Shown here one piece after another: positions 1-64,000 of a DNA stretch of 64,000 nt (within the stretch, counting starts at the first letter, position 1; each line of letters opens with the position of its first letter). Origin of the DNA: Siphonodentalium dalli. Taxonomy: Eukaryota > Mollusca > Scaphopoda > Gadilida > Siphonodentaliidae. The notes beneath the pieces were generated by a model that ran no database searches, was not told where the DNA came from, and saw only the letters and a list, made by a program, of their open reading frames with translations. Location: the NCBI GenBank assembly GCA_032622095.1, contig CP136063.1:63439897-63503896 (forward strand), in the 5' to 3' direction. Position numbers and translations under genes: made by a program.

Positions 1-26
1 CACAATAATCAATGTTCATTAGTTGA

Positions 27-2000
27 GTTGCCTACCACTCTGATGTCGACAATGAAGCAAAAATCTCAACAACTCACCATCATCTTTTTGTTAAGACCTG
101 TTAGCGTTTTAGTGTGTATCCCGAAAATATAAGATTTTATCATAAAAACTAAGGAAATATCCATTTGTTTTTGCAGATTATTTCTTTATGTGGCTTACCT
201 GATTGGATAAAGCGAATAGCTTCATTCGGAGACGACTATTTGTGAAATGTATCAAGAACGTCTTTCAGAGAAGACAAGTACGGAAGCACGTTTCACAACC
301 CTACTTTGAAATTTGGAAGCACCTCGTGTAACATTACAGTTATACAAATATGGTTGTCCATTCCAACAGATAGATTTTACATTGAAATCCCATAAGAACG
401 TACCTGTAATCCCCGGCATAAACGCAACCAATCAGATTATAGCTTACAAACGATGTTTGCGAACACAATTGTGAATGGGACTTCCTTAAATTGGATGAAG
501 ATTTTCATTTGATCAACAGATTTTGAAGATTCTTTCTTACAGTTACTAATGGTAAATTATCCGAAACAGATTGATTTTGAATCGCTCAAAAGGTATTAAA
601 GCCGTGGTGTCAGAGTCGTTGAGTTCTGTATCTGTATATGTAGATATTGCAGTTAGGGTTGAAACGATTAATCAAATAGTCGTAGACGACGCTGAAATGT
701 CAGAACGTCGACTCTGAATTTTGCGGTCGACTAGTTGGAATATAGTGTATTAGTTTCATGTATAACGTTTTCAAGATAAATTCCGGCATAAATGGTGTTA
801 ACTGCGCGTAAGTTGTGGTAAGTATAACGTTTGGTGACACCCGGAATTGACAGTGTTACTAGTATAGACACACACGGACCAGTGACCCGACTATTAATTG
901 AACGAAAGAAATTGACAACACAATGTCTCACTCGTCATTTGAGGTCAAAGACATGATGGCAATGACTGACAGGGCTTTGTCGTTTGTCCGAGACCGCTTT
1001 GATATAGACACTGTGTATATTTCAATTGATCTCGCATGGTTGGGTTATAATCCGACGCTGGGTGAAGGTCGCTTAAGGTGACGTCATTGGTGCTACCGTA
1101 TATGTATATAAATGATACTGACATTAAAAACTGGCTATCGTATTCTACAACGTAATAGTAGCCTACACTATAGGGCGTATTTAGTCGGAACATTAACATT
1201 TTATAGTGACACCGCTCGGCACCGGTTTATAGGTGATCACGTGACTAAACGAAATAATCTCAAATGCTGATATTAATTTCTAATCATTATCCACCACATG
1301 TCTAATTATATAATTACATTAAGTGTGTTGGATAAATATCAATATGTTTACAGTATTATTTCCCAAATAAATTAGTGTGTATGCAGGGAAATGCGCAACA
1401 CAATAGAACGTCATTGCATCAGTCATCAGTGTACGCCATGTATGATGAATTTTCTGTACAATGTTATGTTTGAAAGTTTTGATACCGGGGTACCGACTAG
1501 TCGACGCAATGCGACTTTTGGGCCTCGACTAGTCGACTCTGAAATTCACTAATCGTTTCAACACAGTGCAGGAACCTTTCGGTTATAGACGCACTGGTCC
1601 AGGTGATACCATGGCCGAGTAACTTTATAACCATGACTTTCCATGTGGTGACTCCAGTAGCGTTCTTTAACGTGCACACACCGAGGCGTTTACACGGGTC
1701 AGCCACTAATGTCCACGCCCGATCGGACAGCGTACTGCACCCACGACAACATACCTGGACAAGTGTTGTACTAGTATAGTAGTAATGGGGGAAGTCGGCA
1801 TTTTGCATTCAGATCTTTATTCGATGATCTCGAAGGAGACTTTTCAGCCTGACAAACTTGGTATGAGACCGAGTTCTGATTTTTTGTAAGAATACCCTGA
1901 CCAAGTTGCGATCCATCATCCCGTACGCTAATTCTCGGCTACCGACTTCCCTCCAGTTTTTTGCTTCTTTATCCAACTCAAGTCAAGAGTGGTAGGCAAC
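27..2000. mobile_element. Possible ~2-kb inverted-repeat-bounded element, no transposase
   Basis: The 15-mer GTTGCCTACCACTCT at 27-41 recurs as its exact reverse complement at 1986-2000. About 20 bases further inside, both ends also share GAAGCAAAAA in inverted orientation, so the arms are an imperfect inverted repeat of roughly 45 bp. I found no target-site duplication and no long open frame between the arms. The likeliest reading is a decayed or non-autonomous DNA transposon with other repeats nested in it. The superfamily is not assignable from what I see. Confidence 0.35.
658..1562. repeat. Nested inverted repeat, possible MITE
   Basis: GTTGAAACGATTA at 658-670 is matched by its perfect reverse complement at 1550-1562. 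Just inside both arms lie GTCGACTAG-type palindromic strings (near 724-733, 1493-1505 and 1524-1537). The arms enclose about 880 bp with no supported gene. The arm sequence reminds me of hAT-like termini, but no 8-bp target duplication could be confirmed, so the family is left open. Confidence 0.3.
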
Positions 2001-2467
2001 TACTGGACATCGATTCTTGTGTCGTATTTTCGTTGTATTGTCCGCAATCGGTAGAGGCGTGTGAATCACATTAAAACCGTAGCTCAATCGGGCTATGATA
2101 GACGAAATGAGCTAAATAGACCATTTTACATGTGTGCCCGACCTCGTCGGACCTGGTGTAGTGTAGCCAAAATTACCCAAATTCAATTGAATTTTCACAT
2201 TTCCCAGTCCTGCCGACGTGACAAACCTCAACTTGTTTTAACATTATTATGATACCATACTCACTGCTCTACAAAATATTAGGAATATCTTGAAATCAAC
2301 TCTTGGCTCTGGAAAATAAGATGGCTATCGAATTATGAACACGTGAAATGTGTGGAACCTTGAAAAATATCGGTAGGCGATATTGTCTAATGAGTTGAAG
2401 GAGGTTACGATATTGGGTTGGGTACGAAAGAGTCCAAGTCCGATTCGGAGCCCGATAAAATGTGTAG
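2001..2467. other. Intergenic, nothing recognised
   Basis: This stretch lies between the inner edge of the 2-kb inverted repeat and the LINE tail. Short open frames here show no recognisable domain, codon structure or start context. I see no repeat that matches the rest of the window. Confidence 0.4.
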
Positions 2468-2552
2468 TTTTTTTTTTGTTTAAACATCTGTATCTGTATT
2501 GTTACGTCCAAGATCCCAATAGTGGTAATGTAGGACGGTGACTGGGCAGATG
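2468..2552 (-). other. LINE 3' tail
   Basis: After the ORF2 stop the minus strand runs about 75 bases, includes two copies of ATACAG, then TTTAAAC and a run of ten A. This looks like the short 3' UTR and terminal tract of the LINE. Whether the element truly ends at 2468 is an inference from the A run. Confidence 0.45.
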
Positions 2553-5500
2553 TTAGTTGCGCGGTTTTTGTGTCTCTTCCTCTTTTGCTGGCACTAAAGC
2601 AGCAAGGAAGGTCTCTGGTGATTCGGACGACACAATATTTTCCTCCAGGTGGTTCCAGTCGATTGTGGTGCGAACAAAGAAGGAGTTCTCGTATTGTGCA
2701 CAGTGTGATCGTGGCACTTGGAAGCACTTCGTGTTTTTGGTTTCGTACTTCGTGACCAGGTTTGTTACTTGGTGGTCACTGAATGTTTTTGATGTTATTT
2801 TCCTGGATTCTCTCTTTTTTGTGAGGAAGTCGTCGGATGGCATAGCTGGTACCAGGTTCATTACCACCTTATAAAAGTATGACAGCCGCTGGATTTTCCT
2901 CCTCTCGTATAGTGGTGGTAGCTTTAGTTCCTTGAGTATGGTCGTCATTGATCCAGGATGGTAGCTTCGATAGTCGTTTTTAATGAATCTCCCTGCCTTC
3001 CTCTGTGTTTTTTCTAGGAGGTCAATTTCTTTTTGTTGGTATGGATCCCAGATGGTTGCGCCGTAGTCCATGATGGACCGGACTAGGGATAAGTACGCTA
3101 TCTGTTTTAGTTTTCCTGGCATGAACTTTAGGTTGCGGCGTAGAAAGCCCAGTGTTGAGTTTGCTTTCTTTGATGTGTTGTTAATGTGAGTTGTCCATTT
3201 TAAGTCGTTTGATATTTCTAGTCCGAGGTATCTGGTGTGTGCCACTTGTTTTAGGTTTTGTCCATCTAGTTCATACATCTTGTCATGTTTCTTTTGCATA
3301 CTCATCACGTAGCACTTCTTTGCATTGAAGGACATTCCCCAGTGTTTGGCCCACCCTTCAAGACTCTGCAGATCTTGTTGCAGTTGGTGTTGGTCATTGA
3401 TGCTGTTTATTTGCCGGTAGAGTAGGCAGTCATCGGCAAAAAGTCGGACTGTAGATTTGACACTGTCTGGAAGGTCGTTTATGTGACATAGGAATAACAG
3501 AGGACCTAGAACTGTTCCCTGTGGTACACCGGCGTCCACGTCAACTTCTTCTGATGTTTGTCCCTCCAGTACTACTCTCATTTTCCTTTCTGTTAGGAAG
3601 CTCTCTAGCCATGTGTGGAGTTGGCCACGGATCCCATACTGGTGTAGTTTGTAAAGGAGCTTCTTGTGGGGTACAGTGTCGAATGCTTTGGAGAAGTCTA
3701 GGATGATCATGTCGACTTGTTTTTTCTTATTATATGATTTTGTCAGGTCATCTATTGTTGTAAGAAGCTGTGATTCACATGAGTAGCCTGATCTGAAGCC
3801 ATGGTTGAGTTTTGTGAGGACATTGTTCTTCTCGAGGTGTTTCAGCATGTGTTTGCAGATACAATGTTCCAGCAGCTTACAAGCAACAGAGGTGAGTGAA
3901 ACTGGCCGGTAGTTTCCTGCGGTGTGTTTGTCGCCTTTCTTGAAGATGCTTGAGATGTTTGCTTTCTTCCAGTCATCTGGTAGCTGTCCGGTGTCTATTG
4001 AGTATTGGAATATGCTTGCCAGGCCTGGACCAAGTTCTTCTGCACACTCCTTAAGTATTCGGTTTGGTATGTCGTCTGGGCCAGCTGCTTTGGATGGATT
4101 TAGCTCTTTGAGTAGTTTGGTGACCCCCTCTCTGGTGATAGTCAGTGGTTGTATGTCTGATGGTATGTGTATCCTGGTTTTGGTTGATGGTCCTGATTTA
4201 TCCTTTGTGAAAACTGACTTGAATTGGTTTAGGAGGATTTCTGCTTTTCCTTTACTGTCGTCTGTCAAATTTCCATTTGCTAATAGTGGTGCCACCCCGA
4301 TGGAGTCCTGCTTTTTCGCCTTGATGTATTTCCAGAACGGCTTGCTGTTCTTTTTTCCAAGCTGTTCGGCGATGGTGGTGTTTGTGTAGTCCCACTCTGC
4401 TTTCCTCATAGCGTGTTTGCATTCTCTTTGACACTGTTTATATTTTGTCCAGCAGTTGGTTTTTCTGGCTTTTTTATATAAACGAGCTTTTTTCCTCAAC
4501 AATCTTTTTTCTTTCCCGGTTAGCCATGGCGGTTTGTTTCTTGGCTGTATGTATTTGGAAGGGATGTGTTTGTCCATTGATGTTTTCAGTTCGTTATTGA
4601 ATGTTGTCCATATTTCATCAATGTTTCCTTTCTGTGCTTTCATATGTGCTACATTTGCTGATATTAATGATGCATCTAGTTTCATGTCTCCCCACGATGC
4701 TTTACTGTATATATAGCACTTTCTGGATGGTATCTTGTTGTAGTGTGGTCTCGTGACTACCATGTCGTGGTCTGATATACCAGGAATACTGTGCGATGAC
4801 TTCACCAGTGATGGGTTGGAGACGAATACGAGGTCTAAGGTATTCTTTTCTCTTGTTGGTTCCCGGTGTATTTGGGTTAGTTCGTTGGTCGATGTAATGG
4901 TCATGACTTTGTGTTGGATGTCATGGTCTTGGCAACCTTGTTGGATGTGAGAGTTGCCCCAGTCGATATCTGGGCAGTTGAAGTCTCCCGCTAAGATCAT
5001 GTCCTTGTGGTATTTGTCAGTGATGGTTTTCAGTGACTCATTCAGTTGGTCAGCGTCCTTCTCATTTCTGTGGGCCATATAAAAGGCTCCTTCAAGGAGA
5101 TCCTTGTTGCCTTGTAGCTTTATTTTGGCCCAGATTATTTCGCAGTCGGTTACTAGAGATGTCTGCTCCGATGAGGTGATGTCATTTCTCACCATGAGGA
5201 AGACGCCTCCTCCCGTTGTTTGTCTGTCATTTCGGTACACCTCGCAGTTTGTTGGAAATACTTCACTGGTCAGGATGGCATTGTCGGCTGGTGTTTCGCC
5301 GGGTTTTATCCCATGCAGCCAGGACTCTGTACCACAGACTATGTCAGGTTTGATGTATTCCAGTGCTGCTTTGAATTCCTGTTTTTTGTCATTGATGCTG
5401 CGACAATTTACAGTCAAAAGCCGTAGATTTTTCTTTTCTGGTAGGGAAAAGACATTGCTGTTGGTGTCTGTCTCCTGTTGACTGTGCTGGGTGATGTTGT

Positions 5501-6071
5501 TTCGCACAGCATAGGGGCTGCTGGTTCTTAGTGGGCTGAAGTTCCCTATACTGGATGTGACTGAGTCTGTGAGTATAGTTGATGTCAGTGGTTGGTAGTA
5601 GTTTGATGTTTCTAGTTCATACATATGAAATGTGAAGGATGATACATTTGAGTGGTCACATTTGTAACAGCGCCACGAAACATTTGATCCACTCAGTCGT
5701 TCGTATTCCCGAGTTGAGACTCCAAGGCAGGACTTGTGATGCCAAATTTGGCAGTCGTCACAGCTCACACCTGGTGTATCCCATGTCACTGGATGTTCAC
5801 AGAATGCAAATGGATAAATGTCTTGCAGCTTTGTTCTCGGACCAGGGTTGCATTCTATGTCGCCAGCTAGTAGTAGGATCAGTAGAAATGATGTTGTGTT
5901 GGCCATGTTTTTATCTGCACCGCTGTTGTATGCAATGGTCAACCTGTTTGCTACATTTCGGGGTCCTTTAATCATGCAGGCCAGAATTTGTTGAGTTTCC
6001 CAGCTCTTTGGTTGCGTGGACTCATTTATTGCTGGTAATAGGAAGATCAGTGATAAGAATATTGGGGACAT
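2553..6071 (-). CDS. LINE ORF2 polyprotein: 2A motif, PHD-like finger, AP endonuclease, reverse transcriptase
   Basis: The frame is open from 6185 (a TTG, 1210 codons) to the TAA at 2555-2553. I start at the first ATG, 6071, because a TTG start is unlikely in an animal; residue numbers here count from the TTG. A hydrophobic segment follows Met39 (about 41-53). A second Met (94, ATG at 5906) has a good Kozak context and leads a short hydrophobic stretch ending in the 2A motif DIECNPGP (109-116). A PHD-like finger spans about 125-177 (C129, C142, C145, H149/150, C153, C173, C176). The endonuclease (about 254-475) keeps N260, E287, D401/N403, D451 and S471-D472-H473. The RT (about 680-960) keeps D830 and D836 in motif A, GVPQG at 886-890 and FADD at 916-919. 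The C-terminus has the family-typical F-x-R-T-x-x-D-W-N segment (about 1170-1178). It should nick target DNA and prime reverse transcription there. Confidence 0.88.
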   Translation of the reverse strand: MSPIFLSLIFLLPAINESTQPKSWETQQILACMIKGPRNVANRLTIAYNSGADKNMANTTSFLLILLLAGDIECNPGPRTKLQDIYPFAFCEHPVTWDTPGVSCDDCQIWHHKSCLGVSTREYERLSGSNVSWRCYKCDHSNVSSFTFHMYELETSNYYQPLTSTILTDSVTSSIGNFSPLRTSSPYAVRNNITQHSQQETDTNSNVFSLPEKKNLRLLTVNCRSINDKKQEFKAALEYIKPDIVCGTESWLHGIKPGETPADNAILTSEVFPTNCEVYRNDRQTTGGGVFLMVRNDITSSEQTSLVTDCEIIWAKIKLQGNKDLLEGAFYMAHRNEKDADQLNESLKTITDKYHKDMILAGDFNCPDIDWGNSHIQQGCQDHDIQHKVMTITSTNELTQIHREPTREKNTLDLVFVSNPSLVKSSHSIPGISDHDMVVTRPHYNKIPSRKCYIYSKASWGDMKLDASLISANVAHMKAQKGNIDEIWTTFNNELKTSMDKHIPSKYIQPRNKPPWLTGKEKRLLRKKARLYKKARKTNCWTKYKQCQRECKHAMRKAEWDYTNTTIAEQLGKKNSKPFWKYIKAKKQDSIGVAPLLANGNLTDDSKGKAEILLNQFKSVFTKDKSGPSTKTRIHIPSDIQPLTITREGVTKLLKELNPSKAAGPDDIPNRILKECAEELGPGLASIFQYSIDTGQLPDDWKKANISSIFKKGDKHTAGNYRPVSLTSVACKLLEHCICKHMLKHLEKNNVLTKLNHGFRSGYSCESQLLTTIDDLTKSYNKKKQVDMIILDFSKAFDTVPHKKLLYKLHQYGIRGQLHTWLESFLTERKMRVVLEGQTSEEVDVDAGVPQGTVLGPLLFLCHINDLPDSVKSTVRLFADDCLLYRQINSINDQHQLQQDLQSLEGWAKHWGMSFNAKKCYVMSMQKKHDKMYELDGQNLKQVAHTRYLGLEISNDLKWTTHINNTSKKANSTLGFLRRNLKFMPGKLKQIAYLSLVRSIMDYGATIWDPYQQKEIDLLEKTQRKAGRFIKNDYRSYHPGSMTTILKELKLPPLYERRKIQRLSYFYKVVMNLVPAMPSDDFLTKKRESRKITSKTFSDHQVTNLVTKYETKNTKCFQVPRSHCAQYENSFFVRTTIDWNHLEENIVSSESPETFLAALVPAKEEETQKPRN
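5838..5861 (-). other. 2A-like ribosome-skipping motif in ORF2
   Basis: The eight codons read DIECNPGP, matching the 2A consensus D-(V/I)-E-x-N-P-G-P. A leucine-rich stretch with AG lies immediately upstream, as in active 2A peptides. In this family the ribosome skips the Gly-Pro bond, so the N-terminal leader ending in NPG would be released from the PHD/endonuclease/RT protein starting at Pro116. 2A-like sequences are known near the N-termini of some LINE ORFs in marine invertebrates and trypanosomes. Skipping activity here is inferred from the motif only. Confidence 0.8.
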
Positions 6072-6178
6072 GATGGGGGTAAGTGAGTATATAGTGTCTA
6101 AATGTTTCTCACCAGTTGAGCCTGGATAACCCTCGCTCGGTAGGTGGGAAACAGGAGATAGCACTAAATCACTTACCT

Positions 6179-6952
6179 TTACCAACAGTCTGCCTCAATT
6201 CTTTCTGATACTTTCCTGAGCCAATATTTCCCCAAGATGATGTCTGGGTGAATACCGTCCTTGTAGAGGGTGAAGTTAAAGGTCTTCTTCAGTTGGAGTT
6301 TCCCTCCTCTCCGCACCTTTTTTCTTTCACTGAGGTCTGGGGTGAAAGATGGTGAGTGCACTCCGAGTAGTTTGTTTATTTGTCTGATGTGTCCATTCAG
6401 TCTATAAACTTGTTTCTCTAGGATGGCATCTTGTTCACGGAATACAGATGGATTGTGATGTTTCTGGTAGCGGTTGTAGGATTCGATTGAATACACTGGT
6501 GTTTCAAGTAAGGTAACTTTGCAGCCTTGGTTGGTGATTATTTTTACTGCTTTCTTATACTCACTAACAGCCTTTTCTACGGCGTCATCATTTTCAGATC
6601 GTAGAGAAATAAATTTTCCGTTCCGTTGGGTGAGGTCACATGTTCCATGCCAGAGGTAGAACCACACAGGTTTATTCACAGAGGTGAGGTTTCCTATGTG
6701 ATTTTTTAACCAGATTGTAGCCTCCTCTGAACTTCTTCCTCCTTTGTTATACCATTCCAGGTTGTTGATGTCAAACCTGTGGAGTGATCTTGCTTTTAGA
6801 TGCTTTCCTTTGCTGTCAGCTACAATGATGGGTTTTATGTTGTATTTGCTTCTAGGGAAGATCCTTCTAGACGCGATGTATTTGCGTATGTTGAACTCCG
6901 ATGGTGGACAGCTGTTGTTTGTCGTTACGGACGCTGTTTGTTGTTGATGCAT
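6179..6952 (-). CDS. LINE ORF1, SGNH/GDSL-esterase-like protein
   Basis: A 257-residue frame starts at an ATG (6952-6950) and ends at TAA (6181-6179). It lies immediately upstream of ORF2 and overlaps the ORF2 frame by seven bases, in the -1 frame relative to ORF1. Blocks resemble a diverged SGNH hydrolase: ADSKG at 45-49 (candidate nucleophile Ser47), NKGGRS at 69-74, WHGTCDL at 101-107 (position of the GxND block), and DGIHP at 232-236 (candidate Asp232 and His235). The mid and C-terminal parts are rich in Lys and Arg, as expected for a nucleic-acid-binding ORF1. Esterase domains are known in ORF1 of some CR1/L2-type LINEs; their role is thought to be membrane or RNP related. No CCHC knuckle or coiled coil is obvious. 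The esterase call is from motif spacing only. Confidence 0.65.
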   Translation of the reverse strand: MHQQQTASVTTNNSCPPSEFNIRKYIASRRIFPRSKYNIKPIIVADSKGKHLKARSLHRFDINNLEWYNKGGRSSEEATIWLKNHIGNLTSVNKPVWFYLWHGTCDLTQRNGKFISLRSENDDAVEKAVSEYKKAVKIITNQGCKVTLLETPVYSIESYNRYQKHHNPSVFREQDAILEKQVYRLNGHIRQINKLLGVHSPSFTPDLSERKKVRRGGKLQLKKTFNFTLYKDGIHPDIILGKYWLRKVSERIEADCW

Positions 6953-7020
6953 CGAAATTAGGTAAGGTGGTAAGAGGAACCCGGCCTCCAGCTAATTTAC
7001 CAACTAATGTTTCCTCATAA

Positions 7021-7793
7021 CTGTAGACACTAAACACACATTGATCTTAAACATAATCATGTCTAAAGTTCTCGCGATCCATGATGGAAAATGGATATTT
7101 TGACGTTGATTATTTGAAAAATTGAGAGAGAATTTTTTTCACTTCCTCGCGCGCGCGCATGCCCAGGTATATTTTATTGTAATATAATATTACAAGAGGG
7201 ATCGGGGCACAAATTTTAACAACTTAAATCCGCCCCTCTCCCAAAGTGTGTAGTTGGGAATTTCAATTTTATTTATTGTCGTTAATATACTGTCAAAAAT
7301 ATTTGTTAAAAATCTTGACGTCTTTCACCCACAGTAGCAAAACAGAGAATGACAAATTCGCGCTGTATTTAAAAATAGTAATAAACTGGTCATGGAGAAC
7401 GGGGACCAAAATAGAGCGACTAACGCGCCCGTAGTCCCTCGCAAATTAAATGATTTTTTGTAAAAATCAATCCTTTTTTGTTTCTGATCAGCTATATACC
7501 AATTACGAATAAATGGGGTCCTACTAAACAACAAACACAAACTAACACAAACGAACATAAACGAACACAGGTCCAAAAAGCGGAATAGAAGGGTGAAATT
7601 TGGTTTGTGGGTGCGTGTGGGTCCACTCTATGTGTATGTGGTGTTATTTCCAACTTTGATCACTTATTTTTTTACTTATTGGCATTATTTGAATACAAAA
7701 CTACTAAACAACGAACACAAACGAACATAAGATTAGCCATACTGCAAAGGTGTTAATTAACTACGGCTGACAGATTACGCGTACGATCTGACT
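7021..7793. other. Intergenic with low-complexity motifs
   Basis: No gene is supported. There is a short CG tract at 7148-7158. An A/C-rich string beginning CTACTAAACAAC occurs at 7521-7570 and again, shortened, at 7701-7730 in direct orientation, about 180 bp apart. This could be a degraded repeat or a duplicated flank. Confidence 0.4.
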
Positions 7794-7796
7794 GTA

Positions 7797-8427
7797 GGTG
7801 ACACTCCACAGTTTCAACAGGTAGGGGCCCAGAAATAGGGGGCCCATAGATTCATTGAAATACATCTGGATTATGATCACAAACCATATAGACAATATAT
7901 ATATGTCTGAAATAAGTACAGAATAGGCATTAAAAATTTGATACATAATTTCCATAATATATGGGCTATCAAGAGTTATGGCCCTTGATCTTTTCATCGA
8001 AATTGTGATTTTTATTCAAAAAATGACCAAAATATTGCATTTTCAATACCAGATTTTTTCAAGCATGGTCACCCATGTTGGTTTAAAGGCCTGTGGCTTC
8101 CAACATCAATGTAAAAAAAATTCAAACTTTCGCCGTTTACAATTCCAGAAAATCAATTTTTAATGCAGATGACAAATTTTGGGTGCTAAAAAATTGACCC
8201 AGTATCTAGAGCCACTGTTTTGCAGAAAACACTACTGCTGTCTATTGGTGGTGTCAAGGTAATTTGCACTTAATTTTTTCATCAGTCTAGAACACCTTCT
8301 AAAATTACACAAATTCATATCCCATCTTGTCTCAATATACATACCACATGAATGGTGCCAGAAACCACTAGCACTTTATATCTATAAAATCACCCCTACT
8401 GATCATTCGAAACTGTGGAGTGTCACC
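7797..8427. mobile_element. 631-bp MITE with perfect 19-bp TIRs and 3-bp TSD
   Basis: GGTGACACTCCACAGTTTC at 7797-7815 is repeated as its exact reverse complement at 8409-8427. The element is flanked by GTA at 7794-7796 and GTA at 8428-8430, consistent with a 3-bp target-site duplication. The interior has no transposase and is AT-rich. It reads as a non-autonomous DNA transposon. The 3-bp duplication would fit Harbinger/PIF-like or CACTA-like families, but the arm sequence is not diagnostic and I do not assign one. Confidence 0.75.
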
Positions 8428-8430
8428 GTA

Positions 8431-9310
8431 GTTTAGAGACCGTCCTGCTTTATCCTTCTGCATAACAGTACAGTCCACGTCTCTATGAAACCATTATATT
8501 CACCAGAATGAGATCAAGGCGAATATTTGTATAATTGAAGATCTACTATACCGGTACTCCAACTCTCGCATTGTAGAAATATCACGGACATGTCACATAC
8601 GAATCGGTTAACTAATACTAAAGTTATCAATCAGAAACCATCTCAGACGGACGCACGGACAGACATGCCGATTACTATATTCCTCCCAAATCTATCGGGA
8701 ACAATTATATATATATATTGGTGAACGGACTGACGGACGGACGGACAAGCTAATTCCAATATACCTTCACCACCCACCCACAACTGGTTGCGGGGTATAA
8801 TAAGCTAATAATTCTAATATAAATGTTACCTGAACACTCCTCATCAATGCACTTATAATCGGAAGATTAATGAGAATGCTTTAATGTCGGTTCTCTTTAG
8901 CACTGCATATTTGCAAAATTTCAACATGGAAATACGACTCCAATTTGACGACTAACTCCGGCAATATCCATCCCTTTCTCATAAGTCTTATTCCAGAAGC
9001 ACATGCCATGTAATGCGATCAATGAACGCTAGATCCGAAGAATAAAATGAATTTCGCTGTGTATTCACAAAGCACTCTACACTGGGTTTGACGTAACCGT
9101 CAGAAAAAGAGCGTTCTCTGTAAGAACATTCGCTATATGGTATGAATAAGGAGCGTTTGTTTGAATTTAGCTTTTTTGACAAGATGTATATGACGGCGTA
9201 CGAAACTATCCGTGGTGTTTTATTTTGTGAGGGTATAAAAGGAGTCATTTTCAATTCGGCAGATATATATCAACGGAATGAATTGGATGTCCATTTGCAG
9301 TATGCTACGT
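8431..9310. other. Intergenic with ACGG microsatellite
   Basis: A short GACGGACGGACGGAC tract lies at 8732-8746, preceded by related degenerate text (CGGACGCACGGACAGAC near 8649-8665) and an AT dinucleotide run at about 8707-8719. Such ACGG tracts accompany small mobile elements in some molluscs, but I see no defined ends. Open frames at 8988-9254 and 9142-9345 overlap on opposite strands and show no domain, so they are not called as genes. Confidence 0.4.
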
Positions 9311-10081
9311 TTATAACAGTATACAAATTTTTCTTACGAAAATGATGATGTTTGCATTTTTCTATGTGTTTATCGTTGTTATCGCAAATGAAATAATTGG
9401 ATATACGTCGTCATTACGTTAGATTAAGTATACATCTTATAACTAAGGCTTGTTAGAACCCATTAATGTAATGTTTGTATTTTGTTTGGTTGTATATGAG
9501 ATGCAGTGCGTTGAAGATGCGAACGAAGATAGAACAGTGAAATGCATGCACGCAGAAAGCTCATTACACACTATACACGAACAAATTATAATTTAGCACA
9601 CACCATGGGCTACAAAACTTACGAATCGGTGGGTTTATATTCAAATCTAAGTTATTTGGTTTATAACAGCTTCGATGTGTACTCATACCAATATACCACT
9701 CTAGAAATGGTTGATGGGCGTTCTATCGGTTTCCGGGTATAGGATAGAGTCTGTAACGCGAAACGGGTGCGTTCGAATCGGAGCCAGGTTCCATCCGCGG
9801 GGAGGATGGGGTAGCCGGGGGGAAGGAGAGAGGGTAGTGACAAATTTTTGGCGTATATATTGATAATATATATTATATATATAAGCGGATTTTTTTTGAA
9901 GAGCTCTTTTCACTTGACTAAGAAAAAAATAATTTTCTAAGTCCAAAAATTTAGGTTGAAATAATGGAGCCTTTTTCAAAAAGTGAAAACAAAATGAACG
10001 ACTTTTCTGAAACAGGTTGATTTGGACCCGTTTTTGACTCTGGATTCCCCAAAAGTCGACTCCGTTTCGTGTGTAGCATAA
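9311..10081. repeat. Dispersed 0.77-kb repeat, copy 1
   Basis: This block aligns over its length, with scattered substitutions and small indels, to 19266-20048 in the same orientation. Shared landmarks are TGTTTATCGTTGTTATCGCA, an AT-rich palindromic stretch near 9855-9885, GAAGAGCTCTTTTCACTTGA, and an end at GTGTAGCATAA. A tRNA-like B box (GTTCGAATC, near 9772) suggests a tRNA-derived SINE head. Divergence from copy 2 is clearly greater than among the tandem-array units, so this is an older repeat. Confidence 0.65.
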
Positions 10082-10396
10082 CGGGAAATGTATTAATCAG
10101 TATTTGATTAAGACGTGATGAAAGGTACAGCCGCGCCTTTGATACGACTAGTTTGTTGAATGAGATGTGAGCATGTACAACATTCGTTCATAGTTCGTGT
10201 ATTACGTTCTGACCGTTCCAGAGGAGATCTGGCTACAAGCAGTTAATCCCAAAAATATGAATTTCGAGAGGCCATAACTCTGGTATTTTTAAAGGGATTT
10301 TCAAAAGTTTTTCGCCTACACTAACGCCTTGGTCCATGGAATCGATTTATCGACTTTGGTGTGAATCACCCGCAAAGTTTTAGCTTTCTAACTCTT
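10082..10396. other. Left flank of composite array 1
   Basis: No gene is seen. The stretch includes GGCCATAACTCTGG near 10271, a phrase shared with the array units. It ends in CAAAGTTTTAGCTTTCTAAC, which also occurs inside the D unit (near 10865). The array sequence then starts abruptly in the middle of a D unit, so the junction is chimeric. Confidence 0.5.
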
Positions 10397-11003
10397 TCAG
10401 GAGGATCATTAGTACGTCCTAAAGATACATGGTAGTAAAAATGGTTGAAATCATCGCAAAAATAAAATTGCGAAAATTTCGCCCCCACCCTAACCAAAAA
10501 ATGTAAGTCCGACCCTGTCCAAATTATTTTTGTGAAGTATATTGACAACGGCCAGCACTACCATAGAAACTAAATCCAGCTATCTTTCTTGCTATGTGAG
10601 AACAGGCGATCAGAACATTTCGAGGTTGACATATATATGGGAGATAACTCTGGAGAGGAAAGACGGACAGAGTTTTTGATGTGCTCATGATTCAGTGGAT
10701 ATCAAGATGTATGTATCGACCAAATTTCAGTGCTGTACTCCTTATATTTTCGGAGTTCTGAAAACACCAATTGTTCACATAAAGGGAGATAACTCTGCAA
10801 ATCAAGCGAGGACATGATTCTCAATAGGCCTAAGCACTAGAGTTTGTATACATATATATACATACAAAGTTTTAGCTTTCTAACTCTTGTATTGACTGAG
10901 CTATGCTCATTATAAAATTGCTAAGAAGAATAAAGAATAATAATAATAGAGAAAAATAAAAATCACAAAAACAATATACTTCCATGTAAAACATGGAAGT
11001 ATA
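10397..11003 (+). repeat. Family D unit, left-truncated head of array 1
   Basis: From CAGGAGGATCATTAG onward this matches the next D unit at an offset of 1389 bp, up to and including the hairpin at 10975-11003. It is the truncated first unit of composite array 1. It contains two GGGAGATAACTCTG phrases and an internal AATAATAATAATAG microsatellite near 10936. Confidence 0.85.
10975..11003 (+). other. Family D terminal hairpin (second copy at 12364)
   Basis: Arms TATACTTCCATGT and ACATGGAAGTATA are perfectly complementary (13 bp) around the loop AAA. The second copy is at 12364-12392. The outer nine bases match those of the A, B and C hairpins; the inner bases are family-specific but still pair. 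Confidence 0.88.
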
Positions 11004-12392
11004 ATTAGGGAATCGCGCGGAATTGATTGTTATGTCCATAGTACGGTTTCTTGACATTTCTGTGTTCAGTTGGAACCTTCTGGTGTGACCCCCACCCATA
11101 CCTCGGAATTAGGTGACGCGGGTAGAAAAGTCACCATATCTCGGCCAATTTTCGGGATATCGAGCTAATTTTTGCGTGATTGTGTTCGCAATTGATGCCC
11201 CTTTATTATATAGTAGGGTTTTAGTAAGATATTGTGGCGATATTCTACTATGTAGGCCTATATGTATGCTGTTCAGTATATACATTTCGATTATCTCTGG
11301 CTTCCATCGACATAATACGGCAAATAGGTAATCGTTTAGAAGTACTAGCAATTCCCCATCGAATGACACCAAAAAAGTGACGATTGGTTGTAGGAATTTA
11401 AATCCATAGTGCATCTTCTGTAAACTTGATAAGAATTAATGGGCCAACATTTCTACATTTTTCAACCGATTTACAAAATTCTTTCTTGAGTACTCTCAGA
11501 ACGTCCTATAGATACTTCACAACAATTTTGGTTCGAATCTGAGACGATAAAAAATGACAATTTTTGCCCCCCTTCCTAATAGGGACAAATATTTTTGGAT
11601 CTTGGTAAAAATTGCACCAGTTCGTCTTCTCTCTATTAATAACACGCTCACATAAACCAAATCCTGCTCATGTGCGTCGTCTAGGAGGAGTTGTGCTCAC
11701 AACCACTTTCTCCTCAGCCAATGTATGAATACAATATTCGATGGTCTGTAACTTGGACATTTCTCAACCGATTTACAAAATTCTTTCAGGAGGATCATTA
11801 GTACGTCCTAAAGATACATGGTAGTAAAAATGGTTGAAATCATCGCAAAAATAAAATTGCGAAAATTTCGCCCCCACCCTAACCAAAAAATGTAAGTCCG
11901 ACCCTGTCCAAATTATTTTTGTGAAGTATATTGACAACGGCCAGCACTACCATAGAAACTAAATCCAGCTATCTTTCTTGCTATGTGAGAACAGGCGATC
12001 AGAACATTTCGAGGTTGACATATATATGGGAGATAACTCTGGAGAGGAAAGACGGACAGAGTTTTTGATGTGCTCATGATTCAGTGGATATCAAGATGTA
12101 TGTATCGACCAAATTTCAGTGCTGTACTCCTTATATTTTCGGAGTTCTGAAAACACCAATTGTTCACATAAAGGGAGATAACTCTGCAAATCAAGCGAGG
12201 ACATGATTCTCAATAGGCCTAAGCACTAGAGTTTGTATACATATATATACATACAAAGTTTTAGCTTTCTAACTCTTGTATTGACTGAGCTATGCTCATT
12301 ATAAAATTGCTAAGAAGAATAAAGAATAATAATAATAGAGAAAAATAAAAATCACAAAAACAATATACTTCCATGTAAAACATGGAAGTATA
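11004..12392 (+). repeat. Family D unit, complete (1389 bp)
   Basis: This unit runs from just after the first D hairpin to the end of the second (12364-12392). It shares its layout with family C throughout, including CTTCTGGTGTGACCCCCACC-type text, CCATATCTCGGCCAAT and GGTCTGTAACTTGGAC, but with many substitutions. No credible protein is encoded. It is followed directly by family A through the GTATAATAATG join. Confidence 0.88.
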
Positions 12393-12397
12393 ATAAT

Positions 12398-14129
12398 GAA
12401 AAATAATCGAAAAAGGGCCATAACTCTGTTAAAAGATATTGGACCAACATCCGGATACCATTATTTTTAGTAGACCTTAGATGCCTTCATTCGCTAGAGA
12501 TTTCGCGGTCCTCCTCCCATTAGTTTCTGAGTATTTCCAATTAAACAGAAAACGGCCGCAGTAGAAAAACAATATACTTCCTTGGTTACACCATGGAAGT
12601 ATAATAATAGGATCAATCATGAGTGGAAAGAATCGCAGTTTATGGACGGAAAATATGAAGTATGGTGATTATATGTTGTCCTAATATGTGTAGGTTGATC
12701 TCAAGTGTTTGGACGTGACCCACCCCTGCCTCGAAATTGGGTGACGGGATTGGGAAAACATCAACCCCTGGCACAAACTGCTAAGTTTGAGGCCCCGTAA
12801 CTTCGTCAGTTTCCAACGGATTTTAAAGTTATTTCCAGTTTTGTGATTTGCGGCTGACATAGATTGCATAGTATAAATTTCATCTGATTTGGATACGGAT
12901 AACACTTTGATTATTGGAAAGCATATGGGCCCAAATTCAAACTTGTACGGCCAAAATCTCCGCCATTTTCCAACGTATTTACGATCTGTGTTCAGCTTCG
13001 AGATCGGCTGATGTTGCAGATGTTATATTCCAAGTTTCATCTGATTCGGAGAAGAATAAAAAATTGGTACCAGGGACCACCCCTCCCCAGACCCACAATA
13101 ATGAACCGACACTGTCAAAATTTGGCCCAACGCGTGCCCTCTTCAGTCCGCACACATTTGCATTTCAGATGACATCGTATGTTCGATATCTTCGGAGGAG
13201 ATGTGGTCACAAGCACATGGGCCCAAAATTGCAAAGTTTGACGGCCTGCAATTATTTCAGTTTTCGATGGATTTTCGAAATTCTTTCAGTTTCTAGATCG
13301 GCTGATGTTGCAGATGATATATTTCAAGTTTCATCTGATTCCGAGAAGAATTAAAAATTGGTACCACGGACCACCCCTCCCCAGACCCACACTAATGAAG
13401 CGAAACTGGCAAAATTTGGCCCACCGCGTGCCCCCTTCCGTCCGCACACGTTGGCGTGTCAGATGTCATCCTATGTTCGATATCTTCGGAGGAGATGTGA
13501 GGACAAGCACATGGGCCCAAATTGCAAACTTTGAGGGCCCGTAACTCTTGCATTTCTTCTCGGATTTCAAAAATCCTTTCCGGTATGAGTTTGTTTTCGT
13601 TCGGGAAATACATAAACTTAAATATATGAATGTCAATCAAAATTTTATTTTGCAAACAATTTGCCCCCCACCCCAGTGTCAAAATATATGTCTGACCCTG
13701 TCAAAATTTCCTTCTCTGACTAAACTGACAACGGTCAACACGACTATGAAAACCACATGCAGTTATCTGGAATGATACAAGAGGACAACAGAGTACAATC
13801 AAATAGAGGTTTGCCAACTATGGGCGGTAACTCCTCAGGGAAAGCGCGGACACAAGTTCTGATGCCCGTGGGCAGTAGGGCATATCGAGATGTGTATACA
13901 GTCCAATTTTCGATGCTCTGCTCCTTATAATTTCCGAGATAATAAAATGACATTTTTTCATATAAAGGGAGATAACTCTACGGGGTAAATGCGGACAATA
14001 TCCGTTATGAGCCAAAGGCATAGAACTCATTTACCCCAACATACTTACCAAACTTGAGTTTTCTAGTACTAATACATTCCGAGATTTGGGCGTTGAAAAA
14101 TACTGTAGTATAATAATAATAATAATAAT
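12398..14129 (+). repeat. Family A unit 1 (1732 bp), array 1
   Basis: The unit starts with the module GAAAAATAATCG and its hairpin (12573-12603). A body follows, ending in ACTGTAGTATAATAATAATA. Inside the body are sub-repeats of about 293 bp beginning GCATATGGGCCC (12921), GCACATGGGCCC (13213) and GCACATGGGCCC (13507, partial). It differs from A unit 2 at 12831 (A instead of G); no indel was noticed. Reading frames inside have no domains or sensible starts. Confidence 0.92.
12573..12603 (+). other. Family A/B terminal hairpin (representative)
   Basis: Arms TATACTTCCTTGGT and ACCATGGAAGTATA pair over 14 bp with one T-T mismatch around the loop TAC. It sits 175 bp into each A or B unit. Other A copies start at 14305, 16037, 36586, 38318 and 62329. 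B copies start at 20868 and every 1723 bp to 36375, ten in all. ATAATAAT follows each. Confidence 0.85.
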
Positions 14130-15861
14130 GAAAAATAATCGAAAAAGGGCCATAACTCTGTTAAAAGATATTGGACCAACATCCGGATACCATTATTTTT
14201 AGTAGACCTTAGATGCCTTCATTCGCTAGAGATTTCGCGGTCCTCCTCCCATTAGTTTCTGAGTATTTCCAATTAAACAGAAAACGGCCGCAGTAGAAAA
14301 ACAATATACTTCCTTGGTTACACCATGGAAGTATAATAATAGGATCAATCATGAGTGGAAAGAATCGCAGTTTATGGACGGAAAATATGAAGTATGGTGA
14401 TTATATGTTGTCCTAATATGTGTAGGTTGATCTCAAGTGTTTGGACGTGACCCACCCCTGCCTCGAAATTGGGTGACGGGATTGGGAAAACATCAACCCC
14501 TGGCACAAACTGCTAAGTTTGAGGCCCCGTAACTTCGTCAGTTTCCAACGGATTTTAAAGTTGTTTCCAGTTTTGTGATTTGCGGCTGACATAGATTGCA
14601 TAGTATAAATTTCATCTGATTTGGATACGGATAACACTTTGATTATTGGAAAGCATATGGGCCCAAATTCAAACTTGTACGGCCAAAATCTCCGCCATTT
14701 TCCAACGTATTTACGATCTGTGTTCAGCTTCGAGATCGGCTGATGTTGCAGATGTTATATTCCAAGTTTCATCTGATTCGGAGAAGAATAAAAAATTGGT
14801 ACCAGGGACCACCCCTCCCCAGACCCACAATAATGAACCGACACTGTCAAAATTTGGCCCAACGCGTGCCCTCTTCAGTCCGCACACATTTGCATTTCAG
14901 ATGACATCGTATGTTCGATATCTTCGGAGGAGATGTGGTCACAAGCACATGGGCCCAAAATTGCAAAGTTTGACGGCCTGCAATTATTTCAGTTTTCGAT
15001 GGATTTTCGAAATTCTTTCAGTTTCTAGATCGGCTGATGTTGCAGATGATATATTTCAAGTTTCATCTGATTCCGAGAAGAATTAAAAATTGGTACCACG
15101 GACCACCCCTCCCCAGACCCACACTAATGAAGCGAAACTGGCAAAATTTGGCCCACCGCGTGCCCCCTTCCGTCCGCACACGTTGGCGTGTCAGATGTCA
15201 TCCTATGTTCGATATCTTCGGAGGAGATGTGAGGACAAGCACATGGGCCCAAATTGCAAACTTTGAGGGCCCGTAACTCTTGCATTTCTTCTCGGATTTC
15301 AAAAATCCTTTCCGGTATGAGTTTGTTTTCGTTCGGGAAATACATAAACTTAAATATATGAATGTCAATCAAAATTTTATTTTGCAAACAATTTGCCCCC
15401 CACCCCAGTGTCAAAATATATGTCTGACCCTGTCAAAATTTCCTTCTCTGACTAAACTGACAACGGTCAACACGACTATGAAAACCACATGCAGTTATCT
15501 GGAATGATACAAGAGGACAACAGAGTACAATCAAATAGAGGTTTGCCAACTATGGGCGGTAACTCCTCAGGGAAAGCGCGGACACAAGTTCTGATGCCCG
15601 TGGGCAGTAGGGCATATCGAGATGTGTATACAGTCCAATTTTCGATGCTCTGCTCCTTATAATTTCCGAGATAATAAAATGACATTTTTTCATATAAAGG
15701 GAGATAACTCTACGGGGTAAATGCGGACAATATCCGTTATGAGCCAAAGGCATAGAACTCATTTACCCCAACATACTTACCAAACTTGAGTTTTCTAGTA
15801 CTAATACATTCCGAGATTTGGGCGTTGAAAAATACTGTAGTATAATAATAATAATAATAAT
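14130..15861 (+). repeat. Family A unit 2 (1732 bp), array 1
   Basis: Repeats the preceding unit at exactly 1732 bp; hairpin at 14305-14335. I noticed no difference from unit 3 over the shared length. Confidence 0.92.
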
Positions 15862-17589
15862 GAAAAATAATCGAAAAAGGGCCATAACTCTGTTAAAAGA
15901 TATTGGACCAACATCCGGATACCATTATTTTTAGTAGACCTTAGATGCCTTCATTCGCTAGAGATTTCGCGGTCCTCCTCCCATTAGTTTCTGAGTATTT
16001 CCAATTAAACAGAAAACGGCCGCAGTAGAAAAACAATATACTTCCTTGGTTACACCATGGAAGTATAATAATAGGATCAATCATGAGTGGAAAGAATCGC
16101 AGTTTATGGACGGAAAATATGAAGTATGGTGATTATATGTTGTCCTAATATGTGTAGGTTGATCTCAAGTGTTTGGACGTGACCCACCCCTGCCTCGAAA
16201 TTGGGTGACGGGATTGGGAAAACATCAACCCCTGGCACAAACTGCTAAGTTTGAGGCCCCGTAACTTCGTCAGTTTCCAACGGATTTTAAAGTTGTTTCC
16301 AGTTTTGTGATTTGCGGCTGACATAGATTGCATAGTATAAATTTCATCTGATTTGGATACGGATAACACTTTGATTATTGGAAAGCATATGGGCCCAAAT
16401 TCAAACTTGTACGGCCAAAATCTCCGCCATTTTCCAACGTATTTACGATCTGTGTTCAGCTTCGAGATCGGCTGATGTTGCAGATGTTATATTCCAAGTT
16501 TCATCTGATTCGGAGAAGAATAAAAAATTGGTACCAGGGACCACCCCTCCCCAGACCCACAATAATGAACCGACACTGTCAAAATTTGGCCCAACGCGTG
16601 CCCTCTTCAGTCCGCACACATTTGCATTTCAGATGACATCGTATGTTCGATATCTTCGGAGGAGATGTGGTCACAAGCACATGGGCCCAAAATTGCAAAG
16701 TTTGACGGCCTGCAATTATTTCAGTTTTCGATGGATTTTCGAAATTCTTTCAGTTTCTAGATCGGCTGATGTTGCAGATGATATATTTCAAGTTTCATCT
16801 GATTCCGAGAAGAATTAAAAATTGGTACCACGGACCACCCCTCCCCAGACCCACACTAATGAAGCGAAACTGGCAAAATTTGGCCCACCGCGTGCCCCCT
16901 TCCGTCCGCACACGTTGGCGTGTCAGATGTCATCCTATGTTCGATATCTTCGGAGGAGATGTGAGGACAAGCACATGGGCCCAAATTGCAAACTTTGAGG
17001 GCCCGTAACTCTTGCATTTCTTCTCGGATTTCAAAAATCCTTTCCGGTATGAGTTTGTTTTCGTTCGGGAAATACATAAACTTAAATATATGAATGTCAA
17101 TCAAAATTTTATTTTGCAAACAATTTGCCCCCCACCCCAGTGTCAAAATATATGTCTGACCCTGTCAAAATTTCCTTCTCTGACTAAACTGACAACGGTC
17201 AACACGACTATGAAAACCACATGCAGTTATCTGGAATGATACAAGAGGACAACAGAGTACAATCAAATAGAGGTTTGCCAACTATGGGCGGTAACTCCTC
17301 AGGGAAAGCGCGGACACAAGTTCTGATGCCCGTGGGCAGTAGGGCATATCGAGATGTGTATACAGTCCAATTTTCGATGCTCTGCTCCTTATAATTTCCG
17401 AGATAATAAAATGACATTTTTTCATATAAAGGGAGATAACTCTACGGGGTAAATGCGGACAATATCCGTTATGAGCCAAAGGCATAGAACTCATTTACCC
17501 CAACATACTTACCAAACTTGAGTTTTCTAGTACTAATACATTCCGAGATTTGGGCGTTGAAAAATACTGTAGTATAATAATAATAATAA
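15862..17589 (+). repeat. Family A unit 3 (terminal), array 1
   Basis: Last unit of array 1; hairpin at 16037-16067. It ends in the small inverted repeat ATACT-GT-AGTAT (17564-17575) and a TAA microsatellite, four bases shorter than in internal units, and then leaves the array at CTAGAGG (17590-17596). The same truncated microsatellite and exit are seen in the terminal A units of the other two arrays. Confidence 0.92.
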
Positions 17590-17654
17590 CTAGAGGTCAG
17601 ATTCCATGGAATCAGATATACTTCCATGGTATTCCATCCCATCCCATCCCATCC
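17590..17654 (+). other. Right-end module of array 1: CTAGAGG, palindrome, ATACTTCCAT
   Basis: After CTAGAGGTCA comes a perfect 14-bp palindrome GATTCCATGGAATC (17600-17613), then ATACTTCCATGG (17618-17629), the same string as the array hairpin arm. A pentanucleotide ATCCC tract follows (about 17636-17655). The module recurs at 63882 with one difference over the 119 bases visible. A diverged version with a different but still self-complementary hairpin follows array 2 at 39871. Confidence 0.7.
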
Positions 17655-17911
17655 CGACCTGACCTTGGCCTTCAAAATGGTCAATCGAAGGTCAAATCGG
17701 GTAAAACATGCGGATTTCCACGAAATTTGATACCTAGGGGTACTTTTGTCCGGGGAGTCTTTTGGGCGGGTCAAGTCGTGACCCCGACCTGACATTGACA
17801 TTCGAAATGGTAAGTTCAAGGTCAAATCGAGTAAAACGATCGGATTTCGACGAAATTTTATACCTAGGAAACTTTTGTCCGGGGAGTGTTTTGGACAGGT
17901 CAAATCGTGAC
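17655..17911 (+). repeat. 129-bp direct repeat, two diverged copies
   Basis: Copies start at 17655 and 17784, each beginning CGACCTGAC. Shared segments are AAGGTCAAATCG, GATTTC-ACGAAATTT, ATACCTAGG and ACTTTTGTCCGGGGAGT. The beginning of the first copy also follows the right end of array 3. Divergence is moderate, so this is an older local duplication. Confidence 0.75.
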
Positions 17912-18710
17912 AATATGTTACTTTTACAGTAGAGCGGACATACCTATATAGTATATCGGTGAGCATATTCATGCATTTGCCTTGCTTCTTGCTAAGTCCG
18001 TTTGAATTTGCGTCATGAAGAGAGGGTTTGAATTTGAGTAATATATATCACCCGTCACAACGTTATACGCTACCAGGGTTAAACCGTTCAATATAAATCA
18101 TTAAAAAGTGTACTAATCTTGCGTTTATATACTACTTATCACATCCACTCATCGAAAAGTTTTTATCTCAATATATGATTTTCGGAGTAATTTTGCCCAT
18201 TTGATCTTCGGTGGAATTTTCCAAATCTGAACCCACCCGACACAAACACTCCCTTGAGCAGGTTGCGTTTATATTAGAGAGGTCAAATTTTAGAGTCATA
18301 CCTACAGTATACCGGCTTATGTACCACCGCATTAAACTCGCTCCTACATCGGCCCGTTTGGATTTGGGGCTAAAAATCGGCTAGTGATAGACTACAGAAG
18401 TATACATATTTATGATATATAGCGTTGTCACGAGTAAACCGTTCCGTTCCATCTGAAAATTAGAAAATTGCGCTCTAGATGCGCGTGAACACTAGCTATC
18501 AGATGTAGTCGTCAAAAAAAAAATTCTCGATGTTTGAATTTGAAGTATAGCGGTCAAGATTTGGGGGGGGGGGCGTGAATAGAATATCCAAATGTACCTG
18601 CTACGGCATTACCTTGGTCTTTAATTAGCCCTTTTGGATTTGGTGGGAAGAATAGGTGCATTTTCCTGTTCCCCGTATAGCGGAAAGGGGTATATATATA
18701 TAGTCACGCA
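17912..18710 (+). repeat. Degenerate ~270-360-bp repeats in spacer 1
   Basis: Two degenerate copies can be aligned by landmarks: GGTCAAATTTTAGAG (about 18281) and GGTCAAGATTTGGG (about 18552); CTCCTACATCGGCCCGTTTG and TCTTTAATTAGCCCTTTTGG with GGATTTGG; and CGTTGTCACGAGTAAACCG. The same text occurs three times at 40.98-41.9 kb in spacer 2. An 11-G run lies at 18563-18573. No gene is seen. Confidence 0.6.
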
Positions 18711-18796
18711 TTTCAATCAGTTTGGATATAAAGTTTAAATATACACAGTTATATGCCTATATATTTAATACTAATATATTTTCTTATAAATTAATA

Positions 18797-18875
18797 GCGC
18801 AGTGCGTAGTCGAGTGGTCAGAGCGTCAAACCTTCAGTTTGTGTTTTTATTGCGACGTGAGTTCGAATCCCGTCA
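18797..18875 (+). pseudogene. tRNA-like sequence 1 (A and B boxes, T-run terminator)
   Basis: Box A TAGTCGAGTGG lies at 18807-18817 and box B GAGTTCGAATCCC at 18859-18871. Between them, CAAAC and GTTTG form an anticodon-like stem around CTTCA. A run of seven T at about 18883 could terminate Pol III. The acceptor arms do not pair, the T stem has mismatches and position 33 is not T, so I call it tRNA-derived rather than a functional tRNA. Confidence 0.5.
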
Positions 18876-19068
18876 AATTATCTTTTTTTATTTTTTATTT
18901 TTAACATGTTTTGGTGTATTTTAATCATCAAATACGAATAATACCAAACTAAAGATAATGTAAAGATGCTTTTTATATTCGATTTCAATCAGTTTGGATA
19001 TAAAGTTTAAATATACACAGTTATATGCCTACATATTTAATACTAATATATTTTCTTATAAATTAACA

Positions 19069-19145
19069 GCGCAGTGCGTAGCCGAGTGGAGAGAGCGTCA
19101 AACATTCAGTTTGTGTTTTATTGCGACGTGAGTTCGAATCCCGTC
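19069..19145 (+). pseudogene. tRNA-like sequence 2
   Basis: Second copy, with box A TAGCCGAGTGG (19079-19089) and box B GAGTTCGAATCCC (19130-19142). The anticodon-like loop differs from copy 1 (CATTCAG against CCTTCAG), while the CAAA/TTTG stem is kept. It is followed by the same T-run. It has the same defects as copy 1 for a working tRNA. Confidence 0.5.
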
Positions 19146-19265
19146 AAATTATCTTTTTTTATTTTTTATTTTTAACATGTTTTGGTGTATTTTAATCATC
19201 AAATACGAATAATACCAAACTAAAGATAATGTAAAGATGCTTTTTATATTCGATAAATAACTAGA

Positions 19266-20048
19266 ATATAAACAATATACAAATTGATCTTACGAAACTG
19301 ATGATGTTTGCATGTTTCTATGTGTTTATCGTTGTTATCGCAAATGGAATAATTGGCTATACGTCGTCATTACGTTAGTAGAAATATACACCATATAACG
19401 AAGTCTTGTGTGATCAAATTAATGTAATGTTTGTATTTTGTTTGGTTGTATATGATATGCAGTGCGTTGAAGATGCGAAAGAAAATACAAAAGTGAAATG
19501 CACGCACGCAGATAGCTCATGACACACTATACACGATAAAATGATAATTTACCACACACCATGGGCTACACAATTTACGAATAGGTGGGTTTATATTAAA
19601 ATCCAAGTTATTTGCTTTATAACGGCTCCGATATGAACTCATACCAATATAGCACTCTGGAAATGATTGTTGGAATTCGACGGGCGTGCTATCAGTTCTC
19701 TGGTAGAGGAATGAGACTGGCCCGCGGCAAGACGGGTGTATTCGAATCGGAGGTAGGTTCCATCCCACGGAGGATGGGGTAGCCGGAGGAAGGAGAGAGG
19801 GGAGTGACAAATTTTTGGCGTATATATAGATAATATATATTATATATATAAGCGGAATTATTTTGAAGAGCTCTTTTCACTTGACTGAGAAAAAAATAAT
19901 GTTCTAAGTCCAAAAGTTTTGGTTGAAATATTGGAGCCTTTTTCAAAAAGTGAAAACAAAATGAACGACTTTTCTGGGACAGGTCGATTTGGATCCGTTT
20001 TGGACTCTGGATTTCCCAAAAGTCATCTCCGTTTCGCGTGTAGCATAA
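19266..20048. repeat. Dispersed 0.78-kb repeat, copy 2
   Basis: Matches 9311-10081 in direct orientation with moderate divergence. Near 19691-19745 it holds a tRNA-like stretch: a box-A-like CAGTTCTCTGGTAGAGG and a box B ATTCGAATC, better preserved than in copy 1. Its right end lies within about six bases of the abrupt start of composite array 2. Confidence 0.65.
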
Positions 20049-20053
20049 TCTGA

Positions 20054-20692
20054 ATCTTCGGAGGAGATGTGAGGACAAGCACATGGGCCCAAATTGCAAA
20101 CTTTGAGGGCCCGTAACTCTTGCATTTCTTCTCGGATTTCAAAAATCCTTTCCGGTATGAGTTTGTTTTCGTTCGGGAAATACATAAACTTAAATATATG
20201 AATGTCAATCAAAATTTTATTTTTCAAAAAATTTGCCCCCCACCCCAGTGTCAAAATATATGTCCGACCCTGTCAAATTTTCCTTCTCTGACTAAACTGA
20301 CAACGGTCAACACGACTATGAAAACCACATGCAGTTATCTGGAATGATACAAGAGGACAACAGAGTACAATCAAATAGAGGTTTGCCAACTATGGGCGGT
20401 AACTCCTCAGGGAAAGCGCGGACACAAGTTCTGATGCCCGCGGGCAGTAGGGCATATCGAGATGTGCATACAGTCCAATTTTCGATGCTCTGCTCCTTAT
20501 AATTTCCGAGATAATCAAATAACATTTTTTCAGATAAAGGGAGATAACTCATCGGGGAAAACGCGGACAATATTCGTTATGCGACGATGGCATACAACTC
20601 TTTGATCCCAAGATACGTACCAAGTTTTAGTGTGCTACTCCTGGTACTTTTCGAGTAATAAGGGTTGCAAAAGTGTCCAGTATAATAATAAT
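20054..20692 (+). repeat. Family B head, left-truncated start of array 2
   Basis: The array begins at ATCTTCGGAGGAG in mid-body and continues to the body end GTCCAGTATAATAATAAT. At its very start it reads like the A-type ATCTTCGG rather than the B-type ACCTTCGG. The rest matches the following B units at a 1723-bp offset. Confidence 0.85.
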
Positions 20693-23600
20693 GAAAAATA
20701 ATCGAAAAAGGGCCATAACTCTGTCAAAAGATATTGGACCAACATCCGGATACCATTATTTTTAGTAGACCTTAGATGCCTTCATTCGCTAGAGATTTCG
20801 CGGTCCTCCTCCCATTAGTTTCTGAGTATTTCCAATTAAACAGAAAACGGCCGCAGTAGAAAAACAATATACTTCCTTGGTTACACCATGGAAGTATAAT
20901 AATAGGGAAAATCATGAGTGGAAAGAATCGCAGTTTCGGGACGGAAAATATAAGTATTGTGAGTATATGTTGTCCTAACATGTGTAGGTTGATCTCAAGT
21001 GTTTGGACGTGACCCCACCCCTACCTCGAAATTGGGTGACGGGATTGGGAAAACATCAACCCTGGCACAAAATGCGAAGTTTGAGGGCCCGTAACTCCGT
21101 TAGTTTCCAACGGATTTAAAAATTGTTTTCAGTTTTGCGATCTGCCGCTGACCTAGATTGCACAACATAAATTTCATCTGATTCGAACCCGAATAACACT
21201 TTGGTTATTGGAAAGCATATGGGCCCAAATTCAAAATTGGATGGCCAAAATCTCCGCCATTTTCACACGGATTTACGATCTGTTTTCAGCTTCGAGATCA
21301 ACGTATATGGTAGATGTTACATTCCAAGTTTCATCTGATTCGGAGAAGAATAACAAAAATGGTACCACGGACTACCCCTCCCCTGACCCACAATACTGAA
21401 CCGACACTGGCAAAATTTGGTCCACCGCGTGCCCTCTTCAGTCCGTACGTATTTTCGTATCAGATGACATCCTATGTTCGATATCTTCGGAGGAGATGTG
21501 TTATCAAGCACATGGGTCCAAAATTGCAAAGTTTGAGGGTCCGCAATTATGTCAGTTTTCGATGGATTTTCGAAATTCTTTCAATTTCGAGATCGACTGA
21601 TGTTGGAGATGTTATATTCCAAGTTTCATCTGATTCGGAGAAGAATTAAAAATTGGTACAACGGACCACCCCTCCCCAGACCCACAATAATGAACAGACA
21701 CTGGAAAAATTTGGCCCACCGCGTGCTCTCTTCCGTCCGCACACGTTGGCGTATAAGATGATATCCTATGTTCGATACCTTCGGAGGAGATGTGAGGACA
21801 AGCACATGGGCCCAAATTGCAAACTTTGAGGGCCCGTAACTCTTGCATTTCTTCTCGGATTTCAAAAATCCTTTCCGGTATGAGTTTGTTTTCGTTCGGG
21901 AAATACATAAACTTAAATATATGAATGTCAATCAAAATTTTATTTTTCAAAAAATTTGCCCCCCACCCCAGTGTCAAAATATATGTCCGACCCTGTCAAA
22001 TTTTCCTTCTCTGACTAAACTGACAACGGTCAACACGACTATGAAAACCACATGCAGTTATCTGGAATGATACAAGAGGACAACAGAGTACAATCAAATA
22101 GAGGTTTGCCAACTATGGGCGGTAACTCCTCAGGGAAAGCGCGGACACAAGTTCTGATGCCCGCGGGCAGTAGGGCATATCGAGATGTGCATACAGTCCA
22201 ATTTTCGATGCTCTGCTCCTTATAATTTCCGAGATAATCAAATAACATTTTTTCAGATAAAGGGAGATAACTCATCGGGGAAAACGCGGACAATATTCGT
22301 TATGCGACGATGGCATACAACTCTTTGATCCCAAGATACGTACCAAGTTTTAGTGTGCTACTCCTGGTACTTTTCGAGTAATAAGGGTTGCAAAAGTGTC
22401 CAGTATAATAATAATGAAAAATAATCGAAAAAGGGCCATAACTCTGTCAAAAGATATTGGACCAACATCCGGATACCATTATTTTTAGTAGACCTTAGAT
22501 GCCTTCATTCGCTAGAGATTTCGCGGTCCTCCTCCCATTAGTTTCTGAGTATTTCCAATTAAACAGAAAACGGCCGCAGTAGAAAAACAATATACTTCCT
22601 TGGTTACACCATGGAAGTATAATAATAGGGAAAATCATGAGTGGAAAGAATCGCAGTTTCGGGACGGAAAATATAAGTATTGTGAGTATATGTTGTCCTA
22701 ACATGTGTAGGTTGATCTCAAGTGTTTGGACGTGACCCCACCCCTACCTCGAAATTGGGTGACGGGATTGGGAAAACATCAACCCTGGCACAAAATGCGA
22801 AGTTTGAGGGCCCGTAACTCCGTTAGTTTCCAACGGATTTAAAAATTGTTTTCAGTTTTGCGATCTGCCGCTGACCTAGATTGCACAACATAAATTTCAT
22901 CTGATTCGAACCCGAATAACACTTTGGTTATTGGAAAGCATATGGGCCCAAATTCAAAATTGGATGGCCAAAATCTCCGCCATTTTCACACGGATTTACG
23001 ATCTGTTTTCAGCTTCGAGATCAACGTATATGGTAGATGTTACATTCCAAGTTTCATCTGATTCGGAGAAGAATAACAAAAATGGTACCACGGACTACCC
23101 CTCCCCTGACCCACAATACTGAACCGACACTGGCAAAATTTGGTCCACCGCGTGCCCTCTTCAGTCCGTACGTATTTTCGTATCAGATGACATCCTATGT
23201 TCGATATCTTCGGAGGAGATGTGTTATCAAGCACATGGGTCCAAAATTGCAAAGTTTGAGGGTCCGCAATTATGTCAGTTTTCGATGGATTTTCGAAATT
23301 CTTTCAATTTCGAGATCGACTGATGTTGGAGATGTTATATTCCAAGTTTCATCTGATTCGGAGAAGAATTAAAAATTGGTACAACGGACCACCCCTCCCC
23401 AGACCCACAATAATGAACAGACACTGGAAAAATTTGGCCCACCGCGTGCTCTCTTCCGTCCGCACACGTTGGCGTATAAGATGATATCCTATGTTCGATA
23501 CCTTCGGAGGAGATGTGAGGACAAGCACATGGGCCCAAATTGCAAACTTTGAGGGCCCGTAACTCTTGCATTTCTTCTCGGATTTCAAAAATCCTTTCCG

Positions 23601-26600
23601 GTATGAGTTTGTTTTCGTTCGGGAAATACATAAACTTAAATATATGAATGTCAATCAAAATTTTATTTTTCAAAAAATTTGCCCCCCACCCCAGTGTCAA
23701 AATATATGTCCGACCCTGTCAAATTTTCCTTCTCTGACTAAACTGACAACGGTCAACACGACTATGAAAACCACATGCAGTTATCTGGAATGATACAAGA
23801 GGACAACAGAGTACAATCAAATAGAGGTTTGCCAACTATGGGCGGTAACTCCTCAGGGAAAGCGCGGACACAAGTTCTGATGCCCGCGGGCAGTAGGGCA
23901 TATCGAGATGTGCATACAGTCCAATTTTCGATGCTCTGCTCCTTATAATTTCCGAGATAATCAAATAACATTTTTTCAGATAAAGGGAGATAACTCATCG
24001 GGGAAAACGCGGACAATATTCGTTATGCGACGATGGCATACAACTCTTTGATCCCAAGATACGTACCAAGTTTTAGTGTGCTACTCCTGGTACTTTTCGA
24101 GTAATAAGGGTTGCAAAAGTGTCCAGTATAATAATAATGAAAAATAATCGAAAAAGGGCCATAACTCTGTCAAAAGATATTGGACCAACATCCGGATACC
24201 ATTATTTTTAGTAGACCTTAGATGCCTTCATTCGCTAGAGATTTCGCGGTCCTCCTCCCATTAGTTTCTGAGTATTTCCAATTAAACAGAAAACGGCCGC
24301 AGTAGAAAAACAATATACTTCCTTGGTTACACCATGGAAGTATAATAATAGGGAAAATCATGAGTGGAAAGAATCGCAGTTTCGGGACGGAAAATATAAG
24401 TATTGTGAGTATATGTTGTCCTAACATGTGTAGGTTGATCTCAAGTGTTTGGACGTGACCCCACCCCTACCTCGAAATTGGGTGACGGGATTGGGAAAAC
24501 ATCAACCCTGGCACAAAATGCGAAGTTTGAGGGCCCGTAACTCCGTTAGTTTCCAACGGATTTAAAAATTGTTTTCAGTTTTGCGATCTGCCGCTGACCT
24601 AGATTGCACAACATAAATTTCATCTGATTCGAACCCGAATAACACTTTGGTTATTGGAAAGCATATGGGCCCAAATTCAAAATTGGATGGCCAAAATCTC
24701 CGCCATTTTCACACGGATTTACGATCTGTTTTCAGCTTCGAGATCAACGTATATGGTAGATGTTACATTCCAAGTTTCATCTGATTCGGAGAAGAATAAC
24801 AAAAATGGTACCACGGACTACCCCTCCCCTGACCCACAATACTGAACCGACACTGGCAAAATTTGGTCCACCGCGTGCCCTCTTCAGTCCGTACGTATTT
24901 TCGTATCAGATGACATCCTATGTTCGATATCTTCGGAGGAGATGTGTTATCAAGCACATGGGTCCAAAATTGCAAAGTTTGAGGGTCCGCAATTATGTCA
25001 GTTTTCGATGGATTTTCGAAATTCTTTCAATTTCGAGATCGACTGATGTTGGAGATGTTATATTCCAAGTTTCATCTGATTCGGAGAAGAATTAAAAATT
25101 GGTACAACGGACCACCCCTCCCCAGACCCACAATAATGAACAGACACTGGAAAAATTTGGCCCACCGCGTGCTCTCTTCCGTCCGCACACGTTGGCGTAT
25201 AAGATGATATCCTATGTTCGATACCTTCGGAGGAGATGTGAGGACAAGCACATGGGCCCAAATTGCAAACTTTGAGGGCCCGTAACTCTTGCATTTCTTC
25301 TCGGATTTCAAAAATCCTTTCCGGTATGAGTTTGTTTTCGTTCGGGAAATACATAAACTTAAATATATGAATGTCAATCAAAATTTTATTTTTCAAAAAA
25401 TTTGCCCCCCACCCCAGTGTCAAAATATATGTCCGACCCTGTCAAATTTTCCTTCTCTGACTAAACTGACAACGGTCAACACGACTATGAAAACCACATG
25501 CAGTTATCTGGAATGATACAAGAGGACAACAGAGTACAATCAAATAGAGGTTTGCCAACTATGGGCGGTAACTCCTCAGGGAAAGCGCGGACACAAGTTC
25601 TGATGCCCGCGGGCAGTAGGGCATATCGAGATGTGCATACAGTCCAATTTTCGATGCTCTGCTCCTTATAATTTCCGAGATAATCAAATAACATTTTTTC
25701 AGATAAAGGGAGATAACTCATCGGGGAAAACGCGGACAATATTCGTTATGCGACGATGGCATACAACTCTTTGATCCCAAGATACGTACCAAGTTTTAGT
25801 GTGCTACTCCTGGTACTTTTCGAGTAATAAGGGTTGCAAAAGTGTCCAGTATAATAATAATGAAAAATAATCGAAAAAGGGCCATAACTCTGTCAAAAGA
25901 TATTGGACCAACATCCGGATACCATTATTTTTAGTAGACCTTAGATGCCTTCATTCGCTAGAGATTTCGCGGTCCTCCTCCCATTAGTTTCTGAGTATTT
26001 CCAATTAAACAGAAAACGGCCGCAGTAGAAAAACAATATACTTCCTTGGTTACACCATGGAAGTATAATAATAGGGAAAATCATGAGTGGAAAGAATCGC
26101 AGTTTCGGGACGGAAAATATAAGTATTGTGAGTATATGTTGTCCTAACATGTGTAGGTTGATCTCAAGTGTTTGGACGTGACCCCACCCCTACCTCGAAA
26201 TTGGGTGACGGGATTGGGAAAACATCAACCCTGGCACAAAATGCGAAGTTTGAGGGCCCGTAACTCCGTTAGTTTCCAACGGATTTAAAAATTGTTTTCA
26301 GTTTTGCGATCTGCCGCTGACCTAGATTGCACAACATAAATTTCATCTGATTCGAACCCGAATAACACTTTGGTTATTGGAAAGCATATGGGCCCAAATT
26401 CAAAATTGGATGGCCAAAATCTCCGCCATTTTCACACGGATTTACGATCTGTTTTCAGCTTCGAGATCAACGTATATGGTAGATGTTACATTCCAAGTTT
26501 CATCTGATTCGGAGAAGAATAACAAAAATGGTACCACGGACTACCCCTCCCCTGACCCACAATACTGAACCGACACTGGCAAAATTTGGTCCACCGCGTG

Positions 26601-29600
26601 CCCTCTTCAGTCCGTACGTATTTTCGTATCAGATGACATCCTATGTTCGATATCTTCGGAGGAGATGTGTTATCAAGCACATGGGTCCAAAATTGCAAAG
26701 TTTGAGGGTCCGCAATTATGTCAGTTTTCGATGGATTTTCGAAATTCTTTCAATTTCGAGATCGACTGATGTTGGAGATGTTATATTCCAAGTTTCATCT
26801 GATTCGGAGAAGAATTAAAAATTGGTACAACGGACCACCCCTCCCCAGACCCACAATAATGAACAGACACTGGAAAAATTTGGCCCACCGCGTGCTCTCT
26901 TCCGTCCGCACACGTTGGCGTATAAGATGATATCCTATGTTCGATACCTTCGGAGGAGATGTGAGGACAAGCACATGGGCCCAAATTGCAAACTTTGAGG
27001 GCCCGTAACTCTTGCATTTCTTCTCGGATTTCAAAAATCCTTTCCGGTATGAGTTTGTTTTCGTTCGGGAAATACATAAACTTAAATATATGAATGTCAA
27101 TCAAAATTTTATTTTTCAAAAAATTTGCCCCCCACCCCAGTGTCAAAATATATGTCCGACCCTGTCAAATTTTCCTTCTCTGACTAAACTGACAACGGTC
27201 AACACGACTATGAAAACCACATGCAGTTATCTGGAATGATACAAGAGGACAACAGAGTACAATCAAATAGAGGTTTGCCAACTATGGGCGGTAACTCCTC
27301 AGGGAAAGCGCGGACACAAGTTCTGATGCCCGCGGGCAGTAGGGCATATCGAGATGTGCATACAGTCCAATTTTCGATGCTCTGCTCCTTATAATTTCCG
27401 AGATAATCAAATAACATTTTTTCAGATAAAGGGAGATAACTCATCGGGGAAAACGCGGACAATATTCGTTATGCGACGATGGCATACAACTCTTTGATCC
27501 CAAGATACGTACCAAGTTTTAGTGTGCTACTCCTGGTACTTTTCGAGTAATAAGGGTTGCAAAAGTGTCCAGTATAATAATAATGAAAAATAATCGAAAA
27601 AGGGCCATAACTCTGTCAAAAGATATTGGACCAACATCCGGATACCATTATTTTTAGTAGACCTTAGATGCCTTCATTCGCTAGAGATTTCGCGGTCCTC
27701 CTCCCATTAGTTTCTGAGTATTTCCAATTAAACAGAAAACGGCCGCAGTAGAAAAACAATATACTTCCTTGGTTACACCATGGAAGTATAATAATAGGGA
27801 AAATCATGAGTGGAAAGAATCGCAGTTTCGGGACGGAAAATATAAGTATTGTGAGTATATGTTGTCCTAACATGTGTAGGTTGATCTCAAGTGTTTGGAC
27901 GTGACCCCACCCCTACCTCGAAATTGGGTGACGGGATTGGGAAAACATCAACCCTGGCACAAAATGCGAAGTTTGAGGGCCCGTAACTCCGTTAGTTTCC
28001 AACGGATTTAAAAATTGTTTTCAGTTTTGCGATCTGCCGCTGACCTAGATTGCACAACATAAATTTCATCTGATTCGAACCCGAATAACACTTTGGTTAT
28101 TGGAAAGCATATGGGCCCAAATTCAAAATTGGATGGCCAAAATCTCCGCCATTTTCACACGGATTTACGATCTGTTTTCAGCTTCGAGATCAACGTATAT
28201 GGTAGATGTTACATTCCAAGTTTCATCTGATTCGGAGAAGAATAACAAAAATGGTACCACGGACTACCCCTCCCCTGACCCACAATACTGAACCGACACT
28301 GGCAAAATTTGGTCCACCGCGTGCCCTCTTCAGTCCGTACGTATTTTCGTATCAGATGACATCCTATGTTCGATATCTTCGGAGGAGATGTGTTATCAAG
28401 CACATGGGTCCAAAATTGCAAAGTTTGAGGGTCCGCAATTATGTCAGTTTTCGATGGATTTTCGAAATTCTTTCAATTTCGAGATCGACTGATGTTGGAG
28501 ATGTTATATTCCAAGTTTCATCTGATTCGGAGAAGAATTAAAAATTGGTACAACGGACCACCCCTCCCCAGACCCACAATAATGAACAGACACTGGAAAA
28601 ATTTGGCCCACCGCGTGCTCTCTTCCGTCCGCACACGTTGGCGTATAAGATGATATCCTATGTTCGATACCTTCGGAGGAGATGTGAGGACAAGCACATG
28701 GGCCCAAATTGCAAACTTTGAGGGCCCGTAACTCTTGCATTTCTTCTCGGATTTCAAAAATCCTTTCCGGTATGAGTTTGTTTTCGTTCGGGAAATACAT
28801 AAACTTAAATATATGAATGTCAATCAAAATTTTATTTTTCAAAAAATTTGCCCCCCACCCCAGTGTCAAAATATATGTCCGACCCTGTCAAATTTTCCTT
28901 CTCTGACTAAACTGACAACGGTCAACACGACTATGAAAACCACATGCAGTTATCTGGAATGATACAAGAGGACAACAGAGTACAATCAAATAGAGGTTTG
29001 CCAACTATGGGCGGTAACTCCTCAGGGAAAGCGCGGACACAAGTTCTGATGCCCGCGGGCAGTAGGGCATATCGAGATGTGCATACAGTCCAATTTTCGA
29101 TGCTCTGCTCCTTATAATTTCCGAGATAATCAAATAACATTTTTTCAGATAAAGGGAGATAACTCATCGGGGAAAACGCGGACAATATTCGTTATGCGAC
29201 GATGGCATACAACTCTTTGATCCCAAGATACGTACCAAGTTTTAGTGTGCTACTCCTGGTACTTTTCGAGTAATAAGGGTTGCAAAAGTGTCCAGTATAA
29301 TAATAATGAAAAATAATCGAAAAAGGGCCATAACTCTGTCAAAAGATATTGGACCAACATCCGGATACCATTATTTTTAGTAGACCTTAGATGCCTTCAT
29401 TCGCTAGAGATTTCGCGGTCCTCCTCCCATTAGTTTCTGAGTATTTCCAATTAAACAGAAAACGGCCGCAGTAGAAAAACAATATACTTCCTTGGTTACA
29501 CCATGGAAGTATAATAATAGGGAAAATCATGAGTGGAAAGAATCGCAGTTTCGGGACGGAAAATATAAGTATTGTGAGTATATGTTGTCCTAACATGTGT

Positions 29601-32600
29601 AGGTTGATCTCAAGTGTTTGGACGTGACCCCACCCCTACCTCGAAATTGGGTGACGGGATTGGGAAAACATCAACCCTGGCACAAAATGCGAAGTTTGAG
29701 GGCCCGTAACTCCGTTAGTTTCCAACGGATTTAAAAATTGTTTTCAGTTTTGCGATCTGCCGCTGACCTAGATTGCACAACATAAATTTCATCTGATTCG
29801 AACCCGAATAACACTTTGGTTATTGGAAAGCATATGGGCCCAAATTCAAAATTGGATGGCCAAAATCTCCGCCATTTTCACACGGATTTACGATCTGTTT
29901 TCAGCTTCGAGATCAACGTATATGGTAGATGTTACATTCCAAGTTTCATCTGATTCGGAGAAGAATAACAAAAATGGTACCACGGACTACCCCTCCCCTG
30001 ACCCACAATACTGAACCGACACTGGCAAAATTTGGTCCACCGCGTGCCCTCTTCAGTCCGTACGTATTTTCGTATCAGATGACATCCTATGTTCGATATC
30101 TTCGGAGGAGATGTGTTATCAAGCACATGGGTCCAAAATTGCAAAGTTTGAGGGTCCGCAATTATGTCAGTTTTCGATGGATTTTCGAAATTCTTTCAAT
30201 TTCGAGATCGACTGATGTTGGAGATGTTATATTCCAAGTTTCATCTGATTCGGAGAAGAATTAAAAATTGGTACAACGGACCACCCCTCCCCAGACCCAC
30301 AATAATGAACAGACACTGGAAAAATTTGGCCCACCGCGTGCTCTCTTCCGTCCGCACACGTTGGCGTATAAGATGATATCCTATGTTCGATACCTTCGGA
30401 GGAGATGTGAGGACAAGCACATGGGCCCAAATTGCAAACTTTGAGGGCCCGTAACTCTTGCATTTCTTCTCGGATTTCAAAAATCCTTTCCGGTATGAGT
30501 TTGTTTTCGTTCGGGAAATACATAAACTTAAATATATGAATGTCAATCAAAATTTTATTTTTCAAAAAATTTGCCCCCCACCCCAGTGTCAAAATATATG
30601 TCCGACCCTGTCAAATTTTCCTTCTCTGACTAAACTGACAACGGTCAACACGACTATGAAAACCACATGCAGTTATCTGGAATGATACAAGAGGACAACA
30701 GAGTACAATCAAATAGAGGTTTGCCAACTATGGGCGGTAACTCCTCAGGGAAAGCGCGGACACAAGTTCTGATGCCCGCGGGCAGTAGGGCATATCGAGA
30801 TGTGCATACAGTCCAATTTTCGATGCTCTGCTCCTTATAATTTCCGAGATAATCAAATAACATTTTTTCAGATAAAGGGAGATAACTCATCGGGGAAAAC
30901 GCGGACAATATTCGTTATGCGACGATGGCATACAACTCTTTGATCCCAAGATACGTACCAAGTTTTAGTGTGCTACTCCTGGTACTTTTCGAGTAATAAG
31001 GGTTGCAAAAGTGTCCAGTATAATAATAATGAAAAATAATCGAAAAAGGGCCATAACTCTGTCAAAAGATATTGGACCAACATCCGGATACCATTATTTT
31101 TAGTAGACCTTAGATGCCTTCATTCGCTAGAGATTTCGCGGTCCTCCTCCCATTAGTTTCTGAGTATTTCCAATTAAACAGAAAACGGCCGCAGTAGAAA
31201 AACAATATACTTCCTTGGTTACACCATGGAAGTATAATAATAGGGAAAATCATGAGTGGAAAGAATCGCAGTTTCGGGACGGAAAATATAAGTATTGTGA
31301 GTATATGTTGTCCTAACATGTGTAGGTTGATCTCAAGTGTTTGGACGTGACCCCACCCCTACCTCGAAATTGGGTGACGGGATTGGGAAAACATCAACCC
31401 TGGCACAAAATGCGAAGTTTGAGGGCCCGTAACTCCGTTAGTTTCCAACGGATTTAAAAATTGTTTTCAGTTTTGCGATCTGCCGCTGACCTAGATTGCA
31501 CAACATAAATTTCATCTGATTCGAACCCGAATAACACTTTGGTTATTGGAAAGCATATGGGCCCAAATTCAAAATTGGATGGCCAAAATCTCCGCCATTT
31601 TCACACGGATTTACGATCTGTTTTCAGCTTCGAGATCAACGTATATGGTAGATGTTACATTCCAAGTTTCATCTGATTCGGAGAAGAATAACAAAAATGG
31701 TACCACGGACTACCCCTCCCCTGACCCACAATACTGAACCGACACTGGCAAAATTTGGTCCACCGCGTGCCCTCTTCAGTCCGTACGTATTTTCGTATCA
31801 GATGACATCCTATGTTCGATATCTTCGGAGGAGATGTGTTATCAAGCACATGGGTCCAAAATTGCAAAGTTTGAGGGTCCGCAATTATGTCAGTTTTCGA
31901 TGGATTTTCGAAATTCTTTCAATTTCGAGATCGACTGATGTTGGAGATGTTATATTCCAAGTTTCATCTGATTCGGAGAAGAATTAAAAATTGGTACAAC
32001 GGACCACCCCTCCCCAGACCCACAATAATGAACAGACACTGGAAAAATTTGGCCCACCGCGTGCTCTCTTCCGTCCGCACACGTTGGCGTATAAGATGAT
32101 ATCCTATGTTCGATACCTTCGGAGGAGATGTGAGGACAAGCACATGGGCCCAAATTGCAAACTTTGAGGGCCCGTAACTCTTGCATTTCTTCTCGGATTT
32201 CAAAAATCCTTTCCGGTATGAGTTTGTTTTCGTTCGGGAAATACATAAACTTAAATATATGAATGTCAATCAAAATTTTATTTTTCAAAAAATTTGCCCC
32301 CCACCCCAGTGTCAAAATATATGTCCGACCCTGTCAAATTTTCCTTCTCTGACTAAACTGACAACGGTCAACACGACTATGAAAACCACATGCAGTTATC
32401 TGGAATGATACAAGAGGACAACAGAGTACAATCAAATAGAGGTTTGCCAACTATGGGCGGTAACTCCTCAGGGAAAGCGCGGACACAAGTTCTGATGCCC
32501 GCGGGCAGTAGGGCATATCGAGATGTGCATACAGTCCAATTTTCGATGCTCTGCTCCTTATAATTTCCGAGATAATCAAATAACATTTTTTCAGATAAAG

Positions 32601-35600
32601 GGAGATAACTCATCGGGGAAAACGCGGACAATATTCGTTATGCGACGATGGCATACAACTCTTTGATCCCAAGATACGTACCAAGTTTTAGTGTGCTACT
32701 CCTGGTACTTTTCGAGTAATAAGGGTTGCAAAAGTGTCCAGTATAATAATAATGAAAAATAATCGAAAAAGGGCCATAACTCTGTCAAAAGATATTGGAC
32801 CAACATCCGGATACCATTATTTTTAGTAGACCTTAGATGCCTTCATTCGCTAGAGATTTCGCGGTCCTCCTCCCATTAGTTTCTGAGTATTTCCAATTAA
32901 ACAGAAAACGGCCGCAGTAGAAAAACAATATACTTCCTTGGTTACACCATGGAAGTATAATAATAGGGAAAATCATGAGTGGAAAGAATCGCAGTTTCGG
33001 GACGGAAAATATAAGTATTGTGAGTATATGTTGTCCTAACATGTGTAGGTTGATCTCAAGTGTTTGGACGTGACCCCACCCCTACCTCGAAATTGGGTGA
33101 CGGGATTGGGAAAACATCAACCCTGGCACAAAATGCGAAGTTTGAGGGCCCGTAACTCCGTTAGTTTCCAACGGATTTAAAAATTGTTTTCAGTTTTGCG
33201 ATCTGCCGCTGACCTAGATTGCACAACATAAATTTCATCTGATTCGAACCCGAATAACACTTTGGTTATTGGAAAGCATATGGGCCCAAATTCAAAATTG
33301 GATGGCCAAAATCTCCGCCATTTTCACACGGATTTACGATCTGTTTTCAGCTTCGAGATCAACGTATATGGTAGATGTTACATTCCAAGTTTCATCTGAT
33401 TCGGAGAAGAATAACAAAAATGGTACCACGGACTACCCCTCCCCTGACCCACAATACTGAACCGACACTGGCAAAATTTGGTCCACCGCGTGCCCTCTTC
33501 AGTCCGTACGTATTTTCGTATCAGATGACATCCTATGTTCGATATCTTCGGAGGAGATGTGTTATCAAGCACATGGGTCCAAAATTGCAAAGTTTGAGGG
33601 TCCGCAATTATGTCAGTTTTCGATGGATTTTCGAAATTCTTTCAATTTCGAGATCGACTGATGTTGGAGATGTTATATTCCAAGTTTCATCTGATTCGGA
33701 GAAGAATTAAAAATTGGTACAACGGACCACCCCTCCCCAGACCCACAATAATGAACAGACACTGGAAAAATTTGGCCCACCGCGTGCTCTCTTCCGTCCG
33801 CACACGTTGGCGTATAAGATGATATCCTATGTTCGATACCTTCGGAGGAGATGTGAGGACAAGCACATGGGCCCAAATTGCAAACTTTGAGGGCCCGTAA
33901 CTCTTGCATTTCTTCTCGGATTTCAAAAATCCTTTCCGGTATGAGTTTGTTTTCGTTCGGGAAATACATAAACTTAAATATATGAATGTCAATCAAAATT
34001 TTATTTTTCAAAAAATTTGCCCCCCACCCCAGTGTCAAAATATATGTCCGACCCTGTCAAATTTTCCTTCTCTGACTAAACTGACAACGGTCAACACGAC
34101 TATGAAAACCACATGCAGTTATCTGGAATGATACAAGAGGACAACAGAGTACAATCAAATAGAGGTTTGCCAACTATGGGCGGTAACTCCTCAGGGAAAG
34201 CGCGGACACAAGTTCTGATGCCCGCGGGCAGTAGGGCATATCGAGATGTGCATACAGTCCAATTTTCGATGCTCTGCTCCTTATAATTTCCGAGATAATC
34301 AAATAACATTTTTTCAGATAAAGGGAGATAACTCATCGGGGAAAACGCGGACAATATTCGTTATGCGACGATGGCATACAACTCTTTGATCCCAAGATAC
34401 GTACCAAGTTTTAGTGTGCTACTCCTGGTACTTTTCGAGTAATAAGGGTTGCAAAAGTGTCCAGTATAATAATAATGAAAAATAATCGAAAAAGGGCCAT
34501 AACTCTGTCAAAAGATATTGGACCAACATCCGGATACCATTATTTTTAGTAGACCTTAGATGCCTTCATTCGCTAGAGATTTCGCGGTCCTCCTCCCATT
34601 AGTTTCTGAGTATTTCCAATTAAACAGAAAACGGCCGCAGTAGAAAAACAATATACTTCCTTGGTTACACCATGGAAGTATAATAATAGGGAAAATCATG
34701 AGTGGAAAGAATCGCAGTTTCGGGACGGAAAATATAAGTATTGTGAGTATATGTTGTCCTAACATGTGTAGGTTGATCTCAAGTGTTTGGACGTGACCCC
34801 ACCCCTACCTCGAAATTGGGTGACGGGATTGGGAAAACATCAACCCTGGCACAAAATGCGAAGTTTGAGGGCCCGTAACTCCGTTAGTTTCCAACGGATT
34901 TAAAAATTGTTTTCAGTTTTGCGATCTGCCGCTGACCTAGATTGCACAACATAAATTTCATCTGATTCGAACCCGAATAACACTTTGGTTATTGGAAAGC
35001 ATATGGGCCCAAATTCAAAATTGGATGGCCAAAATCTCCGCCATTTTCACACGGATTTACGATCTGTTTTCAGCTTCGAGATCAACGTATATGGTAGATG
35101 TTACATTCCAAGTTTCATCTGATTCGGAGAAGAATAACAAAAATGGTACCACGGACTACCCCTCCCCTGACCCACAATACTGAACCGACACTGGCAAAAT
35201 TTGGTCCACCGCGTGCCCTCTTCAGTCCGTACGTATTTTCGTATCAGATGACATCCTATGTTCGATATCTTCGGAGGAGATGTGTTATCAAGCACATGGG
35301 TCCAAAATTGCAAAGTTTGAGGGTCCGCAATTATGTCAGTTTTCGATGGATTTTCGAAATTCTTTCAATTTCGAGATCGACTGATGTTGGAGATGTTATA
35401 TTCCAAGTTTCATCTGATTCGGAGAAGAATTAAAAATTGGTACAACGGACCACCCCTCCCCAGACCCACAATAATGAACAGACACTGGAAAAATTTGGCC
35501 CACCGCGTGCTCTCTTCCGTCCGCACACGTTGGCGTATAAGATGATATCCTATGTTCGATACCTTCGGAGGAGATGTGAGGACAAGCACATGGGCCCAAA

Positions 35601-36199
35601 TTGCAAACTTTGAGGGCCCGTAACTCTTGCATTTCTTCTCGGATTTCAAAAATCCTTTCCGGTATGAGTTTGTTTTCGTTCGGGAAATACATAAACTTAA
35701 ATATATGAATGTCAATCAAAATTTTATTTTTCAAAAAATTTGCCCCCCACCCCAGTGTCAAAATATATGTCCGACCCTGTCAAATTTTCCTTCTCTGACT
35801 AAACTGACAACGGTCAACACGACTATGAAAACCACATGCAGTTATCTGGAATGATACAAGAGGACAACAGAGTACAATCAAATAGAGGTTTGCCAACTAT
35901 GGGCGGTAACTCCTCAGGGAAAGCGCGGACACAAGTTCTGATGCCCGCGGGCAGTAGGGCATATCGAGATGTGCATACAGTCCAATTTTCGATGCTCTGC
36001 TCCTTATAATTTCCGAGATAATCAAATAACATTTTTTCAGATAAAGGGAGATAACTCATCGGGGAAAACGCGGACAATATTCGTTATGCGACGATGGCAT
36101 ACAACTCTTTGATCCCAAGATACGTACCAAGTTTTAGTGTGCTACTCCTGGTACTTTTCGAGTAATAAGGGTTGCAAAAGTGTCCAGTATAATAATAAT
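20693..36199 (+). repeat. Family B tandem array, nine 1723-bp units
   Basis: Units start at 20693, 22416, 24139, 25862, 27585, 29308, 31031, 32754 and 34477, with no variation in period. Each has a 5' module (GAAAAATAATCG, GGGCCATAACTCTGTC and the hairpin) and a body that begins GGGAAAATCATGAG. About 293-bp sub-repeats start at 21215, 21508 and 21802 in the first unit. B is a sister of family A: the last third is almost the same, the middle diverges more. I noticed no base difference between units. The open frames repeated in each unit lack domains and rely on non-ATG starts, so no protein is called. Confidence 0.93.
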
Positions 36200-36410
36200 G
36201 AAAAATAATCGAAAAAGGGCCATAACTCTGTCAAAAGATATTGGACCAACATCCGGATACCATTATTTTTAGTAGACCTTAGATGCCTTCATTCGCTAGA
36301 GATTTCGCGGTCCTCCTCCCATTAGTTTCTGAGTATTTCCAATTAAACAGAAAACGGCCGCAGTAGAAAAACAATATACTTCCTTGGTTACACCATGGAA
36401 GTATAATAAT
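36200..36410 (+). repeat. Extra B 5' module ending in the B-to-A join
   Basis: This is the 5' module of a tenth B unit, including its hairpin (36375-36405). The B body is missing; after ATAATAAT the sequence goes directly to the 5' module of family A. Two related modules (CTGTCAAAAG then CTGTTAAAAG) therefore stand side by side here. Confidence 0.88.
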
Positions 36411-38142
36411 GAAAAATAATCGAAAAAGGGCCATAACTCTGTTAAAAGATATTGGACCAACATCCGGATACCATTATTTTTAGTAGACCTTAGATGCCTT
36501 CATTCGCTAGAGATTTCGCGGTCCTCCTCCCATTAGTTTCTGAGTATTTCCAATTAAACAGAAAACGGCCGCAGTAGAAAAACAATATACTTCCTTGGTT
36601 ACACCATGGAAGTATAATAATAGGATCAATCATGAGTGGAAAGAATCGCAGTTTATGGACGGAAAATATGAAGTATGGTGATTATATGTTGTCCTAATAT
36701 GTGTAGGTTGATCTCAAGTGTTTGGACGTGACCCACCCCTGCCTCGAAATTGGGTGACGGGATTGGGAAAACATCAACCCCTGGCACAAACTGCTAAGTT
36801 TGAGGCCCCGTAACTTCGTCAGTTTCCAACGGATTTTAAAGTTGTTTCCAGTTTTGTGATTTGCGGCTGACATAGATTGCATAGTATAAATTTCATCTGA
36901 TTTGGATACGGATAACACTTTGATTATTGGAAAGCATATGGGCCCAAATTCAAACTTGTACGGCCAAAATCTCCGCCATTTTCCAACGTATTTACGATCT
37001 GTGTTCAGCTTCGAGATCGGCTGATGTTGCAGATGTTATATTCCAAGTTTCATCTGATTCGGAGAAGAATAAAAAATTGGTACCAGGGACCACCCCTCCC
37101 CAGACCCACAATAATGAACCGACACTGTCAAAATTTGGCCCAACGCGTGCCCTCTTCAGTCCGCACACATTTGCATTTCAGATGACATCGTATGTTCGAT
37201 ATCTTCGGAGGAGATGTGGTCACAAGCACATGGGCCCAAAATTGCAAAGTTTGACGGCCTGCAATTATTTCAGTTTTCGATGGATTTTCGAAATTCTTTC
37301 AGTTTCTAGATCGGCTGATGTTGCAGATGATATATTTCAAGTTTCATCTGATTCCGAGAAGAATTAAAAATTGGTACCACGGACCACCCCTCCCCAGACC
37401 CACACTAATGAAGCGAAACTGGCAAAATTTGGCCCACCGCGTGCCCCCTTCCGTCCGCACACGTTGGCGTGTCAGATGTCATCCTATGTTCGATATCTTC
37501 GGAGGAGATGTGAGGACAAGCACATGGGCCCAAATTGCAAACTTTGAGGGCCCGTAACTCTTGCATTTCTTCTCGGATTTCAAAAATCCTTTCCGGTATG
37601 AGTTTGTTTTCGTTCGGGAAATACATAAACTTAAATATATGAATGTCAATCAAAATTTTATTTTGCAAACAATTTGCCCCCCACCCCAGTGTCAAAATAT
37701 ATGTCTGACCCTGTCAAAATTTCCTTCTCTGACTAAACTGACAACGGTCAACACGACTATGAAAACCACATGCAGTTATCTGGAATGATACAAGAGGACA
37801 ACAGAGTACAATCAAATAGAGGTTTGCCAACTATGGGCGGTAACTCCTCAGGGAAAGCGCGGACACAAGTTCTGATGCCCGTGGGCAGTAGGGCATATCG
37901 AGATGTGTATACAGTCCAATTTTCGATGCTCTGCTCCTTATAATTTCCGAGATAATAAAATGACATTTTTTCATATAAAGGGAGATAACTCTACGGGGTA
38001 AATGCGGACAATATCCGTTATGAGCCAAAGGCATAGAACTCATTTACCCCAACATACTTACCAAACGTGAGTTTTCTAGTACTAATACATTCCGAGATTT
38101 GGGCGTTGAAAAATACTGTAGTATAATAATAATAATAATAAT
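36411..38142 (+). repeat. Family A unit 4 (1732 bp), array 2
   Basis: Same sequence as the A units of array 1, with one noticed substitution at 38067 (G where the others have T). Hairpin at 36586-36616. Confidence 0.92.
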
Positions 38143-39870
38143 GAAAAATAATCGAAAAAGGGCCATAACTCTGTTAAAAGATATTGGACCAACATCCGGA
38201 TACCATTATTTTTAGTAGACCTTAGATGCCTTCATTCGCTAGAGATTTCGCGGTCCTCCTCCCATTAGTTTCTGAGTATTTCCAATTAAACAGAAAACGG
38301 CCGCAGTAGAAAAACAATATACTTCCTTGGTTACACCATGGAAGTATAATAATAGGATCAATCATGAGTGGAAAGAATCGCAGTTTATGGACGGAAAATA
38401 TGAAGTATGGTGATTATATGTTGTCCTAATATGTGTAGGTTGATCTCAAGTGTTTGGACGTGACCCACCCCTGCCTCGAAATTGGGTGACGGGATTGGGA
38501 AAACATCAACCCCTGGCACAAACTGCTAAGTTTGAGGCCCCGTAACTTCGTCAGTTTCCAACGGATTTTAAAGTTGTTTCCAGTTTTGTGATTTGCGGCT
38601 GACATAGATTGCATAGTATAAATTTCATCTGATTTGGATACGGATAACACTTTGATTATTGGAAAGCATATGGGCCCAAATTCAAACTTGTACGGCCAAA
38701 ATCTCCGCCATTTTCCAACGTATTTACGATCTGTGTTCAGCTTCGAGATCGGCTGATGTTGCAGATGTTATATTCCAAGTTTCATCTGATTCGGAGAAGA
38801 ATAAAAAATTGGTACCAGGGACCACCCCTCCCCAGACCCACAATAATGAACCGACACTGTCAAAATTTGGCCCAACGCGTGCCCTCTTCAGTCCGCACAC
38901 ATTTGCATTTCAGATGACATCGTATGTTCGATATCTTCGGAGGAGATGTGGTCACAAGCACATGGGCCCAAAATTGCAAAGTTTGACGGCCTGCAATTAT
39001 TTCAGTTTTCGATGGATTTTCGAAATTCTTTCAGTTTCTAGATCGGCTGATGTTGCAGATGATATATTTCAAGTTTCATCTGATTCCGAGAAGAATTAAA
39101 AATTGGTACCACGGACCACCCCTCCCCAGACCCACACTAATGAAGCGAAACTGGCAAAATTTGGCCCACCGCGTGCCCCCTTCCGTCCGCACACGTTGGC
39201 GTGTCAGATGTCATCCTATGTTCGATATCTTCGGAGGAGATGTGAGGACAAGCACATGGGCCCAAATTGCAAACTTTGAGGGCCCGTAACTCTTGCATTT
39301 CTTCTCGGATTTCAAAAATCCTTTCCGGTATGAGTTTGTTTTCGTTCGGGAAATACATAAACTTAAATATATGAATGTCAATCAAAATTTTATTTTGCAA
39401 ACAATTTGCCCCCCACCCCAGTGTCAAAATATATGTCTGACCCTGTCAAAATTTCCTTCTCTGACTAAACTGACAACGGTCAACACGACTATGAAAACCA
39501 CATGCAGTTATCTGGAATGATACAAGAGGACAACAGAGTACAATCAAATAGAGGTTTGCCAACTATGGGCGGTAACTCCTCAGGGAAAGCGCGGACACAA
39601 GTTCTGATGCCCGTGGGCAGTAGGGCATATCGAGATGTGTATACAGTCCAATTTTCGATGCTCTGCTCCTTATAATTTCCGAGATAATAAAATGACATTT
39701 TTTCATATAAAGGGAGATAACTCTACGGGGTAAATGCGGACAATATCCGTTATGAGCCAAAGGCATAGAACTCATTTACCCCAACATACTTACCAAACTT
39801 GAGTTTTCTAGTACTAATACATTCCGAGATTTGGGCGTTGAAAAATACTGTAGTATAATAATAATAATAA
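38143..39870 (+). repeat. Family A unit 5 (terminal), array 2
   Basis: Terminal A unit of array 2 with the shortened TAA tract; hairpin at 38318-38348. It exits at CTAGAGG (39871-39877) as in array 1, but into a diverged right-end module. Confidence 0.92.
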
Positions 39871-39930
39871 CTAGAGGGTTAAAATTCTGGCCTGCAGAAT
39901 TTTGATACTTCCATATAAATTCCCCATCCC
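39871..39930 (+). other. Right-end module of array 2, diverged version
   Basis: CTAGAGGG is followed by a 9-bp hairpin: AAAATTCTG (39881-39889), loop GCCTG, CAGAATTTT (39895-39903). ATACTTCCATAT (39905-39916) and AAATTCCCCATCCCC follow. Compared with the module after array 1, both hairpin arms have changed but still pair, while ATACTTCCAT is conserved. Confidence 0.6.
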
Positions 39931-40320
39931 CGATCACCATCCATAATTCAATCCTCCACCCACCGCTATTCAATCCTTACGCATAAACCGCTTCATAACC
40001 CTGATATTTCAATAAGAACAACCTTAGTCGTAGCCGATCCATAATCACAACCCTTTCCATAGACATATCTACAGCACTTAACTCTAACCCAATAAAATAC
40101 CCTGAACATATTCATTACCCTCCTGCAAACCATATCCATAGCTATACATTGACCTTACCATAACCCTTTCGATAAGCCTAGTCATACGTGCACACGTACC
40201 CAAAACCAAATCCTTTGTAAAACTGACACCATCACAATTTTGACATTCACAATATCCACAACTGTAACCCAATTTATAAACCACATCATGTCCATAACAT
40301 TAACATTAAACATAACCCTG
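39931..40320. repeat. G-poor, C-rich degenerate low-complexity tract
   Basis: By my count G makes up only about 7% of the plus strand across 39901-40320. Degenerate phrases such as CATAACCCT, CTAACCC, GTAACCC and CCATA recur irregularly. It may be a decayed simple repeat; TAACCC resembles the telomeric hexamer CCCTAA, but the copies are too scattered to call it telomeric. No gene is seen. Confidence 0.5.
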
Positions 40321-40980
40321 ATCTACACATATATATAATCCTATACTTAATGTATTATATAGTCATCAGGGTATAACATATTAAATATGAGTCGAAGAAT
40401 TCTGACCGGAAATTATTCTATTGATTAATATTGATTTCATTTCGAATATCTACTGGTCTAAAAATGTGTGGTTGTTCAGCTAACGAACAATAGTGGTTAC
40501 TGTTACCAGTGACCAGGTCTGTTCTAAAAATAAATCAATAACTTGTCCCAATTAAACATCTCATTTCATGATGAAATATTTGAAATAAATTCCATATGAG
40601 CTGATAGAAGTCTTTCCGGACAAGGGTCTTTAATTCATATTTATCATTTTGTATCCACAAAACTATTTCAAACTTGTTATTTAAAGAGTTAGTCATATTC
40701 TTAACCCTTCACATTAAATTTTATAACTGTATACTGTCATCCGGGAGTATTTTTCTACATGATAAGTGAATGCATGTAATATCTATCGGGCACTTAATCT
40801 TGATTAACTCATTGGGCATTCATTTGAAAAGTTAAACAAATTCACCGAATTTCCACGTGGATAGTACCGACCACATCCAATTTGTTTTATCTCAATTTCT
40901 CCATTTTGTTCTTTGCGAGTTTAACTTGAAGTTGCCAAAAGCCTCGACCAACCGATTCGTGTTCTCCGTTAGACGGATGG
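40321..40980. other. Intergenic, nothing recognised
   Basis: AT-rich sequence between the C-rich tract and the ~360-bp repeats. I see no open frame with a domain, no inverted-repeat ends and no match to other parts of the window. Confidence 0.4.
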
Positions 40981-41940
40981 CTTTTATACCACAGTCAAAC
41001 TTTCAGGATGTATCTATTGTATACTGATGCAGATGCTCATACATTTCACTCACTCCTTCATTATCCTGCCTGAAATTCGACTTTTGCCATATATCGATGT
41101 AGGCTGTGTTCCTATGCATGTAGTATGTATTACGCTATATATCGTCGCCACGAGTGAATCATTTGCTCTAAAACTTAAGAAATCGCACCAGTGTTGGGCG
41201 TTGGTATCCCTTATCACAACCACACGTCAACAAAATTTTATCTCCATATTTGATTTTTCCAAGTATTTTTAGACTTTTGGTTTTTGTTGGAATTTGAGAA
41301 TATGTACCCACCTGAACACAAGCTGTCCGTTAGTCAGGTTGCTCTGTGAGTAGAGGGGTCAAACTTTGGGATATTAACAAAAATATATCAACGTACCTGC
41401 TCCTGCATTACCTCGCTCCTTCATTAACCCTTTAGGATTTGGCCAGAAAAATAGCTTAGTGATACAGCACTTAAATATACGTGTTAACATTATAAAGCCT
41501 CGCCACGGGTAAACCTTCTACCTTAGGGCAAATTAAGTAGATATCGATAAGTTGCACTTGGATACTACCTATCATATCCACTATTCAAATTTTTTTTTAT
41601 ATCGATGTTTGATTTTTAGACAATTTTTCCCCCTTTGATTTTCGTTGGATATTGCAAAAAGTCTGAACTCACCGGAAGCTAGCACGCTGTTTGATAGTTT
41701 ACTGTTACAGTAGAGCTGTCAAACTTTGGGGGGCTACCTACGGGATAATGCAGTACCTGCTCCTACATTAACCTTGCTCATCAATTAGCCCGTTGGATTT
41801 GGCGCCAAAAATAAGTCATTTTTATTGTCGATGTCGTAGATCGGTAACGGTTTGGGAAAAAAACTTTAAAATGGTATATTCCGGTGCGAATCACTCTTCC
41901 CATTCGGAAAAAGCAATAAAAATATTATACCGCTGGACTT
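40981..41940 (+). repeat. Degenerate ~360-bp repeats in spacer 2
   Basis: GTCAAACTTTGGG occurs at 41358 and 41718 (period 360). Other landmarks keep the same order: ACCTGCTCCT-CATTA, TTAACCCTTTAGGATTTGGC, CGCCACGAGTGAA or CGCCACGGGTAAACC, and ATCTCCATATTTGATTTTT. The family is the same as at 17.9-18.7 kb in spacer 1, so both inter-array spacers carry it. The open frames here are short and unsupported. Confidence 0.6.

Positions 41941-41941
<1 letters not shown>

Positions 41942-41974
<33 letters not shown>
41942..41974 (+). repeat. 33-base poly(T) tract
   Basis: An uninterrupted run of 33 T. It could be the poly(A) tail of a minus-strand retroposed sequence lying to its right (41975-42130), but that sequence is not recognised. 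Confidence 0.7.
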
Positions 41975-41976
<2 letters not shown>

Positions 41977-42132
41977 AAAATCTGCCGTTTATATCCGCCA
42001 CCCGTCAGCCTGGTCTCACCACCCTCGGCCTGGTCTCACCACCCCGACCTGGTATCATTACCCAGCATGGTTTCGTCGCCTCCCCGGTTATGCTTCATCC
42101 TCTCCCATACTCCTTCATTAGCCGAATTATTT
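41975..42132. repeat. Short ~20-bp tandem repeat left of array 3
   Basis: Three degenerate copies based on CCTGGTCTCACCACCC lie at about 42010-42066. The remaining bases up to the start of array 3 show nothing recognisable. Confidence 0.45.
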
Positions 42133-42786
42133 AATATTCGATGGTCTGTAACTTGGACATTTCTCAACCGATTTACAAAATTCTTTCAGGAGGATCATTA
42201 GTACACCCTATAGATACACGACAGTAAAAATAGTTGAAATCATCGAAAAAAAAAATTGCGAAAATTTTGCCCCCACCCAAAACCCAAAAATATAAGTCCG
42301 TCCCTGTTCAAAACTTGTTTTCGTAGCAAGTTGATAACGGGTAACTACATAAAATCTCTCAAATATGGATACCGTGCATGTTATAGGCGGTTACATGATA
42401 TGAAATAAATCGAATTTTGCGAATCATGGGCGACAACTCTGTAGAAAAAGCGCGGACATAAATTATAATGTATGGATTCAATAGGGAATCCTGAGTTATA
42501 CATATGGTCCAAATTTTGAGTCTCTGCTGCTCATACTTTTCGAGATACAGCAACCCCATTTTTTCACAAAAAGGGAGATAGCTCTGTAAACCAATCGTGG
42601 ACAACATCCTATATACTCTTATTAGTTAGAAATAGTATAGGTCTATATGCATACGAAATTTCAGCTCCCTATCTCTTGTACTTCCGGAGATATAAGAGTT
42701 GAAAAATTGCTTAGAATAATAATAATAGAGGAGAAAAATAATAAATTGAATAACAATATACTTCCATATTAAAATATGGAAGTATA
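42133..42786 (+). repeat. Family C head, left-truncated start of array 3
   Basis: The array begins at AATATTCGATGG, a D-like reading (full C units have AATTTTCGATGG). It then matches the next unit at a 1383-bp offset, through the hairpin at 42757-42786. Confidence 0.85.
42757..42786 (+). other. Family C terminal hairpin (representative of 15)
   Basis: Arms TATACTTCCATATT and AATATGGAAGTATA are perfectly complementary (14 bp) around the loop AA, giving a 30-base near-palindrome at every unit boundary. Confidence 0.9.
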
Positions 42787-45700
42787 ATAAGGGATTCGCA
42801 CGGAATTGATTGGTATGTCGATAGTATGGTTTATTGACATTTCTGTGTTCAGTTGGAACGTTCTGGTGTGACCCCCACCCTTGCCTCGGAATTAGGTGAT
42901 GCGTGTAGAAAAGTCGCCATATCTCGGCCAATCTTCGAGATATCGAGCTAATTTTTGCGTCATTGTGTTCGCATTTGATGCCCCTTTAATATTTAGTAGG
43001 GTTCTAGTAAGATATTGTGGCGATATTCTACTATATAGACCTATATTAATGCTGTTCAGTACATACATTTCGATTATATCTGGCTTCCATCGACATAATA
43101 AGGCAAGTCGGTAATCGTTTAAAAGTATTATAAATTCCCCACCGAATGACACTAAACAATTGACGATTGGTTGAAGGAATTTGAATTCATAGTGCATCTT
43201 CTGTAAACTTGAAAAAAATGAAGGGGCTACAATTTCTACATTTTTCAACCGATTCACAAAATTCACTCATAATGTCACTCGGTACATCTTATAGATACTT
43301 CACAACAATTTTGGTTCAAATCGGAGACCAAAATAATATGACAATTTTTGCCCCCTCCCTAATATGGACCAATGTTTTTGGATCTTCGTCAAAATTGCAC
43401 CATTTCGTCTTCTTTCTATGGATAACACGCTCACATAAACCAAATCCAGTTCGCGTGCGTCGTCTAGGAGGAGTTTTGTCCACAAGCACTTTCTCCTCAA
43501 TCGATGTATGAATACAATTTTCGATGGTCTGTAACTTGGACATTTCTCAACCGATTTACAAAATTCTTTCAGGAGGATCATTAGTACACCCTATAGATAC
43601 ACGACAGTAAAAATAGTTGAAATCATCGAAAAAAAAAATTGCGAAAATTTTGCCCCCACCCAAAACCCAAAAATATAAGTCCGTCCCTGTTCAAAACTTG
43701 TTTTCGTAGCAAGTTGATAACGGGTAACTACATAAAATCTCTCAAATATGGATACCGTGCATGTTATAGGCGGTTACATGATATGAAATAAATCGAATTT
43801 TGCGAATCATGGGCGACAACTCTGTAGAAAAAGCGCGGACATAAATTATAATGTATGGATTCAATAGGGAATCCTGAGTTATACATATGGTCCAAATTTT
43901 GAGTCTCTGCTGCTCATACTTTTCGAGATACAGCAACCCCATTTTTTCACAAAAAGGGAGATAGCTCTGTAAACCAATCGTGGACAACATCCTATATACT
44001 CTTATTAGTTAGAAATAGTATAGGTCTATATGCATACGAAATTTCAGCTCCCTATCTCTTGTACTTCCGGAGATATAAGAGTTGAAAAATTGCTTAGAAT
44101 AATAATAATAGAGGAGAAAAATAATAAATTGAATAACAATATACTTCCATATTAAAATATGGAAGTATAATAAGGGATTCGCACGGAATTGATTGGTATG
44201 TCGATAGTATGGTTTATTGACATTTCTGTGTTCAGTTGGAACGTTCTGGTGTGACCCCCACCCTTGCCTCGGAATTAGGTGATGCGTGTAGAAAAGTCGC
44301 CATATCTCGGCCAATCTTCGAGATATCGAGCTAATTTTTGCGTCATTGTGTTCGCATTTGATGCCCCTTTAATATTTAGTAGGGTTCTAGTAAGATATTG
44401 TGGCGATATTCTACTATATAGACCTATATTAATGCTGTTCAGTACATACATTTCGATTATATCTGGCTTCCATCGACATAATAAGGCAAGTCGGTAATCG
44501 TTTAAAAGTATTATAAATTCCCCACCGAATGACACTAAACAATTGACGATTGGTTGAAGGAATTTGAATTCATAGTGCATCTTCTGTAAACTTGAAAAAA
44601 ATGAAGGGGCTACAATTTCTACATTTTTCAACCGATTCACAAAATTCACTCATAATGTCACTCGGTACATCTTATAGATACTTCACAACAATTTTGGTTC
44701 AAATCGGAGACCAAAATAATATGACAATTTTTGCCCCCTCCCTAATATGGACCAATGTTTTTGGATCTTCGTCAAAATTGCACCATTTCGTCTTCTTTCT
44801 ATGGATAACACGCTCACATAAACCAAATCCAGTTCGCGTGCGTCGTCTAGGAGGAGTTTTGTCCACAAGCACTTTCTCCTCAATCGATGTATGAATACAA
44901 TTTTCGATGGTCTGTAACTTGGACATTTCTCAACCGATTTACAAAATTCTTTCAGGAGGATCATTAGTACACCCTATAGATACACGACAGTAAAAATAGT
45001 TGAAATCATCGAAAAAAAAAATTGCGAAAATTTTGCCCCCACCCAAAACCCAAAAATATAAGTCCGTCCCTGTTCAAAACTTGTTTTCGTAGCAAGTTGA
45101 TAACGGGTAACTACATAAAATCTCTCAAATATGGATACCGTGCATGTTATAGGCGGTTACATGATATGAAATAAATCGAATTTTGCGAATCATGGGCGAC
45201 AACTCTGTAGAAAAAGCGCGGACATAAATTATAATGTATGGATTCAATAGGGAATCCTGAGTTATACATATGGTCCAAATTTTGAGTCTCTGCTGCTCAT
45301 ACTTTTCGAGATACAGCAACCCCATTTTTTCACAAAAAGGGAGATAGCTCTGTAAACCAATCGTGGACAACATCCTATATACTCTTATTAGTTAGAAATA
45401 GTATAGGTCTATATGCATACGAAATTTCAGCTCCCTATCTCTTGTACTTCCGGAGATATAAGAGTTGAAAAATTGCTTAGAATAATAATAATAGAGGAGA
45501 AAAATAATAAATTGAATAACAATATACTTCCATATTAAAATATGGAAGTATAATAAGGGATTCGCACGGAATTGATTGGTATGTCGATAGTATGGTTTAT
45601 TGACATTTCTGTGTTCAGTTGGAACGTTCTGGTGTGACCCCCACCCTTGCCTCGGAATTAGGTGATGCGTGTAGAAAAGTCGCCATATCTCGGCCAATCT

Positions 45701-48700
45701 TCGAGATATCGAGCTAATTTTTGCGTCATTGTGTTCGCATTTGATGCCCCTTTAATATTTAGTAGGGTTCTAGTAAGATATTGTGGCGATATTCTACTAT
45801 ATAGACCTATATTAATGCTGTTCAGTACATACATTTCGATTATATCTGGCTTCCATCGACATAATAAGGCAAGTCGGTAATCGTTTAAAAGTATTATAAA
45901 TTCCCCACCGAATGACACTAAACAATTGACGATTGGTTGAAGGAATTTGAATTCATAGTGCATCTTCTGTAAACTTGAAAAAAATGAAGGGGCTACAATT
46001 TCTACATTTTTCAACCGATTCACAAAATTCACTCATAATGTCACTCGGTACATCTTATAGATACTTCACAACAATTTTGGTTCAAATCGGAGACCAAAAT
46101 AATATGACAATTTTTGCCCCCTCCCTAATATGGACCAATGTTTTTGGATCTTCGTCAAAATTGCACCATTTCGTCTTCTTTCTATGGATAACACGCTCAC
46201 ATAAACCAAATCCAGTTCGCGTGCGTCGTCTAGGAGGAGTTTTGTCCACAAGCACTTTCTCCTCAATCGATGTATGAATACAATTTTCGATGGTCTGTAA
46301 CTTGGACATTTCTCAACCGATTTACAAAATTCTTTCAGGAGGATCATTAGTACACCCTATAGATACACGACAGTAAAAATAGTTGAAATCATCGAAAAAA
46401 AAAATTGCGAAAATTTTGCCCCCACCCAAAACCCAAAAATATAAGTCCGTCCCTGTTCAAAACTTGTTTTCGTAGCAAGTTGATAACGGGTAACTACATA
46501 AAATCTCTCAAATATGGATACCGTGCATGTTATAGGCGGTTACATGATATGAAATAAATCGAATTTTGCGAATCATGGGCGACAACTCTGTAGAAAAAGC
46601 GCGGACATAAATTATAATGTATGGATTCAATAGGGAATCCTGAGTTATACATATGGTCCAAATTTTGAGTCTCTGCTGCTCATACTTTTCGAGATACAGC
46701 AACCCCATTTTTTCACAAAAAGGGAGATAGCTCTGTAAACCAATCGTGGACAACATCCTATATACTCTTATTAGTTAGAAATAGTATAGGTCTATATGCA
46801 TACGAAATTTCAGCTCCCTATCTCTTGTACTTCCGGAGATATAAGAGTTGAAAAATTGCTTAGAATAATAATAATAGAGGAGAAAAATAATAAATTGAAT
46901 AACAATATACTTCCATATTAAAATATGGAAGTATAATAAGGGATTCGCACGGAATTGATTGGTATGTCGATAGTATGGTTTATTGACATTTCTGTGTTCA
47001 GTTGGAACGTTCTGGTGTGACCCCCACCCTTGCCTCGGAATTAGGTGATGCGTGTAGAAAAGTCGCCATATCTCGGCCAATCTTCGAGATATCGAGCTAA
47101 TTTTTGCGTCATTGTGTTCGCATTTGATGCCCCTTTAATATTTAGTAGGGTTCTAGTAAGATATTGTGGCGATATTCTACTATATAGACCTATATTAATG
47201 CTGTTCAGTACATACATTTCGATTATATCTGGCTTCCATCGACATAATAAGGCAAGTCGGTAATCGTTTAAAAGTATTATAAATTCCCCACCGAATGACA
47301 CTAAACAATTGACGATTGGTTGAAGGAATTTGAATTCATAGTGCATCTTCTGTAAACTTGAAAAAAATGAAGGGGCTACAATTTCTACATTTTTCAACCG
47401 ATTCACAAAATTCACTCATAATGTCACTCGGTACATCTTATAGATACTTCACAACAATTTTGGTTCAAATCGGAGACCAAAATAATATGACAATTTTTGC
47501 CCCCTCCCTAATATGGACCAATGTTTTTGGATCTTCGTCAAAATTGCACCATTTCGTCTTCTTTCTATGGATAACACGCTCACATAAACCAAATCCAGTT
47601 CGCGTGCGTCGTCTAGGAGGAGTTTTGTCCACAAGCACTTTCTCCTCAATCGATGTATGAATACAATTTTCGATGGTCTGTAACTTGGACATTTCTCAAC
47701 CGATTTACAAAATTCTTTCAGGAGGATCATTAGTACACCCTATAGATACACGACAGTAAAAATAGTTGAAATCATCGAAAAAAAAAATTGCGAAAATTTT
47801 GCCCCCACCCAAAACCCAAAAATATAAGTCCGTCCCTGTTCAAAACTTGTTTTCGTAGCAAGTTGATAACGGGTAACTACATAAAATCTCTCAAATATGG
47901 ATACCGTGCATGTTATAGGCGGTTACATGATATGAAATAAATCGAATTTTGCGAATCATGGGCGACAACTCTGTAGAAAAAGCGCGGACATAAATTATAA
48001 TGTATGGATTCAATAGGGAATCCTGAGTTATACATATGGTCCAAATTTTGAGTCTCTGCTGCTCATACTTTTCGAGATACAGCAACCCCATTTTTTCACA
48101 AAAAGGGAGATAGCTCTGTAAACCAATCGTGGACAACATCCTATATACTCTTATTAGTTAGAAATAGTATAGGTCTATATGCATACGAAATTTCAGCTCC
48201 CTATCTCTTGTACTTCCGGAGATATAAGAGTTGAAAAATTGCTTAGAATAATAATAATAGAGGAGAAAAATAATAAATTGAATAACAATATACTTCCATA
48301 TTAAAATATGGAAGTATAATAAGGGATTCGCACGGAATTGATTGGTATGTCGATAGTATGGTTTATTGACATTTCTGTGTTCAGTTGGAACGTTCTGGTG
48401 TGACCCCCACCCTTGCCTCGGAATTAGGTGATGCGTGTAGAAAAGTCGCCATATCTCGGCCAATCTTCGAGATATCGAGCTAATTTTTGCGTCATTGTGT
48501 TCGCATTTGATGCCCCTTTAATATTTAGTAGGGTTCTAGTAAGATATTGTGGCGATATTCTACTATATAGACCTATATTAATGCTGTTCAGTACATACAT
48601 TTCGATTATATCTGGCTTCCATCGACATAATAAGGCAAGTCGGTAATCGTTTAAAAGTATTATAAATTCCCCACCGAATGACACTAAACAATTGACGATT

Positions 48701-51700
48701 GGTTGAAGGAATTTGAATTCATAGTGCATCTTCTGTAAACTTGAAAAAAATGAAGGGGCTACAATTTCTACATTTTTCAACCGATTCACAAAATTCACTC
48801 ATAATGTCACTCGGTACATCTTATAGATACTTCACAACAATTTTGGTTCAAATCGGAGACCAAAATAATATGACAATTTTTGCCCCCTCCCTAATATGGA
48901 CCAATGTTTTTGGATCTTCGTCAAAATTGCACCATTTCGTCTTCTTTCTATGGATAACACGCTCACATAAACCAAATCCAGTTCGCGTGCGTCGTCTAGG
49001 AGGAGTTTTGTCCACAAGCACTTTCTCCTCAATCGATGTATGAATACAATTTTCGATGGTCTGTAACTTGGACATTTCTCAACCGATTTACAAAATTCTT
49101 TCAGGAGGATCATTAGTACACCCTATAGATACACGACAGTAAAAATAGTTGAAATCATCGAAAAAAAAAATTGCGAAAATTTTGCCCCCACCCAAAACCC
49201 AAAAATATAAGTCCGTCCCTGTTCAAAACTTGTTTTCGTAGCAAGTTGATAACGGGTAACTACATAAAATCTCTCAAATATGGATACCGTGCATGTTATA
49301 GGCGGTTACATGATATGAAATAAATCGAATTTTGCGAATCATGGGCGACAACTCTGTAGAAAAAGCGCGGACATAAATTATAATGTATGGATTCAATAGG
49401 GAATCCTGAGTTATACATATGGTCCAAATTTTGAGTCTCTGCTGCTCATACTTTTCGAGATACAGCAACCCCATTTTTTCACAAAAAGGGAGATAGCTCT
49501 GTAAACCAATCGTGGACAACATCCTATATACTCTTATTAGTTAGAAATAGTATAGGTCTATATGCATACGAAATTTCAGCTCCCTATCTCTTGTACTTCC
49601 GGAGATATAAGAGTTGAAAAATTGCTTAGAATAATAATAATAGAGGAGAAAAATAATAAATTGAATAACAATATACTTCCATATTAAAATATGGAAGTAT
49701 AATAAGGGATTCGCACGGAATTGATTGGTATGTCGATAGTATGGTTTATTGACATTTCTGTGTTCAGTTGGAACGTTCTGGTGTGACCCCCACCCTTGCC
49801 TCGGAATTAGGTGATGCGTGTAGAAAAGTCGCCATATCTCGGCCAATCTTCGAGATATCGAGCTAATTTTTGCGTCATTGTGTTCGCATTTGATGCCCCT
49901 TTAATATTTAGTAGGGTTCTAGTAAGATATTGTGGCGATATTCTACTATATAGACCTATATTAATGCTGTTCAGTACATACATTTCGATTATATCTGGCT
50001 TCCATCGACATAATAAGGCAAGTCGGTAATCGTTTAAAAGTATTATAAATTCCCCACCGAATGACACTAAACAATTGACGATTGGTTGAAGGAATTTGAA
50101 TTCATAGTGCATCTTCTGTAAACTTGAAAAAAATGAAGGGGCTACAATTTCTACATTTTTCAACCGATTCACAAAATTCACTCATAATGTCACTCGGTAC
50201 ATCTTATAGATACTTCACAACAATTTTGGTTCAAATCGGAGACCAAAATAATATGACAATTTTTGCCCCCTCCCTAATATGGACCAATGTTTTTGGATCT
50301 TCGTCAAAATTGCACCATTTCGTCTTCTTTCTATGGATAACACGCTCACATAAACCAAATCCAGTTCGCGTGCGTCGTCTAGGAGGAGTTTTGTCCACAA
50401 GCACTTTCTCCTCAATCGATGTATGAATACAATTTTCGATGGTCTGTAACTTGGACATTTCTCAACCGATTTACAAAATTCTTTCAGGAGGATCATTAGT
50501 ACACCCTATAGATACACGACAGTAAAAATAGTTGAAATCATCGAAAAAAAAAATTGCGAAAATTTTGCCCCCACCCAAAACCCAAAAATATAAGTCCGTC
50601 CCTGTTCAAAACTTGTTTTCGTAGCAAGTTGATAACGGGTAACTACATAAAATCTCTCAAATATGGATACCGTGCATGTTATAGGCGGTTACATGATATG
50701 AAATAAATCGAATTTTGCGAATCATGGGCGACAACTCTGTAGAAAAAGCGCGGACATAAATTATAATGTATGGATTCAATAGGGAATCCTGAGTTATACA
50801 TATGGTCCAAATTTTGAGTCTCTGCTGCTCATACTTTTCGAGATACAGCAACCCCATTTTTTCACAAAAAGGGAGATAGCTCTGTAAACCAATCGTGGAC
50901 AACATCCTATATACTCTTATTAGTTAGAAATAGTATAGGTCTATATGCATACGAAATTTCAGCTCCCTATCTCTTGTACTTCCGGAGATATAAGAGTTGA
51001 AAAATTGCTTAGAATAATAATAATAGAGGAGAAAAATAATAAATTGAATAACAATATACTTCCATATTAAAATATGGAAGTATAATAAGGGATTCGCACG
51101 GAATTGATTGGTATGTCGATAGTATGGTTTATTGACATTTCTGTGTTCAGTTGGAACGTTCTGGTGTGACCCCCACCCTTGCCTCGGAATTAGGTGATGC
51201 GTGTAGAAAAGTCGCCATATCTCGGCCAATCTTCGAGATATCGAGCTAATTTTTGCGTCATTGTGTTCGCATTTGATGCCCCTTTAATATTTAGTAGGGT
51301 TCTAGTAAGATATTGTGGCGATATTCTACTATATAGACCTATATTAATGCTGTTCAGTACATACATTTCGATTATATCTGGCTTCCATCGACATAATAAG
51401 GCAAGTCGGTAATCGTTTAAAAGTATTATAAATTCCCCACCGAATGACACTAAACAATTGACGATTGGTTGAAGGAATTTGAATTCATAGTGCATCTTCT
51501 GTAAACTTGAAAAAAATGAAGGGGCTACAATTTCTACATTTTTCAACCGATTCACAAAATTCACTCATAATGTCACTCGGTACATCTTATAGATACTTCA
51601 CAACAATTTTGGTTCAAATCGGAGACCAAAATAATATGACAATTTTTGCCCCCTCCCTAATATGGACCAATGTTTTTGGATCTTCGTCAAAATTGCACCA

Positions 51701-54700
51701 TTTCGTCTTCTTTCTATGGATAACACGCTCACATAAACCAAATCCAGTTCGCGTGCGTCGTCTAGGAGGAGTTTTGTCCACAAGCACTTTCTCCTCAATC
51801 GATGTATGAATACAATTTTCGATGGTCTGTAACTTGGACATTTCTCAACCGATTTACAAAATTCTTTCAGGAGGATCATTAGTACACCCTATAGATACAC
51901 GACAGTAAAAATAGTTGAAATCATCGAAAAAAAAAATTGCGAAAATTTTGCCCCCACCCAAAACCCAAAAATATAAGTCCGTCCCTGTTCAAAACTTGTT
52001 TTCGTAGCAAGTTGATAACGGGTAACTACATAAAATCTCTCAAATATGGATACCGTGCATGTTATAGGCGGTTACATGATATGAAATAAATCGAATTTTG
52101 CGAATCATGGGCGACAACTCTGTAGAAAAAGCGCGGACATAAATTATAATGTATGGATTCAATAGGGAATCCTGAGTTATACATATGGTCCAAATTTTGA
52201 GTCTCTGCTGCTCATACTTTTCGAGATACAGCAACCCCATTTTTTCACAAAAAGGGAGATAGCTCTGTAAACCAATCGTGGACAACATCCTATATACTCT
52301 TATTAGTTAGAAATAGTATAGGTCTATATGCATACGAAATTTCAGCTCCCTATCTCTTGTACTTCCGGAGATATAAGAGTTGAAAAATTGCTTAGAATAA
52401 TAATAATAGAGGAGAAAAATAATAAATTGAATAACAATATACTTCCATATTAAAATATGGAAGTATAATAAGGGATTCGCACGGAATTGATTGGTATGTC
52501 GATAGTATGGTTTATTGACATTTCTGTGTTCAGTTGGAACGTTCTGGTGTGACCCCCACCCTTGCCTCGGAATTAGGTGATGCGTGTAGAAAAGTCGCCA
52601 TATCTCGGCCAATCTTCGAGATATCGAGCTAATTTTTGCGTCATTGTGTTCGCATTTGATGCCCCTTTAATATTTAGTAGGGTTCTAGTAAGATATTGTG
52701 GCGATATTCTACTATATAGACCTATATTAATGCTGTTCAGTACATACATTTCGATTATATCTGGCTTCCATCGACATAATAAGGCAAGTCGGTAATCGTT
52801 TAAAAGTATTATAAATTCCCCACCGAATGACACTAAACAATTGACGATTGGTTGAAGGAATTTGAATTCATAGTGCATCTTCTGTAAACTTGAAAAAAAT
52901 GAAGGGGCTACAATTTCTACATTTTTCAACCGATTCACAAAATTCACTCATAATGTCACTCGGTACATCTTATAGATACTTCACAACAATTTTGGTTCAA
53001 ATCGGAGACCAAAATAATATGACAATTTTTGCCCCCTCCCTAATATGGACCAATGTTTTTGGATCTTCGTCAAAATTGCACCATTTCGTCTTCTTTCTAT
53101 GGATAACACGCTCACATAAACCAAATCCAGTTCGCGTGCGTCGTCTAGGAGGAGTTTTGTCCACAAGCACTTTCTCCTCAATCGATGTATGAATACAATT
53201 TTCGATGGTCTGTAACTTGGACATTTCTCAACCGATTTACAAAATTCTTTCAGGAGGATCATTAGTACACCCTATAGATACACGACAGTAAAAATAGTTG
53301 AAATCATCGAAAAAAAAAATTGCGAAAATTTTGCCCCCACCCAAAACCCAAAAATATAAGTCCGTCCCTGTTCAAAACTTGTTTTCGTAGCAAGTTGATA
53401 ACGGGTAACTACATAAAATCTCTCAAATATGGATACCGTGCATGTTATAGGCGGTTACATGATATGAAATAAATCGAATTTTGCGAATCATGGGCGACAA
53501 CTCTGTAGAAAAAGCGCGGACATAAATTATAATGTATGGATTCAATAGGGAATCCTGAGTTATACATATGGTCCAAATTTTGAGTCTCTGCTGCTCATAC
53601 TTTTCGAGATACAGCAACCCCATTTTTTCACAAAAAGGGAGATAGCTCTGTAAACCAATCGTGGACAACATCCTATATACTCTTATTAGTTAGAAATAGT
53701 ATAGGTCTATATGCATACGAAATTTCAGCTCCCTATCTCTTGTACTTCCGGAGATATAAGAGTTGAAAAATTGCTTAGAATAATAATAATAGAGGAGAAA
53801 AATAATAAATTGAATAACAATATACTTCCATATTAAAATATGGAAGTATAATAAGGGATTCGCACGGAATTGATTGGTATGTCGATAGTATGGTTTATTG
53901 ACATTTCTGTGTTCAGTTGGAACGTTCTGGTGTGACCCCCACCCTTGCCTCGGAATTAGGTGATGCGTGTAGAAAAGTCGCCATATCTCGGCCAATCTTC
54001 GAGATATCGAGCTAATTTTTGCGTCATTGTGTTCGCATTTGATGCCCCTTTAATATTTAGTAGGGTTCTAGTAAGATATTGTGGCGATATTCTACTATAT
54101 AGACCTATATTAATGCTGTTCAGTACATACATTTCGATTATATCTGGCTTCCATCGACATAATAAGGCAAGTCGGTAATCGTTTAAAAGTATTATAAATT
54201 CCCCACCGAATGACACTAAACAATTGACGATTGGTTGAAGGAATTTGAATTCATAGTGCATCTTCTGTAAACTTGAAAAAAATGAAGGGGCTACAATTTC
54301 TACATTTTTCAACCGATTCACAAAATTCACTCATAATGTCACTCGGTACATCTTATAGATACTTCACAACAATTTTGGTTCAAATCGGAGACCAAAATAA
54401 TATGACAATTTTTGCCCCCTCCCTAATATGGACCAATGTTTTTGGATCTTCGTCAAAATTGCACCATTTCGTCTTCTTTCTATGGATAACACGCTCACAT
54501 AAACCAAATCCAGTTCGCGTGCGTCGTCTAGGAGGAGTTTTGTCCACAAGCACTTTCTCCTCAATCGATGTATGAATACAATTTTCGATGGTCTGTAACT
54601 TGGACATTTCTCAACCGATTTACAAAATTCTTTCAGGAGGATCATTAGTACACCCTATAGATACACGACAGTAAAAATAGTTGAAATCATCGAAAAAAAA

Positions 54701-57700
54701 AATTGCGAAAATTTTGCCCCCACCCAAAACCCAAAAATATAAGTCCGTCCCTGTTCAAAACTTGTTTTCGTAGCAAGTTGATAACGGGTAACTACATAAA
54801 ATCTCTCAAATATGGATACCGTGCATGTTATAGGCGGTTACATGATATGAAATAAATCGAATTTTGCGAATCATGGGCGACAACTCTGTAGAAAAAGCGC
54901 GGACATAAATTATAATGTATGGATTCAATAGGGAATCCTGAGTTATACATATGGTCCAAATTTTGAGTCTCTGCTGCTCATACTTTTCGAGATACAGCAA
55001 CCCCATTTTTTCACAAAAAGGGAGATAGCTCTGTAAACCAATCGTGGACAACATCCTATATACTCTTATTAGTTAGAAATAGTATAGGTCTATATGCATA
55101 CGAAATTTCAGCTCCCTATCTCTTGTACTTCCGGAGATATAAGAGTTGAAAAATTGCTTAGAATAATAATAATAGAGGAGAAAAATAATAAATTGAATAA
55201 CAATATACTTCCATATTAAAATATGGAAGTATAATAAGGGATTCGCACGGAATTGATTGGTATGTCGATAGTATGGTTTATTGACATTTCTGTGTTCAGT
55301 TGGAACGTTCTGGTGTGACCCCCACCCTTGCCTCGGAATTAGGTGATGCGTGTAGAAAAGTCGCCATATCTCGGCCAATCTTCGAGATATCGAGCTAATT
55401 TTTGCGTCATTGTGTTCGCATTTGATGCCCCTTTAATATTTAGTAGGGTTCTAGTAAGATATTGTGGCGATATTCTACTATATAGACCTATATTAATGCT
55501 GTTCAGTACATACATTTCGATTATATCTGGCTTCCATCGACATAATAAGGCAAGTCGGTAATCGTTTAAAAGTATTATAAATTCCCCACCGAATGACACT
55601 AAACAATTGACGATTGGTTGAAGGAATTTGAATTCATAGTGCATCTTCTGTAAACTTGAAAAAAATGAAGGGGCTACAATTTCTACATTTTTCAACCGAT
55701 TCACAAAATTCACTCATAATGTCACTCGGTACATCTTATAGATACTTCACAACAATTTTGGTTCAAATCGGAGACCAAAATAATATGACAATTTTTGCCC
55801 CCTCCCTAATATGGACCAATGTTTTTGGATCTTCGTCAAAATTGCACCATTTCGTCTTCTTTCTATGGATAACACGCTCACATAAACCAAATCCAGTTCG
55901 CGTGCGTCGTCTAGGAGGAGTTTTGTCCACAAGCACTTTCTCCTCAATCGATGTATGAATACAATTTTCGATGGTCTGTAACTTGGACATTTCTCAACCG
56001 ATTTACAAAATTCTTTCAGGAGGATCATTAGTACACCCTATAGATACACGACAGTAAAAATAGTTGAAATCATCGAAAAAAAAAATTGCGAAAATTTTGC
56101 CCCCACCCAAAACCCAAAAATATAAGTCCGTCCCTGTTCAAAACTTGTTTTCGTAGCAAGTTGATAACGGGTAACTACATAAAATCTCTCAAATATGGAT
56201 ACCGTGCATGTTATAGGCGGTTACATGATATGAAATAAATCGAATTTTGCGAATCATGGGCGACAACTCTGTAGAAAAAGCGCGGACATAAATTATAATG
56301 TATGGATTCAATAGGGAATCCTGAGTTATACATATGGTCCAAATTTTGAGTCTCTGCTGCTCATACTTTTCGAGATACAGCAACCCCATTTTTTCACAAA
56401 AAGGGAGATAGCTCTGTAAACCAATCGTGGACAACATCCTATATACTCTTATTAGTTAGAAATAGTATAGGTCTATATGCATACGAAATTTCAGCTCCCT
56501 ATCTCTTGTACTTCCGGAGATATAAGAGTTGAAAAATTGCTTAGAATAATAATAATAGAGGAGAAAAATAATAAATTGAATAACAATATACTTCCATATT
56601 AAAATATGGAAGTATAATAAGGGATTCGCACGGAATTGATTGGTATGTCGATAGTATGGTTTATTGACATTTCTGTGTTCAGTTGGAACGTTCTGGTGTG
56701 ACCCCCACCCTTGCCTCGGAATTAGGTGATGCGTGTAGAAAAGTCGCCATATCTCGGCCAATCTTCGAGATATCGAGCTAATTTTTGCGTCATTGTGTTC
56801 GCATTTGATGCCCCTTTAATATTTAGTAGGGTTCTAGTAAGATATTGTGGCGATATTCTACTATATAGACCTATATTAATGCTGTTCAGTACATACATTT
56901 CGATTATATCTGGCTTCCATCGACATAATAAGGCAAGTCGGTAATCGTTTAAAAGTATTATAAATTCCCCACCGAATGACACTAAACAATTGACGATTGG
57001 TTGAAGGAATTTGAATTCATAGTGCATCTTCTGTAAACTTGAAAAAAATGAAGGGGCTACAATTTCTACATTTTTCAACCGATTCACAAAATTCACTCAT
57101 AATGTCACTCGGTACATCTTATAGATACTTCACAACAATTTTGGTTCAAATCGGAGACCAAAATAATATGACAATTTTTGCCCCCTCCCTAATATGGACC
57201 AATGTTTTTGGATCTTCGTCAAAATTGCACCATTTCGTCTTCTTTCTATGGATAACACGCTCACATAAACCAAATCCAGTTCGCGTGCGTCGTCTAGGAG
57301 GAGTTTTGTCCACAAGCACTTTCTCCTCAATCGATGTATGAATACAATTTTCGATGGTCTGTAACTTGGACATTTCTCAACCGATTTACAAAATTCTTTC
57401 AGGAGGATCATTAGTACACCCTATAGATACACGACAGTAAAAATAGTTGAAATCATCGAAAAAAAAAATTGCGAAAATTTTGCCCCCACCCAAAACCCAA
57501 AAATATAAGTCCGTCCCTGTTCAAAACTTGTTTTCGTAGCAAGTTGATAACGGGTAACTACATAAAATCTCTCAAATATGGATACCGTGCATGTTATAGG
57601 CGGTTACATGATATGAAATAAATCGAATTTTGCGAATCATGGGCGACAACTCTGTAGAAAAAGCGCGGACATAAATTATAATGTATGGATTCAATAGGGA

Positions 57701-60700
57701 ATCCTGAGTTATACATATGGTCCAAATTTTGAGTCTCTGCTGCTCATACTTTTCGAGATACAGCAACCCCATTTTTTCACAAAAAGGGAGATAGCTCTGT
57801 AAACCAATCGTGGACAACATCCTATATACTCTTATTAGTTAGAAATAGTATAGGTCTATATGCATACGAAATTTCAGCTCCCTATCTCTTGTACTTCCGG
57901 AGATATAAGAGTTGAAAAATTGCTTAGAATAATAATAATAGAGGAGAAAAATAATAAATTGAATAACAATATACTTCCATATTAAAATATGGAAGTATAA
58001 TAAGGGATTCGCACGGAATTGATTGGTATGTCGATAGTATGGTTTATTGACATTTCTGTGTTCAGTTGGAACGTTCTGGTGTGACCCCCACCCTTGCCTC
58101 GGAATTAGGTGATGCGTGTAGAAAAGTCGCCATATCTCGGCCAATCTTCGAGATATCGAGCTAATTTTTGCGTCATTGTGTTCGCATTTGATGCCCCTTT
58201 AATATTTAGTAGGGTTCTAGTAAGATATTGTGGCGATATTCTACTATATAGACCTATATTAATGCTGTTCAGTACATACATTTCGATTATATCTGGCTTC
58301 CATCGACATAATAAGGCAAGTCGGTAATCGTTTAAAAGTATTATAAATTCCCCACCGAATGACACTAAACAATTGACGATTGGTTGAAGGAATTTGAATT
58401 CATAGTGCATCTTCTGTAAACTTGAAAAAAATGAAGGGGCTACAATTTCTACATTTTTCAACCGATTCACAAAATTCACTCATAATGTCACTCGGTACAT
58501 CTTATAGATACTTCACAACAATTTTGGTTCAAATCGGAGACCAAAATAATATGACAATTTTTGCCCCCTCCCTAATATGGACCAATGTTTTTGGATCTTC
58601 GTCAAAATTGCACCATTTCGTCTTCTTTCTATGGATAACACGCTCACATAAACCAAATCCAGTTCGCGTGCGTCGTCTAGGAGGAGTTTTGTCCACAAGC
58701 ACTTTCTCCTCAATCGATGTATGAATACAATTTTCGATGGTCTGTAACTTGGACATTTCTCAACCGATTTACAAAATTCTTTCAGGAGGATCATTAGTAC
58801 ACCCTATAGATACACGACAGTAAAAATAGTTGAAATCATCGAAAAAAAAAATTGCGAAAATTTTGCCCCCACCCAAAACCCAAAAATATAAGTCCGTCCC
58901 TGTTCAAAACTTGTTTTCGTAGCAAGTTGATAACGGGTAACTACATAAAATCTCTCAAATATGGATACCGTGCATGTTATAGGCGGTTACATGATATGAA
59001 ATAAATCGAATTTTGCGAATCATGGGCGACAACTCTGTAGAAAAAGCGCGGACATAAATTATAATGTATGGATTCAATAGGGAATCCTGAGTTATACATA
59101 TGGTCCAAATTTTGAGTCTCTGCTGCTCATACTTTTCGAGATACAGCAACCCCATTTTTTCACAAAAAGGGAGATAGCTCTGTAAACCAATCGTGGACAA
59201 CATCCTATATACTCTTATTAGTTAGAAATAGTATAGGTCTATATGCATACGAAATTTCAGCTCCCTATCTCTTGTACTTCCGGAGATATAAGAGTTGAAA
59301 AATTGCTTAGAATAATAATAATAGAGGAGAAAAATAATAAATTGAATAACAATATACTTCCATATTAAAATATGGAAGTATAATAAGGGATTCGCACGGA
59401 ATTGATTGGTATGTCGATAGTATGGTTTATTGACATTTCTGTGTTCAGTTGGAACGTTCTGGTGTGACCCCCACCCTTGCCTCGGAATTAGGTGATGCGT
59501 GTAGAAAAGTCGCCATATCTCGGCCAATCTTCGAGATATCGAGCTAATTTTTGCGTCATTGTGTTCGCATTTGATGCCCCTTTAATATTTAGTAGGGTTC
59601 TAGTAAGATATTGTGGCGATATTCTACTATATAGACCTATATTAATGCTGTTCAGTACATACATTTCGATTATATCTGGCTTCCATCGACATAATAAGGC
59701 AAGTCGGTAATCGTTTAAAAGTATTATAAATTCCCCACCGAATGACACTAAACAATTGACGATTGGTTGAAGGAATTTGAATTCATAGTGCATCTTCTGT
59801 AAACTTGAAAAAAATGAAGGGGCTACAATTTCTACATTTTTCAACCGATTCACAAAATTCACTCATAATGTCACTCGGTACATCTTATAGATACTTCACA
59901 ACAATTTTGGTTCAAATCGGAGACCAAAATAATATGACAATTTTTGCCCCCTCCCTAATATGGACCAATGTTTTTGGATCTTCGTCAAAATTGCACCATT
60001 TCGTCTTCTTTCTATGGATAACACGCTCACATAAACCAAATCCAGTTCGCGTGCGTCGTCTAGGAGGAGTTTTGTCCACAAGCACTTTCTCCTCAATCGA
60101 TGTATGAATACAATTTTCGATGGTCTGTAACTTGGACATTTCTCAACCGATTTACAAAATTCTTTCAGGAGGATCATTAGTACACCCTATAGATACACGA
60201 CAGTAAAAATAGTTGAAATCATCGAAAAAAAAAATTGCGAAAATTTTGCCCCCACCCAAAACCCAAAAATATAAGTCCGTCCCTGTTCAAAACTTGTTTT
60301 CGTAGCAAGTTGATAACGGGTAACTACATAAAATCTCTCAAATATGGATACCGTGCATGTTATAGGCGGTTACATGATATGAAATAAATCGAATTTTGCG
60401 AATCATGGGCGACAACTCTGTAGAAAAAGCGCGGACATAAATTATAATGTATGGATTCAATAGGGAATCCTGAGTTATACATATGGTCCAAATTTTGAGT
60501 CTCTGCTGCTCATACTTTTCGAGATACAGCAACCCCATTTTTTCACAAAAAGGGAGATAGCTCTGTAAACCAATCGTGGACAACATCCTATATACTCTTA
60601 TTAGTTAGAAATAGTATAGGTCTATATGCATACGAAATTTCAGCTCCCTATCTCTTGTACTTCCGGAGATATAAGAGTTGAAAAATTGCTTAGAATAATA

Positions 60701-62148
60701 ATAATAGAGGAGAAAAATAATAAATTGAATAACAATATACTTCCATATTAAAATATGGAAGTATAATAAGGGATTCGCACGGAATTGATTGGTATGTCGA
60801 TAGTATGGTTTATTGACATTTCTGTGTTCAGTTGGAACGTTCTGGTGTGACCCCCACCCTTGCCTCGGAATTAGGTGATGCGTGTAGAAAAGTCGCCATA
60901 TCTCGGCCAATCTTCGAGATATCGAGCTAATTTTTGCGTCATTGTGTTCGCATTTGATGCCCCTTTAATATTTAGTAGGGTTCTAGTAAGATATTGTGGC
61001 GATATTCTACTATATAGACCTATATTAATGCTGTTCAGTACATACATTTCGATTATATCTGGCTTCCATCGACATAATAAGGCAAGTCGGTAATCGTTTA
61101 AAAGTATTATAAATTCCCCACCGAATGACACTAAACAATTGACGATTGGTTGAAGGAATTTGAATTCATAGTGCATCTTCTGTAAACTTGAAAAAAATGA
61201 AGGGGCTACAATTTCTACATTTTTCAACCGATTCACAAAATTCACTCATAATGTCACTCGGTACATCTTATAGATACTTCACAACAATTTTGGTTCAAAT
61301 CGGAGACCAAAATAATATGACAATTTTTGCCCCCTCCCTAATATGGACCAATGTTTTTGGATCTTCGTCAAAATTGCACCATTTCGTCTTCTTTCTATGG
61401 ATAACACGCTCACATAAACCAAATCCAGTTCGCGTGCGTCGTCTAGGAGGAGTTTTGTCCACAAGCACTTTCTCCTCAATCGATGTATGAATACAATTTT
61501 CGATGGTCTGTAACTTGGACATTTCTCAACCGATTTACAAAATTCTTTCAGGAGGATCATTAGTACACCCTATAGATACACGACAGTAAAAATAGTTGAA
61601 ATCATCGAAAAAAAAAATTGCGAAAATTTTGCCCCCACCCAAAACCCAAAAATATAAGTCCGTCCCTGTTCAAAACTTGTTTTCGTAGCAAGTTGATAAC
61701 GGGTAACTACATAAAATCTCTCAAATATGGATACCGTGCATGTTATAGGCGGTTACATGATATGAAATAAATCGAATTTTGCGAATCATGGGCGACAACT
61801 CTGTAGAAAAAGCGCGGACATAAATTATAATGTATGGATTCAATAGGGAATCCTGAGTTATACATATGGTCCAAATTTTGAGTCTCTGCTGCTCATACTT
61901 TTCGAGATACAGCAACCCCATTTTTTCACAAAAAGGGAGATAGCTCTGTAAACCAATCGTGGACAACATCCTATATACTCTTATTAGTTAGAAATAGTAT
62001 AGGTCTATATGCATACGAAATTTCAGCTCCCTATCTCTTGTACTTCCGGAGATATAAGAGTTGAAAAATTGCTTAGAATAATAATAATAGAGGAGAAAAA
62101 TAATAAATTGAATAACAATATACTTCCATATTAAAATATGGAAGTATA
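42787..62148 (+). repeat. Family C tandem array, fourteen 1383-bp units
   Basis: The length is exactly 14 x 1383 bp, with hairpins starting at 42757 and every 1383 bp to 62119 (15 hairpins including the head). Each unit runs from ATAATAAGGGATTCGC through GTGTGACCCCCACCC, CGCCATATCTCGGCC and GTAACTTGGAC boxes to GAATAATAATAATAG, and about 50 bases later the next hairpin. The period does not vary even across a nine-A run and a TAA tract. I noticed no base difference between units. Layout and scattered identity show common descent with D (close) and with A/B (distant). No protein is credible: frames recur only because the DNA is repeated. Confidence 0.93.
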
Positions 62149-62153
62149 ATAAT

Positions 62154-63881
62154 GAAAAATAATCGAAAAAGGGCCATAACTCTGTTAAAAGATATTGGAC
62201 CAACATCCGGATACCATTATTTTTAGTAGACCTTAGATGCCTTCATTCGCTAGAGATTTCGCGGTCCTCCTCCCATTAGTTTCTGAGTATTTCCAATTAA
62301 ACAGAAAACGGCCGCAGTAGAAAAACAATATACTTCCTTGGTTACACCATGGAAGTATAATAATAGGATCAATCATGAGTGGAAAGAATCGCAGTTTATG
62401 GACGGAAAATATGAAGTATGGTGATTATATGTTGTCCTAATATGTGTAGGTTGATCTCAAGTGTTTGGACGTGACCCACCCCTGCCTCGAAATTGGGTGA
62501 CGGGATTGGGAAAACATCAACCCCTGGCACAAACTGCTAAGTTTGAGGCCCCGTAACTTCGTCAGTTTCCAACGGATTTTAAAGTTGTTTCCAGTTTTGT
62601 GATTTGCGGCTGACATAGATTGCATAGTATAAATTTCATCTGATTTGGATACGGATAACACTTTGATTATTGGAAAGCATATGGGCCCAAATTCAAACTT
62701 GTACGGCCAAAATCTCCGCCATTTTCCAACGTATTTACGATCTGTGTTCAGCTTCGAGATCGGCTGATGTTGCAGATGTTATATTCCAAGTTTCATCTGA
62801 TTCGGAGAAGAATAAAAAATTGGTACCAGGGACCACCCCTCCCCAGACCCACAATAATGAACCGACACTGTCAAAATTTGGCCCAACGCGTGCCCTCTTC
62901 AGTCCGCACACATTTGCATTTCAGATGACATCGTATGTTCGATATCTTCGGAGGAGATGTGGTCACAAGCACATGGGCCCAAAATTGCAAAGTTTGACGG
63001 CCTGCAATTATTTCAGTTTTCGATGGATTTTCGAAATTCTTTCAGTTTCTAGATCGGCTGATGTTGCAGATGATATATTTCAAGTTTCATCTGATTCCGA
63101 GAAGAATTAAAAATTGGTACCACGGACCACCCCTCCCCAGACCCACACTAATGAAGCGAAACTGGCAAAATTTGGCCCACCGCGTGCCCCCTTCCGTCCG
63201 CACACGTTGGCGTGTCAGATGTCATCCTATGTTCGATATCTTCGGAGGAGATGTGAGGACAAGCACATGGGCCCAAATTGCAAACTTTGAGGGCCCGTAA
63301 CTCTTGCATTTCTTCTCGGATTTCAAAAATCCTTTCCGGTATGAGTTTGTTTTCGTTCGGGAAATACATAAACTTAAATATATGAATGTCAATCAAAATT
63401 TTATTTTGCAAACAATTTGCCCCCCACCCCAGTGTCAAAATATATGTCTGACCCTGTCAAAATTTCCTTCTCTGACTAAACTGACAACGGTCAACACGAC
63501 TATGAAAACCACATGCAGTTATCTGGAATGATACAAGAGGACAACAGAGTACAATCAAATAGAGGTTTGCCAACTATGGGCGGTAACTCCTCAGGGAAAG
63601 CGCGGACACAAGTTCTGATGCCCGTGGGCAGTAGGGCATATCGAGATGTGTATACAGTCCAATTTTCGATGCTCTGCTCCTTATAATTTCCGAGATAATA
63701 AAATGACATTTTTTCATATAAAGGGAGATAACTCTACGGGGTAAATGCGGACAATATCCGTTATGAGCCAAAGGCATAGAACTCATTTACCCCAACATAC
63801 TTACCAAACTTGAGTTTTCTAGTACTAATACATTCCGAGATTTGGGCGTTGAAAAATACTGTAGTATAATAATAATAATAA
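62154..63881 (+). repeat. Family A unit 6 (single, terminal), array 3
   Basis: One A unit follows the C array through the same GTATAATAATG join used in arrays 1 and 2; hairpin at 62329-62359. It ends with the shortened TAA tract before CTAGAGG, exactly as units 3 and 5. I noticed no difference from unit 3. Confidence 0.92.
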
Positions 63882-64000
63882 CTAGAGGTCAGATTCCATG
63901 GAATCAGATATACTTCCATGGTATTCCATCCCATCCCATCCCATCCCGACCTGACCTTGGTCTTCAAAATGGTCAATCGAAGGTCAAATCGGGTAAAACA
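63882..64000 (+). other. Right-end module of array 3 (cut by window edge)
   Basis: Over 119 bases it repeats the sequence after array 1 (17590-17708) with a single noticed difference (T at 63961 against C at 17669). It includes the palindrome GATTCCATGGAATC (63892-63905), the ATACTTCCATGG string, the ATCCC tract and the start of the 129-bp repeat. The window ends inside it. Confidence 0.8.

What the first reader, a model, noticed from the sequence alone, without database searches (positions are those of the whole stretch)
10397..63881. Three composite arrays share one plan: truncated head family, full units, A-type tail, fixed right terminus
Array 1 is D(part)-D-A-A-A, array 2 is B(part)-B x9-B module-A-A, array 3 is C(part)-C x14-A. 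All point the same way, all finish in A, and all leave at the same base (short TAA tract then CTAGAGG). An ordinary satellite would not be expected to put one family last in each of three separate arrays with an identical exit. A defined composite element, whose A part is the constant right end and whose head family is interchangeable, would explain it. So would duplication of one ancestral array followed by replacement of its left part. I do not know a described element with this structure.
Basis: partly seen in the sequence, partly recalled or inferred. Interest (0 to 1): 0.85.

Follow-up and report, generated by a model that had tools for sequence, protein, structure and literature searches.

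The report
Self-nesting rolling-circle transposons carrying arrays
The three repeat arrays are separate jumping-DNA elements of the rolling-circle (Helentron) kind, each carrying many identical copies of its own front end, that landed one after another at the same spot in an older repeat array.

Summary
The pattern is real, but the element boundaries lie elsewhere. CTAGAGG is not the arrays' right end. It is the left end (3' end CCTCTAG, read on the minus strand) of the next element. That terminus occurs 1,392 times in the genome (spacer type S1) plus 292 (type S2). In 20 of 20 loci read it follows AA; in 15 of those 20 the flank is not unit sequence. The element's other end is the palindrome ...CCATGGAAGTATAA.

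The window is thus an A-unit array with Helentron/HINE-like elements inserted in its TAA tracts: E1 (D units), E2 (17590-36406, B units), E3 (39871-62149, C units) and E4. Removing E2 or E3 restores the A-A junction without target duplication (0-1 mismatches in 200 bases). The A stretches are exactly 3, 2 and 1 units. "All end in A" is local: B-type exits (116) match A-type (107).

Within E2 and E3 all 9 and all 14 kilobase units are letter-identical, each with the element's 5' terminus. This fits rolling-circle amplification (many 5' ends, one 3' end), reported for plant Helitrons. A Rep-helicase-endonuclease gene upstream of the same 3' end is a candidate autonomous partner. New variant of a known kind.

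The parts
9007..12393 (-). E1 (partial): left part about 83-87% like the right part of S1 (9007/9315-10081), a partial D unit (10390-10971) and one full D unit; ends at the terminal palindrome. Its left (3') terminus was not found.
   Evidence: Homology; D units; 5' end TTATACTTCCATG...; no CTAG plus hairpin recognised in the listing of 1-9400.
12394..17589 (+). Target A array, exactly 3 units of 1732 bp
17590..36406 (-). E2, a complete HINE-like element of 18,817 bp: S1 domain, partial B unit, 9 identical B units, terminal palindrome
17590..20053 (-). S1: 3' domain of E2 (2,464 bp); 3' end is subTIR CCATGGAAGTAT, palindrome GATTCCATGGAATC, then ...CCTCTAG
   Evidence: 40 of 40 scored genome places matched at 98-100%; terminus counted 1,392 times; sequence
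20054..36406 (-). Partial B unit plus 9 letter-identical B units (hairpins at 20865 to 36372 every 1723 bp); each carries the element's 5' palindrome
36407..39870 (+). Target A array, exactly 2 units
39871..62149 (-). E3, a complete HINE-like element of 22,279 bp: S2 domain, partial C unit, 14 identical C units, terminal palindrome
39871..42133 (-). S2: 3' domain of E3; subTIR ATATGGAAGTAT, palindrome AAAATTCTG/CAGAATTTT, then ...CCTCTAG
   Evidence: terminus counted 292 times; S2-to-C junction in 40 of 40 scored places
42134..62149 (-). Partial C unit plus 14 letter-identical C units (1383 bp)
62150..63881 (+). Target A array, exactly 1 unit
63882..64000 (-). E4: start of a further S1-type element that runs out of the window
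   Evidence: 119 bases shared at 98-100% with the S1 copies compared

Best explanation
The window holds non-autonomous Helentron-type rolling-circle transposons (HINEs), all reading on the minus strand, inserted one after another into the TAA tracts of an older tandem array of A units. Each complete element runs from CTAG (3' end, on the left) through a spacer domain (S1 or S2), a partial unit and a row of 1.4-1.7 kb units to a terminal palindrome ...GGAAGTATAA (5' end, on the right). The arrays seem to end in A because A is the target that resumes after each insertion. They leave at one base because the next element sits at the same TAA tract. They point one way because the T-rich target strand is fixed within the array. 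Shown: both ends, the intact-site comparison, the whole-unit spacing, and the identity of units within each element. Inferred: mobilisation by a Rep-helicase-endonuclease Helentron in the same genome, and formation of each array by rolling-circle amplification of one unit, since each unit carries a 5' terminus and the element has only one 3' terminus.
For: (1) Rejoining 100+100 flank bases of E2 and of E3 gives the intact A-A junction with 0, 0 and 1 mismatches in 200 against the three junctions compared, with no target duplication. (2) The A stretches are 5196, 3464 and 1732 bp, exactly 3, 2 and 1 units. (3) The terminus CTAGAGG-hairpin-ATACTTCCATGG occurs 1,392 times with up to 2 mismatches, control 0. 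In 20 of 20 loci read it follows AA; in 15 of 20 the left flank does not match a unit. (4) Two of four short elements read in other DNA end at the same palindrome (C1_1179, C1_1351). (5) The 12-bp subterminal repeats agree between the two ends of each element and differ between elements: ATACTTCCATGG in E2, ATACTTCCATAT in E3. (6) Of 1,561 A-type tails, 1,393 run on into the next unit and 107 into CTAGAGG, leaving at most about 61 for anything else. (7) A Rep, PIF1 helicase and endonuclease ORF lies about 11.3 kb upstream, in its own sense, of the same 3' terminus (58 bp, 98%). Helentron-type Rep hits lie on the expected strand in 9 of 9 clusters where a terminus is listed within 300 kb. (8) 9 B units (15,507 bp) and 14 C units (19,362 bp) show 0 differences.
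Against: E1's left end was not found. On the 5' side the flanking base is A if the element starts TTATAC, so the TT target of Helentrons is only half supported. Only 16 of the 31 exits with a right end within 12 kb upstream lie at whole multiples of 1732. 3 of 17 clusters with more than one exit are mixed in strand. Of the four short elements, C1_336 is cut inside the palindrome and in C1_1423 no end was found within the piece read. The three long isolated A-bearing elements were not read to a right end: one runs into N, two continue past the fetched piece. The autonomous candidate was not followed to its 5' end. Of 14 Helentron-type Rep hits 5 had no listed terminus nearby.
Confidence: 0.92

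Rival explanations
1. One reading: one composite element whose A part is the constant right end and whose head family is interchangeable.
For: 107 A-type tails are followed by CTAGAGG at the same base.
Against: Of 1,561 A tails, 1,393 simply continue into the next unit. B-type tails do the same 116 times. The flanks of E2 and E3 rejoin to an A-A junction. CTAGAGG starts elements in unrelated DNA. Two short elements end in the palindrome.
Confidence: 0.03
2. Head-to-tail rolling-circle concatemer: the elements were laid down together by read-through past the 3' end, not by separate insertions.
For: Tandem Helitrons formed by missed termination are known (PMC4067079, passage seen). At L035 a CTAG end directly follows a palindrome plus TAATAA.
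Against: The window joins are at A's TAA tract, not at the palindrome that ends each element. E2 and E3 differ in 3' domain, units and terminal repeats, so they are not repeats of one template. The A units between them are in exact phase.
Confidence: 0.04
3. For the arrays only: the identical units arose after insertion, by unequal crossing-over or gene conversion, not by rolling-circle amplification.
For: Such homogenisation is the textbook process for satellites. The A array also shows near-identity (2 private changes in 6 units). Over-correction by the assembler could add to it.
Against: 0 differences in 15.5 and 19.4 kb, and 0 among 5 units each at two isolated loci that differ from each other at 3 sites shared by every unit. 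TAA-tract length is uniform inside arrays but differs between arrays: 56 of 58 neighbouring pairs are equal, against a mean of 15 (maximum 26) in shuffles.
Confidence: 0.4

Closest known systems
Cg_HINE elements of the Pacific oyster (non-autonomous Helentrons with satellite-like central arrays; PMC7492417, Results section and passages read)
   Same: SubTIRs at both ends, a 5' inverted repeat, a microsatellite, a 3' palindrome, one array of one orientation per element, T-rich target, no target duplication.
   Different: Oyster monomers are about 140-180 bp, the arrays average under 4 monomers, and the 5' end lies outside the array. Here the unit is 1.4-1.7 kb, contains the 5' palindrome and the microsatellite, and is letter-identical through 9 or 14 copies.
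Helentrons, HINEs and DINE-1 (PMC4067079, passages read)
   Same: SubTIR 2 nt from the 5' end, 3' subTIR followed by a palindrome; partner with Rep, helicase and endonuclease.
   Different: The 3' subTIR is 28 or 34 bp from the end here, against about 38-60 bp in mite HINEs. The target looks like A|TT rather than clearly TT. The 3' end is CTAG, as in canonical Helitrons.
Plant centromeric Helitron arrays with many 5' ends and one 3' end (Xiong et al. 2016; known here only through the review PMC12628747, section 4 part 1 read)
   Same: Tandem truncated units each with a 5' end, and a single 3' end; explained there by rolling-circle amplification.
   Different: Those arrays are described as partly decayed. 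Here the units are identical, the element is of Helentron type in what looks like an animal genome, and it targets related arrays.
Pearl elements of bivalves (mentioned in a passage of PMC7492417)
   Same: HINE-like elements with central repeats in molluscs.
   Different: Short arrays of up to six repeats of about 160 bp.

Membership tests
Helentron / HINE | SubTIR close to the 5' end (about 2-4 nt in mites), with inverted-repeat partner | tested here: met
   TT|ATACTTCCATGG and TT|ATACTTCCATAT, each followed by its inverted partner
Helentron / HINE | 3' subTIR matching the 5' one, followed by a palindrome near the 3' end | tested here: met
   12-bp repeat found 28 bp (E2) and 34 bp (E3) from the end; palindrome 10 nt from the end
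Helentron / HINE | T-rich (TT) target and no target duplication | tested here: inconclusive
   No duplication; TT on the 3' side in 20 of 20 loci; on the 5' side the base is A if the element starts TTATAC
Helentron / HINE | Microsatellite and central tandem repeats | tested here: met
   TAA tract and arrays; diverged internal repeats at offsets of about 145-158 and 292-302 bp
Helentron / HINE | Autonomous partner with Rep, helicase and endonuclease and the same ends | tested here: inconclusive
   Domains found (endonuclease E 4e-5, 23.8 bits against a cut-off of 24.5); same 3' end 11.3 kb downstream; 5' end not read
Helentron / HINE | Moves by rolling-circle replication | not testable with these tools
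   Inferred from the family
Canonical Helitron | 5' end TC | tested here: not met
   5' end TTATACTTCC
Canonical Helitron | 3' hairpin about 11 nt before CTRR | tested here: met
   Palindrome 10 nt from the end, ending CTAG
Canonical Helitron | Insertion between A and T, no target duplication | tested here: met
   Best rejoin gives A|TT on the minus strand with no duplication; placement within a TAA tract is uncertain by steps of 3
Ordinary satellite array | Units at random phase at borders, no defined element ends | tested here: not met
   Fixed heads, fixed ends, whole-unit spacing in the window

The most novel reading that the evidence does not exclude
Each transposition manufactures a fresh, clonal kilobase-scale array by rolling through units that each carry a 5' terminus, and the element then prefers the TAA tracts of earlier arrays as target. 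The family would thus be a self-seeding satellite factory: the arrays are both cargo and landing site, and satellite domains grow by nested insertion rather than by slow unequal exchange.
Probability: 0.35. Interest if true: 0.75.

Novelty: new variant of a known kind. Interest (0 to 1): 0.58.

Why it matters
How transposons turn into satellite DNA is an open question, and the rolling-circle route rests mostly on decayed arrays. Here are very young arrays whose units are identical through 15-19 kb, with both element ends and the intact site visible in one window. That makes two things testable: whether an array is born in one transposition event, and whether a transposon that targets its own relatives' arrays can build large satellite domains. 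It also corrects how such composite arrays should be annotated: the border lies at the palindrome, and the 'tail family' is the target.

Tried and rejected
Retro-element with 5' truncation and a TAA tail: rejected once CTAGAGG proved to start elements in unrelated DNA and the other end proved to be a palindrome.

Known RNA families and tRNA genes in the window: none reached threshold, so no ribozyme support for a retrozyme-like reading.

Macro-satellite (spacer plus array as one unit): considered, rejected because spacers also lie in unrelated DNA.

First rejoin script placed the element end four bases too early and reported about 76 mismatches of 200. That was my coordinate error; with the palindrome end at GTATAA the result is 0-1 mismatches.

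A head-versus-unit test for amplification from a single unit was uninformative: the partial head differs from its own units by 0 (E2), 1 (E3) and 1 (E1) bases, and by 0, 1 and 0 at three isolated loci.

The C7 locus (C7_252) ran into a stretch of N and was not followed.

Species: the mollusc-like impression comes from memory of GGGAGATAACTC-type repeats and from no call.
Full report
WHAT WAS CHECKED. The window is G000:C3:63439897-63503896, from a 2.23-Gb genome in 9 contigs. The pattern of an A-type end plus CTAGAGG occurs 107 times genome-wide, against 0 for the reversed control.

CTAGAGG IS A LEFT END. The bases right of CTAGAGG are themselves conserved for more than a kilobase at most of the 20 loci first fetched, which had been chosen for an A-type exit. 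The 40-base terminus CTAGAGG-palindrome-ATACTTCCATGG occurs 1,392 times (724 forward, 668 reverse, up to 2 mismatches, control 0). A second type, found right of array 2, occurs 292 times. I read 20 further loci (9 full-length S1 copies and 11 places on C1). In 20 of 20 the base pair before CTAG is AA. In 5 of 20 the left flank matches an array unit; in 15 of 20 it does not. In those 5 the insertion lies in or within a few bases of the TAA tract, or just after a palindrome. Read on the minus strand this is a Helitron-type 3' end: a palindrome, ten bases ending in CCTCTAG, then TT of the target.

THE RIGHT END IS THE PALINDROME. Four short elements were read further. C1_1179 and C1_1351 end at ...ACACCATGGAAGTATAAT followed by unrelated DNA. 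C1_336 is cut inside the palindrome, and C1_1423 shows no end within the piece read. In the window the same palindrome stands exactly where D, B and C give way to A.

EMPTY SITE. With the element defined as CTAG...GTATAA, E2 is 17590-36406 (18,817 bp) and E3 is 39871-62149 (22,279 bp). Joining 100 bases on each side gives the A-A junction with 0, 0 and 1 mismatches in 200 against three intact junctions of the same window, with no duplicated target bases. The A stretches left between insertions are 5196, 3464 and 1732 bp, that is 3, 2 and 1 units exactly. The 12-bp subterminal repeat is ATACTTCCATGG at both ends of E2 and ATACTTCCATAT at both ends of E3, so ends 19 and 22 kb apart agree with each other and differ between elements. 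E1 is the same on its right side, but its left end was not found; a LINE-like stretch lies in that part of the window.

GENOME-WIDE TESTS. Of 1,561 A-type tails (801+760), 1,393 run on into the next unit and 107 into CTAGAGG, so at most about 61 (4%) can be anything else; the three patterns are not of equal length, so this remainder is approximate. B-type tails run into CTAGAGG 116 times, and all tails with AGTATAATAA 378 times (control 11). Palindrome-to-TGAAAA joins, the expected right borders in such arrays, number 353. Using 90 of the 100 exits listed and the 100 right borders listed, 31 exits have a right border within 12 kb upstream, and 16 of these 31 lie at whole multiples of 1732 bp; by a rough estimate from the tolerance about 2% would do so by chance. 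The other 15 of 31 do not fit A spacing; some may be B units or carry an extra 212-bp module, which I did not test. Of 17 clusters with more than one exit, 14 are on one strand and 3 are mixed.

WHAT MOVES IT. PF14214 (Helitron Rep) gives 151 matches in this genome. One of the weaker-scoring, long-frame class, at C2:5,304,353, carries Rep, PIF1 helicase and a C-terminal endonuclease/exonuclease/phosphatase domain (E 4.3e-5, 23.8 bits, just under the curated 24.5), the domain set of Helentrons. The frame ends about 11.3 kb before a CCTCTAG terminus 98% identical over 58 bp to that of E2, in the same sense, inserted in a B-type TAA tract. Of 14 such Rep hits that I picked, 9 have a listed terminus within 300 kb and 9 of 9 lie on the strand expected; 5 of 14 have none in the capped lists. 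It is a candidate partner; its 5' end was not read.

THE ARRAYS. Each unit holds one copy of the 5' palindrome, so an element has many 5' ends and one 3' end. The 9 B units (15,507 bp) and the 14 C units (19,362 bp) show no difference at all. At two isolated loci 5 units each are identical, and the loci differ at 3 sites carried by every unit; a third locus has 2 identical units. The six A units of the target differ by two private changes in all, which suggests that the target array is older and that the assembly does not simply flatten differences. In the first 100 A-A junctions listed (all on contig C1), the TAA-tract length is equal in 56 of 58 neighbouring pairs within arrays, while it takes several values between arrays; shuffling gives a mean of 15 and a maximum of 26. 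A review describes plant Helitron arrays with multiple 5' ends and a single 3' end and explains them by rolling-circle amplification after loss of the 3' terminator (PMC12628747, section read; the original by Xiong et al. 2016 was not seen). The same explanation fits here. Fast homogenisation after insertion is not excluded. Inside units there are older diverged repeats at offsets of about 145-158 and 292-302 bp, close to the monomer size of oyster HINEs (PMC7492417), which suggests that the kilobase unit is a higher-order product of such repeats.

COMPARISON. By structure the elements are HINE-like (PMC4067079, passages; PMC7492417, Results). They differ in unit size, in the 5' terminus lying inside the unit, in perfect identity of units, in a CTAG end, and in a 5' flank that reads A rather than T. 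Searches of the held library listed no paper that I recognised as describing this combination; I saw mostly titles and abstract starts, so this is no proof of absence. The plan of nested elements in satellite-Helitron loci is mentioned for oyster in PMC12628747 (passage).

VERDICT. A real and regular pattern, explained by nested insertion of Helentron-like elements at one hot site. New variant of a known kind. The step worth following is the clonal array.

Noticed in passing
window 2296-6991, minus strand: Two long frames (1213 aa and 270 aa) that look like a non-LTR retrotransposon with endonuclease and reverse transcriptase; named by eye from the translation, not searched.
   Followed up: no
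window 18710-19254: A 271-bp unit repeated twice inside S1, containing a tRNA-like stretch with A-box and B-box-like motifs and a T run after it; ARAGORN reports no tRNA.
   Followed up: no
window 17653-17911: A 130-bp direct duplication (about 84% identical) near the 3' end of S1, after CCATCC repeats.
   Followed up: no
window 41942-42057: A run of 33 T and a short CCACCCTCGGCCTGGTCTCA minisatellite in S2, just before the C array starts.
   Followed up: no
units A and B: Diverged internal repeats at offsets of about 145, 157 and 293 bp, which may be the remains of short HINE central repeats.
   Followed up: partly
G000 C1:163.742-163.786 Mb: A-type junctions spaced 2316, 2008 or about 1421 bp in a mixed order: an array with several unit lengths.
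   Followed up: no
G000: Many canonical-looking Helitron Rep hits (around 200 bits) with frames over 1,500 aa and no stop, so more than one rolling-circle lineage may be recent in this genome.
   Followed up: no
L035 and L037: CTAG ends directly after a palindrome plus TAATAA, and 8 bases past a TAA tract: variants of the same landing zone.
   Followed up: partly
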